Of a DNA stretch of 64,000 nt, positions 1 to 64,000 are shown piece after piece. Each line of letters starts with the position of its first letter. The first letter of the stretch is position 1. A program made the position numbers and the translations under genes. The stretch is taken from NCBI RefSeq assembly GCF_003124125.1, contig NZ_QCXQ01000002.1, positions 402,426 to 466,425 of the forward strand, read 5' to 3'. The notes under the pieces are model-generated. The model was given only the letters and a program-made list of their open reading frames with translations. It had not been told where the DNA came from and made no database searches. This stretch comes from Levilactobacillus bambusae (lineage in GTDB: Bacteria; Bacillota; Bacilli; Lactobacillales; Lactobacillaceae).

Positions 1-25
1 TCGATTTTTGTGTTGTTTTCTAGTG

Positions 26-1369
26 TCACTTAATAATTCGTTTACGCGTTTCCCAGGTATTACTTGGGAAAATATAAATCATCTTATCTAACTGAGCCTT
101 AGTGACCCCTAATTCCATGTAACCCAAAAGAGTATTAATGGTATCCGGCGCTTGATTACTCATATCAACCGCCCCAACCAGCTGATCCGCTTGATCATAA
201 ATTAGGGTAATTTCGCTCCCCATTTCATTATCCGACTGGTGGAACCAGTCCTGAGCATAATCAACCGTCTCAACGCGGAAACGTTCCGGGGCCTGCCGAG
301 CTTCAGCGGGAGAAATTCCCACTGAGGCTAATCGGGGCATCGTAAAGACGTTGACCGCAATGTTAGGGTACCGAATGGGAGCCGAAGTTTGATCGGTCAG
401 CAAATCGGCTAAGTAGTGACTTTCAAAAACCGCGGTTGGCGTTATCTTAGCCACCGACTTAGCGATGACGTCTCCCGTGGCATAAACGTTGGGTTCACCC
501 GTCTGTAGGTGGTCGTTCACGACGATCCCGTGAGCATTGGTTTGCACGTTAACTGCCGCCAGGTTTAATCCGGAGGTATTGGGAACTCGGCCGGTGGCAT
601 CTAAAATATAATCCGTTTCCAGCCGAAAATCATGGTCCCCGGTAACTTCGATTCCGCCGACAATCTGATGAGCGGCTGTAATGGACTGATTAAAAATAAA
701 CTTGACCCCATTTTGACGCATAATGGTCACTAACCGGTCAACGGTGGTTTGGTCATACGATCTGAGGGCTGCATTCCCATCCGTCACTAAGGTAACATCG
801 GCCCCAGCCAGACTGGCAATGGAGGCCGCTTCCATTCCAATATAACCGGCCCCAATTACGGTCAATCTGTCGGGGAGGCTAGCAGATGAAAGAAAGTCGG
901 TACTGTCATGCATCAGTTCACGACCTGGAACGTCCAACCGGTGCGGTACCTGACCCGTCACAATCACAATCTTATCCGCCGTAATGGTTTGCCGATCATC
1001 AATTCTTAACGTATGGGCGTCCACAAATTGAGCGTGCCCCGTGATGGTATGAACCCCGCCCTTATCCATCCGTTGCCGCATCTTATCCGATAGGGGTCCA
1101 ATCACATCCTGCTTGTGGGCCATTAAATCAGCCCAGTTAATCTTCGGGACTTGATCAATCCCTAACCCCACTAACTCACGGGCTTCAAAAACGAGCTCGG
1201 CGGGGCGATCTAGCGTAAACTTAGCGTTGCAACCCCGGTTGGTACACGTCCCTCCCCAGAGACTCGACTCAATAATGGCGACGTTCAATCCCCGTTTAGC
1301 CATGGGAATTGCCCCGTTCCAGGCACCCTGTCCGCTGCCAATAAACACAACATCATAATCCATCTCCAT
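26..1369 (-). CDS. FAD-dependent pyridine nucleotide-disulfide oxidoreductase-like protein
   Basis: Flavoprotein of the glutathione reductase/mercuric reductase/RclA superfamily, 447 aa, the usual length. An N-terminal FAD-binding Rossmann motif GSGQGAWNG (about residues 11-19) is followed by the redox-active pair CTNRGC (C42/C47), a second NAD(P)H-binding motif near residue 170 (IGAGYIGMEA), an ATGD FAD motif near residue 295 and a C-terminal dimerisation domain. The C-terminal active-site segment, usually HPT..E, reads FPSNTWE, so the catalytic base histidine appears to be replaced by Phe. The substrate cannot be named. The start chosen is the ATG preceded by AAGGAGG; the upstream TTG lies too close to it. 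It is a single gene facing away from the HTH-clpL operon. Confidence 0.85.
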   Translation of the reverse strand: MEMDYDVVFIGSGQGAWNGAIPMAKRGLNVAIIESSLWGGTCTNRGCNAKFTLDRPAELVFEARELVGLGIDQVPKINWADLMAHKQDVIGPLSDKMRQRMDKGGVHTITGHAQFVDAHTLRIDDRQTITADKIVIVTGQVPHRLDVPGRELMHDSTDFLSSASLPDRLTVIGAGYIGMEAASIASLAGADVTLVTDGNAALRSYDQTTVDRLVTIMRQNGVKFIFNQSITAAHQIVGGIEVTGDHDFRLETDYILDATGRVPNTSGLNLAAVNVQTNAHGIVVNDHLQTGEPNVYATGDVIAKSVAKITPTAVFESHYLADLLTDQTSAPIRYPNIAVNVFTMPRLASVGISPAEARQAPERFRVETVDYAQDWFHQSDNEMGSEITLIYDQADQLVGAVDMSNQAPDTINTLLGYMELGVTKAQLDKMIYIFPSNTWETRKRIIK

Positions 1370-1490
1370 CAATTCCTCCTTACCCGTTTCTTCTATTGTA
1401 GTGGTTTCTTTTCCATCTGCCTACTGCAATGCTCGTTGATTGTTCAAAAATGAAAGCCCTCTACTTCAACCTAACCCCGAAGTGCGTTAA

Positions 1491-1572
1491 AATAAAAACG
1501 TTCATAATATAAGTCGTTTTATTTGTAAATAGTCCACGATCGTGATATAACTACACATAGAGGAGGCAGACA
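1491..1572 (+). promoter_or_regulatory. Promoter and inverted repeat upstream of the HTH-clpL operon
   Basis: A -35 TTGTAA (1523-1528) and a -10 TATAAC (1546-1551) are 17 bp apart, and an AGGAGG site precedes the ATG at 1573. An inverted repeat, AATAAAAACG at 1491-1500 and CGTTTTATT at 1515-1523, reaches into the -35 and could be an operator, perhaps for the small HTH protein itself. I see no CtsR-type heptad repeat and no CIRCE element. Confidence 0.5.
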
Positions 1573-1794
1573 ATGCAATTCGACGTCAAGGCTTACTTAG
1601 ATGATCGAGGCTTAACGATCTACCAAGTTGCTAAGCGCAGTGGCTATGGCTATACCACCCTGCATAAGTCGTTTAATAAGCATCAATCACAATCCACGCC
1701 TCTTAATTTACGTGATTTAGATGCCTTAGCAAACGCCCAAGATTTAGCAATGTGGCAGGTTTTACAGGTTCTCGAGCTGCATTATAAAAAATAA
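1573..1794 (+). CDS. Small helix-turn-helix protein upstream of clpL
   Basis: A 73-aa soluble protein. Residues 14-35 (LTIYQVAKRSGYGYTTLHKSFN) look like a Cro/XRE-type helix-turn-helix: short helix, glycine turn, recognition helix. A second helical part (LRDLDALANAQDLAMWQVLQVL) resembles the rest of an XRE fold. There is no sensor domain. It lies 26 bp before clpL in the same direction behind one promoter, with no terminator between, so the two are probably co-transcribed. It may bind the inverted repeat in its own promoter, which would make it a local regulator of clpL; that is inference. Confidence 0.6.
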   Translation: MQFDVKAYLDDRGLTIYQVAKRSGYGYTTLHKSFNKHQSQSTPLNLRDLDALANAQDLAMWQVLQVLELHYKK

Positions 1795-1820
1795 TTCATT
1801 AATTTACTGGAGGTTTTAGT

Positions 1821-3989
1821 ATGGCTAACAATTCATTTTATGGTAACGATCCGTTTAACCGGGACATGGACGATATTTTCAATCAACTTCTGGGACGTAT
1901 GAACAGTATGGATGGGGAAAACGCAAACACCCGTTATTCGATCAACGGCCATGAGCTAACCCCAGAACAATTTGCTCAATACCGGGCCACGGGTAAATTG
2001 CCTTCTGGCGTTCAATCCGGAGCTGCTAACGGGCAACCCGGCCAAGCTGGCAACGGTAACGGTAAGGAAGGTCCCTTAGAAAAGCTGGGCCGGAACTTAA
2101 CGGATGAAGCTCGGCACGAAGAACTCGATCCCGTAATTGGCCGGGATAAAGAAATTCAAGAGACCGCTGAAATCTTAAGCCGGCGGACTAAGAACAACCC
2201 CGTTTTAGTTGGAGCGGCTGGGGTTGGTAAGACGGCCGTTGTTGAAGGCTTAGCCCAAGCAATTGTTAAGGGCGACGTCCCAGCAGCCATTAAGGACAAG
2301 GAAATTATCTCCATTGATATTTCTAACCTTGAAGCGGGTACCCAATACCGGGGCTCCTTCGAACAAAACATTCAAGATTTAGTCAAGGAAGTTCAAGACC
2401 GCGGCAACGTGATCCTCTTCTTTGACGAAATTCATCAAATCTTAGGGGCTGGATCGGCCGGCGATGGTGACGGCAGCAAGGGCTTAGCCGACATTATCAA
2501 ACCCGCTTTAAGCCGGGGCGACCTTTCCTTGATTGGGGCAACCACCCAGGATGAATACCGGAATACGATTATGAAGGATGCGGCCCTTGCCCGTCGGTTC
2601 AACGAAGTGACGGTTAACGAACCCACCCAAGAACAAACCTTTGATATTTTAAAGGGCGTGCGGAACCTTTACGAAAACCACCACAAGGTTAAACTACCTG
2701 ATGACGTTTTAAAGGCCGCCGTTGACTACTCCGTTCAATATATTCCACAACGCAGTTTGCCCGACAAAGCCATTGACTTAGTGGATATGACTGCCGCTCA
2801 CATTGCAGCCAAGCACCCCGTTACAGACCGCGTTGACCTGGAGCAGCAACTTGCTGAAGCCGAAAACCGGAAGAACGATGCTGCTGCTAAGGAAGATTAC
2901 GAAGCCGCTAACAAGGCTAAGAACGAAATCGACCAGTTAAACGCTAAGTTGGAACACGGTGATGACAAACAGGATCAACCCGTTGCAACCGTTAATGACG
3001 TTGCTCAATCCGTTGAACGCTACACTGGAATTCCCGTTGCTAAGATGGGTGCCAGCGATATTGAACACTTAAAGAAATTGAACGAACGGTTAAAGGGCAA
3101 AGTCATCGGCCAAGATGAAGCCGTAGAAATGGTTGCTCGGGCCATTCGTCGGAACCGGGCTGGTTTTGACGAAGGTTCCCGTCCAATCGGTTCCTTCCTC
3201 TTCGTTGGTCCAACCGGGGTTGGTAAGACGGAATTAGCCAAGCAGTTAGCTCTGGATATGTTCGGCAGCAAGGATGCCATCATTCGGTTAGACATGTCCG
3301 AATACCAAGACCGGACTGCCGTTTCGAAGTTAATCGGGACGAGCGCTGGTTATGTCGGCTACGAAGATAACTCCAACACGTTGACCGAACGTGTTCGCCG
3401 GAACCCATACGCCATTGTCTTACTTGACGAAATCGAAAAGGCTGACCCACAAGTCTTGACCCTTCTGCTTCAGGTAATGGACGATGGCCGCTTAACAGAC
3501 GGTCAGGGCAACGTGATCGACTTTAAGAACACCATCATTATTGCCACCTCTAACGCCGGATTCGGTAGCGAATCAATGACGAAGGATGATAAGAAGGATG
3601 AAAGCTTAATGGATAAGCTCTCCCCTTACTTCCGGCCAGAATTCCTTAACCGGTTCAACGGAATTGTTGAATTCAGCCACTTAAGTAAGGACGATCTGTT
3701 AGAAATCGTTAACCTGATGATTGACGACGTTAACAAGACGTTAGCAAAGAAGCACATTACCTTAGAGGTAACGGACGATGCTAAGGCTTGGTTAATCGAA
3801 AAGGGTTACGATGAAGCCATGGGAGCTCGGCCACTCCGTCGGGTAATCGAACAAGAAATCCGGGATAAAGTAACTGACTTCTACTTGGATAACGTTCACG
3901 TTAAGCATTTAATCGCTAACGTCGACAACGATACCATCGTTGTTAGCGAAGCTAAAGACGACAAAAAAGCTGAACCCGCTAAGAAATAA
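1821..3989 (+). CDS. clpL: ATP-dependent Clp ATPase ClpL
   Basis: A 722-aa Hsp100 disaggregase with two AAA+ modules. The start is a short glycine/asparagine-rich N-terminus ([16 protein letters not shown]) without the Clp N domain, typical of ClpL of lactobacilli. Walker A motifs are GAAGVGKT (about residue 131) and GPTGVGKT (about residue 463), with matching Walker B acidic residues (FFDEIH and LLDEIEKA). A charged coiled coil with a UVR-like stretch lies between the modules (about residues 343-376). ClpL acts as a chaperone in heat and stress tolerance, usually independently of ClpP. It is preceded by a good RBS (TGGAGG) and followed by a strong terminator. Confidence 0.93.
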
Positions 3990-4003
3990 TTAGCGGCCAC
4001 GTT

Positions 4004-4057
4004 AAAATAACTCCCACAAATAAGGTCAGCGAGCCTTATTAACGGGGGTTATTTTTA
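4004..4057 (+). terminator. Intrinsic terminator of the HTH-clpL operon
   Basis: Nested inverted repeats: outer AAAATAACTCCC with GGGGGTTATTTT, inner AATAAGG with CCTTATT, followed by T-rich sequence. The end nearly touches the RBS of the next gene, so that gene probably depends on read-through or on a promoter inside this region. Confidence 0.8.
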
Positions 4058-4075
4058 TTGAAGGAGGAAATCACC

Positions 4076-4681
4076 ATGTCTAATGACTACCTAAAACTGC
4101 TAGCTAGCCGACCTAAAGTGACCCAACTCGGCCAGCAAACGAACCTATTGGAATCCGATCTCGTAACAGCCATTGAATCGGCCATTGACAATACACCGGC
4201 TCCAACGGAAACCCCGACCGTCCGAGCCGCCATTCTATTCGGTGGCGCTCATGAACAACTCTGGGAGTTTGCATCCGATGCCCGGGCTTCGGATGCCTTC
4301 AATCAGTCGGACAGTGAACGGGTCCTGACCACCATTCGCGATCAGTACGCTAACGGGTTAGGGACGGTCCTTTTTTTCACGGATACGGCTGTAACAAAAC
4401 AGTTACGTCACAAGCACCCCCACCAGTCGGACTGGTTTAAGACGGCCACCATCATTGAGAACGGAATGGCCCAAATGAACGTCTGGACCCTCTTGACCTC
4501 CCTCGGACTCGGGGCATCCCTTCAACATTTCAACCCCGAAATTAACGATCAGGTTTTAGAGACGTTTAACCTCGAAACCAGTTGGCTGCTTCAAGCCCAA
4601 ATGCCCTTCGGTTCCGTTGAGGGTGAAACGAACTTGGATCACCCAGATGACGCCACTAAGCAATTCAAGGTTCTGGGTTAA
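4076..4681 (+). CDS. Nitroreductase family protein (Frm2-like)
   Basis: A 201-aa FMN-dependent nitroreductase-fold protein of the fatty-acid-repression/Frm2-like type. Visible features are the N-terminal SRPKVTQL segment, a central hydrophobic stretch with GLGTVLFFTD, the helix NGMAQMNVWTLLTSLGLGASLQHF, and the C-terminal QMPFGSVEG motif typical of this subfamily. It probably reduces nitro or quinone-type compounds using NAD(P)H. The start is the ATG with AAGGAGG 8 nt upstream; the in-frame TTG further upstream overlaps that RBS. It is convergent with the aldo/keto reductase and shares a bidirectional terminator with it. Confidence 0.82.
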   Translation: MSNDYLKLLASRPKVTQLGQQTNLLESDLVTAIESAIDNTPAPTETPTVRAAILFGGAHEQLWEFASDARASDAFNQSDSERVLTTIRDQYANGLGTVLFFTDTAVTKQLRHKHPHQSDWFKTATIIENGMAQMNVWTLLTSLGLGASLQHFNPEINDQVLETFNLETSWLLQAQMPFGSVEGETNLDHPDDATKQFKVLG

Positions 4682-4705
4682 TTTCCTCAAATAAATGGTA
4701 AAACA

Positions 4706-4746
4706 AAGACGCCACCTCCAATTTGAATTGGAGGTGGCGCCTTTTA
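4706..4746. terminator. Bidirectional terminator
   Basis: A 13-bp perfect stem, GCCACCTCCAATT with AATTGGAGGTGGC, is flanked by A-rich and T-rich runs. It lies between the convergent nitroreductase and aldo/keto reductase genes. Confidence 0.85.
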
Positions 4747-4767
4747 TTATTAGTTTCAACTTAATCG

Positions 4768-5619
4768 CTATTTTTCTGATTCCGGGTGGAAATGTTCGGG
4801 TGCCGGATCCTTCATGGCGTTTAACGTCTTCATATCGGTATCGTTAATGCTAAAGCCAAGGTCAGCGTTGTTCTCAATATGACCTAAGGAGGTTGCCTTT
4901 GGCAAAGCAACCAGGCCGTTTTCAAGCACAAACTTCAGGGCTAACTGAGCCGGAGTAACGTTGTACTTATCTGCCAACTGCTTAATTTCAGCGTTCTTCA
5001 GCATGTCACCAGTTGCTAACGGTGAGTAAGCCTCAACGACAATGTCATTTTTCTGTGAGAACTGAGTGATTTCAGGTTCAGTATACCCAATGTAATACTG
5101 AATTTGGTTAATCATTGGTTTAATTTCAGCCCCACCCATGATGTTTTGCAGGTCGTGGACGGCAAAGTTTGAGACCCCGATTGCCTTAGCCCGACCACTC
5201 TTATAAATATCTTCAAGGGCCCGCCAAGCTTCCTTGTTTCCGGCGTCCTCGTCCTTTCCGATGTTATTCCATGGCCATGGCGCGTGAATAATGTATAGGT
5301 CGACGTAATCCATGTCTAATTGTTTTAAGGATTCTTCGAATGAGGCCATGGCGCCTTCGTACGTTTTAATTTCGGCTGGCAGCTTCGTGGTCACAAAAAT
5401 TTCGTCACGGAAGATCCCAGAATCTTTAATGGCCTTCCCCACGCTAGCTTCATTTTCGTAGGCCCGAGCGGTATCAATGTGCCGGTAGCCCACCTTTAAC
5501 GCGTCCTTAACGGCATTGTATGCCACATCACCATTTGGAATCTGCCAGGTTCCAAACCCCAACTTTGGAATTACTGTTCCGTTTGATAACTTATAGGTTT
5601 CACTATCTAAAACCGTCAT
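4768..5619 (-). CDS. Aldo/keto reductase (2,5-diketogluconate reductase-like)
   Basis: A 283-aa NADPH-dependent (beta/alpha)8 aldo/keto reductase of the AKR5-like group. Motifs in order: GFGTWQIP, GYRHIDTARAYENE (catalytic Asp and Tyr), TKLP (catalytic Lys), LYIIHAPWPW (catalytic His) and GVSNF. It reduces small aldehydes or ketones; the substrate is unknown. The ATG is preceded by AAGGGGGAG. The 306-bp region upstream is a highly folded leader (see 5640-5870), so control through the leader RNA is possible. Confidence 0.88.
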   Translation of the reverse strand: MTVLDSETYKLSNGTVIPKLGFGTWQIPNGDVAYNAVKDALKVGYRHIDTARAYENEASVGKAIKDSGIFRDEIFVTTKLPAEIKTYEGAMASFEESLKQLDMDYVDLYIIHAPWPWNNIGKDEDAGNKEAWRALEDIYKSGRAKAIGVSNFAVHDLQNIMGGAEIKPMINQIQYYIGYTEPEITQFSQKNDIVVEAYSPLATGDMLKNAEIKQLADKYNVTPAQLALKFVLENGLVALPKATSLGHIENNADLGFSINDTDMKTLNAMKDPAPEHFHPESEK

Positions 5620-5639
5620 GAATGACTCCCCCTTTTTGG

Positions 5640-5870
5640 TTGTTACCCATCTATCGTGAACGGCTCATTACTAAAGTAACGAGCTTTTGGGAATACGGCG
5701 GACTCAGCACGATCGTGCCTTGCACATTGTGCTGAGGTTACCGCTATTGACCACGGCTCGTTCCGAGCCTTAGAGTTGATGATGAACGGTCAGCTTGGTT
5801 CTCGCTAACAGTTTAATTTTAACATACTAAAACCTATTGCGGTGCCCAAGACATTGCTTCATCTCACTAT
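5640..5870 (-). promoter_or_regulatory. Structured leader or small RNA upstream of the aldo/keto reductase
   Basis: The gap 5620-5925 holds a promoter-like TTGGGC-17 bp-TATGTT on the minus strand (5827-5855 region) followed by about 200 nt of self-complementary sequence. In transcript order: GCTGACC pairing with GGTC..AGC around hairpin GGCTCG-GAA-CGAGCC; a longer hairpin CTCAGCAC/GTGCTGAG with inner GTGC/GCAC, itself enclosed by GCGG/CCGC; and GCTCGTTACT pairing with AGTAATGAGC near 5657-5678. There is no U-run, so it is not a simple terminator. I cannot match it to a riboswitch or T-box class that I know. Confidence 0.45.
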
Positions 5871-5925
5871 TAAAATAGTGTGTTTTCTCAACTGGCGCCA
5901 CTTATAAAAATAAGCTTCGACTAGG

Positions 5926-6591
5926 TCAATCTTTCTGCTTATTTGCCTTAACTTTATTTTCTAACTGCTTAAACAACTTGTCCGTTAACGTTGGCAAAAA
6001 GATGACGAGGAACATGATGTAAACGAAGTAGTGCTGAACGAATAGACTGTGGCCAAAGAAGTAGCCGACCAAGGTACAAATTCCGACCCAGAGAACTGCT
6101 CCGACCCAGTTATAGCGTTGAAACAGTTTCCAGTTCATCCGGCTGGCCCCCGCAAAAGTTGGTGCCAGGGTGCCCACCCACGGCATAAACTGACCGAGCG
6201 TCAACGACCGTTTCTCATGGTGCTGAAACTGGTTGAGCACGTCATTCACCTTGTTTTGGGGGAACAGCTTCTTAAACCATTTCCGCTGTAAAATGCTCTC
6301 GCCGTTTTGGTATTTAACCATTCCGCCTAATCCCACTGCCGCCGTTAAAATTATGATCAGCAGCCAGACCTCCAACTTCGAATCCGGCCGGGCAGATAAT
6401 GATCCCAGGGCAAAGAAGAGCACCTGGCCGGGTAAAAACGAGAAGAGCAGGTTCGCACATTCAATAAACATGAGGGCAAACAAAAAAACGTAGATCCACG
6501 GTCCAATGGCATTGGTTAGCGGTACCAAGTAATCCATGGGGTCGGAACAAAAACGAATGATTCTTTCAACAATGGTGGTGATCTCTGGCAT
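5926..6591 (-). CDS. DedA/VTT-family membrane protein
   Basis: A 221-aa polytopic inner-membrane protein with a VTT (SNARE-associated) core: the re-entrant segment FLPGQVLFFALGSLSA (about residues 51-66), the glycine-rich motif GQFMPWVGTLAPTFAGAS (about 133-150), and four or five hydrophobic helices ending in a basic tail. DedA proteins flip phospholipid or undecaprenyl-phosphate carriers and support membrane potential and stress tolerance. The start is ATG 7 nt after GAGGAGGG; the preceding GTG would be too close. Two DedA paralogues occur within 4 kb (see 9367-9981), and they are quite different in sequence. Confidence 0.85.
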   Translation of the reverse strand: MPEITTIVERIIRFCSDPMDYLVPLTNAIGPWIYVFLFALMFIECANLLFSFLPGQVLFFALGSLSARPDSKLEVWLLIIILTAAVGLGGMVKYQNGESILQRKWFKKLFPQNKVNDVLNQFQHHEKRSLTLGQFMPWVGTLAPTFAGASRMNWKLFQRYNWVGAVLWVGICTLVGYFFGHSLFVQHYFVYIMFLVIFLPTLTDKLFKQLENKVKANKQKD

Positions 6592-6736
6592 CACTCAACC
6601 CTCCTCTTAAACCTAATTGTATTATAACATGTTCGGGTTTTATCGACCTTGTTTGCGGTTGCAATAAATTCTTTTTTTACCGGCTAAAGTGCGATAAACT
6701 AATGGCACAAAATAAATCATCCCTAGGAGTCGGAAT

Positions 6737-7216
6737 ATGGCACAAGATCCAGAGTTAACCCCCATTACCCGGGCTGGTTACGAGCACGTCGTTGCTGAAA
6801 TCAACGACCTCAAACTAAATAAGCGTCCCGGACTACTAAAACAGCTATCCGCAGCTGCGGCACTTGGCGACCGCTCAGAAAATTCCGAGTACACGTCAGC
6901 CAAACACGACTTACGTCAAATGGAGGGCCGGTTGCGATACCTCGATAAAATCATGACCTACGCCGATATTATCGAACCCGCTGAAAATGACTTGGCTTCG
7001 ATCGGAAAAACGGTCACCATTCAATTCATGGACGATGAATCTACGGAAACCTATCAATTAGTGGGTCCCACCGAAGCCGATCTCGAGCACGGCAAGTTAA
7101 CGATTGCGTCCCCCATTGGTCGAAAGCTAAACGGTCAACCAGCCGGGACCATCGTTTCAGTGGACGCCCCAAACGGCGCTTACCAAGTCAAGTTGACCAA
7201 TGTAACCCTCCCATAG
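6737..7216 (+). CDS. GreA/GreB-family transcript cleavage factor
   Basis: A 159-aa protein of normal GreA length. The N-terminal coiled coil (about residues 8-78) carries the signature GDRSENSEYTSAKH, whose acidic residues reach into the RNA polymerase secondary channel and promote cleavage of backtracked RNA. A C-terminal FKBP-like domain follows, with SPIGRKLNGQPAGTIVSVDAP. The N-terminus (MAQDPELTPITRAGYEHVV) differs from the standard KTYPMT start, so this may be a second Gre factor rather than the housekeeping copy. It stands alone and is followed by hairpin repeat A. Confidence 0.85.
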   Translation: MAQDPELTPITRAGYEHVVAEINDLKLNKRPGLLKQLSAAAALGDRSENSEYTSAKHDLRQMEGRLRYLDKIMTYADIIEPAENDLASIGKTVTIQFMDDESTETYQLVGPTEADLEHGKLTIASPIGRKLNGQPAGTIVSVDAPNGAYQVKLTNVTLP

Positions 7217-7249
7217 GTCTAGGGAATTCCACACGAAAAACGGCCGAGA

Positions 7250-7345
7250 CGGCCAACGTTTAGGCCATACTAAATAGGGCGACTACCCCCGTTCGATTGC
7301 ATGTGAATCGGACTGGGGTAGTCGCCCTATTTAATTGTCGTTAGT
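7250..7345 (+). repeat. Structured intergenic repeat, hairpin A (copy 1)
   Basis: Flank AACGTTTAGGCCATACTAAATA, then 13-bp perfect arms GGGCGACTACCCC (7277-7289) and GGGGTAGTCGCCC (7315-7327) around the conserved core (GTTCGATT...AATCGGACT), then TATTTAATTG. It sits between convergent greA-like and dacA genes and probably acts as a terminator in both directions. The same flanks and core recur with different arms at seven other places in the window. Confidence 0.8.
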
Positions 7346-7624
7346 TAGGGGTCATTCTTCACGAACTACCGAGTGATTCCACACCCTTTAGTCGGGTTCC
7401 GCTTCTCAACTTCCTGTGGTTAACCAAGTCATCGAATAATGCCTAAACCCAGCATTTCCCGATGACTCAGTTAATCCTCAGAAGTAAGCGAGAAGTTCCA
7501 CACCCTTTAGTCGGGTTCCGTCACTCAGATCCCTCCGGATAAACCAAGAAACAAATTATGCTAAGGCCCAGCATATTTTGTTTCTTATGTTATTCCTCGA
7601 GACCTACCGAGTGATTCCACACCC
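7346..7624 (+). repeat. Tandem structured repeat unit U (partial + U1 + U2)
   Basis: A 3' fragment (7346-7388) is followed by two full units, U1 (7389-7507) and U2 (7508-7624). Each begins TAGTCGGGTTCC and ends TTCCACACCC. Each folds into one long imperfect hairpin: in U1 GCTTCTC/GAGAAGT, CTTCCTGTGG/CCTCAGAAG, GTCATCG/CGATGAC and ATGC/GCAT; in U2 TCACTC/GAGTGA, GAAACAAA/TTTGTTTC and TATGC/GCATA. U2 ends exactly at the dacA stop codon. With 7250-7345 this fills the 408-bp gap. Confidence 0.8.
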
Positions 7625-8875
7625 TTATCCACGAAAAGCTGACTGCTGAGCTAAGCTGGCGTTAATCGGTTGAAAATCACTGTTCCGGTGCCAAATTTCA
7701 TAGCTAATCGGGTAGTATGGCGTGTTCGTGCAGTACTCAACGGTTTCCTTAAGCCCTAAGTTCTTATCCGTAACCTGTTTACGGGCCACTAAGTTGCCGG
7801 TGGGAATCATCCCATTTAGCGGAGTAGTTGCCGTTACCGTCCCGGTTAGATCCTCCAAATTGGTATCATCCGAAATCCATAGGCCAGTGGTCGTGCTAAC
7901 CGAGGGTGCCGATAATAGGCGGTTGGAATCGGGCGTCCGAAGCGCGACCGGCCGGGGGGTGATCTGTTCGTACGTATAGGTTTCCTTGAGGTTCTTCATT
8001 AACTTAATCATCGTGGGAAACGAACTTTTGGCCCCGAGAACCGTTGCAATAATCCGGTGGCCGTCCACCGTATAAGTCGTGGTGTAGCACATTAATGCCT
8101 TAGGTGTATAACCAGTCTTTAAACCGTCCACCTTCAAATCCTCATCGTAGTACGGCTGACCTGGCAATAGTTCGTTAGACGTCATGACTGCCGTTCCGTT
8201 AACCTTTTCGTTCGTCGTTTTAGCCACCTTGAGCACGTCCGGAAATTCATTAATTAAATGTTGCGAGATAATCGTAATGGCACTCGCAGAAACCAGGTTT
8301 TGAGCCTTTTTATCGGTACCCTTCAAGTCGTAGTGGTACTTCGTCAAATCCGTGTTATCTAACCCAGATGAACTGACAAACTTGGCGTCAATGTGCCACC
8401 GTTTGGCCTGTTCATTCATCATTTGGATAAAGCGAGCGTTACTTCCCCCGACTTTGTTTCCGAGGGCAATTGCTGCACTATTGGATGACGCAATTAAGGC
8501 CGCATCAAACAACTGCTTAACGGTAAACTTTTCGTTAGTCTTCATTTCGACTGATCCCGTCTCCGAGTTCTTAGACATTTTCTGTAGCTCTTTATCAATG
8601 GGGACGTTATCCGACCAGTTGAGTTTCCCCGACTGAACGTCACGTTCCACTAAGTAGAGCGTCATTAACTTGGTTAATGACGCAATGGGTACCTCTTGGT
8701 TTTGATTCTGCTGGTAAAGCACCTGGCCGCTTTCAGCATCAATGGCGTACGCCGCCCGGGCCGAAACGTGATCCAGTTGACTACTGGCATTAGCCGTTTG
8801 CTGGGGTAACCATGTACACAACACCGCAATAACCGCTACAATAACTCCCATTTTCCCCCAAAATGTGTTCTTCAA
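7625..8875 (-). CDS. dacA: Serine-type D-Ala-D-Ala carboxypeptidase (PBP5/DacA family)
   Basis: A 416-aa secreted low-molecular-mass penicillin-binding protein that removes the terminal D-Ala from peptidoglycan pentapeptide stems and so limits cross-linking. It has a signal peptide (hydrophobic residues 8-22, cleavage near ANA-SS), the active-site tetrad SLTK (Ser66/Lys69), the SSN motif (SSNSAA, about residue 130) and the KTG box (GLKTGYT, about residue 255), then a PBP5 C-terminal beta domain. I see no clear C-terminal amphipathic anchor. The start is TTG behind AAAGGAG. Its stop codon abuts repeat unit U2 directly. Confidence 0.9.
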   Translation of the reverse strand: MKNTFWGKMGVIVAVIAVLCTWLPQQTANASSQLDHVSARAAYAIDAESGQVLYQQNQNQEVPIASLTKLMTLYLVERDVQSGKLNWSDNVPIDKELQKMSKNSETGSVEMKTNEKFTVKQLFDAALIASSNSAAIALGNKVGGSNARFIQMMNEQAKRWHIDAKFVSSSGLDNTDLTKYHYDLKGTDKKAQNLVSASAITIISQHLINEFPDVLKVAKTTNEKVNGTAVMTSNELLPGQPYYDEDLKVDGLKTGYTPKALMCYTTTYTVDGHRIIATVLGAKSSFPTMIKLMKNLKETYTYEQITPRPVALRTPDSNRLLSAPSVSTTTGLWISDDTNLEDLTGTVTATTPLNGMIPTGNLVARKQVTDKNLGLKETVEYCTNTPYYPISYEIWHRNSDFQPINASLAQQSAFRG

Positions 8876-8967
8876 AATGAATGGGCTCCTTTTTTGTTAA
8901 ATTAACAGCTAAGCTCCGGTTGGTGTCCCCACTCCAATCCGGGCTTAGCTGTCGGCAGATTAGTTAC

Positions 8968-9165
8968 CTAATCAGTTTCAATCGGACTCTCCATTAACAT
9001 CCATAGAATCAAATACACTAAAATTCCAGGAAAAATGACCGTCATTGATAACAACACATAGATAACCCGAGCGATTGTTGCATTCCAACCGTACTGAGCT
9101 GAAATTCCACCAATCACACCAGCAATTACCGCATTGTTTGCACTTCGATGAATTGGAATATGCAT
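8968..9165 (-). CDS. PspC-domain membrane protein
   Basis: A 65-aa single-domain PspC protein: a short basic N-terminus (HIPIHRSANN), the typical AGVIGGISAQYGWNATIARVIYVL motif and a hydrophobic helix (residues 34-57, FPGILVYLILWMLM). PspC-type proteins sit in the membrane and report envelope stress, often with LiaF/LiaR or PspA partners; none is visible here. Behind a GGAGGAG RBS, it is a single gene between dacA and a divergent DedA protein. Confidence 0.88.
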   Translation of the reverse strand: MHIPIHRSANNAVIAGVIGGISAQYGWNATIARVIYVLLSMTVIFPGILVYLILWMLMESPIETD

Positions 9166-9366
9166 GTTAATCTCCTCCGTTTCAATTAATCCATTCAGAA
9201 AAGCTTATTACCATCATTATATAGGGAGATGAAAATTCTGACCAGAAAACCGCCTTCAAAACTTGCTTTAACCTTTCCTTAAGGCAGACCGTTATCAGTT
9301 GAGTTTCCCAGGGGCCCCCTGTAGAATACAGTGTAACAAATTGAACGAGATACGAGGGGAAAAAAC

Positions 9367-9981
9367 ATGGACAACGCACTCATAACCGAATTGATTTCAC
9401 AGTTTGGCTACCTCGGCATTGCCGCGCTAATCGCACTTGAAAACCTCTTTCCACCGATTCCATCCGAACTTATCCTAACCTTTGCCGGCTTTTTAACGCT
9501 TTCCTCCACCCTCACCATTCCGGGAGTCATCCTGGCAGCAACGGTTGGAGCCGTTACCGGGGCCCTAATTTTGTATGGTGCCGGCCGGCTAGTTAAGGCG
9601 GAACGACTTGAACGCTGGTTAGGCAGCCGGATGGGACGCTATCTTCACGTGAGACCCGCCCACATTCAGCGGGCCCAGCGCTACTTTCAAACCCATGGCC
9701 TATTCGCCATCTTCTTTGGCCGGTTCGTTCCAGTCGTTCGAAGCCTGATTTCCATCCCAGCGGGGATGTCCTCTTACTCCCTGGTCCGGTTTATCGGCTT
9801 CACTTTTGCGGGAACCTTGATCTGGAATACCGTGCTAATCTTTGCCGGTCACTTAGCGGGAAATGCTTGGCCGACCATCCTAACCACTATGAAATCCTAC
9901 AGTACCCTCTTGATCATCGCCACTGGGTTCCTCCTCATCAGTTGGGCAAGCTGGGCTGCTTTTAAACGCCGCCGCAGCTAA
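9367..9981 (+). CDS. DedA-family membrane protein
   Basis: A 204-aa DedA/VTT protein. The hallmarks are LIALENLFPPIPSELIL (residues 19-35), with the acidic residues and double Pro of the first re-entrant helix, and FGRFVPVVRSLISIPAGMS (about residues 117-135), with the conserved R and G of the second. Hydrophobic segments follow, to a basic C-terminus KRRRS. The likely role is lipid-carrier flipping and envelope homeostasis. It is closer to the classical DedA/YngC type than the paralogue at 5926-6591. An RBS (ACGAGGGG) lies 8 nt before the ATG. Confidence 0.88.
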   Translation: MDNALITELISQFGYLGIAALIALENLFPPIPSELILTFAGFLTLSSTLTIPGVILAATVGAVTGALILYGAGRLVKAERLERWLGSRMGRYLHVRPAHIQRAQRYFQTHGLFAIFFGRFVPVVRSLISIPAGMSSYSLVRFIGFTFAGTLIWNTVLIFAGHLAGNAWPTILTTMKSYSTLLIIATGFLLISWASWAAFKRRRS

Positions 9982-10055
9982 CAAATTGCTTGCGTATTTG
10001 ACCAATCCTGACTATTATAAGGGTGTTCCAAAAATAAACGAAGGGGGTCATCAAT

Positions 10056-10481
10056 TTGGCTAACGATTTAAGTAACGGTTTTTTCAGTAACTTTGCCCCA
10101 CAAAACTTGTTTGATGAATTTAATCACGCATTTAAGGATCTGGATTCATCGGCCACAATGAAGACCGACATTGTTGATCACGATGATCGGTACGTGGTGA
10201 AGGTCAACATCCCCGGTGCCAAGAAAGACAATATTCACATCGACTACCGGGATGACACCCTTCGGATCTCCGCTTCCTACGACGTTCGGCGTGAGGACAA
10301 GGATGATCAGGGAAACGTACTGCGTTCCGAACGCAACACCAGCAATACATCCCGCAGCTTCTACCTGCCTGATGCTGACAAAGATCAGGCCAAAGCAACG
10401 TTTGAAGATGGCGTTTTGGAACTGACCCTTCCAAAAATCGTCAAGGATACCGATCATGATGATCACATTAGTATCCAATAA
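10056..10481 (+). CDS. hsp20: Small heat-shock protein, Hsp20/alpha-crystallin family
   Basis: A 141-aa ATP-independent holdase. After an asparagine- and phenylalanine-rich N-terminus (about residues 1-30), the alpha-crystallin domain (about 36-130) contains DRYVVKVNIPGAKKDNIHIDY and ends with the conserved A-x-x-x-x-GVLELTLPK motif; the tail ISIQ is the C-terminal IXI-like element. The start is TTG with AAGGGGG 8 nt upstream. A promoter is likely in 9982-10055, but no CIRCE or clear CtsR site is visible. It is followed by repeat hairpin A copy 2. Confidence 0.92.
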   Translation: MANDLSNGFFSNFAPQNLFDEFNHAFKDLDSSATMKTDIVDHDDRYVVKVNIPGAKKDNIHIDYRDDTLRISASYDVRREDKDDQGNVLRSERNTSNTSRSFYLPDADKDQAKATFEDGVLELTLPKIVKDTDHDDHISIQ

Positions 10482-10515
10482 CACTCTCCCACTGAGCAAC
10501 TTCTAATTAAACACG

Positions 10516-10655
10516 GCAAGGACATAAGACGTTCAGGCCATACTAAATAAAACCAGGGACCAGATTCGATTATATTTTGATCGGATTTGGTCCCTGGTTT
10601 TATTTAGTTGTGGTTTTAGTCGGGTTCCACCGTTCTACCGAGCGGTTCCACACCC
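10516..10655 (+). repeat. Hairpin A (copy 2) plus minimal unit U
   Basis: GACGTTCAGGCCATACTAAATA leads into arms AAACCAGGGACCA/TGGTCCCTGGTTT around the core ATTCGATT...GATCGGATT, then TATTTAGTTGTGG. At 10617-10655 follows a 39-nt deletion derivative of unit U: only its two ends are kept (TAGTCGGGTTCCACCG joined to CTACCGAGCGGTTCCACACCC). The glycerate kinase stop codon (10635-10637) lies inside it. The region is between convergent genes. Confidence 0.75.
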
Positions 10656-11792
10656 ATCCATGGCTCTAATTAACCGGGCGACATTCTCAGCGGTCTTTTG
10701 CACGTTTGAACCGGCCTCTGAAATCGCTTGGTCTAAGGTTTCAACGCCGGGGACGGTACTAAAGATTGCGTCAATTCCTAATTCATAGAGTACCTCGGTA
10801 CCCTGACCAATCTTACCAACCAGGGCAATTACGGGTAGGTCACCGGCCGTTTGCTTCACGGCTTGAGCCACCCCCATTGGGGTTTTACCGTACTGGGTCT
10901 GAAAATCCATGCCGCCTTCTCCGGTGAAGACCACGTCCGCATCCTTCACCCGATCACGTAAATGCGTTTTCTCTAATACAATCTCAACCCCACGTTCAAC
11001 GGTCGCGGAGGTAAAGGCTAAGAGTCCGGCCCCTAATCCACCCGCAGCCCCCGAACCAGGAATTTCAGCCACTTCGATCCCTAAATCGCGGGCAACCACC
11101 TCCGCATAGTGGGCTAAGTTGTGGTCTAACCGTTGGACCTGATCTGGGGTGGCGCCCTTTTGCGGGCCGAAAACTACGCTGGCCCCCGTGTTGCCAGTCA
11201 AGGGGTTCGTCACATCAGACGCCATAATGACCTCAACCTTATCCAACCGGGGATCCCTGCGACTCGCATCAATTCGGACTAATTCGGAAAGGTTCCCACC
11301 CCCAACCGCAACCTCGGTTCCATCCGCTTTCAGGAGTTGCACGCCCAAAGCTTGGGCCATTCCCGCTCCCCCATCATTCGTCGCGCTGCCGCCAAGTCCT
11401 AAAATCAGCTGGGTAGCCCCCTGATCCATGGCCGCCCGCATAAGTTCACCGGTTCCGTACGTCGTCGTCACTAGCGGATTTGCCGTTTCATCATCAATAT
11501 ACTGAATGCCGCTGGCGGCGGCCATCTCAATCACGGCGGTGTGCCCGTCCCCTAAAAGACCGTACGTTGCTAACGTGGGATGCCCCAACGGGTTTGTAAC
11601 GGTGGCCGTTAATAACTGGCCATGGGTGGCATCCACCAATGATTGAACCGTTCCTTCGCCCCCATCGGCCATTGGAATCATTTCGATTTCTGCATCCGGG
11701 TACACCGTTTGGATTCCCCGTTTCATTGCAAGTGTGGCCTCTTTGGCGGTTAAACTTCCCTTAAACGAGTCCGGCGCTAATACAAATTTCAT
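10635..11792 (-). CDS. glxK: Glycerate kinase (GlxK/GarK family)
   Basis: A 385-aa type-2 glycerate kinase that phosphorylates D-glycerate to 2- or 3-phosphoglycerate. The N-terminus MKFVLAPDSFKGSLTAKEA is the family signature. Also seen are PMADGGEGT, LGLGGSATNDGGAGMAQALG (catalytic glycine-rich loop, about residues 132-151) and GEGGMDFQTQYGKTP (about residue 295). It lies 15 bp after the GntP permease, so the two form an operon for uptake and phosphorylation. The last residues (GCGTAR) and the stop are encoded by the minimal repeat U, so the repeat has replaced or extended the original C-terminus. Confidence 0.93.
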   Translation of the reverse strand: MKFVLAPDSFKGSLTAKEATLAMKRGIQTVYPDAEIEMIPMADGGEGTVQSLVDATHGQLLTATVTNPLGHPTLATYGLLGDGHTAVIEMAAASGIQYIDDETANPLVTTTYGTGELMRAAMDQGATQLILGLGGSATNDGGAGMAQALGVQLLKADGTEVAVGGGNLSELVRIDASRRDPRLDKVEVIMASDVTNPLTGNTGASVVFGPQKGATPDQVQRLDHNLAHYAEVVARDLGIEVAEIPGSGAAGGLGAGLLAFTSATVERGVEIVLEKTHLRDRVKDADVVFTGEGGMDFQTQYGKTPMGVAQAVKQTAGDLPVIALVGKIGQGTEVLYELGIDAIFSTVPGVETLDQAISEAGSNVQKTAENVARLIRAMDGCGTAR

Positions 11793-11807
11793 GCTAGGCA
11801 GTCCCTC

Positions 11808-13100
11808 CTACTTAAAAATAAACCCAAACATAATGGTCCCAACGATGGTCATGGTCAGTCCCACGGCTGCTTCATACGGAATGGTTGCCATCCGTTGCTT
11901 AAAACTCATATTCATTGCGGCACCGGTAGCATGGAAGTAGTTTCCGTGCGGCAACTCATCAATAACGGTTGCTCCCGTATGAATCATCACAGCTGCCCCA
12001 ATTGGCGCCACCCCAAAGGCCAAGATCGACTTTGAGAATGACCCGGTCGCTAGAATAACCCCCGTTGAAGTTGAAGCCGTTGCCCCAGCCATTAAAATTC
12101 CGGCAATTGGGGCTAAAAAGACTCCTGAAATTCCAGAATGCTGCACCAGTTTAACCACTTCAGCCGGCAACGTCGAAGAGGTAATCAATCCTCCGATTGC
12201 TCCGGCCCCGATTAGAATCAGCACAACATCCGTCATTCGTTCCATCCCTGAGGAAGCGTACGCCATGAGGTCCCGGCCCTTTCCCATCGCTAAGGCGCCA
12301 ATAACCCCGGCCAGTGGCAAAATATACATCGCGTCCACTTGGAACTTCGTTAACAGAGCAATATGAAGTAAACTGCCGATTGGATTAATTAAGAGTAAAA
12401 CAATGGCAACAATGGGAGCCACTAACGCGGACTTTAACGAGGGTAAGTTAGTTAGTTCCGGGGTTTCAATCGCCTCTAAATCCCTCCGACTAGCAATCTC
12501 ACCCCGATGCTTTAACAGGGTCGCTAAAATAACGGTCGCTGCCAGCCCAAAGAGTGCCGGAATAAAATCCGCAATCATCAGCTGACTTAACTCCAGGTTG
12601 AACCCCCGGGCCGCCGCAATGGTATTCGGATTCGGGGAAATAATGTTCCCCGCTTTTCCCCCACCGGATAGAGCAACTAGCAGCGCCACCTTTGACAAGT
12701 GCATCCGTTCCCCAACTTCTAACGCAATCGGCGCTAAAATAATGACGGTTACGGCAATAAAAACACCAACTTGAGTAATAATCATCGCTGAGAGCGCCAG
12801 GGAAAATAGGGCTAACCGTTCCCCTAGCGAATCCACAATTGCCCGGGCAATCGTATTGGCGGCCCCGGATTCCATCATTACCCCGGCTAAAACTCCCGCC
12901 GCTAAGACCCGGACAACCGTACCCATGACACTTTGCGTTCCAGTCACCACAATTTCCACCGTTTGACTTAAGCTAGCGCCCCCGATGAGCGCTCCGATCA
13001 CTGCTCCCAGCATTAAAGCATACACCGGGTTTAACTTATATAAAATCAAAATAATTGCGAGGGCCAAACCGACTAAGGCCCCGATCCAACTAACAGTCAT
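11808..13100 (-). CDS. GntP-family permease, probably for glycerate
   Basis: A 430-aa proton-coupled organic acid symporter of the GntP/DsdX family with about 12 hydrophobic helices. Typical segments are MLGAVIGALIGGASL, SGGGKAGNIISPNPNTIAAA and IAGILMAGATASTSTGVILATG. The gluconate subfamily is possible, but the next gene is glycerate kinase and the divergent gene a CdaR-type regulator, so glycerate is the better guess. The start is ATG 13100 behind AAAGGAGC; an in-frame upstream ATG at 13130 has no RBS. Confidence 0.88.
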   Translation of the reverse strand: MTVSWIGALVGLALAIILILYKLNPVYALMLGAVIGALIGGASLSQTVEIVVTGTQSVMGTVVRVLAAGVLAGVMMESGAANTIARAIVDSLGERLALFSLALSAMIITQVGVFIAVTVIILAPIALEVGERMHLSKVALLVALSGGGKAGNIISPNPNTIAAARGFNLELSQLMIADFIPALFGLAATVILATLLKHRGEIASRRDLEAIETPELTNLPSLKSALVAPIVAIVLLLINPIGSLLHIALLTKFQVDAMYILPLAGVIGALAMGKGRDLMAYASSGMERMTDVVLILIGAGAIGGLITSSTLPAEVVKLVQHSGISGVFLAPIAGILMAGATASTSTGVILATGSFSKSILAFGVAPIGAAVMIHTGATVIDELPHGNYFHATGAAMNMSFKQRMATIPYEAAVGLTMTIVGTIMFGFIFK

Positions 13101-13325
13101 TCCGTAAGCTCCTTTTAGTGAAAAAATCACATATCATATCAAAAACTTATTGCACGATTTATTTTACAGCAAGTTATTAACGATCTGATTTGGTCAATCG
13201 GTGAAAATAATCCGTTGATTCCACCGCTTTCTATCTGTTAAAATGCAGGTAATTCCCAAGGAAACAAGACTAGCGTTGTTGGTCAATTGACTAACGAATC
13301 ATTTGACGAAAGGAAAATTAGGGCT

Positions 13326-14363
13326 ATGAAAATATCGTCCACTCTTGCACAATCAATTGTTGATCACATGATGAAACAGATCCCTTACAATATTAATATG
13401 ATGAATGAAAGCGGCGATATCATTGCCAGTGGCGATGCGGCGCGAATCGGCTGCCACCACGTCGGCGCAGAAATGGCCATCCAGCAGCGGCAAACCTTAG
13501 CGATGGACTATGACTACGGTGATCACGGTCAGCCCGGGGTGAATATGCCCATTTGGTTTGAAGATCAAATTATCGGGGTCATTGGGATTACGGGCCAACC
13601 GCAAACCGTCCAACCCTTCGCCCGGTTATTAGTGACCGCAACCGTTCTTTTACTGCAGCAGCACCAGCAAAACGCTAGGTCAGCGGCGCGGGAATCCCAG
13701 CTCACCCGTTTTATTAGCCAGTGGCTGCAATCTCAAGCGCCCCTCCGGGAGTCATCCCTCGTTATGGCTGCTAGAGAACTGCACGTGGATCTAACCCTTC
13801 CCCGTCAGGTTCTATGCTTGATTGGGCCCAACTCCAATGCCTTTCGGACGGATGCCTTAGACTATTCCCTGCAAACCAACGATCAAATGCGATTGATCAT
13901 CACCAATCAACCGAAGACCCTTAACCGGGCCCTCCAGTTTGCCGAACGATCCCATTGTGAACTTGGGATTGGCACCCCGACCACTTGGTTGCAGCAAAGC
14001 ACCGCTGAAGCTCGACGAACTATTACCCTCCAACGGTTACTCAAGCAGCCCCAGCTCCAAACCTATGAAGAAGCCCGGTTGACGGATGAGCTCCTGCGCC
14101 ACCGGCTAAAACTTCCCAGAATGGCACAGCACTATCGCGATCTGAAGGAAGCCTCTGACGTTGATTTCATGACGACCTTTATGGCCTACTTCCAAAATAA
14201 CGGTCACGCCGGTCAAACAGCCACGCAGCTACATATTCACCGAAATACCCTAACCTATCGTTTTAACCAGGCCAAGGACTTAACCGGACTGGACTTTCGC
14301 CGATTCACAAACTTATTTCAGTTCGCCCTCCTTTGGTTGTACGACCAGGATGAAGCCACGTAA
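13326..14363 (+). CDS. CdaR/SdaR-type sugar diacid regulator
   Basis: A 345-aa activator of the carbohydrate diacid regulator family. The N-terminal diacid-sensing domain (about residues 1-135) starts MKISSTLAQSIVDHMMKQIPYNINMM. A linker follows, then the C-terminal PucR-type helix-turn-helix (about residues 290-340), with GQTATQLHIHRNTLTYRFNQAKDLTGLD. It is divergent from the glycerate permease and kinase genes and probably activates them in response to glycerate or a sugar acid. The start is the ATG after GAAAGGA; an upstream TTG at 13287 would add 13 residues but lacks an RBS. Confidence 0.85.
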   Translation: MKISSTLAQSIVDHMMKQIPYNINMMNESGDIIASGDAARIGCHHVGAEMAIQQRQTLAMDYDYGDHGQPGVNMPIWFEDQIIGVIGITGQPQTVQPFARLLVTATVLLLQQHQQNARSAARESQLTRFISQWLQSQAPLRESSLVMAARELHVDLTLPRQVLCLIGPNSNAFRTDALDYSLQTNDQMRLIITNQPKTLNRALQFAERSHCELGIGTPTTWLQQSTAEARRTITLQRLLKQPQLQTYEEARLTDELLRHRLKLPRMAQHYRDLKEASDVDFMTTFMAYFQNNGHAGQTATQLHIHRNTLTYRFNQAKDLTGLDFRRFTNLFQFALLWLYDQDEAT

Positions 14364-14412
14364 AAAGCACCCGTCAAATTCGTTTAAAACCTGAATTTGA
14401 CGGGTGCGTTTT
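14363..14412. terminator. Bidirectional terminator
   Basis: AAAAGCACCCGTCAAATT pairs with AATTTGACGGGTGCGTTTT, flanked by A and T runs, between the convergent CdaR-type regulator and dus genes. Confidence 0.85.
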
Positions 14413-14444
14413 AATTTGAATCATTAAAAGTCATTCGTTACTTC

Positions 14445-15473
14445 TTACGACTTCATTAATTCACCACTTTGAACGGCCGCTTGAATATGCGGATTTTCGT
14501 CTAAAACCCGGCGGACATCATCCGTGGACGTCGTATCCATTAACTCCGTTCGGGCTTCGTTGGACCCGGCGAAGTCCTTGATGTAAATCTTAAAGAACCG
14601 TTTGAGGTAGGCAAACCGGGGGTTGTCATACCGTTTAGAAAACTTATCGAAGTTCGCCAGCTGGAGCCGAAGCAACTCGACCAGTTCCCCAATCGTATGG
14701 GACTTCGGTTCCGTTTCAAAGCAGAAGGGGTTATGGAAGATCCCGCGGCCAATCATGACCCCGTCTAAGCCGGGATGATCTAACGCTAGCTGAACGGCTT
14801 CGGTCCGGTTTTCAACGTCCCCGTTAATACCAATCAGGGTATCCGGAGCAATCGCATCCCGCATTTGAATCAGTTCGTCAATCACCTCGTAGTGGGCCGG
14901 GACCTTGCTCATTTCCTTACGGGTCCGGACGTGCACCATTAAGGTCTGAACATCCTGCCTTAATAGGAAGGGGATCCACTCCCTAAATTCATCTAAGTCG
15001 CTGTAGCCTAACCGGGTCTTAACGCTAACGGGCAAGCCCGCTTTCTTGGCACCGGCAATAACCGCGGCGGCATCATCTGGGTGACGAATCATGTCGCTGC
15101 CCCCGTGGTTCTTAATAACGGTTGGCGCGGGACACCCCATGTTGATGTTAATGGCTTCATAACCCATCTCACGAACGGCCACGGATGCCGTTTCGTAATC
15201 CTTCCCGTCGTTCCCCCAGAGTTGGATAACCGGAAACTTTGGTTCTGAATCCGGAACGTATAACCGCCCCTGTGCCGCAAACTTCGCTTTCGGGTGGGTA
15301 ATACTCTTAGCGTGGGTAAATTCCGTGTAAAACAAGTCAGGGGCTCCCGCTTGTTCCACAACCCCACGAAAGACAGCGTTAGTGACGGCTTCCATCGGTG
15401 CCAAGCTCAAAATCGGCTGGCCCTTTTGCTGGGCAGCAGCCTGAACGTCTTGCCAGTATTGTGATAAGGTCAC
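14445..15473 (-). CDS. dus: tRNA-dihydrouridine synthase (Dus)
   Basis: A 342-aa FMN- and NADPH-dependent enzyme that reduces uridines in the tRNA D-loop. The TIM barrel starts with SLAPMEAVTNAVFRGV and has the catalytic-cysteine motif INMGCPAP (about residue 102), the K-x-R segment SVKTRLGY, HVRTRKE and the phosphate-binding GVMIGRGIFHNPF. The C-terminal helical RNA-binding domain follows. The start is GTG at 15473, 7 nt after TAAGGAGA; the longer reading with an upstream ATG at 15521 covers this RBS and is unlikely. Confidence 0.9.
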   Translation of the reverse strand: MTLSQYWQDVQAAAQQKGQPILSLAPMEAVTNAVFRGVVEQAGAPDLFYTEFTHAKSITHPKAKFAAQGRLYVPDSEPKFPVIQLWGNDGKDYETASVAVREMGYEAININMGCPAPTVIKNHGGSDMIRHPDDAAAVIAGAKKAGLPVSVKTRLGYSDLDEFREWIPFLLRQDVQTLMVHVRTRKEMSKVPAHYEVIDELIQMRDAIAPDTLIGINGDVENRTEAVQLALDHPGLDGVMIGRGIFHNPFCFETEPKSHTIGELVELLRLQLANFDKFSKRYDNPRFAYLKRFFKIYIKDFAGSNEARTELMDTTSTDDVRRVLDENPHIQAAVQSGELMKS

Positions 15474-15607
15474 GTTAAAAATCTCCTTACATATCGTAAT
15501 CGAATGCTCCCATTTTATCACGATTTTTCGTCGAACGCGCGTTTTCTGCCAAAGTTCCCCTGCAAAACACGGTATAATGGGAGTCAGAAAAGAAGGGAGC
15601 GTTCGTT

Positions 15608-16579
15608 ATGGCAGACAAGTTAACGATGAAGGATTTAGCGCAACGGGCTGGGGTCTCCGAAGCTACCGTTTCCCGGGCCCTTGCCGATAGTCCCCGGGTT
15701 AAGCTGGCAACCAGAACTCGGATTCAGAGGTTAGCCCAGGAGCTCGGTTACTCTCCAAATCAGCTAGCTCGAAGTATCCGAGTCCAGCGAACCCAAACCA
15801 TTGGCATGATTATTCCCAATATTCTAAATCCATTCTTTACTTCCTTGATTCGTGCCATCGAGGATGCAGCCAAAGCCCAACACTACGACGTGGTCATCGT
15901 TAACACAGATGAGCAGCCTGATGCGGAGCGGGATGCTATTCAGCTGCTCCAGGGCAAACGGGTGGACGGCCTGCTTATCGCAAGTACGGATCCTAACCAG
16001 GATTACGACCGCCTCTTAGGAGCCACCCCCACCGTCTTTGTTGATCGCGCACCCAACGGTCCCATTACCTACGACCGGCTGTTAGTCGATAACGTAGCCG
16101 GGACCCAGCGGGTAATCGCCAATCTCATTACGCGGGGTGCCCGACGCATCGGCATCATCAATAGTTCCGCATCAGCTACCGCAACGGAGCGACTCCAGGG
16201 ATACCGGCAGGCCCTGCTAAATCACGGGCTGCCCGTTGATCCGGATATCATTGTTAGTGCTCGGAAAGATAACGGTAACGTACAGCAAATGACCCGACAA
16301 TTACTACAAAATCAGAAGTGTGACGCCCTATTTGCGGCGGATAACACCATTCTATTGGAAGTTTTACATAAGCTGCCCGAGCTGACCCTGTCCACTTACT
16401 TCATCAGCGGATTCGATGATAATGACTGGTTAAACTTTGTCAGCCCCGCCATTACAACTGCTAAACAACCTATTCAAGAAATTGGGGTGGCAGCCCTTAA
16501 CCGACTGTTAGCCCGAATCGCCAATCACCACCTATTACCAACCGAAAAACGGTTTCAGCCGGGACTCGTTGTCCGGTAA
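15608..16579 (+). CDS. LacI/GalR-family transcriptional regulator
   Basis: A 323-aa regulator with an N-terminal LacI helix-turn-helix (MKDLAQRAGVSEATVSRALADSPRVKLATRTRI, from residue 7), the hinge helix SPNQLARSIR and a periplasmic-binding-like effector domain (about 65-323) with IGMIIPNILNPFFTSLIRAIEDAA and DGLLIASTD. It resembles the RbsR/PurR branch rather than CcpA. No sugar genes lie next to it, so the target is unknown. An RBS (AAGGGAG) precedes the ATG. Confidence 0.9.
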   Translation: MADKLTMKDLAQRAGVSEATVSRALADSPRVKLATRTRIQRLAQELGYSPNQLARSIRVQRTQTIGMIIPNILNPFFTSLIRAIEDAAKAQHYDVVIVNTDEQPDAERDAIQLLQGKRVDGLLIASTDPNQDYDRLLGATPTVFVDRAPNGPITYDRLLVDNVAGTQRVIANLITRGARRIGIINSSASATATERLQGYRQALLNHGLPVDPDIIVSARKDNGNVQQMTRQLLQNQKCDALFAADNTILLEVLHKLPELTLSTYFISGFDDNDWLNFVSPAITTAKQPIQEIGVAALNRLLARIANHHLLPTEKRFQPGLVVR

Positions 16580-16581
16580 CC

Positions 16582-16628
16582 AAAAGAAGCGGCCACTCAT
16601 CATCCTAGTGAGTGACCGCATCTTTTAT
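16582..16628 (+). terminator. Intrinsic terminator after the LacI regulator
   Basis: AAAAGAAGCGG.CACTCA pairs with TGAGTG.CCGCATCTTTT, followed by TATTG. It can also serve the convergent membrane protein gene. Confidence 0.75.
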
Positions 16629-16687
16629 TGCTAACCGACTGGTTCCAGATCCCATCTTTATTGAACCCCAAGAGTGAACTCCGTTGG

Positions 16688-17476
16688 TTATGATTTTTCA
16701 CCAACGTCTAATGCCTGATGCTTCAACCAAGGAAAAACGTGTTGATCACCCCAGCCCGTGATGGCGCCCTGGGCCAGAAAAGCGAAGACCGTGCCCACCC
16801 CAAACGTGGTGAACGTATGGGTAATTAGAATCGCAACAATGGCCAGAATGGTCGGTGGAATGTATGACGCCAACATAGCCCAAACGGCGTTTCCCTTAAA
16901 ATACTTAAACCGAAGAATCTGCATGAGGTCATCGGCGGGATGCAGCACTAAGTTAACCCGCTGGTAAATGGAAATCGCAATCGCAATCAGTGCCACCCCA
17001 AGGAAGTTAAGGCCGACGTAGAGGGTGACCATCACCGCTCCGTGAGCTTCCGGAAAACCACTAAATAATTGGGGATAGTTACCCATGAAAAAATCCTGAA
17101 AAATTTGAATTAACGCAGAGAATGGCACCATAAAGCAGAGGTTTCCCAGTGCCCGCCGCCAGCTCCAGTGTCCCACTAAAATCGCATTTAAGACGGTCGT
17201 TCCCATTCCGATAATCAGAAAGGTCCAGAATAGGTTCCAGCCAACGGCGACCCCAAAATTATTTTCCGCCGCCGTCCAGTAGGCCGCCCCTAAAAACGGT
17301 GGGTGAATCTTAGCGCTGGTCACCAGTGTCAGGACGTTACCAGCCGAATTAATCACTAGTGATAAGACGAAAAACGTAAGGGAGGTTCCCACCGAAATAT
17401 TTCTTTGCCCGACTCCCGGATTGGTTTCTACTGACTCAACCTTATGCGTCACGAACTTATCTTGATCCGCTTCCAT
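16688..17476 (-). CDS. Integral membrane protein, YczE/YyaS/YitT-like
   Basis: A 262-aa membrane protein with a 40-residue hydrophilic N-terminus followed by six or seven hydrophobic segments. The segment LVINSAGNVLTLVTSAKIHPPFLGAAYWTAAENN and the repeated GLNFLGVALIAIAIS recall the YczE/YyaS family of uncharacterised permease-like proteins. No substrate is known. The start is the ATG 6 nt after AAGGTGGA; upstream in-frame ATGs lack an RBS. A cre-like site (17551-17565) overlaps its promoter region, so CcpA control is plausible. Confidence 0.55.
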   Translation of the reverse strand: MEADQDKFVTHKVESVETNPGVGQRNISVGTSLTFFVLSLVINSAGNVLTLVTSAKIHPPFLGAAYWTAAENNFGVAVGWNLFWTFLIIGMGTTVLNAILVGHWSWRRALGNLCFMVPFSALIQIFQDFFMGNYPQLFSGFPEAHGAVMVTLYVGLNFLGVALIAIAISIYQRVNLVLHPADDLMQILRFKYFKGNAVWAMLASYIPPTILAIVAILITHTFTTFGVGTVFAFLAQGAITGWGDQHVFPWLKHQALDVGEKS

Positions 17477-17550
17477 CTTAAACTCCACCTTTTCTAAAAT
17501 CATGTTTTTAATTTCACAATTATCATTTCCGGTTTTAGTATAGTGGTTGC

Positions 17551-17565
17551 TGAAAGCGGATACTA
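17551..17565 (+). promoter_or_regulatory. cre-like site upstream of the YczE-like gene
   Basis: TGAAAGCGGATACTA fits the catabolite-responsive element consensus TGNAANCGNWNNCW. It lies about 80 bp upstream of the ATG at 17476, just 5' of a minus-strand -10-like TATACT. Confidence 0.45.
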
Positions 17566-17696
17566 CCATAAAAAATGGCCGTCTTTTTCGTTAAATCTCC
17601 TCAATCATTGGCTCCTTCACAATGTAATCGATTGTATCATTTTTTGAATATTTGTGATCTTAATCACTGTTAGGTTAGACACAGGCCAATTCCGAA

Positions 17697-17757
17697 ATCA
17701 AAAACGGCGACCTACCTAGCCGAACAAGAGTGCTCAACTAGGAGGGTCACCGTTTTT
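17697..17757. terminator. Terminator with a conserved GAGTGCTCAACTAGG-type inner loop
   Basis: AAAACGGCGACC pairs with GGTCACCGTTTT around an inner CCTAG...CTAGG. The inner sequence resembles the terminators at 28297 and 58597. The rest of the gap 17477-17807 holds the YczE-like promoter region and nothing else I can name. Confidence 0.65.
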
Positions 17758-17807
17758 GGTGGAAAAATATTTCATATTTGAGTTAGATTAAAGGATAGGC
17801 GTTTATT

Positions 17808-18425
17808 TTAATACCAGTGATGGGATTGCCAAAATGACTTAGCCCGCCGCCACGAACCGTAACGGGATGTGACGTACTTCTGGGCCATCTTTTCCTGGTT
17901 TTCAGGGGATAAATTACCGTGTAGGTAACCAAGGTTCAGTTGGTACTTACCGTAACACACACCATTGCGGGCTGTGTATGAACCGCCCGATTCACGCGCA
18001 ACGATCCAACTGCGGGCGCTCGCCTCAGCGGCTGATAAATTTGGAACGATGCTCTTCTTTTTGAGGTAACCGTGCCAAATCCAACCTGAAACATCTCCGT
18101 GACCATTCGTGACGTAGTAGTACGTGTACCGAACACCATTCGGCTTAGTAACCGTAGCACGCCGAGTCACATTCCAAGTTGTATTCGGATAATTTCTTAA
18201 CCGGTGCGTTAACCTGCTAAACTTAAACTTTCCCGTGGTACTAGTAAAGTTATAGGTATTTCCAGCCCATGAATTACGCACGTACGGCGTCTTAGCCACC
18301 CATTTAACGTTAGAAATATGGCTGTATGCCTGAGCCTCGGCCCGTTGGTTAGCCCCGCCGAATAAAAAGAAAACCCCCGCGGCAACAACTAAGATCGATA
18401 ACAATCGTTTCCCTGCATCACTCAA
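17808..18425 (-). CDS. Secreted aggregation-promoting-factor-like (lysozyme-fold) protein
   Basis: A 205-aa secreted protein. The N-terminal signal peptide (LLSILVVAAGVFFLFGG, cleavage near AEAQA) is followed by a basic SH3-like part with WVAKTPYVRN and GWIWHGYL (about residues 40-125). The C-terminal Apf/Rpf-like domain (about 132-205) reads SWIVARESGGSYTARNG.CYGKYQL, where the Glu is the probable catalytic acid of a lysozyme-like fold, and ends HHWY, as in Apf proteins. It probably trims or binds peptidoglycan and affects cell shape or aggregation. The start is TTG behind GGTAGGGG. Confidence 0.8.
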   Translation of the reverse strand: MSDAGKRLLSILVVAAGVFFLFGGANQRAEAQAYSHISNVKWVAKTPYVRNSWAGNTYNFTSTTGKFKFSRLTHRLRNYPNTTWNVTRRATVTKPNGVRYTYYYVTNGHGDVSGWIWHGYLKKKSIVPNLSAAEASARSWIVARESGGSYTARNGVCYGKYQLNLGYLHGNLSPENQEKMAQKYVTSRYGSWRRAKSFWQSHHWY

Positions 18426-18586
18426 AATTAAAACCCCTACCTTTTTCTTTAATCTTTTTTAATTTTATCTATCTAATTTCATCATACACACCTTAAAAGT
18501 CAAAATTGAGTCAGAAAGATTACAACTGTTTAACAAAAATATTCACAATGTCCATTTTTCGAGCGATTCCAGTCGTCTCCACCGTT

Positions 18587-19789
18587 CTATTTTTGATTGG
18601 TCATTAACCGCATGGTATCACGGGCAATCATTAATTCCTCATTGGTGGGAACGACCATCGTGGTCACCTTGGCGTCGGCGGGACTAATAATTTGTTCCTT
18701 CCCCCGGACCTGATTCAAACTATCGGCCACTTTGACCCCTAAAAACGCCAGTTGATTAGCAATCGTTTGTCGCATAGCGGGACTATTTTCTCCCACTCCG
18801 GCAGTAAAGACTAAGGTGTCTAAGCCGCCTAACTCAGCCATGTACGCTCCGACATAGCGCACAATGCGGTTCGCATACATTTCCAACGCTAGGTTAGACT
18901 GGGGACGTTCGGCCGCCGTATTTTCAAGATCCCGCTGATCAGAGGAATAGCCTGAAACCCCTAATAAGCCAGATTTTTCATTTAAAATGGTCACCACGTC
19001 CGCATAGCTCATCTGCATCTTTTGCCCCAGAAAGGCAACCAGTGACGGGTCAATATTACCGCTCCGGGTCCCCATGAGCAAACCGTCTAACGGTGTAAAT
19101 CCCATGGAAGTGTCAAGGGCCCGACCGTCTTTAAACGCGGTAGCAGATGAGCCCGATCCTAAATGCAGCGTAATCATCTTTTGATCCTTCAGGGGGCGAT
19201 TTAGAATTTCCGCTGCCCGGTGAGAAACGTAACGGTGACTAGTTCCGTGGGCGCCATACTTACGGGCACCATAGTCTTCGTAATAGTCATACGGAAGTGG
19301 ATAAAGGTAGTTCGTTGCTGGCAACTCCGTAAATAAGGAGGTATCAAATACGGCGACCTGAGTCGCGTTGGGGAGAATCTTTTGAAAGTCCTCAATGTAT
19401 TCAATTTGAACGGGGTTATGTAAGGGGGCAAACTTCGCTAACTCCTTAATCTGATTTAAGGTCGTTGGCGTAATAACGGCCGCATCCTTAAAGATTTCAC
19501 CCCCGGCAACGACCCGATTCCCAATGCCCTCAATCTCACTAATATGATCAAGCACCCCTTCGCTTTTGAGGCTGGTTAAAATGGTCGAGACGGCTTCCTG
19601 GTAGGTCATATTGTCCTGAGTTTCAGTGTAGGGCCGATCCGGTTGATCCGGAACGGTTAGCTTGAACTGTGACTGGGGCATGTTGACCCGCTCCACTTCG
19701 CCCTCCGCAATGACGGTTTCGGCTGGCATCTCATAAAGTTTAAACTTTAATGACGAACTGCCGGCATTAATCGATAGAATCTTAGTCAT
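18587..19789 (-). CDS. ackA: Acetate kinase
   Basis: A 400-aa ASKHA-fold kinase making ATP and acetate from acetyl phosphate, the last step of the phosphoketolase/acetate branch. Both signatures are present: KILSINAGSSSLKFKLYE at the N-terminus and HGTSHRYVSHRAAEIL near residue 180. TLHLGSGSS, DTSMGFTPLDGLLMGTRSGNIDP and TAGVGENSPAMR are also seen. It is a single gene. A cre-like site at 19838-19853 suggests CcpA control, as known for ackA in Firmicutes. Confidence 0.97.
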   Translation of the reverse strand: MTKILSINAGSSSLKFKLYEMPAETVIAEGEVERVNMPQSQFKLTVPDQPDRPYTETQDNMTYQEAVSTILTSLKSEGVLDHISEIEGIGNRVVAGGEIFKDAAVITPTTLNQIKELAKFAPLHNPVQIEYIEDFQKILPNATQVAVFDTSLFTELPATNYLYPLPYDYYEDYGARKYGAHGTSHRYVSHRAAEILNRPLKDQKMITLHLGSGSSATAFKDGRALDTSMGFTPLDGLLMGTRSGNIDPSLVAFLGQKMQMSYADVVTILNEKSGLLGVSGYSSDQRDLENTAAERPQSNLALEMYANRIVRYVGAYMAELGGLDTLVFTAGVGENSPAMRQTIANQLAFLGVKVADSLNQVRGKEQIISPADAKVTTMVVPTNEELMIARDTMRLMTNQK

Positions 19790-19837
19790 GGTGAATCCCC
19801 TTCCTAGTAGCGTCGTATGAACTAATTTTACGGGTTT

Positions 19838-19853
19838 TAGAATCCGCTTTCAA
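19838..19853 (-). promoter_or_regulatory. cre site upstream of ackA
   Basis: Read on the minus strand, TTGAAAGCGGATTCTA matches the full cre consensus WTGNAANCGNWNNCW. It is 49 bp upstream of the ackA ATG, a position known for CcpA control of acetate kinase genes. Confidence 0.6.
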
Positions 19854-19873
19854 GTAAAGGAGCTTCAAAAAAG

Positions 19874-19930
19874 TTGACATTTAAAATCTACAAATGTAAA
19901 CTTAACCCAGTAAATAGATCTACAAATGTA
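19874..19930 (+). promoter_or_regulatory. copYB promoter with two cop boxes
   Basis: The -35 TTGACA (19874-19879) and -10 TAAACT (19897-19902) are 17 bp apart. Two identical cop boxes TACAAATGTA lie at 19889-19898, overlapping the -10, and at 19921-19930, just before the RBS GGAGGAACG. TACANNTGTA is the known CopY operator, so autoregulation by CopY is clear. Confidence 0.88.
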
Positions 19931-19946
19931 GATTGGAGGAACGAAA

Positions 19947-20384
19947 ATGACCGAAACTGAAATGACCATTACCCCCGCTGAGTGGGAAGTTATGCGGATT
20001 GTTTGGACGCTCGACCAAACGACCAGTACCGAATTAATCGACGCCCTCGCTGAAAAAATGGGTTGGTCAGCTTCAACAACTAAAACGTTAATCAGCCGGC
20101 TCGTGAAGAAGAACGCCCTTTCGGCCACTCGGAACGGCCGAAGCTACCAGTACGCGGCTAACATTGTGGAACAAGACACCATTGATTCGCAGGCCGCCAC
20201 CCTGTTTGACGAAACCTGCGCCATGCACCACGGACAAATGCTGCTGGATAACTTCGATCGAATTCAACTGAGTCAAGGCGATATTGATCAGCTCGTGACA
20301 AAATTAACCGAACGCCAAAAAACGGCTCCGGTCGAGGTTGACTGTAACTGTATGCCAAATATGAAGGGAAGTTGTGACGAATGA
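19947..20384 (+). CDS. copY: CopY/TcrY-family copper-responsive repressor
   Basis: A 145-aa winged-helix repressor of the BlaI/MecI/CopY family. The N-terminal DNA-binding domain (about residues 1-70) has ITPAEWEVMRIVWTL and SASTTKTLISRLVKKNAL. The C-terminal metal site is usually CxCx4CxC; here it reads CNCMPNMKGSC, that is CxC-x7-C with the last Cys lost, and an additional Cys lies near residue 90 (DETCAMHHG). The stop overlaps the copB start (ATGA), so translation is coupled. Copper should release it from the two cop boxes upstream. Confidence 0.9.
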   Translation: MTETEMTITPAEWEVMRIVWTLDQTTSTELIDALAEKMGWSASTTKTLISRLVKKNALSATRNGRSYQYAANIVEQDTIDSQAATLFDETCAMHHGQMLLDNFDRIQLSQGDIDQLVTKLTERQKTAPVEVDCNCMPNMKGSCDE

Positions 20385-22477
20385 AAAATGATGACCATCA
20401 GATGGATCACATGAATCACATGGACCATCAAATGACTATGTCGGGTCACGATCACATGTCAATGGACATGGGGAATATGTCGGGCATGGGCGGAATGGAT
20501 CACATGATGGAGGACATGAAGAAAAAGTTTTGGATTGCGGTCATTTTAACCGTGCCAATGATTATCATGTCGCCCATGATGGGAATGACCTTCGGCTGGC
20601 AAATTACGTTTCCCGGGTCCGACTGGATTGTTGCACTCTTGGGTACCATCCTCTACTTTTACTGTGGCCAGCCCTTCTTTGCCGGAGCCAAGGGAGAGTT
20701 AAAACAGCACAAGCCAGCCATGATGACCTTAATTACCATGGGTATCACGGTCGCTTATATTTACAGTGTTTACGGGGTAATTGCTAATAATATTTTCCAC
20801 GTTCACCCAATGGTTACCACGTTTTTCTGGGAATTAGCCACCCTAATCGTCATTATGCTGGCGGGGCACGTGATTGAAATGAAGACCCTGTCTAACGCCG
20901 GATCAGCCGTGGACGCCCTCGCAAAACTGCTGCCCCAGAAGGCTCACGTGGTGGGCGCCGATGGTAAAATTCAAGATGTCGCTTTAGGTGATCTGACAAA
21001 CGGAGAAACCGTTCAGATCCGGGCCGGTGAAAAAATTCCCGCTGATGCGACCGTAACGAGTGGAACGACATCGGTTAATGAATCGTTGGTTACGGGTGAA
21101 GCGAAGGCAGTCGAAAAGAAACCCGGCGATGATATTATCGGAGGATCAGTGAACGGCGACGGGACCATCGAAGCAAAAGTTACGGCCACTGGTGATGGGA
21201 GTTACCTCTCAAACGTCGTCAAGCTGGTTCAAACCGCCCAAAGCAGCAAGTCCAACACCGAAACCCGGGCCAATAAGGTTGCTGGCTGGTTATTCTACGC
21301 CGCCGTTTCTGTTGCTATCATTGCCTTCTTCGTGTGGTTAGCCTTACGGGGTCTCTCAGTCGCACTGCCCATTGCGGTCACTGTGCTCATCATTGCGTGT
21401 CCCCACGCTCTAGGACTGGCGGTTCCCCTCGTCTCGGCACGGAGTACCTCTATTGCTGCCACCCATGGTTTACTATATCGGAATAAAAACGCCATTGAAC
21501 AGTTAAACAAGGTCAAGTACGCTCTAATCGACAAGACCGGAACGCTGACTGAGGGGCACTTCCAAGTCACCGCCGTTAAAAGCCTATCGGACTCGCTAAA
21601 TGACGACCAGGTTTTAAACCTAATTGCCGACCTGGAAACGGGATCCAGCCATCCCTTAGCCGTTGGTATCTTAACGACCGCTAAAGCCAAGGACCTCAAG
21701 ATTGTCACCGCAACAGATGTTTCACAACAGTCCGGAATCGGTCAGTTCGGAACCATTAACGGTCAGCAATACGGTATCGTATCCGTGGCTTACCTCCAGC
21801 AAAAGGGATTACCGTATAATTCCGACCAGTTCAAGCAGTTAGCTTCTGAAGGTAATACCGTTAGTTTCTTGGTTAGTGGTCAGCAGGTCTTGGGCGTCAT
21901 TGCCCTGGGTGATCAAATCAAACAGAATTCTAAGGAAATGATTGCCTACATGTTAAACCATAAACTGACTCCCGTTATGCTAACGGGAGATAACCAGGAA
22001 ACCGCAGCCGCAGTGGCAAACAGACTGGGGATTGCTGAATTCAAAGCCCAGTTAATGCCTGCCGATAAGGAAAAAATTGTGGAAGATTACCAAAAATCCG
22101 GCAAAGTTATTTTCATCGGGGACGGTGTCAACGATGCGCCTAGCCTAGCCCAAGCAGATATTGGTATCGCCATCGGTTCAGGTACGGACGTTGCCATTCA
22201 ATCGGCCGATGTCGTCCTAGTTTCGAGCGATCCCAAAAACGTGATTGACTTTCTTGATTTAGGCAAACGGACCAACGATAAGATGACCGAAAACTTGTGG
22301 TGGGCTGCCGGGTACAACATCATTGCGATTCCACTGGCCGCCGGAGTTTTAGCTCCTATTGGCTTCATTCTGCCACCAATGGCTGGGGCCCTCGTGATGT
22401 CCTGCTCCACCATTATTGTGGCGTTAAACGCCTTAAGTCTGCACCTTAACCCAAAGGTTGCACGCGAAACAAAATAA
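20381..22477 (+). CDS. copB: Copper-translocating P1B-type ATPase (CopB type)
   Basis: A 698-aa copper efflux ATPase. It begins with a His/Met-rich cytosolic tail (about residues 1-48) instead of a CxxC domain. The transport motif in the membrane is CPH (IIACPHALGLAVPLV, about residue 340), typical of CopB. The actuator loop has VTGE (ESLVTGEAKAVEK), the phosphorylation site is DKTGTLTEG (about 384), with the HP motif SSHPLAVG, the nucleotide-binding GDNQ region and the hinge GDGVNDAPSLAQADIG. Eight membrane helices are expected. It is translationally coupled to copY; no copZ chaperone gene is present. Confidence 0.95.
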   Translation: MKNDDHQMDHMNHMDHQMTMSGHDHMSMDMGNMSGMGGMDHMMEDMKKKFWIAVILTVPMIIMSPMMGMTFGWQITFPGSDWIVALLGTILYFYCGQPFFAGAKGELKQHKPAMMTLITMGITVAYIYSVYGVIANNIFHVHPMVTTFFWELATLIVIMLAGHVIEMKTLSNAGSAVDALAKLLPQKAHVVGADGKIQDVALGDLTNGETVQIRAGEKIPADATVTSGTTSVNESLVTGEAKAVEKKPGDDIIGGSVNGDGTIEAKVTATGDGSYLSNVVKLVQTAQSSKSNTETRANKVAGWLFYAAVSVAIIAFFVWLALRGLSVALPIAVTVLIIACPHALGLAVPLVSARSTSIAATHGLLYRNKNAIEQLNKVKYALIDKTGTLTEGHFQVTAVKSLSDSLNDDQVLNLIADLETGSSHPLAVGILTTAKAKDLKIVTATDVSQQSGIGQFGTINGQQYGIVSVAYLQQKGLPYNSDQFKQLASEGNTVSFLVSGQQVLGVIALGDQIKQNSKEMIAYMLNHKLTPVMLTGDNQETAAAVANRLGIAEFKAQLMPADKEKIVEDYQKSGKVIFIGDGVNDAPSLAQADIGIAIGSGTDVAIQSADVVLVSSDPKNVIDFLDLGKRTNDKMTENLWWAAGYNIIAIPLAAGVLAPIGFILPPMAGALVMSCSTIIVALNALSLHLNPKVARETK

Positions 22478-22487
22478 TTGCTAAGCC

Positions 22488-22715
22488 AGAGAGAGGCTGT
22501 GACATTAGTCGTCTAAGCCTGGCAAAATAGGGATCATCCCGTAATACGAACGCCCTTTGTTCGTGTTTTGGGATGATCCCTATTTTGATTTGGCCTAACC
22601 AATGTCACGTAACTACTGGCACGAAGGCATCCGCATTTGGGATGAGGGGCTTCGTGCCAAGTTGCAAATTTGTGTTTTCTGAGCGAAACGGACTTGTGTC
22701 ACGGTTCCTCTTTAA
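22488..22715 (+). repeat. Structured intergenic element, divergent copy (hairpins A + C)
   Basis: An outer stem GTGACATT (22499-22506) pairs with AATGTCAC (22600-22607) and encloses hairpin A, arms ATAGGGATCATCCC/GGGATGATCCCTAT. Hairpin C follows: GGCACGAAG (22618-22626) with CTTCGTGCC (22650-22658), flanked by GTAACTAC, TTGCAA and GCGAAACGGACTT. The flanks of C match the copy at 62319-62541, but its arms differ by paired changes. It fills the convergent gap between copB and a small membrane gene. Confidence 0.7.
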
Positions 22716-22742
22716 CTGTATTCCCGCTTTTGCATTTTGTCG

Positions 22743-22925
22743 CTACTTATTAAACTTCCGGTAAATTCCCACAACGGCCACTATAATTCCCAACCCTAAA
22801 ATCAGCCGGGCCCACATCGGACTAATCCCTAAGCTGCTCGCAAGGTTAGCAAAGGGAGCCACCGCAACAGCTAAACTAGCTAAGATGACAAATAGAAGCC
22901 CCAACATGATGATCACTTTGTCCAT
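22743..22925 (-). CDS. Small two-helix membrane protein
   Basis: A 60-aa hydrophobic protein with two predicted helices (about residues 4-25 and 37-54) and a basic end YRKFNK. It has a good RBS (AAAGGAGA). I do not recognise a family. It lies convergent to copB and divergent from catalase, so it is transcribed alone. Confidence 0.6.
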   Translation of the reverse strand: MDKVIIMLGLLFVILASLAVAVAPFANLASSLGISPMWARLILGLGIIVAVVGIYRKFNK

Positions 22926-23040
22926 TTTTTCGTCTCCTTTTTCGGCGTATTTCCAACTAAAATTATAGTCTAAATTGTTGAGCGTTTAGGACTCTAACAC
23001 TTGGTAAATTTCGTATAATGACCCTGAAGGAGGAGATCAC

Positions 23041-24546
23041 ATGACAGACCATCAACAACCTAACAATAGTAATGATAAAAACGACAAACCAAAACAGGGT
23101 CAGCCGGACTTAACCACTAATAACGGTGCCCCACAAGCTAATAACGAAAACACCTTAACGGCCGGCCCCCGTGGTCCAGTCGTCATGCAGGACTTTGGCT
23201 TTACGGAAAAACTCGCCCACTTTGACCGGGAGCGGATTCCAGAACGGGTGGTTCACGCTAAGGGTGCGGGAGCAAAGGGGTACTTTGAGCTTGACCATGA
23301 CTTAAGCGCCTATACCTCCGCTGATTTCTTAACCCACCCCGAAAAGAAGACCCCAATGTTGGCCCGGTTCTCAAACGTAGCAGGTGAGTCCGGCCATGCT
23401 GATACCTACCGAGATGTGCGGGGATTTGCCCTTCGGTTTTACACGGACGAAGGAAACTTTGATATTGTGGGAAATAATACGCCCGTCTTCTTTATGAACG
23501 ACCCACTGAAGTTTCCCGACTTCATTCATAGTCAAAAGCGGAACCCGTCCACCCATGAACGTAGTACGGATATGCAATGGGATTACTTCTCACACTCACC
23601 CGAGGCAACCCACCAAGTCGTGATTTTAATGTCCGACCGGGGGATTCCCTATTCATACCGGTACATGCACGGTTACGGCAGCCACACCTTTAGCTGGACA
23701 AACGCTAAGGGGGAGAACTTTTGGATTAAGTATCACTTCAAGTCAAACCAGGGAATCAAGAACCTGACCGATGAGGAAGCTGACGTCATGGCCGGGAAGG
23801 AACCCGATTGGTATATTAAGGATTTGTATGATGCCATAGATCATGGCGACTACCCCTCCTGGAACGTTTACGTTCAAATCATTCCCTATGAAGAAGGTTT
23901 GAAGTACAAGGACGACATCTTTGACGTCACCAAGGTCGTTTCCCAACACGACTACCCACTGCAAAAAATCGGTAAATTTACGTTAAACGAAAATCCCGTT
24001 GACTACTTTACCGACGTTGAAGAAGCTGCCTTTTCACCCGCCAATATCGTTCCGGGAGTTGGCCTTTCGCCTGATAAACTGTTACAGGGACGTTTGTTTG
24101 CCTACACGGATGCTGAACGTTACCGGTTAGGCACCAATTACGATCAAATTCCCGTCAACCGACCTAAAAATACGGTCAAAAACTACGATCGGGACGGTAA
24201 GATGCAGGTCACGGATAATGGTGCGGGAGCCGTCAACTACGAACCTAATTCACTGGGCGGACCCGTTCAAAATCCCCGTGGAACTCAGATGACCTACCCC
24301 GTTCAAGGTGAGGTCAAAGCTTACCCCCAAAATGATGATTACTTTAGTGCTCCTCGAGCCCTCTACCAGATCCTAACACCAGATAAAAAGGACTGGCTTA
24401 TCCAGGACATTAAGGATAGCTTAGGCACCGTCAAATCAACCGACACTAAAATCCGGCAAACCAAACTCTTTTACCAAGTGGATCCCGATTTTGGGACCCG
24501 GGTTGCCAAGGTACTAGGTCTCTCCATGTCGGATATTACGAACTAA
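23041..24546 (+). CDS. katA: Monofunctional haem catalase
   Basis: A 501-aa clade-3-like small-subunit catalase that degrades hydrogen peroxide. The disordered Asn/Gln-rich N-terminus (about 40 residues) is longer than usual. The distal His motif is in FDRERIPERVVHAKGAGAKG (His near residue 72), the distal Asn in RGFALRFYTDEGNFDIVGNNTPVFF, and the proximal haem-ligand motif is RLFAYTDAERYRLG (Tyr near 356). No haem synthesis genes are visible and lactobacilli normally take up haem, so activity should need external haem. An RBS (GGAGGAG) lies before the ATG and a terminator follows. Confidence 0.96.
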   Translation: MTDHQQPNNSNDKNDKPKQGQPDLTTNNGAPQANNENTLTAGPRGPVVMQDFGFTEKLAHFDRERIPERVVHAKGAGAKGYFELDHDLSAYTSADFLTHPEKKTPMLARFSNVAGESGHADTYRDVRGFALRFYTDEGNFDIVGNNTPVFFMNDPLKFPDFIHSQKRNPSTHERSTDMQWDYFSHSPEATHQVVILMSDRGIPYSYRYMHGYGSHTFSWTNAKGENFWIKYHFKSNQGIKNLTDEEADVMAGKEPDWYIKDLYDAIDHGDYPSWNVYVQIIPYEEGLKYKDDIFDVTKVVSQHDYPLQKIGKFTLNENPVDYFTDVEEAAFSPANIVPGVGLSPDKLLQGRLFAYTDAERYRLGTNYDQIPVNRPKNTVKNYDRDGKMQVTDNGAGAVNYEPNSLGGPVQNPRGTQMTYPVQGEVKAYPQNDDYFSAPRALYQILTPDKKDWLIQDIKDSLGTVKSTDTKIRQTKLFYQVDPDFGTRVAKVLGLSMSDITN

Positions 24547-24572
24547 GACCTCTGCTAATTACGTGGGCCACT

Positions 24573-24603
24573 AAAAAGGGCGACTCTAAGTCGCCCTTTT
24601 TGT
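24573..24603 (+). terminator. katA terminator
   Basis: AAAAAGGGCGACT pairs with AGTCGCCCTTTTT with a 3-nt loop and a T-run. Confidence 0.9.
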
Positions 24604-24654
24604 ATCCCTAAATCTCCCCTGTTACAATAGGGCCAACTAAGGGGGTGTTCAAGA

Positions 24655-25662
24655 TTGAAAGCTGCACAGTTAGATCAATATCAAACGAAGTTCATGTTAA
24701 CCGTTAGGGATGTCGAAAAACCGAAGTTAGCCGACAATGAAGTTCTAATCAAGGTTCGTTACGCCGCCATCAACCCGTTGGATAACTTAATTGGGACCGG
24801 CGCCGTTCGAACCCTCCAGGGGGCTACCCCACCCTTCACCATGGGGAGCGAACTTTCGGGCACCATTGAAGCCGTAAGTTCTGGGATCAATGCATTTCGT
24901 CCCGGAGATCAGGTTTACGCTCGGTTACCGCTTCCCCGAATTGGTTCGTTTGCCGAATACGTTGCCGTTGATCAGGACGTGATTGATAAGGTTCCAGAAG
25001 AGTTCAGCATGCGAACCGCAAGTGCAATGCCACAGGTTGGACTGCTTGCCTACCAGGGGTTGACGGACGAACTCGCAATGCAGGCCGGGCAAACCCTATT
25101 TTTATCTGATGCAACAGATAACTTAGCTGCGGTTGTCATTCCCATGGCGTCTGCCATGGGCGTTACCGTCATTACGGTTGGGACGGGCGAGACAAAACAG
25201 CACGCCCTGAATTTGGGAGCTAAACAGGTTATCGATCCCGGGTCCACAAATTTCTGGGAGGTCCTATCAAACATCGACGCCGTTATGGAATCAACCGGCA
25301 GTGACCAAGTAGCCCATGAAATGGAGATCCTTAAGCGTGGCGGAACCCTGTTAAGCATTGTGGCTGGCCCCGATGCCCTATTGGCCGCTAACCATGACCT
25401 CTCATTTTGGCAACGCGTCACTCAATCAGTTAGGGGCCGGGAAATGGATTATAAGGCCAAAAAACTAGGAATTAACTACCGGTTTATCTTTACCAGCGCG
25501 GACGGTTATGAACTTAGTAAGATTAGTGCCATGGTGAAATCGCATACGATGACGCCTCGGGTTGACCCCACCTCGTTTTCACTCGATCGAATCAACGACG
25601 CCTTAAACTATGCTCGGGGCGGCCTATGCCAGGGCTCTGTCATTATCAAGGTGGCTCCTTAG
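24655..25662 (+). CDS. Zinc-free MDR oxidoreductase (NADPH:quinone reductase-like)
   Basis: A 335-aa medium-chain dehydrogenase/reductase without the structural and catalytic zinc ligands. The GroES-like N-terminal domain (about 1-120) has RYAAINPLDNLIG and GSELSGTIEAV. The Rossmann domain lacks a canonical GxGGVG and reads LFLSDATDNLAAVVIPMASAMG, so cofactor binding may be weaker or different. The C-terminal FTSADGYELSKISAMV fits quinone or enone reductases (QOR/YhfP-like). The start is TTG behind GGGGGTG. Its last 4 bp overlap the stop of the convergent LysR gene. Confidence 0.8.
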   Translation: MKAAQLDQYQTKFMLTVRDVEKPKLADNEVLIKVRYAAINPLDNLIGTGAVRTLQGATPPFTMGSELSGTIEAVSSGINAFRPGDQVYARLPLPRIGSFAEYVAVDQDVIDKVPEEFSMRTASAMPQVGLLAYQGLTDELAMQAGQTLFLSDATDNLAAVVIPMASAMGVTVITVGTGETKQHALNLGAKQVIDPGSTNFWEVLSNIDAVMESTGSDQVAHEMEILKRGGTLLSIVAGPDALLAANHDLSFWQRVTQSVRGREMDYKAKKLGINYRFIFTSADGYELSKISAMVKSHTMTPRVDPTSFSLDRINDALNYARGGLCQGSVIIKVAP

Positions 25663-26534
25663 CGCAGTTGCTGAGTTAAATCGATGAAGGCCTGCTGGTC
25701 CCCGGTTAATCGATAGTGCCGGCGGTATGCCAGTGAGATTGCAAACTGAGGAACGTCCCGATCCGTTAAGGATAGCGAGACTAAGTTATCGGACGGACTG
25801 ACCGCCGCTTCAGTTAACAGACTAATCCCAATGTCGGCTTTAATCATCTGCTTTAAGATGGATAGGTCACTCGTCTGCTGAATCACCGTTGGGTTCGTCT
25901 CGGATACGGCACATAACATTTCGAAGACCTCCCGGTGAACAAACTCCGAATTAAACATGACAAATGCCTGATCCTGGAGCTCAAAAAAGGCGACTGACTT
26001 TTGGTCGGCTAACGGATTTTCGGGACCCACCACGATGTTGAACGGCTTTTTAACGATGGGGAGGGTCACTAATTGGGGATCCACTAAGGGCTCCGCTGAA
26101 CCTAATAACGCTATGTCGATGTCGCCCGCCTTTAACTGGGCTAAAACCTCTTGCGAGCCTGCCTCCACCAGATCTAACTGGGATAGAAGGTGGGCTTTTT
26201 TGAGTGGCTGAGTTAAGGCCGAAAAATAAGCGTTCCCGATAATCGGGGGCAACCCCAATCGGATCTTTTCCGTCTGTAAATCATCGAGATCCTTTTGAGC
26301 CAGCCGTTCCTCCCGAATGATTCGGAGGGCATGATCATTCAGCCGCATCCCCGCTTCGGTTACCGTTACGGCTTTTCCCCGGGAACGGTCAATCAATTTG
26401 ATGCCATAGTCAGCTTCCAACCGTTGCAGAGCGTAAGAAATGGTGGGCTGCGTCACGTGAAAGTAAGCGGCGGTATCCCGAAAATTCCGCAGGGTCACTA
26501 GCTTAGTGAAGTATTGGTAGTCTGTTGTATTCAT
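25659..26534 (-). CDS. LysR-family regulator, likely of the malolactic gene
   Basis: A 291-aa LysR-type regulator. The N-terminal winged helix-turn-helix (about 1-60) reads FTKLVTLRNFRDTAAYFHVTQPTISYALQRLEADYG. The effector domain (about 88-290) follows. It is divergent from the malolactic enzyme gene, and a TGATAAAACTATTTTATCA palindrome (26551-26569) with a T-N11-A core lies between. By analogy with MleR it should activate the malolactic gene, probably in response to malate. It overlaps the neighbouring MDR gene by 4 bp, tail to tail. Confidence 0.88.
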   Translation of the reverse strand: MNTTDYQYFTKLVTLRNFRDTAAYFHVTQPTISYALQRLEADYGIKLIDRSRGKAVTVTEAGMRLNDHALRIIREERLAQKDLDDLQTEKIRLGLPPIIGNAYFSALTQPLKKAHLLSQLDLVEAGSQEVLAQLKAGDIDIALLGSAEPLVDPQLVTLPIVKKPFNIVVGPENPLADQKSVAFFELQDQAFVMFNSEFVHREVFEMLCAVSETNPTVIQQTSDLSILKQMIKADIGISLLTEAAVSPSDNLVSLSLTDRDVPQFAISLAYRRHYRLTGDQQAFIDLTQQLR

Positions 26535-26550
26535 CTATCATGTCGCCTCC

Positions 26551-26611
26551 TGATAAAACTATTTTATCAAAATTAGGGTATTTGACTATATTTTTTTAAC
26601 ACTCCTATACT
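26551..26611 (+). promoter_or_regulatory. LysR box and malolactic gene promoter
   Basis: The perfect inverted repeat TGATAAAA-CTA-TTTTATCA (26551-26569) fits a LysR T-N11-A site. Just downstream, -35 TTGACT (26582-26587) and -10 TATACT (26606-26611) have an 18-bp spacer. Confidence 0.65.
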
Positions 26612-26643
26612 GTGGGCAGTAACCAACCACGGAAAGGATCTTA

Positions 26644-28269
26644 ATGATGAACCCCACTGCCTTACTTGCCAATCCCTTTTTAAATAAGGGCACCGCATTT
26701 TCCATTCAAGAACGGTCAAAGTATCACCTAACGGGGTTGATTCCCCCACAGGTTGAAACAATCGCCGCCCAAGCCGCCCGGGCCTACCATGAGTTTTTGC
26801 GGGAGCCCCGGGGACTAAATCAACGCGAATTTCTCATGCGCCTGTTTAATACAAACCGGACCCTCTTCTTCTACCTCTTCGGTCAGCACATTGCTGAAAT
26901 GATGCCGGTGGTTTATGATCCCGTCATCGCGGACGCCATTGAACACTACAGCGACATTTATATGAAACCCCAGGGTGCCGCATTTCTCTCGATTGACCAC
27001 CCCGAAAACATCCGCCAAACGCTGCAAGAAGCCGCTAGTGGACGGGATATTCACCTCATTGTGGTGACCGATGCTGAAGCAATCCTAGGGATCGGGGACT
27101 GGGGCGTGAACGGTGTGGAAATTGCCATCGGTAAACTCATGGTCTATACGGCTGCCGCCGGGATTAACCCCGAACAGGTTCTGCCCGTCATTTTAGACAC
27201 GGGGACGGAAAACAACGCCCTCTTGAAGGATCCCCGTTACCTCGGCAACCGGCACCACCGGATTCGAGGGGCCCGATACGATCAATTTATCGACCAGTTT
27301 GTCACGACCGCTGAACCCCTGTTCAACAACCTTTACCTGCACTGGGAAGACTTTGGCCGTGGGACGGCCGCTGCTATCTTGGCCCGGTACCAGGACCAGA
27401 TTTTAACCTTCAATGACGACATTCAGGGCACGGGAATTATTACCCTCGCCGGAATTTTAGGCGCCCTCAAAATATCCGGTGAAAAACTGACCGACCAAAC
27501 CTACCTTTGCTTTGGTGCGGGATCGGCGGGCGCTGGTATTACCGACCGCATCTATCAAGAAATGCGGCAGCAGGGGCTCTCAGAGGCCACTGCCAGGGCG
27601 CACTTCTACCTGGTTGATCGGCAGGGACTGTTATTCAATGACGATCCCAACCTCACCCCAGCCCAACGGAAATTTGCCCGGTCCCGATCGGACTTTAGCC
27701 ACCCAGAAACGCTGACCTCCTTAGCCGCCGTAGTCGCTGCCATTCATCCCACAATTCTGGTCGGTACCTCAACCGTTACCGGTGCCTTCACAGAAAAAAT
27801 TGTTAGGGAGATGGCGGCTCATACAGCCCGACCCATTATTTTTCCGCTATCCAACCCGACTAAGCTCGCAGAGGCAACGGCGGAGGACCTCATAACCTGG
27901 ACGGATGGTCGGGCATTAGTGGCAACGGGTGTGCCCGCCGAAGCCGTCACCTATGGAGGCGTTCAGTACCACATCGGTCAGGCAAATAACGCCCTCGTCT
28001 ATCCCGGGTTAGGACTGGGGGCCATCGCCGTTCACGCTAGCCGGCTTTCAGACCCAATGATTTCCGCGGCTGCCCATTCCCTTAGCGGCATCGTTGATCC
28101 CAACCAACCAGGTGCAGCCGTCTTACCCCCCGTTGATCAGCTACAGAGGTTTTCGAACACGATTGCGGTTGCCACGGCAAAAGCAGCGGTGACCGCTGGA
28201 TTAAATCAAATCCCCGTAAACGATGTCACTCAAACGGTAACTGATACCCAGTGGCACCCAGCGTATTAA
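26644..28269 (+). CDS. mleS: Malolactic enzyme
   Basis: A 541-aa NAD- and Mn-dependent enzyme converting L-malate directly to L-lactate and CO2, giving energy and acid resistance. The length matches the family. Motifs follow the order of known malolactic enzymes: [11 protein letters not shown] at the start, [54 protein letters not shown]-type metal ligands ([14 protein letters not shown]), [10 protein letters not shown] and the NAD loop FGAGSAGAG. The alternative is malic enzyme, but overall similarity favours malolactic. No malate permease lies next to it. It is followed by a strong terminator. Confidence 0.9.
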
Positions 28270-28296
28270 ACAACGTATCCAGGTATCTACCATTTA

Positions 28297-28357
28297 AAAT
28301 AACGTCGGGAACCCAATTGAGCAATACTTGCTCAGTTCAGGTTCCCGACGTTATTTA
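28297..28357. terminator. Terminator between mleS and the nuclease gene
   Basis: AAAATAACGTCGGGAACC pairs with GGTTCCCGACGTTATTT, with an inner TGAGCAA/TTGCTCA hairpin. It serves both convergent genes. The inner part recalls the terminators at 17697 and 58597. Confidence 0.85.
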
Positions 28358-28372
28358 GTGTTGCAATGAGCT

Positions 28373-29176
28373 TTAATAGTACGATGACTTCCGGCTGCTA
28401 GAGCTGGAAAAGCCGTGAGTTCCCGCAGGCTGCGGTACCTTCATATCATGATCAATCACCGATCGGCCGGTGGCGTAGTCAAACTTAACTCCTGGCTGGA
28501 CGTTATAGATGAACACGTTGAAGTTGAGTTCTTTATCGGTGGAGAGTGCCTGAAGGTGAACCCCGGTGGCCATTAAATTATCGTTTAAAAAAACGGGTTG
28601 GACTTGAAAAATCACCTTTTTATAATGGTACAGGGCGTCCCGAACTTTATCCTCGTAAATGGTTTGCAGGTTTTGATTGGAAAACGCGGTCTGAGTAAAC
28701 AAATTCTTCGGGTTATTCTGATCCCCAGATCGTTGTCCTGGCTGATATTGACCGTCCTGATCGATTCCCCCCGAAATTGAATAGGCAATCATATGGCCCC
28801 GGTTAATAATGGGGGCACCATCCACAAACTTTTGGTGCCAGCCAGTGGGTTGGAAAATTTGGCGGACCCGCAGCGACCCCTTAGCCAGATTTCGGTTTTC
28901 CAGGTATGCGGTGTTGGCCGATGCCGTCCGGTTCAATTTATCTAGGTCGTGGTACTCAACCTGATTAGTTTTCCAATCCTCTGGGGCCAGGGTACTCTTA
29001 TTTCCGTTCACCTTAACAACCGCTTCATGCCCAGATTGGTACGGTCGTTTAGCAATTTGCTCAACCGTATCGGATGACGACCGGTTAGTAGTTGGTGAGT
29101 CCGTTACCGAACACCCCGTTAATAACATGACGCTGGCAAATAAGAGCCCCGTCAGCTGCAACAATTTCCTTTTCAC
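28373..29176 (-). CDS. DNA/RNA non-specific endonuclease lipoprotein (EndA-like)
   Basis: A 267-aa secreted nuclease. The signal peptide ends in a lipobox LLTGC (Cys near residue 22), so it should be anchored to the membrane outside. The beta-beta-alpha-metal nuclease motif appears as NRGHMIAYSISGG (His near residue 127), with downstream QRSGDQNNPKNLFTQTAFSNQNLQ supplying the metal-binding Asn. The first residue of the usual DRGH is Asn, as in several lactic EndA proteins. The role is degradation of extracellular DNA, or DNA entry. The C-terminus is serine-rich. Confidence 0.88.
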   Translation of the reverse strand: MKRKLLQLTGLLFASVMLLTGCSVTDSPTTNRSSSDTVEQIAKRPYQSGHEAVVKVNGNKSTLAPEDWKTNQVEYHDLDKLNRTASANTAYLENRNLAKGSLRVRQIFQPTGWHQKFVDGAPIINRGHMIAYSISGGIDQDGQYQPGQRSGDQNNPKNLFTQTAFSNQNLQTIYEDKVRDALYHYKKVIFQVQPVFLNDNLMATGVHLQALSTDKELNFNVFIYNVQPGVKFDYATGRSVIDHDMKVPQPAGTHGFSSSSSRKSSYY

Positions 29177-29253
29177 GTTGGATTCCTCCCAAATAGTTTC
29201 CTCTAAACTAGTATACGGGAAGAAATCCGGCTTGTGACCGTTATTTGAGGAAA

Positions 29254-29958
29254 TTAATTGCGAAACTGAAAGCTAGGGTTGTTCTGACTCAAAATGGCGG
29301 ATGAAATATCACCACCCACGTACTTGGCTAGTAAGTCACAAAGGGCATTCACGGCGTCCACCAGGTTTTGTTCCCGATCGGGGTTAACGTTTTCTAAAAC
29401 CAGAATAGCGTTCGTCGTGTCATCCTTTAGCATGGTTCGTTGGCCGTCTCGCCAATTCCAGCATCGACACACGATCGACTCCCCATCTTGGTATACAACC
29501 TCACCTGGTAATGCAGGCTCGCTGTCATTTTCACCAAGTGGTTGGAAGTCCTCGCCCCCCTGGGCAATCTTTAAGTGCATATCACCCTTTAACGAATCAA
29601 TGTTCTCCCCACCCACGGGAATACCATAGGTAAGCGAAACGATGTTATAGAGGTCAACCATTGCGTTAATGCTTGATACGGGTTTCCCCTGCTTAGCCCG
29701 CTTCATTAGGGCCTCAATGGATGATCGGGCCCCCTTCTTCGTTTTAAACTTTCGGTAGGCTTCCCGCCAATCCGCCACAATCGGATTGGCACTGATGGGA
29801 TCCTCTTGAACGTACTTCTGTGCCGTTTGATTGGCTTCTGCTAGCAGACTTTCTGGAACGTCAGCCGTATTATTAACGCCGAGTGCCCGCACAACCCCCA
29901 CCGTTGTATCGGGAAACAGCTGCCAAAAATCATCATCAATCTTTAATTCTTGTGCCAT
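29254..29958 (-). CDS. B3/B4 domain protein (tRNA-synthetase beta-like)
   Basis: A 234-aa soluble protein related to the B3/4 editing-like domain of phenylalanyl-tRNA synthetase beta. The conserved WREAYRKFKTKKGARSSIEALMKRAKQGKPVSSINAMVDLYNIVSLTYGIPVGGEN is diagnostic. The role may be hydrolysis of mischarged tRNA or a related compound; that is not proven for stand-alone members. The start is the ATG behind GAAAGGATG; longer readings run into the SMR gene. It lies 14 bp after the SMR exporter gene and is probably in its operon, which raises a possible link with guanidine or amino-acid stress. Confidence 0.82.
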   Translation of the reverse strand: MAQELKIDDDFWQLFPDTTVGVVRALGVNNTADVPESLLAEANQTAQKYVQEDPISANPIVADWREAYRKFKTKKGARSSIEALMKRAKQGKPVSSINAMVDLYNIVSLTYGIPVGGENIDSLKGDMHLKIAQGGEDFQPLGENDSEPALPGEVVYQDGESIVCRCWNWRDGQRTMLKDDTTNAILVLENVNPDREQNLVDAVNALCDLLAKYVGGDISSAILSQNNPSFQFRN

Positions 29959-29972
29959 GGTAATCATCCTTT

Positions 29973-30293
29973 CTATCCTTGGGTTGTCATCTTCAACCCT
30001 ATAATACTCACAATCAGTAAAATCATAAAGCCCCAACCCAGCGGGGATAATCGGTCCCCAAATAAAACCAACCCAACGATAATGGAGCCTATCGCCCCAA
30101 TACCCGTCCAGATGGGGTAGGCTAAACTAATGGGGAGCGTTTTAGTTGCCTGCGCGAGTAAAACAAAGCTGGTTAACGAAACAACAATGGTGATAACGGT
30201 CATCGTCACGTTCGTAAATCCCTGGCTCAGTTTCATCGTCGTTGCCCATACCATTTCCAAGAGGCCCGCAACGATTAAATAAACCCAATTCAT
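29973..30293 (-). CDS. Small multidrug resistance transporter, SugE/Gdx type
   Basis: A 106-aa, four-helix SMR protein, the typical length of this family. The conserved membrane Glu is in GLLEMVWATTMKLSQGFT (Glu13); the W-A and K-x-S-x-GF pattern is that of the SugE/Gdx branch, which exports guanidinium, rather than EmrE/QacC. SMR proteins act as antiparallel dimers coupled to protons. The start is ATG behind GGAGGGATT. A promoter and a compact attenuator-like leader (30294-30416) lie directly upstream, supporting a riboswitch-controlled guanidine exporter. Confidence 0.85.
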   Translation of the reverse strand: MNWVYLIVAGLLEMVWATTMKLSQGFTNVTMTVITIVVSLTSFVLLAQATKTLPISLAYPIWTGIGAIGSIIVGLVLFGDRLSPLGWGFMILLIVSIIGLKMTTQG

Positions 30294-30416
30294 TTGAATC
30301 CCTCCATAAAAAAGCGGGTGCTCCCCATCCGATTCTTTCATTGGCCTAATAGAATCGGTGGAAACACCCTAGTTGTCTTACCCGGCGGCAAGAATTGGTT
30401 AAATTATAGGTTTATT
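30294..30416 (-). promoter_or_regulatory. Probable guanidine riboswitch/transcription attenuator of the SMR gene
   Basis: On the minus strand, a -35-like TAGACA, 16-bp spacer and TATAAT (about 30414-30441) precede a leader of about 100 nt. It contains hairpin CTTGCC-GCCG-GGTAAG, the sequence ACAACTAGGGTG, and a terminator hairpin GGGTG.TTTCC.CCGATTC with GAATCGG.GGGGAG.CACCC, followed by a run of six T immediately before the RBS. The short size, attenuation layout and SMR target fit the guanidine-IV (mepA) class as I remember it. It lacks the GGTCCGAGAG of class I. Confidence 0.55.
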
Positions 30417-30438
30417 ATATCAAATCGACGCCCGTTGT

Positions 30439-30828
30439 CTAGAGGATTTGGCAAAACTCAATCGTTTCGCCGTTGGGGCCGAGAATGTTAAAGTACCGAA
30501 TGCCATGATCCCAGAAGGTAGGAATGGACTGAATTTCTGATTCCTTCAGGGTTAAACCCATCGTTTGGGCATCCCGAAAGGCGGCCTCGATATTCGTGGT
30601 ATCCAACGAAAAATGGTTAATGGCGCCCGTCTTCTTAGTAACGGGGTCGCCCTCCCACGTTTCAATGGTCAACGTTCCTAGCCGCAGAAACGCACACCGG
30701 TTAGCTCCGTTTTTAAAGAGGCCCGCCTGAACAAACCCTAAGGCTTCGTAAAATCTAATTGTCCGGTCTAAATCATCGGTTGGGATTCCAACGTGTTGGA
30801 TCCCCGTAATGTCATCCTTAATTGCCAT
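30439..30828 (-). CDS. VOC/glyoxalase-fold protein
   Basis: A 129-aa vicinal-oxygen-chelate domain protein made of two beta-alpha-beta-beta-beta modules, starting ITGIQHVGIPTDDLDRTIRFYEALGF and ending FNILGPNGETIEFCQIL. His14, a central Glu (ETWEGD) and the C-terminal Glu (TIEFCQ) could form the metal site. The activity (lyase, dioxygenase or resistance type) is unknown. It lies 12 bp after the alcohol dehydrogenase gene and is probably co-transcribed with it. Confidence 0.82.
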   Translation of the reverse strand: MAIKDDITGIQHVGIPTDDLDRTIRFYEALGFVQAGLFKNGANRCAFLRLGTLTIETWEGDPVTKKTGAINHFSLDTTNIEAAFRDAQTMGLTLKESEIQSIPTFWDHGIRYFNILGPNGETIEFCQIL

Positions 30829-30840
30829 GTGCAGATCCTC

Positions 30841-31851
30841 CTAGTTTAAGTCGCCACCAACTTTGACAACGGCTTTATTAACGTTTTGCATCTGACCGCT
30901 CACAAAGTCCTCCACGTTATCCAACGTGAGTTCCGTGTTAATGAGCGGCAGCGGATTAACCTTTCCACTTTCTAACAGTGCGATGGAGGCCATAAACGTA
31001 TAGGGATTAATAAAGGATCCCTGAATTTTCAACTGTTTAGCAAAGACATCGTAGGTATTGACCGGGAAGGTTTGGTTGGGAGCGCCAACCCCAAACATCA
31101 AGACTTGGGCCCCCTTCTTAGTAGCTGCAATGGCCATCTCTTGGGTTTCCGGCCGCCCCACCGCTTCAATCACAATGTCATACTCTGCTGGAATTTCGTC
31201 TCGATAGAGTTCATAGGTCGTGGTGACGTTAAACTGTTTCTGGTTCAGGGCGAGTTTTTCTCGGTTACGCCCCGCCATATCCACCTGACGAACACCGTAG
31301 GCTTGCAACACCTGGTTAAACAGTTCTCCTTCAAACCCGTCACCAATGACTAACGCCTTCTGGTAGGGTTCAATGTTCAACAAGTCAACCCCGTGGACCG
31401 CACAGGAGAGGGGTTCGATGGTTGCCGCAGCCTTTAGGGACAGACTGGCCGGAACCCGATAAACGACTTTGGCGGGTGCCGTAAAGTACTCTTCAAAGCC
31501 CCCGTTTCGGGTTACCCCCACGGCTGATAGATGGTCACATAGTTCCGGCCGGGACGTCAAACAATAAGCACATTCTCCGCAGTAAATGTTAGGGTCAACG
31601 GAAACGTGGTCCCCCGGCTTTACATTTTTAACGTCGTCCCCAACGGCTTCCACCACCCCTGAATTTTCGTGACCCAAAACAATTGGGGGCACGGCATCGG
31701 CTGACCCCGGTAACCCTTGATAAAGGGCCTTATCCGTGCCGCAGATTCCGGCATACGCTGTTTTAACCAGGACTTCATCCGGTCCAACGCTTGGTCGGTC
31801 AATAGTTTCAAGTTCCATTTTTTTCGTTTCAGTAAGAACTAATGCTTTCAT
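30841..31851 (-). CDS. Zinc-dependent alcohol/polyol dehydrogenase (MDR)
   Basis: A 336-aa zinc-dependent medium-chain dehydrogenase like threonine, sorbitol or butanediol dehydrogenases. Catalytic-zinc residues are in GICGTDKALY (Cys38), GHENSG (His61/Glu62) and a later Glu. Structural-zinc cysteines are in DPNIYCGECAYCLTSRPELC (four Cys). The NAD-binding region reads ALVIGDGFEGELFNQVLQAYG, where the usual GxGxxG is weakened. The start is the ATG behind AGAGGTG; a longer ATG reading at 31881 has no RBS. It heads a small operon with the VOC protein. Confidence 0.86.
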   Translation of the reverse strand: MKALVLTETKKMELETIDRPSVGPDEVLVKTAYAGICGTDKALYQGLPGSADAVPPIVLGHENSGVVEAVGDDVKNVKPGDHVSVDPNIYCGECAYCLTSRPELCDHLSAVGVTRNGGFEEYFTAPAKVVYRVPASLSLKAAATIEPLSCAVHGVDLLNIEPYQKALVIGDGFEGELFNQVLQAYGVRQVDMAGRNREKLALNQKQFNVTTTYELYRDEIPAEYDIVIEAVGRPETQEMAIAATKKGAQVLMFGVGAPNQTFPVNTYDVFAKQLKIQGSFINPYTFMASIALLESGKVNPLPLINTELTLDNVEDFVSGQMQNVNKAVVKVGGDLN

Positions 31852-32012
31852 GATGAACACCTCTTGTTCTAAAATTAACAAGTTTAGTATAGCATCGTCG
31901 TCCCGGAAAAAAAGTTAGTTTCCTCTAGATGAACCGGTTATAAACGCCCCTAACCTCACAAAGTTAGGAATACAATCGGTTGTATTTTCTGTGATTTAAT
32001 TCACGTAAAATC

Positions 32013-32054
32013 AAAAAAAAAGATTCGGAAAATTGATTAATTTCCGAATCTTCT
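32013..32054. terminator. Terminator after the lysozyme gene
   Basis: AAAGATTCGGAAA pairs with TTTCCGAATCTT around ATTGATTAA, with A- and T-runs on both sides. It stops the GH25 transcript, which runs leftward. Confidence 0.85.
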
Positions 32055-32058
32055 TTCA

Positions 32059-33525
32059 TTATTTTAATGAACCTGCGTAAATCCAACCGACCAACTTTCC
32101 GTTGTAGTAACAGCGGTAGTATGGGGTTTTCCATCCATACTTCGTTCCCTTACTATCAACGGTCACGGTCTTACCAGCGTAGGCTGCGCTGGCATGTGTA
32201 ACCTTGATGCTAGCATATTTACTGCCCGTGACGTGATTATAAAACGCGCTAGTAGGTTTATTAACCACCGTCATTGTCTTCTTAGCTGGCTTAGAGTAAG
32301 TCACTTGAGAAGCTAAACCGGTATGGTACATCCACCCAATGTTCTTGCCGTTGTAGTAACAACGGTAGTAGATGGCACCCGTACTTGTCCGGGTTCCCTG
32401 TGAATCAACGGTGATGTCTTTACCAGCGTAAGTTGAACCATAGTGGGAAATTTTCCGGGAGTACCGGGTATCTCCCGCCACGTGCGTGTAGAAGTTGTGT
32501 TCTGGGTTGTTCTTAACGGTAAACTTCGTTGAGGTATGCTTGTAAGTTGCCCCAACACTGTTTGAGTTAGAACTACTATTATCGCTGCTGCTTGAGAAGA
32601 ACCAGCTCTTTGGCTTACTAGTGTAAACACTGGCATCCACGTTTTGGTTCAGTGAACTGCTGTAGTAGGAATCTGTGTACTGCCATAAAACGTGGGTTGA
32701 AGTTGGCTCATTTGATTGGTATGCCGCTAACCAGAAACCGTCGTAGCTCCCAACGGCCTTAGGTGCATATAAATCAACAAACCATTGACCGGAGTATAGG
32801 AGGATCTTCCGGTTCCCCGCCAAACTCCGCATTTCCGTGTACCAATTCTTGGTTGCCGTATCCGTTGATCCAGACGAAACCGTTTGGTCTTCGTAATCAT
32901 TAACGTAGAATGAGGCTTCCGGAGCCCGATTGTAAAGGTCCTTAGCTTCGGTCTTAGCGTCGCTTGGACTTGAATACTGACTGAAGGAGTACACCCCGTA
33001 AGGAATGTTGTATTTCTTAACGAGAGCTAAGTTATGGTCAAAAGTCCTATCGTAATAGTCAGACCCATATTGAACCCGTAAGATTACAAACGGAACTTCC
33101 TTCTTCAAAGCCTTAGCTTGACTATCGGACATGGACCCCTGCCACTCAGAAATATCTGGTGCCGAATTGGACCGTTGTGTAATGTACCGTCTTAAGGAAA
33201 AGGCACTAAACTGCTTGGTCTTCACAATGGAAGAACCCATGGTCCCTTTTTGACTTTTCTTCAACGTTACATCGGCACCCGAACCAGACGTCGAACTTGA
33301 CTTCGTTGCGGTGTCAGCTGACTTCGTCGCCTTAGCCTTCTGACTGCTTGAAGATGACGACGTCTTTGATGCGCTGGAAGAACTCGAAGTGCTGACGCTG
33401 TTCGAAGAACTATCGGCACTAGAACTACTATTGGCAGCCGTTGCGGCACTCGCAACTGGACCACCCAAGACAAAACTACCGGCCATTGTTAGTGCAAGCA
33501 ATGGCTTAATGTACTTTGAACTCAT
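32059..33525 (-). CDS. Secreted GH25 lysozyme with two C-terminal wall-binding modules
   Basis: A 488-aa secreted muramidase. After the signal peptide (cleavage near ASAATAA) comes a Ser/Ala/Lys-rich linker (about 30-105). The GH25 domain (about 124-310) has PDISEWQGSMS and FYVNDYEDQ (catalytic Asp and Asp-x-Glu), cutting N-acetylmuramic acid linkages. Two tandem repeats of about 75 residues follow (340-415 and 416-488), each with F.V.N.P...FY.HV, YAGK.ITVDS.GT and YYRCYYNGK.IGW, an SH3/GW-like wall-binding unit. It lies next to the WxL cluster and its regulator but has its own promoter. Confidence 0.9.
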   Translation of the reverse strand: MSSKYIKPLLALTMAGSFVLGGPVASAATAANSSSSADSSSNSVSTSSSSSASKTSSSSSSQKAKATKSADTATKSSSTSGSGADVTLKKSQKGTMGSSIVKTKQFSAFSLRRYITQRSNSAPDISEWQGSMSDSQAKALKKEVPFVILRVQYGSDYYDRTFDHNLALVKKYNIPYGVYSFSQYSSPSDAKTEAKDLYNRAPEASFYVNDYEDQTVSSGSTDTATKNWYTEMRSLAGNRKILLYSGQWFVDLYAPKAVGSYDGFWLAAYQSNEPTSTHVLWQYTDSYYSSSLNQNVDASVYTSKPKSWFFSSSSDNSSSNSNSVGATYKHTSTKFTVKNNPEHNFYTHVAGDTRYSRKISHYGSTYAGKDITVDSQGTRTSTGAIYYRCYYNGKNIGWMYHTGLASQVTYSKPAKKTMTVVNKPTSAFYNHVTGSKYASIKVTHASAAYAGKTVTVDSKGTKYGWKTPYYRCYYNGKLVGWIYAGSLK

Positions 33526-33925
33526 ATTCTTTCTTACCCCAATTCTTTCTTGACTGATATTCAGGGATTCACTCTCTGATTATGTAATGGATCTCTAATT
33601 AACTGATACTCGTTTACTCCCTGTCACTTTATATAATAACGACTTATTATGTCAGATATATTTCAAAACGATGTCCATTTGTTAAAAATATTACCGACAG
33701 CCGTTGCAATTAGCGACGGGCCCGTGACCGACGTCTTAGGGTACGCCCATTAGTCCAGATTTCATGGTGGTCAGCTTTGCCAGCGTAACCAAGCCATTTT
33801 TCCTTCAACCGGATTAATGATGAACGCATCCCTATTTTCATGACTAATCGATCATTGGCATTCTCCGATAATTGGCCGCCAAGCTACGATTGATTAAAAT
33901 TCATCTTCATACCTCCTTCACCTAG
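33526..33925 (-). promoter_or_regulatory. 400-bp gap: promoter of the lysozyme gene and no other gene
   Basis: On the minus strand, CTGACA (33650-33655) and TATAAA (33628-33633), 16 bp apart, form the likely lysozyme promoter about 100 bp before the start codon, with AT-rich DNA around it. The part from 33700 to 33900 is more GC-rich and holds no open frame with an RBS, and no clear hairpin or repeat that I can identify. It may be remnant sequence. Confidence 0.45.
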
Positions 33926-35428
33926 TTATTCTAAGTGTAAATCTTTCATTTCAATTTGGGGTGGGCGACGCTCATGAACTTCCTTTATTCCCTGATCAAT
34001 TAACCGGGTAATCGCCCGAGCATCCCGCTTAAGGTTAGGGGCACCACTCAGAAGGTACCCTTCTCGGTAGTGAAAGTCCGCTAGTGCTGCCCGAGTGTCC
34101 GTTACCAAAAGATCGTAGCGCTGGTCCGGCTTAGCAACTTCCCACTGAACCGTTTTCCCCAGGTGGGAGAAGTCTTTTAAGCTTGTCAATAGGGACTGGG
34201 CAGCTAAATAATTCGCTGCTGAATAAATGCCCACTTTCAAAGTTAAGGGTGAAAAACGTTTAATCGATTCAATACAGAATTGAATGATACTACTTAAGTT
34301 ATCGGCTTGGTCCGCCGTCAGACGAACCCCCAATTGGTCTTGCGTAGCCGCTAAAATATGAGCAACTAGTCGTTTATCGGCTATGGAAAGAGGCAGCGTC
34401 AACGGTGGTTGGTAATAGTTTCTTTTATAGAAGAAAACCATTCCCGAAAATAAATAAAAGCGGGTATTTAATTGGTTGAGGGTCTGCATCCAGTTACGAA
34501 TTAACGTTGACTCCAACCTGTCCAACGTGAGTTCATACTGTTCTTGCCCCACTGCTAAGACGGTCTGCATGGTCTGTCGGACCTTTTTCAATGGTGACGG
34601 CATTAAGAGCTGGTCCGTCTGGGCACTGGGGGTTAACACTAACTGGGTCGTTAAAAACAGGTAGCAGAAAAGCGCCTGAGTCCGGCCGAACCCCCGCGCC
34701 ACTAATCGGTTGATGATCGGTTGATCCTGGAGTTCTTCTAATATCGAATCTGATAACGACTGGTTGGGCTGCTCTATCGGGTAGTGATTAATAACCGCTA
34801 GCCATAAATACAGCCGCAGCTGCTCCGAGTGAGCGAGCTGAACGTTGATTGCCGCTTCCACTTGGTGAACCAGTTGCCATACCGTAGCCTTCGTAAGCTG
34901 CCGCTCTAACTCCTCCACCGGAACCGAATTCCAATAAAATTCGTAGTAAAAGTAACAGACCTGCAGGCTGGTCCCCTCAATGTTCGTTCCAGTAATTTGG
35001 ATTTTAAATTCACGCAATCGCTGGTTAATGCACGTTAAGCGGCGGTAGACCACCGGCTCGCTTATTAAAAGATCCCGGGTCAAGAAATCCATTGTGTAAT
35101 TAGGTTGAAAAAAAACATCATGAATCAACCGGTAGTTTGGTGATTCTTTAAGGTATGAGTAGTATAGCTGGGCAATATCTGCATCTGCCTGACATTTAAG
35201 TGCCAGGTACTTAGTCCGGCCCCGGCGCGACTCCACGATCTGTATCCCGATATCTAATTCTGAGAGACGTTGGATTAATTGGCTCAAGTTGGTGTTGAAG
35301 AGAAAACGCGTAATTTTTTGACGCTCCATCAGGGTTTTCTCAGCAATTTCACTCTCTTGATCCAATAGTTCATGAATGATATGAACCTGGATTTGATCAT
35401 TTTTTTCCAAAATATCAAATAAGTTCAT
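33926..35428 (-). CDS. Mga-like transcriptional regulator
   Basis: A 500-aa regulator of the Mga/AtxA type. Two N-terminal winged-helix regions (about residues 25-75 and 100-150) include QKITRFLFNTNLSQLIQRLSELDIGIQIVES and FLTRDLLISEPVVYRRLTCINQRLREFKIQI. A large helical middle part, like the PTS-regulation domains, and a C-terminal EIIB-like domain (about 400-485, with LTLKVGIYSAANYLAAQSLL) follow. Such proteins control surface genes. It is divergent from the WxL cluster and is the obvious candidate to regulate it; a pair of direct repeats lies between. Confidence 0.82.
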   Translation of the reverse strand: MNLFDILEKNDQIQVHIIHELLDQESEIAEKTLMERQKITRFLFNTNLSQLIQRLSELDIGIQIVESRRGRTKYLALKCQADADIAQLYYSYLKESPNYRLIHDVFFQPNYTMDFLTRDLLISEPVVYRRLTCINQRLREFKIQITGTNIEGTSLQVCYFYYEFYWNSVPVEELERQLTKATVWQLVHQVEAAINVQLAHSEQLRLYLWLAVINHYPIEQPNQSLSDSILEELQDQPIINRLVARGFGRTQALFCYLFLTTQLVLTPSAQTDQLLMPSPLKKVRQTMQTVLAVGQEQYELTLDRLESTLIRNWMQTLNQLNTRFYLFSGMVFFYKRNYYQPPLTLPLSIADKRLVAHILAATQDQLGVRLTADQADNLSSIIQFCIESIKRFSPLTLKVGIYSAANYLAAQSLLTSLKDFSHLGKTVQWEVAKPDQRYDLLVTDTRAALADFHYREGYLLSGAPNLKRDARAITRLIDQGIKEVHERRPPQIEMKDLHLE

Positions 35429-35530
35429 TTTTACGTGCTCACCTAATTACACTATTTAGTTACCCCCATCTTATCTTAAATCTAGTTGGTTTCCTATCAT
35501 TTCACGCCCGATTTTTTCTTAGGCCATTAA

Positions 35531-35668
35531 TTATCACATTTTTAATCATAACGATTAAATTTTAGATAGTGTCCATTTCCTCCCTCAACGGACACACCTG
35601 TCATAATCGGTGCGTGGAAGGGCAATTTCACCCGATCCACGGTTTGATTGTCACATTGTTAATAATAA
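35531..35668 (+). promoter_or_regulatory. Direct repeats between the Mga-like gene and the WxL cluster
   Basis: TTATCACATTTTTAATCATA (from 35531) and TTGTCACATTGTTAATAATA (from 35648) are near-identical 21-bp direct repeats 117 bp apart (consensus TTRTCACATTKTTAATMATA). The second touches the RBS region of the first WxL gene. Between them is an inverted repeat GTGTCC/GGACAC (35571-35595). They are candidate binding sites for the Mga-like regulator. Confidence 0.5.
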
Positions 35669-35683
35669 AGGGAGGAATTCTTT

Positions 35684-36385
35684 ATGAAAAAGGGAATTGT
35701 ACCAACGCTATTAGTCTCAGCCATTATGCTTGGTGGTGTGGGTGTTACCACTTTGGGGGCCACTAACCATTCGACTGCTAACGCCGCAGAATCATCCGAT
35801 TCTGCTTCCGGTTCAGCAGACATTTCATTTACAGCTAACACGAGTTCAACTACCCCATCCGGACCATCGGATAGTGGCGATTCAAGTAACAACGGGACTG
35901 GTGATGCTGGTCCATTATCGCTTGATTACGTCCCAAACCTCCACTTCGGGACTCACCCCGTTGAAGGAACGAATACTTACAACGTAACAAATAATAACCC
36001 TTACGTCCAAGTCACCGACAATACCGGTTTGAAAAAGGGTTGGAACGTCACTATGGCCTACACCGAATTTGCTAACGGGGCTAACAAGTTAGCTGGAACC
36101 AAGATGGACTTTGCGGGTTCTAAGGCCACGCTAACTAACCCATCAAACCCATCAAACTCAAGTAACGCTGGCGCACCAACCGTATCTGACGCAAGTGTTG
36201 ATCCAGCAACCCCAACTAACATGGCGACTGCTCAAGCTGGTAACGGGGTTGGCACTTGGGACATGGTTTACGCCGGCCCATCAGACGATAACCCTAACAT
36301 TAAGTTGACGGTTAACGGCGATGAAACGGTTGGTTCCTACACCAGCACCATGACATGGAACTTAACAGCCGGTCCTACAGCTTAA
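35684..36385 (+). CDS. WxL-domain surface protein (small)
   Basis: A 233-aa secreted protein: signal peptide (residues 1-32, cleavage near ANA-AES), a Ser/Thr/Pro-rich linker, then a WxL domain (about 75-233) with LDYVPNLHFGTHPV, the first Trp motif GWNVTMAYTEF and the terminal TMTWNLTAGPTA. WxL domains bind peptidoglycan non-covalently and associate with DUF916 proteins. It is the first gene of the cluster and has its own terminator, so it may be made in excess of the rest. An RBS (GGGAGG) precedes the ATG. Confidence 0.92.
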   Translation: MKKGIVPTLLVSAIMLGGVGVTTLGATNHSTANAAESSDSASGSADISFTANTSSTTPSGPSDSGDSSNNGTGDAGPLSLDYVPNLHFGTHPVEGTNTYNVTNNNPYVQVTDNTGLKKGWNVTMAYTEFANGANKLAGTKMDFAGSKATLTNPSNPSNSSNAGAPTVSDASVDPATPTNMATAQAGNGVGTWDMVYAGPSDDNPNIKLTVNGDETVGSYTSTMTWNLTAGPTA

Positions 36386-36395
36386 TTCGACTTAA

Positions 36396-36436
36396 TGAAA
36401 AAGAGCAGGCGGCTTCGCGCTGCTCTTTTTTTCAAA
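36396..36436 (+). terminator. Terminator after the first WxL gene
   Basis: AAAAGAGCA..GC pairs with GC..TGCTCTTTT around GGCTTC, then a run of T. Read-through would be needed for the rest of the cluster, unless it has its own promoter in 36433-36470. Confidence 0.8.
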
Positions 36437-36477
36437 AAAACGTTTATTCAATTCTATTTTGAAACGGAAGGTTGACG

Positions 36478-37527
36478 ATGATCATGACCAAGAAAGGAAA
36501 GTGGTTGGCAGCAGTCGCCCTATTAGTGGGATTTACCCTCCCAACTACAGCACTAGCTGCTAAAGATCAGGGAAATCAGCCTGGTGGATTCCAAGTCCAG
36601 GCCGAAATTCCCAAAAACCAAATTGATAAGAAAGTAACCACCTACTACGACTTAAAGGTAAAACCGAATGAATCCGGTACCCTATATTTGAACGTCCAAA
36701 ATCAACTGGATAAGACGGCCACCTATAAAATCGCTTTAAATCCGGCCTTCACCAGTAATGCCGGGGCAATTACGTACAATAATAATAGTCGTAAGCTTGA
36801 TCCCTCAATGCCATTTAATTTGCGCAACTACGCAACGGTTTCGCAGCAAAATCTGACATTGAAGGCGGGGCAAGGTAAACGAATTGCAGTTAAGTATCGC
36901 ATGCCGAACAAACCATTTAACGGAATTGTCCTGGGCGGTGTCACGGTCACGAAAAACCTAACGGACGCGGATAAAAAGAATAATATTCGCAACCAGGTTT
37001 CATACTCCGTGGCAACCGAATTCCAAGAATCAACGCAGCCCGTTAAATCGGCACTCGTATTAAACTCCGTTAAAGCCTCAGCTAATAATGCTGAACCAAC
37101 CGTTGAGCTGAATATTCAAAATCCAATGAGTAAAATAGAAAGCCAACTCAAACTTAAAACCACCATTTATAAAGGTGACAAAAAGTTATTAGTTAACAAT
37201 TCCACTCGAACGATGCAAATTGCCCCGAATACGAACATGACCTACATGGTGCGTAACGATAACCACCGGATGGAGCCAGGTTCCTATAAGGCGGTCATTG
37301 ATGCAACGACTAAGGGTGGACATTGGCATTGGGTACGTCATTTCACGGTAACTCAGAAGCAAGCTAGTCAAATTAATAACAACTCCTACTTCCCACAAAA
37401 GACACCGTGGTATGAAACAATTTGGTTCTTCTTATCAATCATCGCCCTTCTCCTCTTGATTATCGTGGTTCTCCTCTACCACCGCTACCGAAAGAATAGA
37501 AGTCAAGGTAAACATTCACGCGATTAA
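36478..37527 (+). CDS. DUF916/DUF3324 WxL-interacting membrane protein
   Basis: A 349-aa protein with a signal peptide (cleavage near ALA-AKD), a DUF916 domain (about 30-155; FQVQAEIPKNQIDKKVTTYYDLKVKPNESGTLYLNVQN), a DUF3324 domain (about 160-300), one transmembrane helix (about 310-335) and a basic cytosolic tail. Known members hold WxL proteins at the cell surface and bind peptidoglycan and host factors. The start is an ATG 7 nt after GGAAGG; an upstream TTG overlaps it. It is encoded in the WxL cluster, 31 bp before the LPxT protein. Confidence 0.92.
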   Translation: MIMTKKGKWLAAVALLVGFTLPTTALAAKDQGNQPGGFQVQAEIPKNQIDKKVTTYYDLKVKPNESGTLYLNVQNQLDKTATYKIALNPAFTSNAGAITYNNNSRKLDPSMPFNLRNYATVSQQNLTLKAGQGKRIAVKYRMPNKPFNGIVLGGVTVTKNLTDADKKNNIRNQVSYSVATEFQESTQPVKSALVLNSVKASANNAEPTVELNIQNPMSKIESQLKLKTTIYKGDKKLLVNNSTRTMQIAPNTNMTYMVRNDNHRMEPGSYKAVIDATTKGGHWHWVRHFTVTQKQASQINNNSYFPQKTPWYETIWFFLSIIALLLLIIVVLLYHRYRKNRSQGKHSRD

Positions 37528-37558
37528 TTGATTCAATCTCGTAAAGGGGGGCAAAAAA

Positions 37559-38014
37559 ATGACTCATTTGAATAAATTTTTAGCTCTGGCGCCCCTGGTT
37601 GCCATTTTAGCGGTGAGTTCACCATCAACGCCCACCGCTAACGCTGCTGATGCCAGCGCAACCGGTCAGGCTACAATCACCTTTACTCAGTCAACCTCAA
37701 GCTCAGGATCCCAAACTCCGGGGCCCGATGGTTCTGGGGGGTCAACTACGGGGCCTGGCAACGTTAGTAATCAAAATCCGTCAGGCACTGGAGATAATAA
37801 TGGCAATGGCACAACCGGAACCGGGAAAGAAGGTTCCGGAATATCCACCCAGCCAGCATCAAATTCAGGTACCACAGATAATAGCGGATTGACGGGCAGC
37901 CTGCCCCAAACATCCGATGCCGTTAACCTGTTGGCAAGCATCATTGGGCTTGAACTGATTTTATCTGTACTTCTTATCATCGGGGCCAAAAGAAAGAAGG
38001 CGCACAGCAAATGA
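37559..38014 (+). CDS. Small LPxT-anchored WxL-cluster protein
   Basis: A 151-aa protein with a signal peptide (cleavage near ANA-ADA), a Gly/Ser/Thr/Asn-rich low-complexity part (about 35-110), then a sorting signal LPQTSD (about 115-120), a hydrophobic stretch and a basic tail KRKKAHSK. LPQTSD differs from LPxTG but fits the LPQTxE-like signal of several lactobacilli. Sortase should link it to the wall. Its stop overlaps the start of the next gene (ATGA), so the two are coupled. Confidence 0.85.
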   Translation: MTHLNKFLALAPLVAILAVSSPSTPTANAADASATGQATITFTQSTSSSGSQTPGPDGSGGSTTGPGNVSNQNPSGTGDNNGNGTTGTGKEGSGISTQPASNSGTTDNSGLTGSLPQTSDAVNLLASIIGLELILSVLLIIGAKRKKAHSK

Positions 38015-40653
38015 AACCCTTTAAACATATTGAACCTGTTTTAACCGGTCTTGCTGCCTTCGTCCTTTTTTCGGCGACACCAATCTGCGCTATTACGGAT
38101 GCTTACGTTCAAAATAATCGGTATGCGGATGCGGTCGAAATTACCAAGCAGCAAAAAAAACAGAGCCAGTCGTCCGATTCCACTGCATCCGTGTCAACTC
38201 CAGCCAAATCTTCAACATCATCGGCCAATTCAACAGCTAGTTCAAAATCTGATGTCACAGAAGCAACTAAATCAACAACATCAAGCAAGAACCAGACTGC
38301 TGCAGAAAAAGTTGTGAACGCTAAAATTCAGCCGTTAACTGAAGCCCAGGTTAAAAAGATGAGTAGCAAAGAATTGCGTGCAAAGTTCATGCAAAATGCC
38401 ACTAAACTGGTCCAACTGGCCAAAAACGACCCCGACATTAAAAAGATGACCCAGGCTAACGCTAAAAGTTCTCGCACAGCCGGAAAAAGTTCTCGGGCTT
38501 TTAGTGCCGGAATTAGCGTTGCCCAATCACCGACCGTTAAACCAACCATGCCAGCACCAGGGACGGATTCATCTGCCGCATCTCTAGTGGGAAATAATTA
38601 TAATACGTATACACCAGCTAGTTCTAGTGTTCCTTGGAAGGGTGGGACCTTTAACTTTACGTGGAAGGACACGGTAACTTTACAGTCATCAACAATCTTA
38701 TCGTTCTTGACGAACCCCGGACAAGCTCTATCTGAAATTTCAACCGGGATTGGTTTCCGGGCCGTCGTTACCCTCCCATGGAATTTTACGGCCACCCAAG
38801 TTATTAATTCTATGGATAAAAACAACACCATTCTTTATGGTAATAACCAAAAAAATGGTATGGCCTCATCCACAGGTACCGGTCAGACTGGTTCTGAGTT
38901 GAACATGGTCAGTCTGTCACAATATGGGATCGGTTTTAAGACCGATCCTAATTCTGAACAACGGCTGCTAGTGCAACTTTATAGTACAACAGGTGGAAAT
39001 TTTAATGCGGACTTTGTTAGTTTGCTTACCAGTTGGATCGGTGGCTTCGGGGACGCGTGGTTTAATCAATTAAGTAATACAACGGCCAATTTACCGTTAA
39101 CCCTAAACGCGCCCATTAGTATTGGCGGGCTATCCAATAATGCTACTAGTAGCTCGTATTTTCAGGGGGATCCCACCCCGAACCACGTGTTAACCGACCA
39201 AATGTTATCCCCTAGTCCCAGCAAAAAATTACCCTTTGTCGTTAACTTCTTTGGATCTTCGGATTTAAACTCTGATTTTTCTTATGACCCATCTAAGTTA
39301 GGAACAAACGGCACCAATGCCACAGGCTATAATATTCCAACTTGGAACACTTATATTTCACCCTTTGACAGTAAAAACGTATTAAACACGTCAACCGAAG
39401 CCTTTCAGGAAGTAACTGGTATTACTGCCACCCTACCCGAATCTGGCATCGGCTGGAACAACCGAATTATGACGTACAACAAATACACCGCTGCTACGGT
39501 ACCACCAACGAGTGCCGGTATTGTCAACCGGTTTGGTCGACTCGTTAACTTCTTCAAGATGCCTGCTGTGGTGTCAACTATGGGTAGCAACCTAGATGCT
39601 AGCACGATCGCAGATGGTTCGGCTACGACCAACCTAACAACGACGGCGCCAAGCGTTAGCGGCAATGACTTAGCCTCCTCGCCCCAAACTATTACGTGGA
39701 GCGGTAAAGATGGTGGTGGCACGGCCCTCAACCCAGTTTCATCCCAGTTAGTTCAATCAAAGGCCCCTAACTATACTGGCCAAATGACCCTTCAAAACAC
39801 CACTGCTAACGGCACAGCAGGAACCTCAATTTCGGCAAACAAGGGGGATACCATCAAAGTATCGGGTTCTTTCACGGATTCGACCGACAACAATACGTTG
39901 TTAGATGGCAAACTGGTGATCAGCATCCCCGATTCCCTAACGTATGTTCCGTCCGCTGGAGTCACCGTTACTTTAAACGGTAAGTCCTACACGTACACAA
40001 ACGCAACGGTCTCGGGCGGAAAAATCACCGTGGATTTATCTAGTGCGATGTCATCTGCTGGGCTGTCCTCCATTACGGGGTCAACCAAAATTGGGGTCGC
40101 CTACCAAGGAACGGCACAGTATAATTCTGCCGACCAATCCACAACGGTTCCGGGAATTCAATTGTCTGGTAAGGGGACCGGTGATCCATCAGATGTTACG
40201 TTAGCAACCACTAATACTGGTAGTTTAACCGTGACAAACATCGTCTACAGCTATGGAATCGTAAGTGCTCCAAATGTTGATTTTGGTGTGCATCCCGTAA
40301 CGGGAAGTATATCCAAGTATCAACCAACTGATAGCACGTTAGCCCTATCCATGTTTGATAACTACACGACCGTTCAAGGTTGGCAGTTAAACCTGTCGTC
40401 CACCACGTTCACAGATGGCAACAATAAGACCCTTTCAGGCGCCCTAGCCTTTGACGGTCACGCCATTACCAATACGCCGACGACGGTTTACACCAATACC
40501 ACAACCCATAACGGGGCCTTCACCATTCCAATTTCCAGCAACAGTTCAGAAGGCGGATTAACGTACCAGACTAATCCGAACGATAATGTCGATACCAACT
40601 CGACCTATCATGCAACGCTAAACTGGAATATTTCGAACGGCCCAACGAGTTAA
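38011..40653 (+). CDS. Large WxL-domain surface protein
   Basis: An 880-aa secreted protein. The signal peptide (about 1-30) is followed by a Ser/Thr/Lys-rich stretch (about 48-95) and a large middle region without a family that I recognise (about 180-560; an L-type lectin-like domain is possible, from aromatic and Asn-rich beta segments such as FNFTWKDTVTLQSSTI). An Ig/DUF11-like domain lies at about 595-735. The C-terminal WxL domain (about 735-880) has PNVDFGVHPVTG, GWQLNLSSTTF and the end TLNWNISNGPTS. It may be the adhesin or carbohydrate-binding part of the WxL complex. AT content is higher than in the flanks. Confidence 0.88.
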   Translation: MKPFKHIEPVLTGLAAFVLFSATPICAITDAYVQNNRYADAVEITKQQKKQSQSSDSTASVSTPAKSSTSSANSTASSKSDVTEATKSTTSSKNQTAAEKVVNAKIQPLTEAQVKKMSSKELRAKFMQNATKLVQLAKNDPDIKKMTQANAKSSRTAGKSSRAFSAGISVAQSPTVKPTMPAPGTDSSAASLVGNNYNTYTPASSSVPWKGGTFNFTWKDTVTLQSSTILSFLTNPGQALSEISTGIGFRAVVTLPWNFTATQVINSMDKNNTILYGNNQKNGMASSTGTGQTGSELNMVSLSQYGIGFKTDPNSEQRLLVQLYSTTGGNFNADFVSLLTSWIGGFGDAWFNQLSNTTANLPLTLNAPISIGGLSNNATSSSYFQGDPTPNHVLTDQMLSPSPSKKLPFVVNFFGSSDLNSDFSYDPSKLGTNGTNATGYNIPTWNTYISPFDSKNVLNTSTEAFQEVTGITATLPESGIGWNNRIMTYNKYTAATVPPTSAGIVNRFGRLVNFFKMPAVVSTMGSNLDASTIADGSATTNLTTTAPSVSGNDLASSPQTITWSGKDGGGTALNPVSSQLVQSKAPNYTGQMTLQNTTANGTAGTSISANKGDTIKVSGSFTDSTDNNTLLDGKLVISIPDSLTYVPSAGVTVTLNGKSYTYTNATVSGGKITVDLSSAMSSAGLSSITGSTKIGVAYQGTAQYNSADQSTTVPGIQLSGKGTGDPSDVTLATTNTGSLTVTNIVYSYGIVSAPNVDFGVHPVTGSISKYQPTDSTLALSMFDNYTTVQGWQLNLSSTTFTDGNNKTLSGALAFDGHAITNTPTTVYTNTTTHNGAFTIPISSNSSEGGLTYQTNPNDNVDTNSTYHATLNWNISNGPTS

Positions 40654-40700
40654 CTAAAACAAGCGCTGACTTTTAGAAGTCGGCGCTTGTTTTAGTTAAT
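40652..40700 (+). terminator. Terminator of the WxL operon
   Basis: AACTAAAACAAGCGC pairs with GCGCTTGTTTTAGTT around TGACTTTTAGAAGTCG. The rest of the 295-bp gap holds a possible promoter for the amidotransferase (TATACT near 40865) and nothing else that I see. Confidence 0.85.
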
Positions 40701-40948
40701 TCGAGATCCACCAGTTATAAGTTTGGTGTATGGTTTGTCATGAGCCACTCATAACCAAAATAGCGTTAGTTTCCCCCGCAGTTGGAGCACTCAATCTTAT
40801 GTACCGGACAATTGATTATGATTCTTATTAATCGTTCAAGTTGGTCGGATTAACTGATGGTGCTATACTACTTAATATACTAAGGGTAATTGCAGGCGAA
40901 ACCCGTATAAAATTGCCGTTGACACTTTTTAGTGTGGAAAGGTTTTTT

Positions 40949-41617
40949 ATGCGTATTAATATATTACAGCACACTCCTAATGAAGGTCCTGGTTCACTCT
41001 TAGAGTGGGCACAGGCTAATGGACATCAAACTTTCGTGTATCACCCCTATCATTTTGGTTATTTGCCCACCGCCGAGGAAACCGATATGTTGTTTATTCT
41101 GGGTGGGCCAATGAATCCTAACACTGATTTACCATGGATTAAAAAAGAACGCCAATTGATTCAGGAACTTTTAGACAAGGATGCGCCAATGCTAGGCGTA
41201 TGTTATGGAGCACAGCAGATCGCTAAAACGTTAGGCTGTCAAATTTCAGAAGCGCCCGCAAAAGAAGTTGGGTGGGCACCAGTCTATCGTAAAAGTAAAA
41301 TAGTGCCAGGTCTACCGGAAAAACTATTAGTGTTACATTGGCATGAAGATATGTTTGAGATTCCCAAACATGCCGACCTACTATTTTCCAGCAATGACGT
41401 CCGAAACCAAGGTTTTATAATGAATCATCGGATTGTGGGGTTGCAATTCCACCTTGAACCTCAAGCGGATAACGTTCGAGAAATGGTTGTTAACGACTTC
41501 CCTTACATTGAAAATTCAGTACTTAACCAGTCAGCCGCTGATATTTTGAAGACCCCCGTCCCGGAAGAAAATAAAAAAACAATGTTTAAAATTTTAAATT
41601 ATATTACCGGGGATTAA
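40949..41617 (+). CDS. Class I glutamine amidotransferase-like protein
   Basis: A 222-aa GATase1-fold protein of the GMP-synthase-like type. The nucleophile elbow is LGVCYGAQQIAKTLG (Cys near residue 88), and the His and Glu of the triad are in LQFHLEPQ (His near residue 169). It may release ammonia from glutamine or hydrolyse gamma-glutamyl compounds; no synthase domain or partner is encoded nearby. The start is the ATG after GGAAAGG, 36 codons inside the longest reading. The gene is more AT-rich than its neighbours, possibly acquired. Confidence 0.82.
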   Translation: MRINILQHTPNEGPGSLLEWAQANGHQTFVYHPYHFGYLPTAEETDMLFILGGPMNPNTDLPWIKKERQLIQELLDKDAPMLGVCYGAQQIAKTLGCQISEAPAKEVGWAPVYRKSKIVPGLPEKLLVLHWHEDMFEIPKHADLLFSSNDVRNQGFIMNHRIVGLQFHLEPQADNVREMVVNDFPYIENSVLNQSAADILKTPVPEENKKTMFKILNYITGD

Positions 41618-41652
41618 ACCAACGGTCATTAACACTAATTAACTTAGAAATC

Positions 41653-41700
41653 AAAAATAGAGAGCATAACCAACAATTGGTCATGCTCTCTATTTTTTGT
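41653..41700. terminator. Bidirectional terminator
   Basis: AAAAATAGAGAGCAT pairs with ATGCTCTCTATTTTT around AACCAACAATTGGTC, between convergent amidotransferase and aldo/keto reductase genes. Confidence 0.88.
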
Positions 41701-41733
41701 CTATGAACCGACCAGCTATGTCCTAGTAGTCGT

Positions 41734-42687
41734 TTATGGTAGATCATTTCCAGCGGCAAAGTAGACGTCATACCATTCCTGCTTCGTAAGTTCAACGTCC
41801 GCTCCGGCAGCACTATCCGAAATATGAGCAGGGGTCATGGTTCCTAAGATAACCTGAATGTTAGCGGGATGCCGAACAATCCAGGACGTGGCAATTCCAT
41901 TTTTAGAAACGTGGTACTTATCGGCTAGTTTCTGCAATTCTTCATTTAGTACCTTAAACTTTGGATTATCGATAAAGGTTCCCTCAAACATTCCGTACTG
42001 GAACGGTGACCAAGCCTGAATGGTGATCCCCTTTAACCGGCAATAATCTAAAATTCCTCCGTCATGATCAATACTCCGATCGTCCGCAATGTTGACGTGA
42101 ATTCCCTGATCGACCATTCCAGTATGCATAATGCTGAACTGGAGCTGATCAATCAACAGCCGTTGACTGCAGGCCGATTGCACGAGTTCAACCTGTTGGG
42201 GATTAAAGTTTGACACCCCAAAATGCCGGACTTTGCCAGTTAACTGGAGTTCGTCAAACGCAGCAGCCACTTCATCCGGTTCCATTAAAGCATCCGGCCG
42301 ATGTAGTAAAAAGGTATCCAAATAGTCAATGTTCATCCGGCTTAAGATCCCATCGACCGCGTCTAAAAGATGCTGTTTTGAAAAGTCGTAACGTTGGCCA
42401 AAAACAAAGCTGCCATGACTCCGATTCGGGTCAATTACAATGCCGCCCTTGGACTGAATGTAAAAATCATCCCGGTTAAGATTGGAGGCCTTCATAGCGG
42501 AGGCAAAAACCTCTTCTGACTTCCCCTGCCCGTAGATATCTGCAGAATCAATGTAGTTGATTCCCGCATCATGAGCCGCTTCGAGGGTCCTTGCAGCGTC
42601 ATCAGCACTTAAAGCTTCCATGCGCATGATGCCCAGCGCAACAGCTGAAACCCGCCAGTTAGTGTTACCCATTTTAAGTTGTTTCAT
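41734..42687 (-). CDS. Aldo/keto reductase, YdhF/YcsN type
   Basis: A 317-aa aldo/keto reductase of the AKR11-like group. Motifs: GIMRMEALSADDAARTLEAAHDAGINYIDSADIYG (catalytic Asp and Tyr), IQSKGGI (Lys), FLLHRPDALMEPDEVAAAF (His), and GVSNFNPQQVELVQ. The start is ATG behind TAGGAGG; a longer reading runs into the upstream gene's promoter region. Substrate unknown. It is divergent from the lipoprotein gene and is the second aldo/keto reductase of the window, not closely related to that at 4768-5619. Confidence 0.88.
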   Translation of the reverse strand: MKQLKMGNTNWRVSAVALGIMRMEALSADDAARTLEAAHDAGINYIDSADIYGQGKSEEVFASAMKASNLNRDDFYIQSKGGIVIDPNRSHGSFVFGQRYDFSKQHLLDAVDGILSRMNIDYLDTFLLHRPDALMEPDEVAAAFDELQLTGKVRHFGVSNFNPQQVELVQSACSQRLLIDQLQFSIMHTGMVDQGIHVNIADDRSIDHDGGILDYCRLKGITIQAWSPFQYGMFEGTFIDNPKFKVLNEELQKLADKYHVSKNGIATSWIVRHPANIQVILGTMTPAHISDSAAGADVELTKQEWYDVYFAAGNDLP

Positions 42688-42863
42688 AACTAACCTCCTA
42701 AAAAAGTCACCTATTGTTATCGACACCCTTATTTTACAACTTCGACCATAGTCGAGCACAAGGAGTGCCCCGCAAATTTATCGAATTTTTCGAAGTGCTT
42801 TTAATTCGAAATCGCCTAAGGATGTTCTATACTGGGTTTAAATCGCATAGGGGGATGCATAAT

Positions 42864-43601
42864 ATGAAAAAGGAACTGACAGGAATCGCCATCATTGCAC
42901 TAGGTTTGGGGTTAACAGGATGTGGGATGGGTGGCCAAAACGCAGCCGTAAAACTAACCACAACTAAATCAACGGTTACACCCAATGGGGCAGCCGCCAA
43001 AGTAAGCGGGAAGGCCACACCAAAGTCAACCATTCACTATACGTTAAACGGCAAGCAGTCAAAAACGGTTAAGGTCAAAAAATCGGGAACCTATAAGATA
43101 TACGTGACCCCAAAAACCACGGCCCAAACTGTTAAATTAACGGCCAAAATCAACCATAAATCGTCTAAGACTAAAAAGGTAGATATTAAAGCTGCTAAAC
43201 CGTTGACGAAGTACACCACCTTTGCAACGGCTTATAATACGGCAATCAAAAAGGCCAATGGTTCTCAAACGATCGATACCACGGGTAAAATTGGTCGGTA
43301 CCATGTGGGCAGCGACACCCAGCCGATTTCCGTAACCACCACTAAGAACGGTGATTTATTGGGGGTCTCGGATTCTATGAAGGACAAACGCAATCGAACT
43401 TTATATGAGCAACAGGTAACCGCCGCTGGTCAAGCCTTTGGGTTCACGGATAAGGAAGCTAAATCACTGCTAACCCGGTCCGAAAAAACACCTAAAAAGG
43501 CCTACATGGCAACCCATAAAAACATCCGAATGGAAATTAAAACCACGAAAACTAACGGCAACGAAAAAATTGTGACCACCTTCTCGCACCACGGAGCTTA
43601 A
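42864..43601 (+). CDS. Lipoprotein with an Ig-like domain, function unknown
   Basis: A 245-aa lipoprotein: signal peptide with lipobox LTGC (Cys near residue 22), then a Lys/Thr-rich beta domain (about 30-115) with the look of a bacterial Ig-like or Big repeat (TPNGAAAKVSGKATPKSTIHYTLNG), followed by a domain (about 120-245) that I cannot assign. The latter contains YNTAIKKANGSQTIDT and KNIRMEIKTTKTNG. It is highly basic. The start is the ATG behind TAGGGGGA; the 50-codon longer reading is rejected. It is a single gene. Confidence 0.7.
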   Translation: MKKELTGIAIIALGLGLTGCGMGGQNAAVKLTTTKSTVTPNGAAAKVSGKATPKSTIHYTLNGKQSKTVKVKKSGTYKIYVTPKTTAQTVKLTAKINHKSSKTKKVDIKAAKPLTKYTTFATAYNTAIKKANGSQTIDTTGKIGRYHVGSDTQPISVTTTKNGDLLGVSDSMKDKRNRTLYEQQVTAAGQAFGFTDKEAKSLLTRSEKTPKKAYMATHKNIRMEIKTTKTNGNEKIVTTFSHHGA

Positions 43602-43614
43602 TGTATAATCTAAG

Positions 43615-43958
43615 TTTAAAAACAATAACGGGTTTGAGATACTAGGCCCGCTTCGCTTAAAAAATACGACTCTTGCAGCATAGTCCGAAAGTATCCTTAA
43701 TAGGATGCTTTCGGACTGGTAGTGACGGGAGAGGGTGTGGAACCGCTCGGTAGATCTTGAGGCTTAACGGGGTTCATCGAAAAATGCTGATCTTAGGTAT
43801 TATTCAATGACCTGGTTAAACGCAGAGAGCTGAGCGGTGGAACCCGACTAAAGACAGACCACAACCAAATAAAGCGGGGGACCAAATCCGATCAAAATGC
43901 AATCGAACCTGGTCCCCCGCTTTATTTGGCATGGTCTAAACGTCTTATATCCCAGCCT
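43615..43958 (-). repeat. Composite structured element A + U5 + C (minus orientation)
   Basis: Read on the minus strand: hairpin A (43958-43851; arms AAAGCGGGGGACCA/TGGTCCCCCGCTTT, enclosed by AGACCA/TGGTCT), a full unit U (43850-43731; CCGCTC/GAGCGG, TCATTGA/TCGATGA), then hairpin C (43730-43615; AGTCCGAAAG/CTTTCGGACT). At 62319-62541 the same A and C are joined without U. The element fills the 359-bp gap between the lipoprotein and the PTS gene and ends 2 nt from the PTS stop codon. Confidence 0.8.
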
Positions 43959-43960
43959 CG

Positions 43961-45955
43961 TTATTTTGTTGTCACCGAACCAACCGTTTGGTCCTGAGTC
44001 ACATCACCGTCGATGTCTAAGTGCAAATCGCTAACTTGGTCCATGTTAGTAACGACAACTTCCACCGTCGTCTGTTTACCAGCTGATTTAACCTGATCTA
44101 AATCCATGGTTGCCAGAACGTCGCCGTGATGAACTTGGTCATTTGCCTTCACTTGAACGTCGAACGGCTTGCCGTTTAATTCAACGGTGTCCAACCCCAT
44201 GTGAACTAAAACTTCTAACCCTGAGTCGGTCTTTAAACCAATAGCGTGCTTCGTTGGGAAGACAACCGTCACCGTTCCATCGATTGGCGAAACAATGGTG
44301 TTGTCGCTGGGTTCAATCGCAAACCCGTCCCCGATCATCTTTTGGGCAAAGGTGTCGTCAGCAACATCCGTGATATTAACGAACTGGCCGTTAGCGACAC
44401 TATGCAAGTCGGTCGTGACCGCTGGCTTTTCCCCGATTGCTTCGGCATCCAGCTTTTCGTCTTCCTTAGCTGGATTATCCGTTGAGATGGTTAAGTCAGA
44501 CAATGGAACCCCGGCATTATACAGTTTTGCGAGGGCTTCATCTACGAACTGGACGTCAGTTCCGATAATAACCTGCAAGTTGGTCTTATCCACCGTGTTA
44601 ACACCGGCAACCCCAGCCTTTTTCAGGGCCTTTTCGTTAATCTTGCCCGTATCCTTTAACTGGAGGCGTAACCGTGTGGCACAGCTATCAACTAACGAAA
44701 TATTATCCTTACCACCAATGGCAATGTAAATCTTCTTCGCCTTGGTCATATACTTATCGTCATTCTCACTGTTCTGCAGTTCAATGGCCCCATCGCCATC
44801 GTCTGCCTCTACCGGTTCGCGCCCCGGCGTCATTAAGTTGAATTTCTTAATCGCAAAGTCAAACCCAAAGTAGTAAATCGCAGCCATGACTAATCCCTGA
44901 ACGAGCAGCATATAGGGCTTATCGGCTAACGGTAAGTGGAAACTTAACACGTAATCGACTAGACCAGCTGAGAAGGCAAACCCGGCGATCCAGTGCATGG
45001 CAGCGGCAAACGCCATTGATAAACCGGTAAAGATGGCGTGAAGCAAGTAGAGCGGCCATGCGACAAACATAAAGGAGAACTCAAGGGGTTCCGTAACCCC
45101 CGTAAAGAATGATGCAACTCCGGCCCCTAACATGAGGGAAGCCGTTTCCTTTTTCCGTTCTGGAAGTGCGTTTTTGTAAATTGCGTAAGCCCCAGCTGGC
45201 AGCCCAAACATCATAATTGGGTAGAAGCCGGCTTGGTACATCCCGGTAACCCCCTTCGTTCCGTGACCGGACCAGAAGTTACCAATATCGTTAATTCCCG
45301 CCACATTGAACCAGAAGACCGAGTTTAAGGCTTGGTGCAGCCCGGTTGGAATTAATAACCGGTTAAAGAAGCCGTATAAGCCAGCTCCAAGGGCCCCTAA
45401 CCCAACCATAAACTTACCAAAGGCAACTAAGGCTTCGTATACGGGTGGCCATGCAAAGAGGAGGATCGCGGATAATGCGAGCATCACGATCGATGCCAGA
45501 ATTGGCACTAAGCGTTTGCCACTGAAAAAGGACAGTGCCATCGGCAGCTTAACTTCGTGGAATTTGTTATATAATCCCGCCGCGATCAGACCGGCAATAA
45601 TACCGATTAAGACGTTGGACTTAATGGCAGTGAACGCTGGATCTACGTTGGCAACCGTAGTGTGGTAATAGGTCGCAACCTGCACGGGATCCAAGACAAA
45701 CATAGGAACCAGTAAGGCAACCAGCCCTGCTAACGCTGCGGCACCAGATTTATCCACAGACATTCCGAGAGCTAGCCCAACGGCAAATAAAGTGGGTAAA
45801 TTACCTAGAATGGCATTGGCTCCCGCTTGTAAGAAGAGCGCAAACGCCCAGGTTGATGGTAATGCATGCCCGATCCCCATTAATAGTGCCGCTGCTGGCA
45901 AGGTTGCAACAGGCAGCATCAATGACCGACCCATACGCTGTAAGTATGTTTTCAT
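43961..45955 (-). CDS. nagE: PTS EIICBA, N-acetylglucosamine/glucose family
   Basis: A 664-aa sugar PTS permease with all three domains. EIIC (about 1-370, ten or so helices) has FFNRLLIPTGLHQALN and GMYQAGFYPIMMFGLPAGAYAIY, closer to NagE than to PtsG, and TEPLEFSFMFVAWPLYLLH. EIIB (about 410-490) carries the phospho-Cys in SLVDSCATRLRLQLKD. EIIA (about 520-664) has the phospho-His in EVLVHMGLDTVELNG. It imports and phosphorylates N-acetylglucosamine or glucose. Operator-like TGGTATA sites upstream support a NagR-type regulator. An RBS (TAGGAGG) precedes the ATG. Confidence 0.88.
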   Translation of the reverse strand: MKTYLQRMGRSLMLPVATLPAAALLMGIGHALPSTWAFALFLQAGANAILGNLPTLFAVGLALGMSVDKSGAAALAGLVALLVPMFVLDPVQVATYYHTTVANVDPAFTAIKSNVLIGIIAGLIAAGLYNKFHEVKLPMALSFFSGKRLVPILASIVMLALSAILLFAWPPVYEALVAFGKFMVGLGALGAGLYGFFNRLLIPTGLHQALNSVFWFNVAGINDIGNFWSGHGTKGVTGMYQAGFYPIMMFGLPAGAYAIYKNALPERKKETASLMLGAGVASFFTGVTEPLEFSFMFVAWPLYLLHAIFTGLSMAFAAAMHWIAGFAFSAGLVDYVLSFHLPLADKPYMLLVQGLVMAAIYYFGFDFAIKKFNLMTPGREPVEADDGDGAIELQNSENDDKYMTKAKKIYIAIGGKDNISLVDSCATRLRLQLKDTGKINEKALKKAGVAGVNTVDKTNLQVIIGTDVQFVDEALAKLYNAGVPLSDLTISTDNPAKEDEKLDAEAIGEKPAVTTDLHSVANGQFVNITDVADDTFAQKMIGDGFAIEPSDNTIVSPIDGTVTVVFPTKHAIGLKTDSGLEVLVHMGLDTVELNGKPFDVQVKANDQVHHGDVLATMDLDQVKSAGKQTTVEVVVTNMDQVSDLHLDIDGDVTQDQTVGSVTTK

Positions 45956-46039
45956 TATGTGTTCCTCCTAAGTATAGAGTAAGGTAGATTAATCATTCGA
46001 TCCGCTGACGGTGACCAAGCAAACGTCCGTAATAAAATA

Positions 46040-46115
46040 ATACCAATGTAAATGTTATACCATTAAAGCTAAATGAAAGCTAGGAAAAATATACATTATA
46101 AGGACTATACCAATT
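46040..46115 (-). promoter_or_regulatory. nagE promoter with TGGTATA (NagR/GntR-like) half-sites
   Basis: On the minus strand, TTGGTATAG (46107-46115) lies in the spacer of a promoter with -10 TATAAT (46096-46101). Further down, ATGGTATAAC and ATTGGTATTA (46040-46064) form two more half-sites before the start codon. TGGTATA is the core of dre sites bound by NagR/YvoA-type GntR regulators. No such regulator is in the window. Confidence 0.5.
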
Positions 46116-46214
46116 TAAAATAGCCTATATGAATTCGCTTACAAAAGCTTGGTTGGTTTTGGGGATACTAACGCCGTATCCCCACTCTAGTCCCATTATC
46201 CACTTGTCACGTCA

Positions 46215-46230
46215 TTGGTAGCGCTATCAA
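46215..46230. promoter_or_regulatory. cre-like palindrome upstream of nagE
   Basis: TTGGTAGCGCTATCAA is nearly palindromic and fits the cre consensus apart from one position. It lies 260 bp upstream of nagE and 83 bp after the TetR gene. The rest of the 357-bp gap 45956-46312 is AT-rich and has no gene. Confidence 0.45.
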
Positions 46231-46312
46231 TCCATGCCCCTATTGTAATATGGGCTAGGCCAATATGTCCACCACTTTTTGTATTTTATTCATAATTTCT
46301 TTGACCTAAACC

Positions 46313-46963
46313 TCATTCAAAAGTCTGGGTATACTTAGCTGCTAAACGGGCCAAATCAGCCTCCCGAGCCGTTAAATCAATTTGAGACCGGTACCGTTCC
46401 CGCACCAAAGAGTTAATTTGGTACTGAAAGAGGTCGTGAATGGCCTTAAGCGGTGTCAAGCCGTGGCCAAGTAAATACTGTGGCGTTAGTTGAGGCATCA
46501 TGGCTTGATCCGAAAGGACAATCAGGTCCGGGTTTATATCGTTAAAAACTCCCAAGCGCTGGCCCGCCAATAGATATTGACGAACTTCGGCAACCCAGGC
46601 GGTTTCGGCCTGCTTTAGCTGCTCTGCGAGCTCTGGGTAGTCAGCTTGCAAATCCGCGATAAATACGGGTGAACTTGAGGTATTCAGCAGCAGATTATCC
46701 ACCACGTAATCCAGAAACTCACCAATAATCTCCGAAGCCGTGCCAATTTCATAGGCCTTGGTTAAGCGACTAATGTACGTGAGATAACGGGCTACAACCG
46801 CCTCAACCACAGCAGTCTTTGACGAAAAATACAGGTAGAGTTTCCCCCGGCTGACGCCCATAATCTTTGCGATTTGATCCATCTTTAAGCTATGAAATCC
46901 ATGTACCACCATATACTCATTAATTTTCGCCGTCATTTCTGCCCGACGCGCTGCTTCGTCCAT
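46313..46963 (-). CDS. TetR-family repressor
   Basis: A 216-aa regulator. The N-terminal helix-turn-helix (about 10-55) reads INEYMVVHGFHSLKMDQIAKIMGVSRGKLYLYFSSKTAVVEAVV, typical TetR. The C-terminal helical ligand domain is unassigned. It is divergent from the NAD-dependent reductase gene at 47091, with an inverted repeat between (47012-47044), so it probably represses that gene and itself. An RBS (AAGGAGC) precedes the ATG. Confidence 0.9.
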   Translation of the reverse strand: MDEAARRAEMTAKINEYMVVHGFHSLKMDQIAKIMGVSRGKLYLYFSSKTAVVEAVVARYLTYISRLTKAYEIGTASEIIGEFLDYVVDNLLLNTSSSPVFIADLQADYPELAEQLKQAETAWVAEVRQYLLAGQRLGVFNDINPDLIVLSDQAMMPQLTPQYLLGHGLTPLKAIHDLFQYQINSLVRERYRSQIDLTAREADLARLAAKYTQTFE

Positions 46964-47011
46964 TCGCTTGTCGCTCCTTACTTAAATTCCGTTTATTATA
47001 GCATGTTTTAC

Positions 47012-47044
47012 TTTTTGAACAAAATTCGTTTACTTTGTTCAAAA
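47012..47044. promoter_or_regulatory. TetR operator
   Basis: TTTTTGAACAAA (47012-47023) and TTTGTTCAAAA (47034-47044) form an inverted repeat with 11-bp arms separated by 10 bp, between the divergent TetR and reductase genes. Confidence 0.7.
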
Positions 47045-47090
47045 CACGTGTTATTCTGATGCCACAATCAAACGAGGAGGACTGACACAC

Positions 47091-48122
47091 ATGACACAAA
47101 CGGTTTTAGTCACGGGAGCCAGCGGATTTGTCGCCAGCTGGACCCTTTTAAAATTATTGCAACAGGGGTATGAGGTTCGGGGAACCGTCCGGACCAGTAA
47201 AAAGGGCGACCTCGTCCGATCAGAATTGACCGATCGGATTGGAGCCGACTTGACCCAGCACCTTACCTTTTACGAAGCCGAGTTAACCGATTCTAAGGGG
47301 TGGGACGCCGCCATGGCCGGTGTCGATACCGTCTTGCATATTGCCTCCCCCTTAGGAGCTGATAATCCGAACGATGAGGCCGCCATGATCCGCCCCGCCG
47401 TTGATGGTGTCAACAACGTGTTTCAGGCTGCCACTGACGCCCATGTTAGCCGGATCATCATGACTTCATCCCTTGCCGCCGCAACTCCACCAAGTCAGGA
47501 TTCAAACCCGATCGTTGATGAACATTACTGGTCCAGTCGGGATAATCCCGAATTAAACGCCTACCGAAAGTCTAAATTATTAGCTGAATCGGCCGCCTGG
47601 AACTTTGTGGCCCACCACGAAGATGCGCCCGCTCTAACCACCATTTTACCGGGTGCCATCTTTGGTCCCGCCATGACGAAACGCAATACGGGGTCCGATC
47701 AGTTTATCGCCCAACTAATGAATAATCGAATTGGGAATCCGCCAATTGGATTTGAAATCGTTGACGTTCGCGACCTTGCTGATCTCCACATTGCGGCCAT
47801 GCAGTCTGACCAGGCAAAGGGGCAACGCTACGTTGCGGCTAACGATTACCTCACGGCCACCGAAATTTCCCGAATTCTCAAGACCGACTTAGGCAGTGCC
47901 TGCCCCCATGTATCGCTGCGTACAATCCCTGGTGGCGTGCTTAAACTAGGGGCCCGGTTCATTGCTCCACTCCGTGCGCTCACCCCAATGATTGGCCGCC
48001 AGTTCCGTTACACGCATAAAAAAGCGGTGGATCAATTAGATTGGCACCCCCGCTCCGGCCGGCAAACCGTCGATGATACCGCGAAAAGCCTGTTGAAGTT
48101 AGGTGTGTTTCAGAAGTCATAA
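47091..48122 (+). CDS. NAD(P)-dependent aldehyde/flavonol-type reductase
   Basis: A 343-aa extended SDR of the dihydroflavonol reductase/cinnamoyl-CoA reductase-like group. The cofactor motif is VTGASGFVASW (residues 6-16), with an Arg-rich end of the second strand (GTVRTSKKGD), which suggests NADPH. The active-site YxxxK is in LNAYRKSKLLAE (about residue 162), and the Ser in MTSSLAA. It probably reduces aldehydes or 2-oxo compounds. Controlled by the divergent TetR gene. An RBS (GAGGAGG) precedes the ATG. It is followed by repeat A copy 5. Confidence 0.88.
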   Translation: MTQTVLVTGASGFVASWTLLKLLQQGYEVRGTVRTSKKGDLVRSELTDRIGADLTQHLTFYEAELTDSKGWDAAMAGVDTVLHIASPLGADNPNDEAAMIRPAVDGVNNVFQAATDAHVSRIIMTSSLAAATPPSQDSNPIVDEHYWSSRDNPELNAYRKSKLLAESAAWNFVAHHEDAPALTTILPGAIFGPAMTKRNTGSDQFIAQLMNNRIGNPPIGFEIVDVRDLADLHIAAMQSDQAKGQRYVAANDYLTATEISRILKTDLGSACPHVSLRTIPGGVLKLGARFIAPLRALTPMIGRQFRYTHKKAVDQLDWHPRSGRQTVDDTAKSLLKLGVFQKS

Positions 48123-48127
48123 AAAAT

Positions 48128-48345
48128 AGGACCGGGACATAGGACGTTCAGGCCATGCAAAATAACGGTGATGACCGGGTTCGATTGTCTTTTTGATCGA
48201 ATTTGGTCATCACCGTTATTTTAGTTGAGGTTTAGCTGTGGTCGGGTGCCACTTCATCCTGCAATTAACTATGGCAGCGAATAATGTCTCACACCCAGTA
48301 TTTCTTAAGCAAAGCAGACCTAATGTCTTATGCCCAATTCTCTTC
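48128..48345 (+). repeat. Hairpin A (copy) plus degraded unit U
   Basis: GGACGTTCAGGCCATGCAAAATA leads to arms AACGGTGATGACC/GGTCATCACCGTT with the core GTTCGATT...GATCGAATT, then TATTTTAGTTG. From 48240 a decayed unit U follows: GTCGGGTGCCACTTCATCCTG, AATAATG and CCCAGTATTT remain, but its 3' end is lost. It lies between convergent reductase and membrane protein genes. Confidence 0.7.
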
Positions 48346-48351
48346 ACCATT

Positions 48352-48648
48352 CTATTTAAAAATAAAAAATTCCATTAATAGAATGATCAGTACGAGCAGC
48401 GTTACCGCTAGCAATATCCCGAAAATGAGGCTTACCCCAATGCTTAACCGATGCCGAACCAGCCAAACACTGATGTAATCTGCTTCATAAGCCGCAAGAA
48501 AGATCAGCAGCCAGGTTGGCCACCGGGACTTGGTTGCGACCGTAATTCCAACGCTAACCACCGTTATTAACCCGGCGATTATGGGCGCCCACTGGTAATG
48601 CCGTGGCGAAAAGGACGTGGCTAGTTGCTGCTTCCAACTTCCGGGCAT
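48352..48648 (-). CDS. Small membrane protein
   Basis: A 98-aa protein with three hydrophobic segments (about 20-37, 44-58 and 68-96) and no family that I recognise. Its ATG overlaps the stop of the ketopantoate reductase-like gene (TAATG), so it is translationally coupled. No RBS of its own is needed. The function is unknown; a link to the reductase is only by position. Confidence 0.6.
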   Translation of the reverse strand: MPGSWKQQLATSFSPRHYQWAPIIAGLITVVSVGITVATKSRWPTWLLIFLAAYEADYISVWLVRHRLSIGVSLIFGILLAVTLLVLIILLMEFFIFK

Positions 48649-49586
48649 TAATGGTTACCCTGAACGAGTTGTTCCATCGCGTGGATTTCCTGGGTGATCA
48701 ATCGGTTTACCATCGTTGGAATATGCCGGGATTCTCCCTGCCGCGCGACGTACCCGTTCAAATAATCAATTTCCGTTGGCCGTTTGCTCAGCATATCCTG
48801 ATGCATGGACGGGTAATGGGTCCCGTTGGCCTCATCCGGTAGCTGGGCGAGAATCAGGTTGCGCGTTTTCGTCACGTCAAATGGAACGTGCATAGCGTCT
48901 GCCACCTGCTGAAACTCAGCCAGAATTTCATCCATCATGGCTGAAAACGTTGTCGTTTTACCGAGGTTGCCGATATTGCAGTTTAATAGCGTGCAAAGTG
49001 GGTTTAAAACGGCATTCAACGCCGCTTTGCGCCAAATCGCTTCAATCGCATCATCGGTCAACGTCACGTTAAGGCCGGCACTGTTCATTACTTCCACGAT
49101 TTGATCAACCTGATTTGCCTTCCCCGTTTCAACCGCCTGCATTTGAACGATTCCTTCACCACCATAACTAATGTATCCGGCGCTATCGAGCCCCGCTGAC
49201 CACGTGGTAACCCCCGCAATGATGTTTTCCTTTGGGACGTATTTTTCAATCGTTTCAACGTTCCCGATCCCATTTGCCAGGGTAAGTACCATGGTGTCGT
49301 CGTGCAGAATGGGTTTAATATCCGTGAGCATGGCATCAAGCTGCATGGCCTTCGTAAACATAATCACTAGGTCAAAATGTTCGCTAGGGTCAACTTGAGC
49401 GGGCTGAACCGCAACGATTTGATCGACGTGTTCCGTCCCCGAGACGTTAACAATCAGTCCACGGGTATTAATCGCTTTAAGGTTCGCTTCCCACCGGTCA
49501 ATTAAAATCACCTCTTGATTATCATGGCTCAACATATCACCAAACCGGCCGCCCATGGCACCGGCACCTGCAATTGCAATCCTCAA
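48648..49586 (-). CDS. 2-dehydropantoate 2-reductase family protein
   Basis: A 312-aa NADPH-dependent ketopantoate reductase (ApbA/PanE) family enzyme. Rossmann motif IAIAGAGAMGGRFGDML (residues 3-19). Catalytic Lys in MFTKAMQL (about 75) and second Lys in EAIWRKAALNAVLNPLCTLL (about 180), Glu near the C-terminal SMHQDMLSKRPTEIDYLNG. It may act in pantothenate synthesis or on other 2-keto acids; no pan genes are near. The start is TTG 8 nt after AAGGAG; two alternative starts (GTG 49595, TTG 49592) lie too close to the RBS. Confidence 0.85.
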   Translation of the reverse strand: MRIAIAGAGAMGGRFGDMLSHDNQEVILIDRWEANLKAINTRGLIVNVSGTEHVDQIVAVQPAQVDPSEHFDLVIMFTKAMQLDAMLTDIKPILHDDTMVLTLANGIGNVETIEKYVPKENIIAGVTTWSAGLDSAGYISYGGEGIVQMQAVETGKANQVDQIVEVMNSAGLNVTLTDDAIEAIWRKAALNAVLNPLCTLLNCNIGNLGKTTTFSAMMDEILAEFQQVADAMHVPFDVTKTRNLILAQLPDEANGTHYPSMHQDMLSKRPTEIDYLNGYVARQGESRHIPTMVNRLITQEIHAMEQLVQGNH

Positions 49587-49628
49587 TTTCAACACTCCTT
49601 TAATCCTGTTTTAACGTTTATATCATGG

Positions 49629-50114
49629 CTATAGCTTCGGAACTTCCATTACTCGAACGGGATGGTCAAGCGCCTGCATCACCATTATGAGACTGGTAAA
49701 GGACAGGACAATCAGTGAGTCTTCACTAATCGGCAGCATGATGTCATCATCCTGGTCCAACAACCGGTCTAAAACCACGTGCACCTGTTGATCCACGTCC
49801 TGTTTAACTCCAAACAGCGTGGCGGGTTTGCCCAACAGATCCTGCTTGACGTCTAAACTTGCGGGTTCAAGGGTGGGAACATCCAAATGACGCCCCAACC
49901 GGTCTAGATTTAACGCCCGGTCACCCGCTGATAATAGCAGGTAAAATTCTGGTGTTCCGTGCACCCGCAACAGTTCAAGGTTGACCAAGGGATGGGTAAA
50001 CAGCGGGTCATCAGCCGATCCATTGGCCAACCAATTCACGTGATCCATTCGATCATACTTCAAATTAATCTCATCTAAAAATTCTAAAATTTCAGACCTT
50101 TCGTTGACTGACAT
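49629..50114 (-). CDS. YbaK/EbsC-type aminoacyl-tRNA deacylase (ProX-like)
   Basis: A 161-aa protein resembling stand-alone prolyl-tRNA editing domains. LKYDRMDHVNWL near the N-terminus, YLLLSAGDRALNLDRLGRHL in the middle and LLGKPATLFGVKQDVDQQVHVVLDRLL near the C-terminus follow the family layout. It would hydrolyse mischarged tRNA such as Ala- or Cys-tRNA(Pro). The start is an ATG behind AAAGGGG; a longer frame without RBS is ignored. It is 42 bp upstream of the reductase gene and may be co-transcribed. Confidence 0.6.
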   Translation of the reverse strand: MSVNERSEILEFLDEINLKYDRMDHVNWLANGSADDPLFTHPLVNLELLRVHGTPEFYLLLSAGDRALNLDRLGRHLDVPTLEPASLDVKQDLLGKPATLFGVKQDVDQQVHVVLDRLLDQDDDIMLPISEDSLIVLSFTSLIMVMQALDHPVRVMEVPKL

Positions 50115-50185
50115 GGGCGGAACCCCTTTCACGTTTTCTTTAAGGTTACCGTACCCTAATTTGAACGTCAATGCGAGTACTTGGC

Positions 50186-50237
50186 TTGACAGTAGCCGCA
50201 CAATGAATTAGGCTACTTGTAACTTTTAAAGTTACAA
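50186..50237 (+). promoter_or_regulatory. Promoter and operator of the Rrf2-NmrA pair
   Basis: -35 TTGACA (50186-50191) and -10 TAGGCT (50209-50214) with a 17-bp spacer. A perfect palindrome follows at 50217-50237: TTGTAACTTT and AAAGTTACAA around one T, at the transcription start. It is the likely binding site of the Rrf2 regulator. Confidence 0.75.
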
Positions 50238-50245
50238 AAAGGGAG

Positions 50246-50689
50246 ATGATGACCATTCGTTCATCTACTAAACTTAGCGATGCCATTCACTTACTCGCCT
50301 ATATCCGCTACTTTAAGGGGGATGATTTATCGAGTGAAGCCATTGCTAAAAGCATCGAAACCTCACCGGTCGTAGTCCGCCGCCTCATGAGCCAGTTAAG
50401 CCATGCCGGCCTGTTAATCACCACCAGGGGGAAAGCCCAACCGGAGCTGACCATTCCAGAAGATCAGCTCACTTTACTGGCCATTCAGCAGGCGGTGGAC
50501 CCCCACCCCATACTAACGGTCGATCGAAAGACGAACCCAAAATGTCCAGTCGGTGGTCACATCCAAACGATTTTAACTGACCACTACCAAGAAGTGGAGG
50601 CGGCCGCTAAGAAACAGATGGCCGCCATTACCTTAGCCGACATTATGACGGACCTACACGAAGCCAATAGAAAGGACGAATTAAAATGA
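50246..50689 (+). CDS. Rrf2-family transcriptional regulator
   Basis: A 147-aa winged-helix Rrf2 protein. The N-terminal part reads KLSDAIHLLAYIRYFKGDDLSSEAIAKSIETSPVVVRRLMSQLSHAGLLIT, with the conserved recognition helix. Only one Cys is left (NPKCPVGG, about residue 92), so it is not the three-Cys Fe-S type but could sense thiol or quinone stress, as YwnA/HypR-like members do. Its stop overlaps the next ATG (ATGA), so it is coupled to the NmrA gene. Two adjacent ATGs are possible starts behind AAAGGGAG. Confidence 0.87.
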   Translation: MMTIRSSTKLSDAIHLLAYIRYFKGDDLSSEAIAKSIETSPVVVRRLMSQLSHAGLLITTRGKAQPELTIPEDQLTLLAIQQAVDPHPILTVDRKTNPKCPVGGHIQTILTDHYQEVEAAAKKQMAAITLADIMTDLHEANRKDELK

Positions 50690-51546
50690 CAATAACAGTT
50701 ACGGGTGCAACCGGACAGTTAGGAACTAAAGTCGTCCATGCCTTAACCAAACTGGTCGGTCCCACCAATTTAAAGCTGGCCGTGCATACCCCCAAAAAGG
50801 CCGAGTCCTTTAGCAAGCAGGGAATGACGGTCGTTTCCGCAGATTATGCCAATTATCAATCACTCGTCACGGCCTTTACCGGTACCGACGTATTGGTCTA
50901 CATCCCTAGCATTACCTACAACGTTTTACAGCGAATCACTGAATTCGAAACGAGTCTAGCTGCGATGAAACAGGCACAGGTGAAAAACTTGGTCTTCGTC
51001 AGTTTCTTTGCGGACCAAGAGTCAAACCCCTTTCAAATGTCAAGCTACTACGCCTACGTCCCCCGGCGACTGGCGGGCACACCCCTTAACTTTGCGATTT
51101 TAAAGAACAGTTTGTATGCCGATCCTTTAGTCCCCTACCTCCCAGAACTCATTGAACGCGAAGGATTAATCTATCCCGTCCAAGATCAAGCCCTATCCTT
51201 TATTACCCGAAACGATAGCGCTGAAGCAATTGCGAAAGTTGCGGTAACACCAGCCTTGCGTAGTAGCGGGCAGCGCTACCTGCTTTCCCAGGGTGAAAAC
51301 TTTACGATGCCTGAATTAGGGGCCTTGATGTCCACGGTTACCGGTCATCACATCGGCTACCATGAAATGACCCTCTCTGAATTTGCCGCAGCTTATGCGG
51401 ATGAGGGTGACGGTGACGAGCTTGCGTCGATGTACCACGCGGGCGCATTAGGGCTCTTAAACGGAATTAGCGACGATTTTGCCATGATTACGGGGCATCA
51501 GCCCGAAACCATGAGCCACTTCTTAACCCAAAATTGGCAAAATTAA
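50686..51546 (+). CDS. NmrA-family NAD(P)H-binding protein (QOR2-like)
   Basis: A 286-aa atypical SDR with the cofactor motif VTGATGQLGTKVV (residues 4-16) and no YxxxK catalytic pair in the usual place. It resembles quinone oxidoreductase 2 (QorB) and NmrA-like redox sensors; segments LVFVSFFADQES and ILKNSLYADPLVPYLP are typical. With its Rrf2 partner it probably responds to electrophile or quinone stress. It is coupled to the regulator by a 4-bp overlap. Confidence 0.85.
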   Translation: MTITVTGATGQLGTKVVHALTKLVGPTNLKLAVHTPKKAESFSKQGMTVVSADYANYQSLVTAFTGTDVLVYIPSITYNVLQRITEFETSLAAMKQAQVKNLVFVSFFADQESNPFQMSSYYAYVPRRLAGTPLNFAILKNSLYADPLVPYLPELIEREGLIYPVQDQALSFITRNDSAEAIAKVAVTPALRSSGQRYLLSQGENFTMPELGALMSTVTGHHIGYHEMTLSEFAAAYADEGDGDELASMYHAGALGLLNGISDDFAMITGHQPETMSHFLTQNWQN

Positions 51547-51627
51547 GCTTGCCCCAGCGCCAGCTAGAGGGACTATAATATCAACATGAACTTACAACTA
51601 TCGAGCTAAAAGAGAAGGTCTGATAAA

Positions 51628-52575
51628 TTGATTTCCTTTGAACACGTCACAAAACAGTACCCCGAACACCTCGCCCTCGACGACCTCAATCTCACCATTC
51701 ACACGGGTGAGCTTTTTGTCCTAGTTGGCCCCAGCGGCAGTGGGAAAACCACCACCCTTAAAATGATTAACCGGTTGATTGACCCTACCTCCGGCACCGT
51801 TAAGATTGGGGATCAAAACGTTACCGACTATAACATTCAGGCGCTGCGGCTGACCATGGGGTACGTTCTTCAAAACATCGCCCTGTTCCCTAACATGACC
51901 ATTCAAGATAACATTGCGATTCAACCCGAAGCGCTCCGGTGGCCCAGAGCCAAACGAATTGAGCGGTCCCGACAGTTACTAACCCAGGTTCACTTAAGTC
52001 CGGATGACTATGCCAACCGGTATCCCCGGGAGCTATCCGGTGGCGAACAGCAGCGGGTTGGGATCGTTCGGGCTCTAGCAACGGAGCCGAAGATCATCTT
52101 AATGGATGAACCCTTTAGCGCCCTAGATCCGATTTCGCGAAAACAATTGCAGGACCTCGTACTTCAGCTCCATCAATCCCTAAACCTCACCATTGTATTT
52201 GTGACCCATGATATGCGGGAAGCCCTCCGCTTAGGGACCCGGGTGGCTGTCATGCGGAACGGCCACATCCAGCAGGTCGGAACCCCAAACGATATTCGCC
52301 AGCACCCCGCAAACGACTTCATTAAGGAATTCTTCATTTCCGCCGAGGATCAGCAGCAAACCCTAACGGTCGATGAGCTCCTTCTCAGTGGTTACGATCG
52401 CCCCGTGGAACCGGACAAACACTACATGCGAATTCCTAAGTCAGCGAGCCTTAATAATCTGGCCCAAACATTAAAGAGTCAGCCCAACGGGGTTATCGTT
52501 ACCCGGAGTGACGGACAAGATATGGTCATTACGACCCAGGATCTCCTGAGTTACATTTCAGAAAGGGGGGTCTAA
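51628..52575 (+). CDS. ABC importer ATPase, OpuCA/EgtV type
   Basis: A 315-aa ATPase of the betaine/choline (OpuA/OpuC/ProV) class. Walker A GPSGSGKTT (residues 34-42), Q-loop VLQNIALFPNMT, signature LSGGEQQRVGIVRAL, Walker B IILMDEPFSALD, H-loop VTHDM. A C-terminal extension (about 240-315) is a single incomplete CBS-like module. The start is TTG behind GAGAAGG. It lies 3 bp before the permease-binding fusion gene, so the two form a complete importer. The substrate may be glycine betaine, carnitine or ergothioneine. Confidence 0.9.
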   Translation: MISFEHVTKQYPEHLALDDLNLTIHTGELFVLVGPSGSGKTTTLKMINRLIDPTSGTVKIGDQNVTDYNIQALRLTMGYVLQNIALFPNMTIQDNIAIQPEALRWPRAKRIERSRQLLTQVHLSPDDYANRYPRELSGGEQQRVGIVRALATEPKIILMDEPFSALDPISRKQLQDLVLQLHQSLNLTIVFVTHDMREALRLGTRVAVMRNGHIQQVGTPNDIRQHPANDFIKEFFISAEDQQQTLTVDELLLSGYDRPVEPDKHYMRIPKSASLNNLAQTLKSQPNGVIVTRSDGQDMVITTQDLLSYISERGV

Positions 52576-52578
52576 CCC

Positions 52579-54102
52579 ATGTGGCAAAACCTTTGGCACA
52601 CCATGGTGACCCAGCGGGGCCAAATTTGGGAGGCCCTCTTGCAGCACATTGGCTTATCCCTGTTATCCTTGCTCATTGCAGCCGCAATTGCCATTCCCCT
52701 CGCCATCATCCTAACCCCCCACAAAAAAATTGCGGAGGGCGTTCTCCAAATCACCAGCGTCATGCAAACCATTCCGTCCCTCGCACTCCTCGGAATTTTA
52801 ATTCCCTTCGTGGGGATTGGGACCGTACCTTCCGTTATCGCCCTCGTGGTGTACGCCGTCATGCCCATCTTTCAGAGCACTTACTCCGGGCTTTCAGAAA
52901 TTGACCCGTCACTGCAAGAAGCCGCGACGGCGTTCGGACTCCCACGGTGGATGCGGCTGTTTCGGATTGACCTTCCCCTAGCTATGCCGACCATCATTGG
53001 CGGCTTACGGGTCGCCCTCGTCCTGATTATCGGAACGGCAACCCTTGCGGCCCTCATCGGAGCTGGCGGATTAGGGACCTATATTCTACTGGGGATTGAA
53101 ACCAATAATAATTCATACTTAATCATCGGTGCGGTCCTGTCCGCCTTACTTGCCATTTTCTTCTCCGCACTCATTCGGTGGCTCGGCAGATTATCCTTGC
53201 GGCGAATGGTCGAAGTGGTTGCCATTGCCGTGGCCCTCATTGCTGGGGCCGCCGGTTACCAATCCTACACCGCCAAGACAGCCACCATTACCATTGCAGG
53301 TAAACTAGGCAGCGAGCCGGATATTCTCATTAATATGTATAAGGAACTAATTGAACAGCAGGATCACAAGTTACAGGTGGTGACTAAACCGAACTTCGGT
53401 GCCACCTCGTTTCTCTTTAAGGCCCTCCAGTCCAACCAAATTCAGGTCTACCCAGAATTTACGGGAACGGTGACCCAAACCATTTTAAAGAGTCACACGA
53501 AAACCTCCCATAACCCGCAGCAAACGTACGAAAAGGCCCGGGCCGGATTGAGCTCCGAATATCAAATGTCCTACCTAAAACCGATGAAGTACCAAAACGG
53601 GTACGATCTGGCGGTAACCCAACAATTCGCCAAGAAGTACGACCTCAAAACCATCTCTGACTTGCGTGAAATTGCGACCAAGCTGCACGCAGGCTTTGAC
53701 CCCGACTTTGACCACCAAAAAGACGGGTACCCCGGATTACAGAAGGCTTATAACCTGCAGATGGGTTCCATTCGAACGATGGAGCCAAGCATTCGGTACA
53801 AAGCACTGGTTAACGGTAAGGTCAACGTGGTCGATGGTTACACAACGGATGCTGAAATTCAGCAGTATCACCTGGTGGTTCTAAAAGACGATCTCCATTA
53901 TTTCCCACCGTATCAGGGAGCCCCACTGTTAAAAACCTCTACACTTAAAAAGTACCCGGCTTTAAAACCGGCCTTAAACAAACTGGCCAATCAGATTACC
54001 GAGAAGGACATGCAAACCATGAACTATGACGTTCAAGTCAAGCACGAAAAGGCGTCAACGGTGGCGCACCATTACCTTCTCACCCACCACTTACTCAAGT
54101 AA
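52579..54102 (+). CDS. ABC importer permease-substrate-binding fusion (OpuC/EgtU type)
   Basis: A 507-aa two-domain protein. The permease part (about 1-215) has five or six helices and the EAA loop EAATAFGLPRWMRLFRIDLPLAMPTIIGG. The substrate-binding domain (about 228-507) starts ITIAGKLGSEPDILINMYKELIE, with FGATSFLFKALQSNQIQVYPEFTGTVTQ. This TM-binding-domain fusion with a single ATPase is the layout of EgtUV ergothioneine importers and of some OpuC/BusA-type betaine transporters. The ligand cannot be decided by eye. It is followed at once by repeat A and two U units. Confidence 0.88.
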   Translation: MWQNLWHTMVTQRGQIWEALLQHIGLSLLSLLIAAAIAIPLAIILTPHKKIAEGVLQITSVMQTIPSLALLGILIPFVGIGTVPSVIALVVYAVMPIFQSTYSGLSEIDPSLQEAATAFGLPRWMRLFRIDLPLAMPTIIGGLRVALVLIIGTATLAALIGAGGLGTYILLGIETNNNSYLIIGAVLSALLAIFFSALIRWLGRLSLRRMVEVVAIAVALIAGAAGYQSYTAKTATITIAGKLGSEPDILINMYKELIEQQDHKLQVVTKPNFGATSFLFKALQSNQIQVYPEFTGTVTQTILKSHTKTSHNPQQTYEKARAGLSSEYQMSYLKPMKYQNGYDLAVTQQFAKKYDLKTISDLREIATKLHAGFDPDFDHQKDGYPGLQKAYNLQMGSIRTMEPSIRYKALVNGKVNVVDGYTTDAEIQQYHLVVLKDDLHYFPPYQGAPLLKTSTLKKYPALKPALNKLANQITEKDMQTMNYDVQVKHEKASTVAHHYLLTHHLLK

Positions 54103-54104
54103 AG

Positions 54105-54424
54105 GGTAAGAATATAAGACGTTCAGACATGCCAAATAAGGCGGCTGACCAGGTTAATCGAACTTGGTCAGCCGCCTTATTTAGTCGGGTTCCACTTCTC
54201 AACTTCCTGCGGTTAACCAAGCACACAAATAATACTAAAGCCCAGTATTTTTTTGTGTGCACCGTTAATCCTCAGAAGTAAGCGAGAAGTTCCACACCCT
54301 TTTTAGTTGGGTTCCACTACTCAGATCCCTCCGGATAACCCAGGCAATGAATAATGCCCAAAACCAGCATTTTTCACTGCCTCAGTTATTCCTCGAGATC
54401 TACCCGAGTGACTCCACACCCTTT
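54105..54424 (+). repeat. Composite structured element A + U3 + U4
   Basis: Hairpin A (54105-54181, arms AATAAGGCGGCTGACCA/TGGTCAGCCGCCTTATT with a shortened core GGTTAATCGAACT) is followed by U3 (54182-54303) and U4 (54304-54424). U3 is most like U1 and U4 most like U2, so the A-U-U dimer at 7250-7624 and this one share their order. Stems co-vary: U3 CTTCTC/GAGAAG and GCACACAAA/TTTGTGTGC; U4 ACTC/GAGT and GCAATGAA/TTCACTGC. It fills the 324-bp gap between convergent genes and ends 2 nt from the next stop codon. Confidence 0.8.
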
Positions 54425-54426
54425 TC

Positions 54427-54774
54427 CTACTTCATTTCCGCCATCACATTTTTAATAAACTCGACTGGAGCGGCCTGGTCGAACTGAATGTTGATCCGTT
54501 TTTGACCGGTCATATACCCCGCTGTATTAGCTTGGGTAATTGTTAGTGGCGAAAGGTCTTCGCTGCTCATAAAACTGACGTGATCCTGATACGTATCGAA
54601 GCTAACCCGTAGTTTTCCCCGAAGGTAGGTGGGCATCCCGTACTTAATCGTCTCGGTGGCGTCGGGCCACGTTTCTAAAATAATCTGTCGGAGGGTGGTG
54701 ACGATGTTAGTCGCCATGGGAGTGACCTTCATCACATATTCATCCACCGTTTTGACAGCTGGTCTAATGGGCAT
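54427..54774 (-). CDS. DUF1801 protein (YdhG-like), copy 1
   Basis: A 115-aa alpha/beta protein of the DUF1801 family, with VDEYVMKVTPMATNIVTTLRQIILETWPDATETIKYGMPTYLRG at the N-terminus, the family signature. The function is not known; the fold resembles YdhG/iron-binding-like proteins. It lies 14 bp after a related gene and is probably its tandem duplicate. Confidence 0.82.
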   Translation of the reverse strand: MPIRPAVKTVDEYVMKVTPMATNIVTTLRQIILETWPDATETIKYGMPTYLRGKLRVSFDTYQDHVSFMSSEDLSPLTITQANTAGYMTGQKRINIQFDQAAPVEFIKNVMAEMK

Positions 54775-54788
54775 TTTTAATCACCGCC

Positions 54789-55145
54789 TTATAGTTCCGT
54801 TAAGAGGTTCCGCATCATATTTAGGGGCACTGGCTGGTTATAACCCACATAAAGATGCTGGGCATCCGTCTCATATCCCATGCGATCGGCCTCGCTGATC
54901 ACCTTATCGGGTAACGTCTCAGACAGTGTGACCACTACCCGCTCCTTATCGTTATCAACCCCGTATGCCACCGACTTATCCTGCAATTGGTAGGTGGGGA
55001 CCTCGTTCACCACCGTCTCGTTTGCGTCTGGCCACGTATCCTTTAGTAGTTGACGCAACGTCATCTCAATCGGTCTGGCAATGGGCGTTGACCCGGCAAT
55101 ATAATCATCGACTTCTTTAGCACCTGGCATTTCTGGCATCCTCAT
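54789..55145 (-). CDS. DUF1801 protein, copy 2
   Basis: A 118-aa paralogue of the downstream gene: VDDYIAGSTPIARPIEMTLRQLLKDTWPDANETVVNEVPTYQLQ follows the same signature, as does the C-terminal QHLYVGYNQPVPLNMMRNLL. The two are diverged, so the duplication is old. In the key stretch, YGMPTY of copy 1 reads NEVPTY here. An RBS-like AAGGGAGC precedes the ATG. The two genes are transcribed together. Confidence 0.78.
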   Translation of the reverse strand: MRMPEMPGAKEVDDYIAGSTPIARPIEMTLRQLLKDTWPDANETVVNEVPTYQLQDKSVAYGVDNDKERVVVTLSETLPDKVISEADRMGYETDAQHLYVGYNQPVPLNMMRNLLTEL

Positions 55146-55290
55146 CGCTCCCTTAATTTAATACCTCTAGTGTAATCCTTTTCACATTTAACCCTAAACG
55201 AAAACCCTCAATTTCTAACCTTTTTCTGTGTTCATTTCGGTAAATTGGCTTAAACTTAGACTTAACTTATACAGTAAGGAAGGCTTTTTT

Positions 55291-55887
55291 ATGACATCCA
55301 TTTTAGTTCTGCTTGGCAGTATCCGAACCGTGTCAAACGGCGAACACCTCTACCGATACCTAGCCAACAATGCGGACCGGTACACTGATTTAACGCATAC
55401 CGAGTTTCAGTTCAAGAACCTTCGGGATTACCAGCTGACTGGGTTTGACGAACCATTACCACCCTTAGCCAACAAGAACCGCCAGCTTGCGCCAAACACG
55501 AAGCGGTGGCTCGCTGATCTGGGAGCGGCTGACGGCTACTTAATCATGACTCCAGAATACGATCACACCATGCCCGGCGCCCTGAAGAACGCCTTAGATT
55601 ACGTGGCGGATGAATTTATGGGGAAACCAGCTAAGGTCTTAACCTATGCTAATAATTCTAGGGGTGGCCGGCTCGGTGGTATCGGACTGCTGGCCCCGCT
55701 CAGCCGGTTAGGCGCCTTTACCCTACCCGCCCAAATTGCGGTCCCAAACGTGGACCAATACTTTAATGAATCTGGCGTTCTGGACGTTAGCAGCGATGGA
55801 GCCGATGCCGTAGTCCGTCACCTGGATAAAGCCATTCGCGAACTTGCGTTTTACACGGAGCTCCTAAAGAACCACCCGTTTAACTAA
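55291..55887 (+). CDS. NAD(P)H-dependent FMN reductase
   Basis: A 198-aa flavodoxin-like-fold reductase. The FMN phosphate loop is LLGSIRTVSNGEHLY (residues 6-20), and the flavin-contacting motif is MTPEYDHTMPGALKNALDYV (about 90-110). NADPH and FMN-dependent, it may reduce quinones, azo compounds or chromate. The start is the ATG after TAAGGAAGG; an upstream in-frame ATG is rejected. It is convergent with the MerR gene, only 3 bp apart. Confidence 0.9.
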   Translation: MTSILVLLGSIRTVSNGEHLYRYLANNADRYTDLTHTEFQFKNLRDYQLTGFDEPLPPLANKNRQLAPNTKRWLADLGAADGYLIMTPEYDHTMPGALKNALDYVADEFMGKPAKVLTYANNSRGGRLGGIGLLAPLSRLGAFTLPAQIAVPNVDQYFNESGVLDVSSDGADAVVRHLDKAIRELAFYTELLKNHPFN

Positions 55888-55890
55888 CGG

Positions 55891-56343
55891 CTAGCCCACT
55901 TGGTCTTGGTCAAACACCTTGCCGTTAACCGTTATCGGGCAGTTAGGTACGTCACAGTCACCGTCAATTCCGGCCTCGGTCCCTTCGTAAACAGCGGCCG
56001 TATAGTAGCGGACCTTAAAGTCCAGCTTGCTTAAGTTCTTTTTCTGTCGTTCAAGCTGCTCCAAGGCGTTTTCCTGCTGCTGCTTAAAGAAGGCGAGCCG
56101 GTCTTCTAAGGTGTCGTCCCCCGCCATGAGCATGTCCACAAAGTGGTGGATTTCCGAAATTTTCACCCCGCATTCCTTGAGGCAAACAATAATGTTAATC
56201 GTCTTGAGATCGTCGTCGGTAAATTCACGCCGCCCCGCAGCATTCCGTTTAACAAACGGTAACAGCCCCTGTTTGTCGTAAAATCGAATAGTGTACTCTG
56301 ACAAGCCAAAGCGTTCAGCGACTTGTCCAATGGTGTAGGTCAT
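55891..56343 (-). CDS. MerR-family regulator
   Basis: A 150-aa MerR regulator. The helix-turn-helix reads YTIGQVAERFGLSEYTIRFYDKQGLLPFVKRNAAGRREFTDDDL (residues 3-46), followed by a long dimerisation coiled coil (about 80-120), and a tail with two Cys (DCDVPNC). It resembles AdhR-type sensors of aldehydes. It is divergent from the SDR gene, whose promoter has the 19-bp spacer that MerR proteins need. The start is ATG behind GGGGAGG. Confidence 0.9.
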   Translation of the reverse strand: MTYTIGQVAERFGLSEYTIRFYDKQGLLPFVKRNAAGRREFTDDDLKTINIIVCLKECGVKISEIHHFVDMLMAGDDTLEDRLAFFKQQQENALEQLERQKKNLSKLDFKVRYYTAAVYEGTEAGIDGDCDVPNCPITVNGKVFDQDQVG

Positions 56344-56386
56344 TTTCTTCCTCCCCAAATTTTTGATTGAATAGGACCATTATAGC

Positions 56387-56417
56387 TTTACTTAGACTAA
56401 TGTCTAGGTGCTACACT
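56387..56417 (+). promoter_or_regulatory. MerR-type promoter with 19-bp spacer
   Basis: -35 TTTACT (56387-56392) and -10 TACACT (56412-56417) are 19 bp apart, and the spacer contains the inverted repeat TAGAC-TAAT-GTCTA. This is the classical MerR activator layout, before the SDR gene. Confidence 0.75.
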
Positions 56418-56449
56418 AAGTTCACTTACCAATTAAAGGAGATTTGATT

Positions 56450-57184
56450 ATGAAAAAACTCGTTGTCATTACCGGGGCCAGCTCAGGCTTCGGGGCTGAA
56501 ACGGCCAAAATTTTTAACGCTAACGGCTATCCTACACTGTTGTTAGGCCGAAACACAGCCAAAATCAAGACTCTGCCACTCGACTTTACGAACGTCCTCG
56601 TTGACCAAGTGGACGTTACCAATTACGCTGAATTTAAGGCGGCCGTCAGAAAAGCCGAAGATCAGTTTGGTCAAACGGACCTCCTCGTCAATAATGCCGG
56701 CGTCATGTTGCTTGGCAACGTCTGGCGTCAGGATCCAAGCGAATGGCAAACCATGTTGAACACCAACGTGATGGGCGTCTTAAACGGCATGCAGATTGTC
56801 CTAGATGATATGATGGCACGGGAGGGCGGCACCATTATCAACATGTCCTCCATTGCTGGGCGAAAAGAATTCGCCAACCATGCCGCCTACGTTGCCACTA
56901 AGATGGGCGTTCATGGCCTTAGTGAAACCGTTCGTGGCGAGGTCGCCGCTAAGAATGTCCGGGTTGCCGTTGTAGCACCTGGGGCTGCGGATACCGAGCT
57001 GCTCACCCACGTCACCGATGAAGAAGCCCTAGCCACCTATAACGACTGGAAACAAAGCATGGGTGACGGTGGCAAGACCCTCGATCCCAAGTACGTTGCC
57101 CAGGTGGTCTACCAGATGTACCAGATGCCGCAGGAAGTCAACATCAGGGAAGTAGTCATTGCTGCTACCAAGCAGGATTCCTAG
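56450..57184 (+). CDS. Short-chain dehydrogenase/reductase
   Basis: A 244-aa classical SDR. Cofactor motif TGASSGFGAETAK (residues 9-21), NNAGVML (about 82-88), catalytic Ser in NMSSIAG (about 133-139) and YVATK (Tyr near 149). It oxidises or reduces a small alcohol or ketone; substrate unknown. It should be activated by the divergent MerR regulator. The start is ATG behind AAAGGAGA; the TTG two codons upstream is too close. Confidence 0.9.
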   Translation: MKKLVVITGASSGFGAETAKIFNANGYPTLLLGRNTAKIKTLPLDFTNVLVDQVDVTNYAEFKAAVRKAEDQFGQTDLLVNNAGVMLLGNVWRQDPSEWQTMLNTNVMGVLNGMQIVLDDMMAREGGTIINMSSIAGRKEFANHAAYVATKMGVHGLSETVRGEVAAKNVRVAVVAPGAADTELLTHVTDEEALATYNDWKQSMGDGGKTLDPKYVAQVVYQMYQMPQEVNIREVVIAATKQDS

Positions 57185-57281
57185 CAATTAGGCCACTAAC
57201 CACTAATTTTAATAAGCGTTAAACCGCCCCCTTTCATTGGCCTATGCTACGATTAAGATAGAACAATGAGGGGGTTTTCAT

Positions 57282-57842
57282 ATGGCAAAGTATGAAGCAA
57301 ATATTCAACCACTAAACGAAGATAAAATTGGCACTGCACCACACGGAAAAGCCACGTTTGAGTTAGACGAAAAACGGCTCCGGATTTCCATCGAAATGGA
57401 AGGCGTTCCCGCCAACATGATGCACTGGGAACACTTCCACGGCTTCGTTGACGGCAAGGACGCCCAACCCGCTACCATGGCACAGGATACCAACCACGAC
57501 GGGTTTGTTGACTTAGTTGAGACCGAACCCGTCTCAGGGACGACCATGGTTCCGTTTGACTCGGCACCCCAACAGCTTGACATTGCCAACAGCAACTATC
57601 CCGTTGCAAACGAACACGGCAACTTCGACTACTTCAAGGAAGTCGGGATCGACGAACTCGTTCGCAACTTTAAGAAGGCATTCAACGACGCCAACCTCGA
57701 CCTTGATAAGCGGGTCGTCTATATTCATGGCGTTCCGGACGACATGCAGCTCCCTGACACCGTTCAAGGCATGGCCGGTGAATACGATCAGCACGTCACT
57801 CTGCCAATTGCCTGCGGAAAAATCGTTAAGGTGAGCGACTAG
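57282..57842 (+). CDS. CHRD-like protein with an EF-hand-type loop
   Basis: A 186-aa soluble protein without signal peptide. A beta-rich part contains MMHWEHFHGFVDGKDA (about residues 46-61), which recalls the H-x-H core of CHRD domains, followed by DTNHDGFVDLVE (about 69-80), matching a calcium-binding D-x-N-x-D-G-x-x-D loop. Then YFKEVGIDELVRNFKKAF. I cannot name its function. RBS-like ATGAGGGGG before the ATG. It is a single gene followed at once by repeat A copy 7. Confidence 0.55.
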   Translation: MAKYEANIQPLNEDKIGTAPHGKATFELDEKRLRISIEMEGVPANMMHWEHFHGFVDGKDAQPATMAQDTNHDGFVDLVETEPVSGTTMVPFDSAPQQLDIANSNYPVANEHGNFDYFKEVGIDELVRNFKKAFNDANLDLDKRVVYIHGVPDDMQLPDTVQGMAGEYDQHVTLPIACGKIVKVSD

Positions 57843-57844
57843 TC

Positions 57845-57942
57845 TCAACGACATGACGATGTTTAGACCAAAAATGGACGGTGACCAGGTTCGATTATTT
57901 TTAATCGGATTTGGTCACCGTCTTTATTTAGTTGCCACCAGA
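57845..57942 (+). repeat. Hairpin A (copy between CHRD-like and relB genes)
   Basis: GACGATGTTTAGACCAAAAATG leads to arms GACGGTGACCA/TGGTCACCGTC with the core GGTTCGATT...AATCGGATT, then TTTATTTAGTTG. Unlike most copies it lies between two genes in the same direction, so a terminator role here would separate them. Confidence 0.8.
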
Positions 57943-58033
57943 GGGCCCTTATAGCTATCGATTGCAGGACAAAGTTTGCTTAAGTATATCCACTGGATTG
58001 ATTTGGTGTTACTATGGCCACGAGGTGAAGACA

Positions 58034-58309
58034 ATGCTTAATACTGAAAAAAAGAAAGTTTCAATTTCAGTCAAGACGAGTCCCGAAGATAAGCAGCAAG
58101 CAGCAGAACTATTTGACCGCTTGGGCCTTAACCTTTCAACGGCTATTAATATTTTTATAAAGAAAAGCATTGCTGAAGGCGGCCTGCCTTTCGAGGTCAA
58201 AGATCCGTTTTACAGCGAAGCCAACCAAGCCGAACTAAATCGGCGCTTTAAAAAGTTAGCCAACGAGCAGGATGTTAATCCTCACACCCTCATTGACGAT
58301 GGAGACTAA
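58034..58309 (+). CDS. relB: RelB/DinJ-family antitoxin
   Basis: A 91-aa ribbon-helix-helix antitoxin: KKKVSISVKTSPEDKQQAAELFDRLGLNLSTAINIFIKKSIAEGGLPFEV is the typical RelB/DinJ DNA-binding part, and the C-terminal tail (PHTLIDDGD) would wrap the toxin. The start is ATG behind CGAGGTGAAG; a longer frame through the repeat is rejected. It lies 6 bp before a broken YoeB-like toxin gene, so the antitoxin now has no functional local partner. Confidence 0.88.
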   Translation: MLNTEKKKVSISVKTSPEDKQQAAELFDRLGLNLSTAINIFIKKSIAEGGLPFEVKDPFYSEANQAELNRRFKKLANEQDVNPHTLIDDGD

Positions 58310-58315
58310 TTGACA

Positions 58316-58556
58316 ATGACCATTGAATTTCTAGATGAAGCATGGCAAGCCTATTTAGCTTGGCAAACGGAAGATCGTAAAACTCTAAAACGAATCAATA
58401 ATTTAATTAAGTCAATTCAACGCGATGGGCTGGGAAAACCAGAACGATTAAGATATCAAGATGGGTGGTCAAGGTGAATCAACCGTAAGGACCGCTTAGT
58501 TTATACACCCCAAAATGGTCACATGGGTATTGTCGCCTGCAAGAATTATTATTAAT
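58316..58556 (+). pseudogene. yoeB: YoeB/Txe-type toxin, inactivated
   Basis: The frame reads MTIEFLDEAWQAYLAWQTED, then RKTLKRINNLIKSIQRDGLG, KPERLRYQDGWSR and a TGA at 58475-58477, where YoeB proteins have a second Arg (usual SRRI). After it INRKDRLV continues, but a run of four T near 58500-58503 shifts the frame by +1; YTPQNGHMGIVACKNYY then follows, with a final TAA at 58554-58556. YoeB is a ribosome-dependent mRNA interferase; the lost part includes its catalytic His/Tyr end. Two independent lesions make a functional protein very unlikely. Confidence 0.85.
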
Positions 58557-58596
58557 AGCGTGGCCCCTAGCCCAAACTCAAAAGTAGAAGTTCCCC

Positions 58597-58666
58597 AAAT
58601 AAAACAACGACGGATTTCCCCGAGCCACAACTGCTCAACGAGGAAATCCGTCGTTATTTTATTTAT
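58597..58666. terminator. Bidirectional terminator with GAGC/TGCTC inner loop
   Basis: AAATAAAACAACGACGGATTTCC pairs with GGAAATCCGTCGTTATTTTATTT, with a CCGAGCCACAACTGCTCAACGAGG-like interior. It lies between the broken toxin gene and the convergent transporter gene, and resembles the terminators at 17697 and 28297. Confidence 0.8.
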
Positions 58667-58696
58667 TCGGAATTCAAATTAATTGTAAGGCTGATC

Positions 58697-59647
58697 TTAT
58701 ACGAGCTTAATCATGACGACACCCGCAACCATAATTAATACGCCCACGATTTGAATGAGCACCACTGGCCGGCGGTTAGCCCGGAACCAGCCGAACTGAT
58801 CAATGAGCATACTGCCAATAATTTGACCCAGCAACACAATGACGACGGCCAGACCCGTTCCAATTTTAGGAACCAAGTAGGCATTACCAACGACAAAGGC
58901 CGCCCCAATGATGCCTCCGCTCCAAATCCACCACGGCCAGTGACCGGTTACCGCACTTTTAAAGCTAAAGGACCGATCTCCGACCCCGACGATCACAATT
59001 AGCAACAGGGTTCCCACCACAAATGAAATCAGGGAGGCTTTAACGGCGGAGCCCAGGACGGTTCCGAGGTGGCCATTAATCGCCGTTTGCGTGGCACTTA
59101 ACATTCCCGCCAAGATGCCCGCAATCCGCCAAAGCCAAATTCCACTTCCCCGAACACTCTTTTTGGCTTCGGCATCCAACGGATGGTTTCGGTTTTGCAC
59201 CCAGCTTTCAACGGCAACGGCCAAAATCACGCCGATAATCACAAGGATGGCCCCGACAAACCGACTCCAGCCCAAATCGTGTTTGGGCGAATAAAACCAG
59301 CCGTAGTTATCAACCAGCATACTCATCAGAATTTGCCCCATGATTGGCATAATGACGGTCTGAACACTCCCCAGGCGGGGAAACAGGACCACGTTGGCGG
59401 TGAGGTAAAAAACGCCTAAGACCCCACCAATCCAGATCCACCAGGGTTCCGTCGTGATAAAATTAGCGGGTAGCAGCAACGTGGCCCCGGTTGCCACCGT
59501 CATGATGACTAAAAAGACCGTCCCAATGGCAAACGACACCAGTGAGGATCCAAAGGGCGACCGAACGGCATCCCTGAGTTGTGAATTTACTGCCGTCTGC
59601 ATGGGTAATCCAATCCCAATCGTCAAACCAATCAAAATGGCTAACAT
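58697..59647 (-). CDS. DMT-superfamily transporter, YdcZ (DUF606) duplicated
   Basis: A 316-aa membrane protein with ten helices made of two homologous YdcZ/DUF606 halves. The first has GIGLPMQTAVNSQLRDAVRSPFGSSLVSF and PIMGQILMSMLVDNYGWF; the second has GMLSATQTAINGHLGTVLGSAVKASLISF and VLLGQIIGSMLIDQFGWF. The repeat of these signatures is plain. The substrate is unknown. It lies 62 bp after an uncharacterised gene and a terminator. Confidence 0.88.
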   Translation of the reverse strand: MLAILIGLTIGIGLPMQTAVNSQLRDAVRSPFGSSLVSFAIGTVFLVIMTVATGATLLLPANFITTEPWWIWIGGVLGVFYLTANVVLFPRLGSVQTVIMPIMGQILMSMLVDNYGWFYSPKHDLGWSRFVGAILVIIGVILAVAVESWVQNRNHPLDAEAKKSVRGSGIWLWRIAGILAGMLSATQTAINGHLGTVLGSAVKASLISFVVGTLLLIVIVGVGDRSFSFKSAVTGHWPWWIWSGGIIGAAFVVGNAYLVPKIGTGLAVVIVLLGQIIGSMLIDQFGWFRANRRPVVLIQIVGVLIMVAGVVMIKLV

Positions 59648-59675
59648 AATTTTCCCTCTTTCGTTTTTTACTTAG

Positions 59676-59706
59676 CAAAAAAGGAACGCCTGACCCGTTC
59701 CTTTTG
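59676..59706 (-). terminator. Terminator of the uncharacterised gene at 59710
   Basis: On the minus strand AAGGAACG pairs with CGTTCCTT, followed by a run of T. It lies 3 bp after the stop of the upstream gene. Confidence 0.8.
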
Positions 59707-59709
59707 ATA

Positions 59710-60381
59710 TCAAACATTAAGTTGAGCTGCGGAATACTGGCTTAGATTGACTAACCAATCCCGGGTCCCCGAATCGACATCCGGAGCGACCGCGAACGGC
59801 GTTGCCAAAAAGACGGCGGTAACCGCCTGCCAGTCAACCTGTTGGTCGCGTAAAAAGCTTGCGGTCATCTGCATCATTTGCACGGCGGCCACCGCTTGCA
59901 ACCGGTCATCGTCACCCTTAAAGGTGGTTAAAAAGACGTTGGCAGCCAGCTGCTGGGCTACCATTCGACTGACTTCAGCTGAAGTTAGTGGATCGGTAAC
60001 AATCTGCTGCTGATCTAACGGGACGGCAGGAATCTCTTTCAGCAGAAACTTCTGGAATTGATTCCACTGCCCCACGATAAAGGCGTAAAACTGCCACGGG
60101 ACCTGAATGTTCGCTGACTGTAACGCCTGTTTCGTAACATTCCGAACTGACCATTCACCCTCATGCTTTTCCGCCGTTTCCAACCATAACATGAGAAACC
60201 GCTGGAGGGTTTCGTGCGCTATTTCGGCCTGCTTTTCAGTCACTAACTGGTACCGAACCACCAAGAAGTCTGAGAGATCCGCCCGATCAATGGCGTGATC
60301 ATGATGGGCCTGCTGCTTACGCTTAATGTTTCGAATCCGCTTCAGCGAGCTGGCCTTCGCGTACTTCCCCTGTTTTGGCAT
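59710..60381 (-). CDS. Uncharacterised helical protein
   Basis: A 223-aa soluble protein. It begins with a strongly basic segment (about 1-27; MPKQGKYAKASSLKRIRNIKRKQQ), which may bind nucleic acid, followed by largely alpha-helical sequence rich in Gln, Ala and Val. There is no signal peptide or membrane segment, and I recognise no family. It has its own terminator. An RBS-like AAAGGGCGA precedes the ATG. Neighbours (transporter, permease) give no clue. Confidence 0.6.
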   Translation of the reverse strand: MPKQGKYAKASSLKRIRNIKRKQQAHHDHAIDRADLSDFLVVRYQLVTEKQAEIAHETLQRFLMLWLETAEKHEGEWSVRNVTKQALQSANIQVPWQFYAFIVGQWNQFQKFLLKEIPAVPLDQQQIVTDPLTSAEVSRMVAQQLAANVFLTTFKGDDDRLQAVAAVQMMQMTASFLRDQQVDWQAVTAVFLATPFAVAPDVDSGTRDWLVNLSQYSAAQLNV

Positions 60382-60446
60382 AAGATCGCCCTTTCGATAT
60401 TAATAAGACTATCATACGGCGAAACGTCACCTACCGCAAGCTTTCG

Positions 60447-61808
60447 TTAACCCTTTTTTCGATTAAACTTATGAAAGTAAATTCCCGTCATGACGGCGAG
60501 GAACACCACGCCGACCATAATTGAAACCCGGGTTGTCGGGTTAATAAACATAAAGGCGAGGGTAATGAAAAGGTAAAGCAAGGTGATGTAATTCATGATG
60601 GGCGATAGCGGCATTTTAAAGGGGTGGTTCACCATTTCAGCCGCATGCTCCCGGCGAAACCGAATTTCACTGATTAAAATAACGACCCAGGGGACCATCC
60701 CCGGAAGGACACTTGAGCTATAGATCATCACAAAGATATCACTCGCATTTTTATAGAACAACGGGAGAACCACGTTAGCAACCACTCCCAGGGCGATCCC
60801 ACACGAGATCGCAATGACGGAGTAAAATGGAACGCCGTGCCGGTTCAGTTTGGTCCACTTATTGGACAGCTGCTTTTGGTGTGCAAGGGTGAAGGACATC
60901 CGGCTGGCGCTATATATCCCGGAGTTTGACCCCGAGAGTGCCGCCGTGATGACCACAAAGTTGATTAGTGACGCTGCTCCGGTAATTCCCACCTTAGTGA
61001 ACGTTTGAACGAATGGTGATCCCAGTTGGCTAAGCTGATCCCAGGGATAAATGGACACAATCACAAAAATGGCGCCCACGTAAAAAATGAGAATTCGGCC
61101 AATCGTTGAACGAATCGCACGCACTAAGGTGTGCTGTGGATCTTCGGCTTCACCAGCCGTTACACCGATCAACTCGATCCCCTGGTAGGAAGCTAGTACG
61201 ATTGCTAACGCATAGATAAACCCTTTAATGCCGTGGGTGAAAAAGCCACCGTGGGCCCATAAGTTACTTATTCCAACCGGGTGACCGTGATTTCCAATCC
61301 CGATAAAAATGACGCCGAGGCCCAGAATAATCATTAGGATAATGGTCACGACCTTAATTAGGGCGAACCAAAATTCGAGTTCCCCAAACATTTTCACGGA
61401 GGCTAAGTTGGCCAGACATAAAAAGATCACGGAAATTAAACCGGGAACCCAAACCAGCAAGTGAGGCCACCAAAACTGAAAGTAACCGCCCATCGCAATC
61501 ATTTCCGACATCCCTACCACCACGTACTGAAAGATATTACTCCACGCCGTCAAGAAACCAAAAACCGGATGAATGTAGTCGGTGGCGAACTTGGCAAATG
61601 AACCGGTGGTGGGCTCAATGTACAGCATCTCACCGAGGGCCCGCATAATCATGTATAAAAAGAACCCCGAAATAATGTAAGCCAATAGCACTGAGGGGCC
61701 CGTCCACCGAATGGTTGAGCTGGACCCCATAAAAAGTCCCACTCCGATTGTCCCCCCGAGGGCAATCATTTGCATTTGCCGTGCGTTTAACTTTCGTTGC
61801 ATCTTCAT
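60447..61808 (-). CDS. Amino-acid permease, AAT/APC family
   Basis: A 453-aa transporter with 12 helices. The first helix has the APC signature MIALGGTIGVGLFMGSSSTI (residues 13-32) and the second the SYIISG-like LLAYIISGFFLYMIMRALGEM; the block GSFAKFATDYIHPVFGFLTAW (about 68-88) is typical of the AAT subfamily (proline, GABA, D-alanine, aromatic). The exact substrate cannot be told. Two adjacent ATGs (61808, 61802) both suit the AGGAG sites. It lies 18 bp after the membrane-anchored gene at 61827. Confidence 0.88.
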   Translation of the reverse strand: MKMQRKLNARQMQMIALGGTIGVGLFMGSSSTIRWTGPSVLLAYIISGFFLYMIMRALGEMLYIEPTTGSFAKFATDYIHPVFGFLTAWSNIFQYVVVGMSEMIAMGGYFQFWWPHLLVWVPGLISVIFLCLANLASVKMFGELEFWFALIKVVTIILMIILGLGVIFIGIGNHGHPVGISNLWAHGGFFTHGIKGFIYALAIVLASYQGIELIGVTAGEAEDPQHTLVRAIRSTIGRILIFYVGAIFVIVSIYPWDQLSQLGSPFVQTFTKVGITGAASLINFVVITAALSGSNSGIYSASRMSFTLAHQKQLSNKWTKLNRHGVPFYSVIAISCGIALGVVANVVLPLFYKNASDIFVMIYSSSVLPGMVPWVVILISEIRFRREHAAEMVNHPFKMPLSPIMNYITLLYLFITLAFMFINPTTRVSIMVGVVFLAVMTGIYFHKFNRKKG

Positions 61809-61826
61809 CTCTCCTACTCCTAACCC

Positions 61827-62225
61827 TTACCGCGGAATGATTTGACCGTTTTGGTAAACCCAGTATAAATTCGTTTGGATGAGCCGGCCATCCGAATTCC
61901 GTTTGACCGCCTCCACTTCGTAGTATTGGTCACCCGCTTGATCAGTTCCATCCCCATTGTTTGCGATGATCACCCGTTGCTTAATGTGAAGCGTATCCTT
62001 AACGGCCTTAATGGCTTGTGAACGTCCAGTAATGTGGTCGTTATCGGCCTGATACGTTTTCACCTGATTTGACGAACTCTCAGACTTTGAGTGCTGACTA
62101 ACTCGGGTTTGCGACACCGCGATCGCCTCATGCCGGCTTTGATTTTGCCGTTGGTCATGAAACTCTAACAACCCGAACCCGCCAAAAATAACGATGGCCG
62201 CAGCCACCCATCCTCTATACCGCAT
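61827..62225 (-). CDS. Membrane-anchored exported protein, PepSY-like
   Basis: A 132-aa protein with a short N-terminal membrane helix (about 6-21; GWVAAAIVIFGGFGLL), a polar Ser/Gln/Lys linker, and an extracellular part (about 65-132) with SQAIKAVKDTL..., YYEVEAV and a C-terminal ...LYWVYQNGQIIPR, reminiscent of PepSY-type folds. The start chosen is the ATG 8 nt after GGGGGA; several in-frame starts are possible. It is probably co-transcribed with the permease. Function unknown. Confidence 0.55.
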   Translation of the reverse strand: MRYRGWVAAAIVIFGGFGLLEFHDQRQNQSRHEAIAVSQTRVSQHSKSESSSNQVKTYQADNDHITGRSQAIKAVKDTLHIKQRVIIANNGDGTDQAGDQYYEVEAVKRNSDGRLIQTNLYWVYQNGQIIPR

Positions 62226-62318
62226 CTTCATCCCCCGTTTCAAACACCGATCAGTTACATATTTTGCTAGTATATCATGTGACAACGAAAACGGTAAGTC
62301 GCCGTTAAATTCCACTAA

Positions 62319-62541
62319 AAAAGAGGCTAGAGATAGTAAGTCCGCTTCACTTAAAAAGGCGATTCTTGCAGCATGGTCCGAAAGCCCTTCATCCTTAGTC
62401 GGATGCTTTCGGACCCGTAGTTACGGGATATAAGACAGACCACAACCCAATAAAACAAAGGACCAAATTCGATAAAAAAACAATCGAATCTGGTCCTTCG
62501 CTTTATTTGGCATGGTCTAAACGTCTTATCTCCCAGCCTTG
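62319..62541 (-). repeat. Composite structured element A + C, without unit U
   Basis: An outer stem pairs GAGGCTAGAGATAGTAAG (62323-62340) with CTTATCTCCCAGCCTT (62525-62540). Inside are hairpin A (arms AAACAAAGGACCA/TGGTCCTTCGCTTT, core ATTCGATA...AATCGAATC) and hairpin C (GGTCCGAAAGC/GCTTTCGGACC, 62376-62414). It is the 'empty' form of the composite at 43615-43958. It fills the gap between the ABC exporter gene and the exported protein gene. Confidence 0.8.
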
Positions 62542-62550
62542 TTTATTAGT

Positions 62551-64000
62551 TTAATCTGCCGCAAGGGCATCAATTGGATTCAGTTTTGAAGCGTGCCGTG
62601 CGGGTAGGACTGCGGCTAGGAGGGAAATCACGATGGCAATCACAAAGGTCGTGATCACATCACCCGCCGTAATTTGAATGAAACTGTATGAGGCAATTTT
62701 AGCCAGCAACGCATTGGCGCCAGCACCGACCCCGTAGGCTAAGGCCGTGGCAAGAACGGCACTGAGGACCCCCATAATCAGGGATTCACTCACAAAGAGC
62801 CGCCGAATATCCTTCTTACTCTCACCTAACGCCCGAAGCACCCCAATTTCTTTGGTCCGTGCACTCACCGACATGTACATTGTCACGATAATCATAAGGG
62901 CCGAAACCACTAATGAAATGGCCGCAATCACCGCTAAAATAGTGGAAGCCAAGTGAATGTAAGTTTGAACGGTATCAATCATTGATGCAATTGAAGTTGA
63001 CGTAAACTGCCGTTTACCATCAATCTTAATCTTGTTAATCTGCTTGCTAACCGTCTTAGCATTGTCGAGGGTATTCACGCTCACGATCATGGCCTGAGGA
63101 TTCGTATCAACGTTCTTGGCCTTCATTGCGTCTGCCAGGGTCTCCGTATTGACTCCGTTAACGGCAGAGGCTCCCGTTTGGTTCTTCCCAATTCCGGAAA
63201 CCTTGGCGTTAAACTTAACGGTTACGATCTGGCCCGACTTGCTTTGAGCTTTATAGGATAACGTAACGGTCTTTCCAATTAGGGCCTTCCAGTCCTGCTT
63301 GTCTAACTTCTTAGCCACGGAAGTCTTATCAAGCAGCACCTCACCCTTCTTAGGGGCGTGACCAGCTTCAATGGATGACTTCGGGTAGAGGGCCGTCCAG
63401 TTGGTTAAGTTGGAAATGCTGGCCGATTTGCCATCCCGTTTGACGGTAACACTATTTGCCGTGTACATCTTTTCCACCTTATCAACGTGGTCCAGATCCT
63501 TCAGCTTATTAATCTGCTTAGTGTCGAAAGTTGGTACCTTGGTCAAACTGGCCTGCTGCATCATGCCAGCACCGCCCTGCTGATCATTGTCGCTCTTCTT
63601 TTGGTAGCGTGAAACCGAAATAACCTTCGGGTTTGCCACGTCCGTAATTTGTTTATTAATGTAGCCGCTAATTCCGTTACCCAGTCCCGAAAATAAAATG
63701 ACGGCAAACAGACCAATGGCGGTCCCCAGCACGATCAGGAAGTTTCGGCCGAAGTTGTACTTAAAGTGTTTCCAAGCGGTCCGGTAGCTCACGCTCGCTG
63801 GCAGCAGCCGTGATTTAAATCCCGGATCCTTCGTGTCCACCACATAGGGTTCACGAACCTGTTCATCACTCGCAATTTTACCGTCCACTAACTTGACGAT
63901 CCGAGTTCCTGAATCAGCAACATCCTGTGAGTGCGTTACCGTAATGACTAACCGGCCTTCGGAAGCGATCCTGTTTAAGATCTCCAAGACTTCCTTCGTG
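62551..64000 (-). CDS. MacB-like ABC exporter: C-terminal part of ATPase fused to FtsX-type permease (partial)
   Basis: The frame continues past the right edge without a start codon. The first residues (EILNRIASEGRLVITVTHSQDVADSGTRIVKLVDGKI) are the H-loop end of an ABC ATPase. A MacB-type permease follows: helix 1 (FLIVLGTAIGLFAVILFSGLGNGISGYI), a large external MacB_PCD domain, then three C-terminal helices of the FtsX domain (SVSARTKEIGVLRALGESKKDIRRLF, ARHASKLNPIDALAAD). ATPase and permease are one polypeptide. It may export an antimicrobial peptide or lipoprotein; no partner is visible. Confidence 0.85.
   Translation of the reverse strand, partial: TKEVLEILNRIASEGRLVITVTHSQDVADSGTRIVKLVDGKIASDEQVREPYVVDTKDPGFKSRLLPASVSYRTAWKHFKYNFGRNFLIVLGTAIGLFAVILFSGLGNGISGYINKQITDVANPKVISVSRYQKKSDNDQQGGAGMMQQASLTKVPTFDTKQINKLKDLDHVDKVEKMYTANSVTVKRDGKSASISNLTNWTALYPKSSIEAGHAPKKGEVLLDKTSVAKKLDKQDWKALIGKTVTLSYKAQSKSGQIVTVKFNAKVSGIGKNQTGASAVNGVNTETLADAMKAKNVDTNPQAMIVSVNTLDNAKTVSKQINKIKIDGKRQFTSTSIASMIDTVQTYIHLASTILAVIAAISLVVSALMIIVTMYMSVSARTKEIGVLRALGESKKDIRRLFVSESLIMGVLSAVLATALAYGVGAGANALLAKIASYSFIQITAGDVITTFVIAIVISLLAAVLPARHASKLNPIDALAAD

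Follow-up and report, generated by a model that had tools for sequence, protein, structure and literature searches.

A hairpin repeat dispersed in Bacilli and oriented to stop codons, a possible 3'-UTR element of Levilactobacillus bambusae

By our estimate there is about an even chance that unit U, a structured repeat of 118-119 model positions in our covariance models, is a Bacilli-wide interspersed hairpin repeat of the REP/ERIC/BOX kind that acts as a hairpin in the 3' UTR, next to the stop codon. The stop codon reached by one end of U belongs to a gene on the opposite strand, so any mRNA would carry the reverse complement of U (revU). On this sense strand, revU starts either directly at or shortly behind the stop codons of many seemingly unrelated genes, or shortly behind their terminators. 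Wherever such a carrier gene is transcribed, revU is predicted to fold in the 3' UTR as a hairpin of about 119 nt, the foot of which would touch the terminating ribosome. The REP elements of E. coli are said to protect the 3' end of mRNA and to adjust termination or translation upstream, and by analogy the same may be expected of revU.

The window, i.e., the whole 64,000-nt stretch of DNA that was analysed, contains five full copies, located where the sequence-only reading had placed them and scoring 117-132 bits with covariance model R1. Copies 1 (7389..7506; 131.6 bits, fold z -6.9), 2 (7508..7625; 117.8 bits, z -5.8), 4 (54182..54300; 128.0 bits, z -7.2) and 5 (54304..54422; 117.2 bits, z -5.7) occupy the plus strand, and copy 3 (43732..43850; 120.1 bits, z -4.2) the minus strand. 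Each folds into the single long imperfect hairpin that had been proposed (z -4.2 to -7.2), and 0 of 200 shuffles folded equally well. The 3' fragment of a further copy is present at 7342..7387 (plus strand), in tandem with copy 1, as a weak match to R1 (19.2 bits, E 0.0029). The decayed copy reported near 48240 consists of a 5' part only (48241..48306, plus strand; nhmmer 23.1 bits), in a region that folds no better than its shuffles (z +0.8). A plus-strand mini-copy at 10617..10656 (R1, 30.8 bits), overlooked in that reading, keeps the two ends but has lost the inner hairpin. A minus-strand ORF (10635-11792), which we take from its protein alone to be glycerate-kinase-like, ends within it (ORF end +22).

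Genome-wide, the covariance model identified 68 matches at 40 sites, and a search of 301 sampled genomes gave matches in 159, belonging to the organism's own family and, thinly, to other Bacilli. Tens of copies occur in many genomes. None of 4227 Rfam families matched the window at the gathering score, and the nine matches of a sub-threshold scan of 54100-54430 were all far under it. Searches of open-licence papers found no description of the family.

The position and orientation of the copies support a 3'-UTR role. At its 3' end, copy 2 shares one base with the stop codon of an ORF on the minus strand, 7625-8875 (stop at +1), presumably DacA-like on reading of its protein alone, and a distance of 4 nt separates copy 5 from the stop codon of ORF 54427-54774, also on the minus strand (stop at -4). 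When both ends were examined with a single ORF caller (minimum 90 aa), a stop codon lay between -10 and +30 nt of revU at 18 of the 40 own-genome sites and in 31 of the 81 units of named relatives, versus 0/40 and 0/81 at the mirror end. Looser counts gave 24/40 own-genome sites (32 of the 40 examined), with 11 sites positioned 0-10 nt after the stop, and 40/78 sites in other genomes (window -10..+45). The zone 0-10 nt after a stop in matching orientation makes up 3.3% of the window's intergenic points. In a Pediococcus damnosus plasmid, the end of a RefSeq CDS coincides with the end of the U match. The relation to stop codons had gone unnoticed in the sequence-only reading. Among 39 classified own-genome sites, 24 gaps are convergent, 14 tandem and 1 divergent; for comparison, window gaps of at least 200 nt comprise 5, 7 and 3, respectively.

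Several observations count against the 3'-UTR reading. Among the named relatives, 23 of the 81 units fall in no class, and the carrier genes look unrelated, no common function being seen by eye among 32 own-genome proteins. Many copies follow a terminator and would therefore be transcribed by read-through only. By a crude finder, a terminator precedes the copy at 15/78 sites of other genomes and 18/81 units of the named relatives, where the mirror end also has one in 14/81; another set gave 16/31 sites, the finder having missed visible hairpins of the type designated V. In the window these hairpins lie beside the U array (7271..7333; 28-nt arms, 93% complementary), copy 3 (43865..43929; 28-nt arms, 89%), the decayed copy (48159..48222; 27-nt arms, 89%) and copy 4 (54134..54182; 22-nt arms, 95%). 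Their arms have the form AAATA..TATTT and are terminator-like in both directions. Beside copy 3, a small plus-strand hairpin, module M (43682..43717; an inverted repeat with 16-nt arms), also separates revU from the stop codon at 43601, and seven further sites of this genome have M-like sequence ahead of revU. Intrinsic terminators are GC hairpins with a U tract directly behind them; revU does not fit this description, as no T run directly follows it in two sets of 21 and 31 flanks.

The dacA orthologues show that U is patchily present, at least at this gene, a further point against a 3'-UTR function: a covariance-model match was found at just 6 of 30 loci, own locus counted, and one of the six lies 490 nt past the stop. 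Comparison of 11 of the 30 for empty sites revealed no clean border or filled/empty pair; at one locus a decayed U remnant was seen by eye. Such patchiness is consistent with a selfish or passive MITE-like repeat that is spread by some enzyme and survives mainly at gene 3' ends, where insertion does no harm, with no host function and with its pairing derived mostly from template switching. We regard this explanation as possible, at a probability well short of even. The miscellany of carrier genes, the similar composites at several own-genome sites and the probable template-switch scars described below all agree with it, as do ORFs that end inside revU, as though the repeat had landed in a gene tail. 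Neutral landing alone would nevertheless leave the fixed sense orientation unexplained, and the mismatched loop motifs are kept from genus to genus even as the stems change. The earlier suggestion of a MITE-like element is partly borne out: dispersal and patchy presence fit, but no transposase partner was identified in a search that covered the Y1 type in this genome. Transposon MITEs have terminal inverted repeats and target-site duplications; the end stem of U is part of the full-length hairpin.

The compensatory stems noted from the few copies of the window persist in wider alignments, where the support for pairing is very strong: in alignment A3, both partners have changed in 27 of 34 pairs, and the covariation score is 0.786 versus 0.191 when shuffled. 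Since further copies are numerous and the pairing is supported, both observations named in advance as fatal to the unit, an absence of further copies and a lack of pairing support, fail to apply. Such covariation, together with the conserved internal loops and apical motif, would also suit an ordinary structured regulatory RNA, trans-acting or riboswitch-like, kept by RNA selection alone. We consider this very improbable, as the paired changes include as many transversions as transitions (77/154, A4), the carriers look unrelated, the copies number in the tens in many genomes and no Rfam family corresponds to them. The proposal of a regulatory RNA survives only for an element of the 3' UTR, carried on the other strand from that first read, and no neighbour function in common was seen by eye.

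Compensatory changes are expected to be mostly transitions when they pass through G.U intermediates, an expectation at odds with alignments A1, A3 and A4. The transition/transversion ratio of double changes is 0.93 (A1), 1.04 (A3) and 1.00 (A4), with counts that vary slightly with tie-breaking, versus 2.60, 1.89 and 1.14 at unpaired sites; the difference is significant in A1 only (p 0.025, 0.13 and 0.55, respectively). Two copies carry probable template-switch scars. Because transversions are as common as transitions and these probable scars are present, DNA synthesis, and not RNA selection alone, may be the source of much of the compensation. In the proposed process, a hairpin would form in the DNA at replication and one arm would be copied into the other, which may partly account for the arms remaining complementary; selection would act to keep the conserved mismatched loops. 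These signs of a possible template-switch origin of the paired changes were missed in the first reading of the sequence. A count of inverted apical loops by regular expression proved unreliable, since A4 also holds opposite-strand matches. Other hairpins maintained by template switching likewise show compensatory changes of several bases at once, homogenised arms and inverted spacers (PMC8794818; PMC8604942); the hairpins described there belong to RNA genes or are inverted repeats in yeast coding sequence, whereas U is a dispersed bacterial repeat family.

Wobble pairs provide a further indication of the strand involved. They occur on revU in 49 cells and on U in 8 when the 74 best A4 rows are counted, and one-sided changes between nearest neighbours are biased in the same direction (45:21 in A1, 16:5 in A3 and 27:7 in A4). 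The bias is not uniform across alignments, which weighs against the 3'-UTR reading: the raw A1 counts run opposite (69 vs 42, a single pair contributing 40 of the 69), and all A4 rows, which include opposite-strand matches, give 82 vs 69. The bias could also stem from transcription-linked cytosine damage. The wobble counts and the transition/transversion data together weaken the case for a plain RNA under ordinary compensatory evolution.

On revU, G.U pairs are rare (2%, versus 6% in 9 distinct tRNAs), which speaks against the 3'-UTR reading and would fit an element that functions as DNA. E. coli BIMEs bind gyrase, and U may by analogy form a cruciform or a DNA hairpin at gene ends, to which a nucleoid or topology protein binds. 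The frequent convergent gaps would fit, as would one complete genome in which the listed sites avoid the contig's far half. We consider this alternative unlikely: the fixed orientation to one gene's stop codon, and in part of the data the wobble bias to revU, point to a transcript. Replication-strand bias was rejected as an organising rule, the listed matches in five genomes (54/81, 30/35, 35/56, 28/81 and 11/16) being weakly oriented in three and suggestive in two; the weak orientation in three of the five also counts against the DNA-level reading.

Among known repeats, ERIC elements are enterobacterial, about 120-130 bp long and present in many copies; by description, U is likewise an intergenic, multicopy repeat that forms one long imperfect palindrome of similar size (about 120 bp). 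Arm-wise compensatory divergence is not, to our knowledge, reported for ERIC copies. The BOX elements of pneumococcus form modular arrays with repeated parts between conserved ends, and U arrays in Levilactobacillus are also modular, many of them consisting of (linker + 5' arm)n followed by one 3' arm, a likeness of description. Integron attC sites carry R boxes at the hairpin foot, with cassettes between the sites and IntI; in U, TTAAC/GTTAA boxes sit mid-hairpin and tandem units of the own genome abut. REPs come with RAYT transposases. The own genome (99.7% complete) yielded no candidate for a Y1 (RAYT-type) transposase (PF01797), nor did five U-bearing members of the genus give a PF01797 match, which largely refutes in these genomes the reading of U as a REP-like target of such an enzyme, although a distant Y1 protein could escape the model. 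That reading, the least probable of those considered, has in its favor that small palindromic repeats at 3' ends are REP habitat (PMC3733652). The same account describes REPs as palindromic, intergenic and downstream of genes, mostly in convergent or tandem gaps, and the flanking ORF often takes its TAG stop codon from the repeat (PMC3733652). U resembles REP/BIME elements of the GTAG and CGTC families in these features, its gaps being almost never divergent; REPs, however, measure 20-40 bp, far less than U, and are tagged GTAG or CGTC, no such tag having been noticed in U. Efa-1 of Enterococcus faecalis (163 bp, 65 copies; PMC2267715), of the same bacterial order, is by description, like U (and with EFAR), intergenic, structured and multicopy, but is described as two adjacent stem-loops. 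The bcr1-bcr18 repeats of the Bacillus cereus group, compared by description only, are interspersed intergenic repeats of Bacilli as is U; 40-51% of their copies were found in transcripts, and bcr1 is specific to that group according to a title cited in the same source (PMC3446304).

If the 3'-UTR reading is correct, U would represent a Bacilli-wide 3'-end repeat family outside all Rfam models, in food bacteria, and a test case for the open question of how hairpin stems stay paired while diverging. Covariation is commonly taken as a strong sign of RNA function, and family U may show that DNA template switching is able to produce much of it. A more speculative proposal, which we hold tentatively, is a self-mending hairpin, the structure of which would be renewed chiefly by its own DNA hairpin as template in replication, with selection guarding only the mismatched loops, read by a 3'-end factor beside the terminating ribosome. 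If true, this would be textbook covariation without RNA selection, and a clean natural system in which template-switch and selected covariation could be compared.

All five full copies of unit U, a hairpin repeat of about 119 nt, were recovered in the window where the sequence-only reading had placed them, as were the weak 3' fragment and the decayed copy. Each copy had been expected to form a single hairpin; the five full copies indeed fold far better than their own shuffles (z -4.2 to -7.2), whereas the decayed copy does not. An extra locus at 10617-10656 of the window retains both ends, its inner hairpin being gone. The genome-wide count shows that U is multicopy. In the same genome, 43 places match the 54182-54421 U pair by BLAST, and a covariance model, R1, built from 44 units, yields at least 71 matches at E <= 0.1, with 150 of 909 first-look candidates scored. 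After one opposite-strand self-match and the two weakest were left out, 68 matches remained, grouped into 40 sites. All 71 matches listed sit on four of the 39 contigs (C10, C21, C35 and C37), and among them none falls on the other contigs (about 0.86 Mb). Copy number and patchiness at dacA, a gene that in this genome appears with the reverse complement of U (revU) at its 3' end, show that U is dispersed. No Y1 transposase (RAYT-type, PF01797) was found in this genome.

The covariance-model search in other genomes matched U across samples of the genus, family, order and class. Within the genus, R1 matches 32 of 36 genomes. A second model, R2, from 35 units of the genus, matches at least 159 of 301 genomes (24 of 40 genera) in the family sample, at least 55 of 295 (25 of 74) in the order sample and at least 6 of 299 (5 of 119) in the class sample; these overlapping samples give lower bounds, as 12 candidates were scored per genome under strict filters. 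Five chosen genomes carry 81, 35, 56, 16 and 81 matches. In one 2.5-Mb contig (G753:C1), the 11 of 16 matches tallied are all on the plus strand between 0.73 and 1.10 Mb, with a further match, L151, near 0.19 Mb; in a 2.0-Mb contig (G183:C1), the 54 listed of 81 matches avoid the middle. A pattern scan found at least 120 stretches, of which the 80 listed, mostly from Levilactobacillus, belong to Levilactobacillus, Lactiplantibacillus, Lapidilactobacillus, Lacticaseibacillus, Paucilactobacillus and uncultured or unplaced Lactobacillus.

The pattern matched no viral contig, and one blastn query found no match in phage records. Of five blastn queries against plasmids, one matched below E 1e-3, hitting three Pediococcus damnosus plasmids. 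These raw counts, from which blastn would leave out diverged copies, suggest, short of proof, that U is rare outside chromosomes. On one such plasmid the RefSeq CDS end coincides with the end of the U match, which spans query 1-117 of 119; in a second plasmid encoding the same protein, the match breaks off at base 104 of the query, and 15 nt further the CDS starts. The copy at L320:3001-3121, from P. damnosus brewery plasmids, lies where an ABC-transporter ATPase gene ends, near an ISLpl1 (IS30-like) transposase.

The stop codon of an opposite-strand gene adjoins the 3' end of U, so that any mRNA would carry revU. A stop codon lies -10 to +30 nt from revU at 18 of the 40 own-genome sites and in 31 of the 81 units from loci retrieved with a short motif, compared with 0 of 40 and 0 of 81 at the mirror end; one caller, taking the longest ORF with a 90-aa minimum, served both ends. 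These 81 units, each tandem unit counted singly, were drawn from 104 matches in 80 listed loci, after removal of eight opposite-strand matches and two partial or neighboring ones in L195, together with a single duplicate and 12 matches close to the edge of a locus. Alignment A4 shares 8 of the 93 distinct units. Looser counting gives 24 of the 40 own-genome sites, where 32 were examined and the remaining eight were scored as negative; in other genomes it gives 40 of 78 sites, most of them best-scoring. Some ORFs terminate within revU, at +2, +22/23 or +29/30. We prefer to read revU as a 3'-UTR hairpin at the stop codon, its transcription and function being inferred. That U is a passive repeat is a strong rival reading. 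Against a 3'-UTR role, revU follows a terminator by 3-18 nt at 15 of the 78 sites in other genomes, the genes carrying it look unrelated, and 23 of the 81 units belong to no class.

A frequent own-genome order is a stop codon, sometimes a small hairpin module M, one to three revU and a hairpin V. M (window 43682-43717, and ahead of revU at other own-genome sites) consists of the hairpin TCCGAAAGCATCC..GGATGCTTTCGGA together with AGTAGTTACGGGAT. All seven sites whose stop codon is 115-159 nt off have M ahead of revU, as does C10:6580. V, a second hairpin family with AAATA..TATTT arms of varying sequence (window 7271-7333, 43865-43929, 48159-48222 and 54134-54182), is placed just past many U arrays, often with a tail like GGCATGGYCTRAACGTCTTAT; V tails also occur at 10524-10549 and 62504-62529. 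It looks like a bidirectional terminator that has its own set of compensating arms. By eye, in 11 Levilactobacillus loci (L064-L080), many full copies terminate arrays of a repeated linker plus 5' arm of U, and lone 5' arms there retain the conserved motifs with no partner arm.

The proposed compensatory stems were borne out, with two-sided changes at 23 of 34 predicted pairs in alignment A1 and at 27 of 34 in A3. With the structure fixed, 97.2% of A3 cells at paired positions are paired, and the covariation score is 0.786, against 0.191 for shuffles and at most 0.115 for slid partners, although deriving the structure from A3 itself somewhat favors the score. The TCC/TCC loop survives in 23 of 35 A3 rows; 5 rows have it paired and 7 show some other change.

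Watson-Crick pairs fill 95.4% of cells in the 74 best A4 rows, where G.U cells number 49 on revU versus 8 on U, although these cells are not independent and one pair supplies 15 of the 49. A1 shows the opposite trend, 42 versus 69, with 40 of the 69 at one pair. One-sided nearest-neighbor changes favor revU, at 45:21 (A1), 16:5 (A3) and 27:7 (A4); revU is thus the favored strand, not beyond doubt. The uneven wobble bias counts against a 3'-UTR role, as does the rarity of G.U pairs in U, unlike ordinary RNA. Evolution through G.U should leave a transition excess in double changes, and this is absent: double Watson-Crick nearest-neighbor changes give transition:transversion ratios of 14:15 (A1), 24:23 (A3) and 77:77 (A4), versus 78:30, 53:28 and 149:131 at unpaired sites, a contrast significant in A1 alone (p 0.025) by statistics that ignore shared ancestry.

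Template switching between inverted repeats has known outcomes in arm homogenization and spacer inversion (PMC8604942), and has been proposed to create and maintain RNA stems (PMC8794818). The unit at C10:467295-467460 has a perfect arm of 26 bp, versus at most 10 in the 44 A1 units, and a directly repeated apex of 34 nt, a pattern that synthesis would leave by reversing along the nascent arm before coming back. Perfect arms as long as 20 occur in other genomes, where the majority of the listed cases are ordinary long apical stems, so arm length alone is no proof of template switching. At C10:582850-582967 the apex of C10:729305 is present inverted across 34 nt, and L126:1384-1499 carries in its apex 17 bp of its own 3' arm and flank in inverted form. 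Tandem neighbors at L142:1501-1863 and L103:1501-1747 have the apical hairpin swapped for a different long perfect one, the outer parts at L142 being almost identical.

REP elements provide a precedent for ribosome stalling near the stop codon. As a 3'-UTR hairpin adjoining the stop codon, revU would shield the mRNA end, and it may also slow the terminating ribosome.
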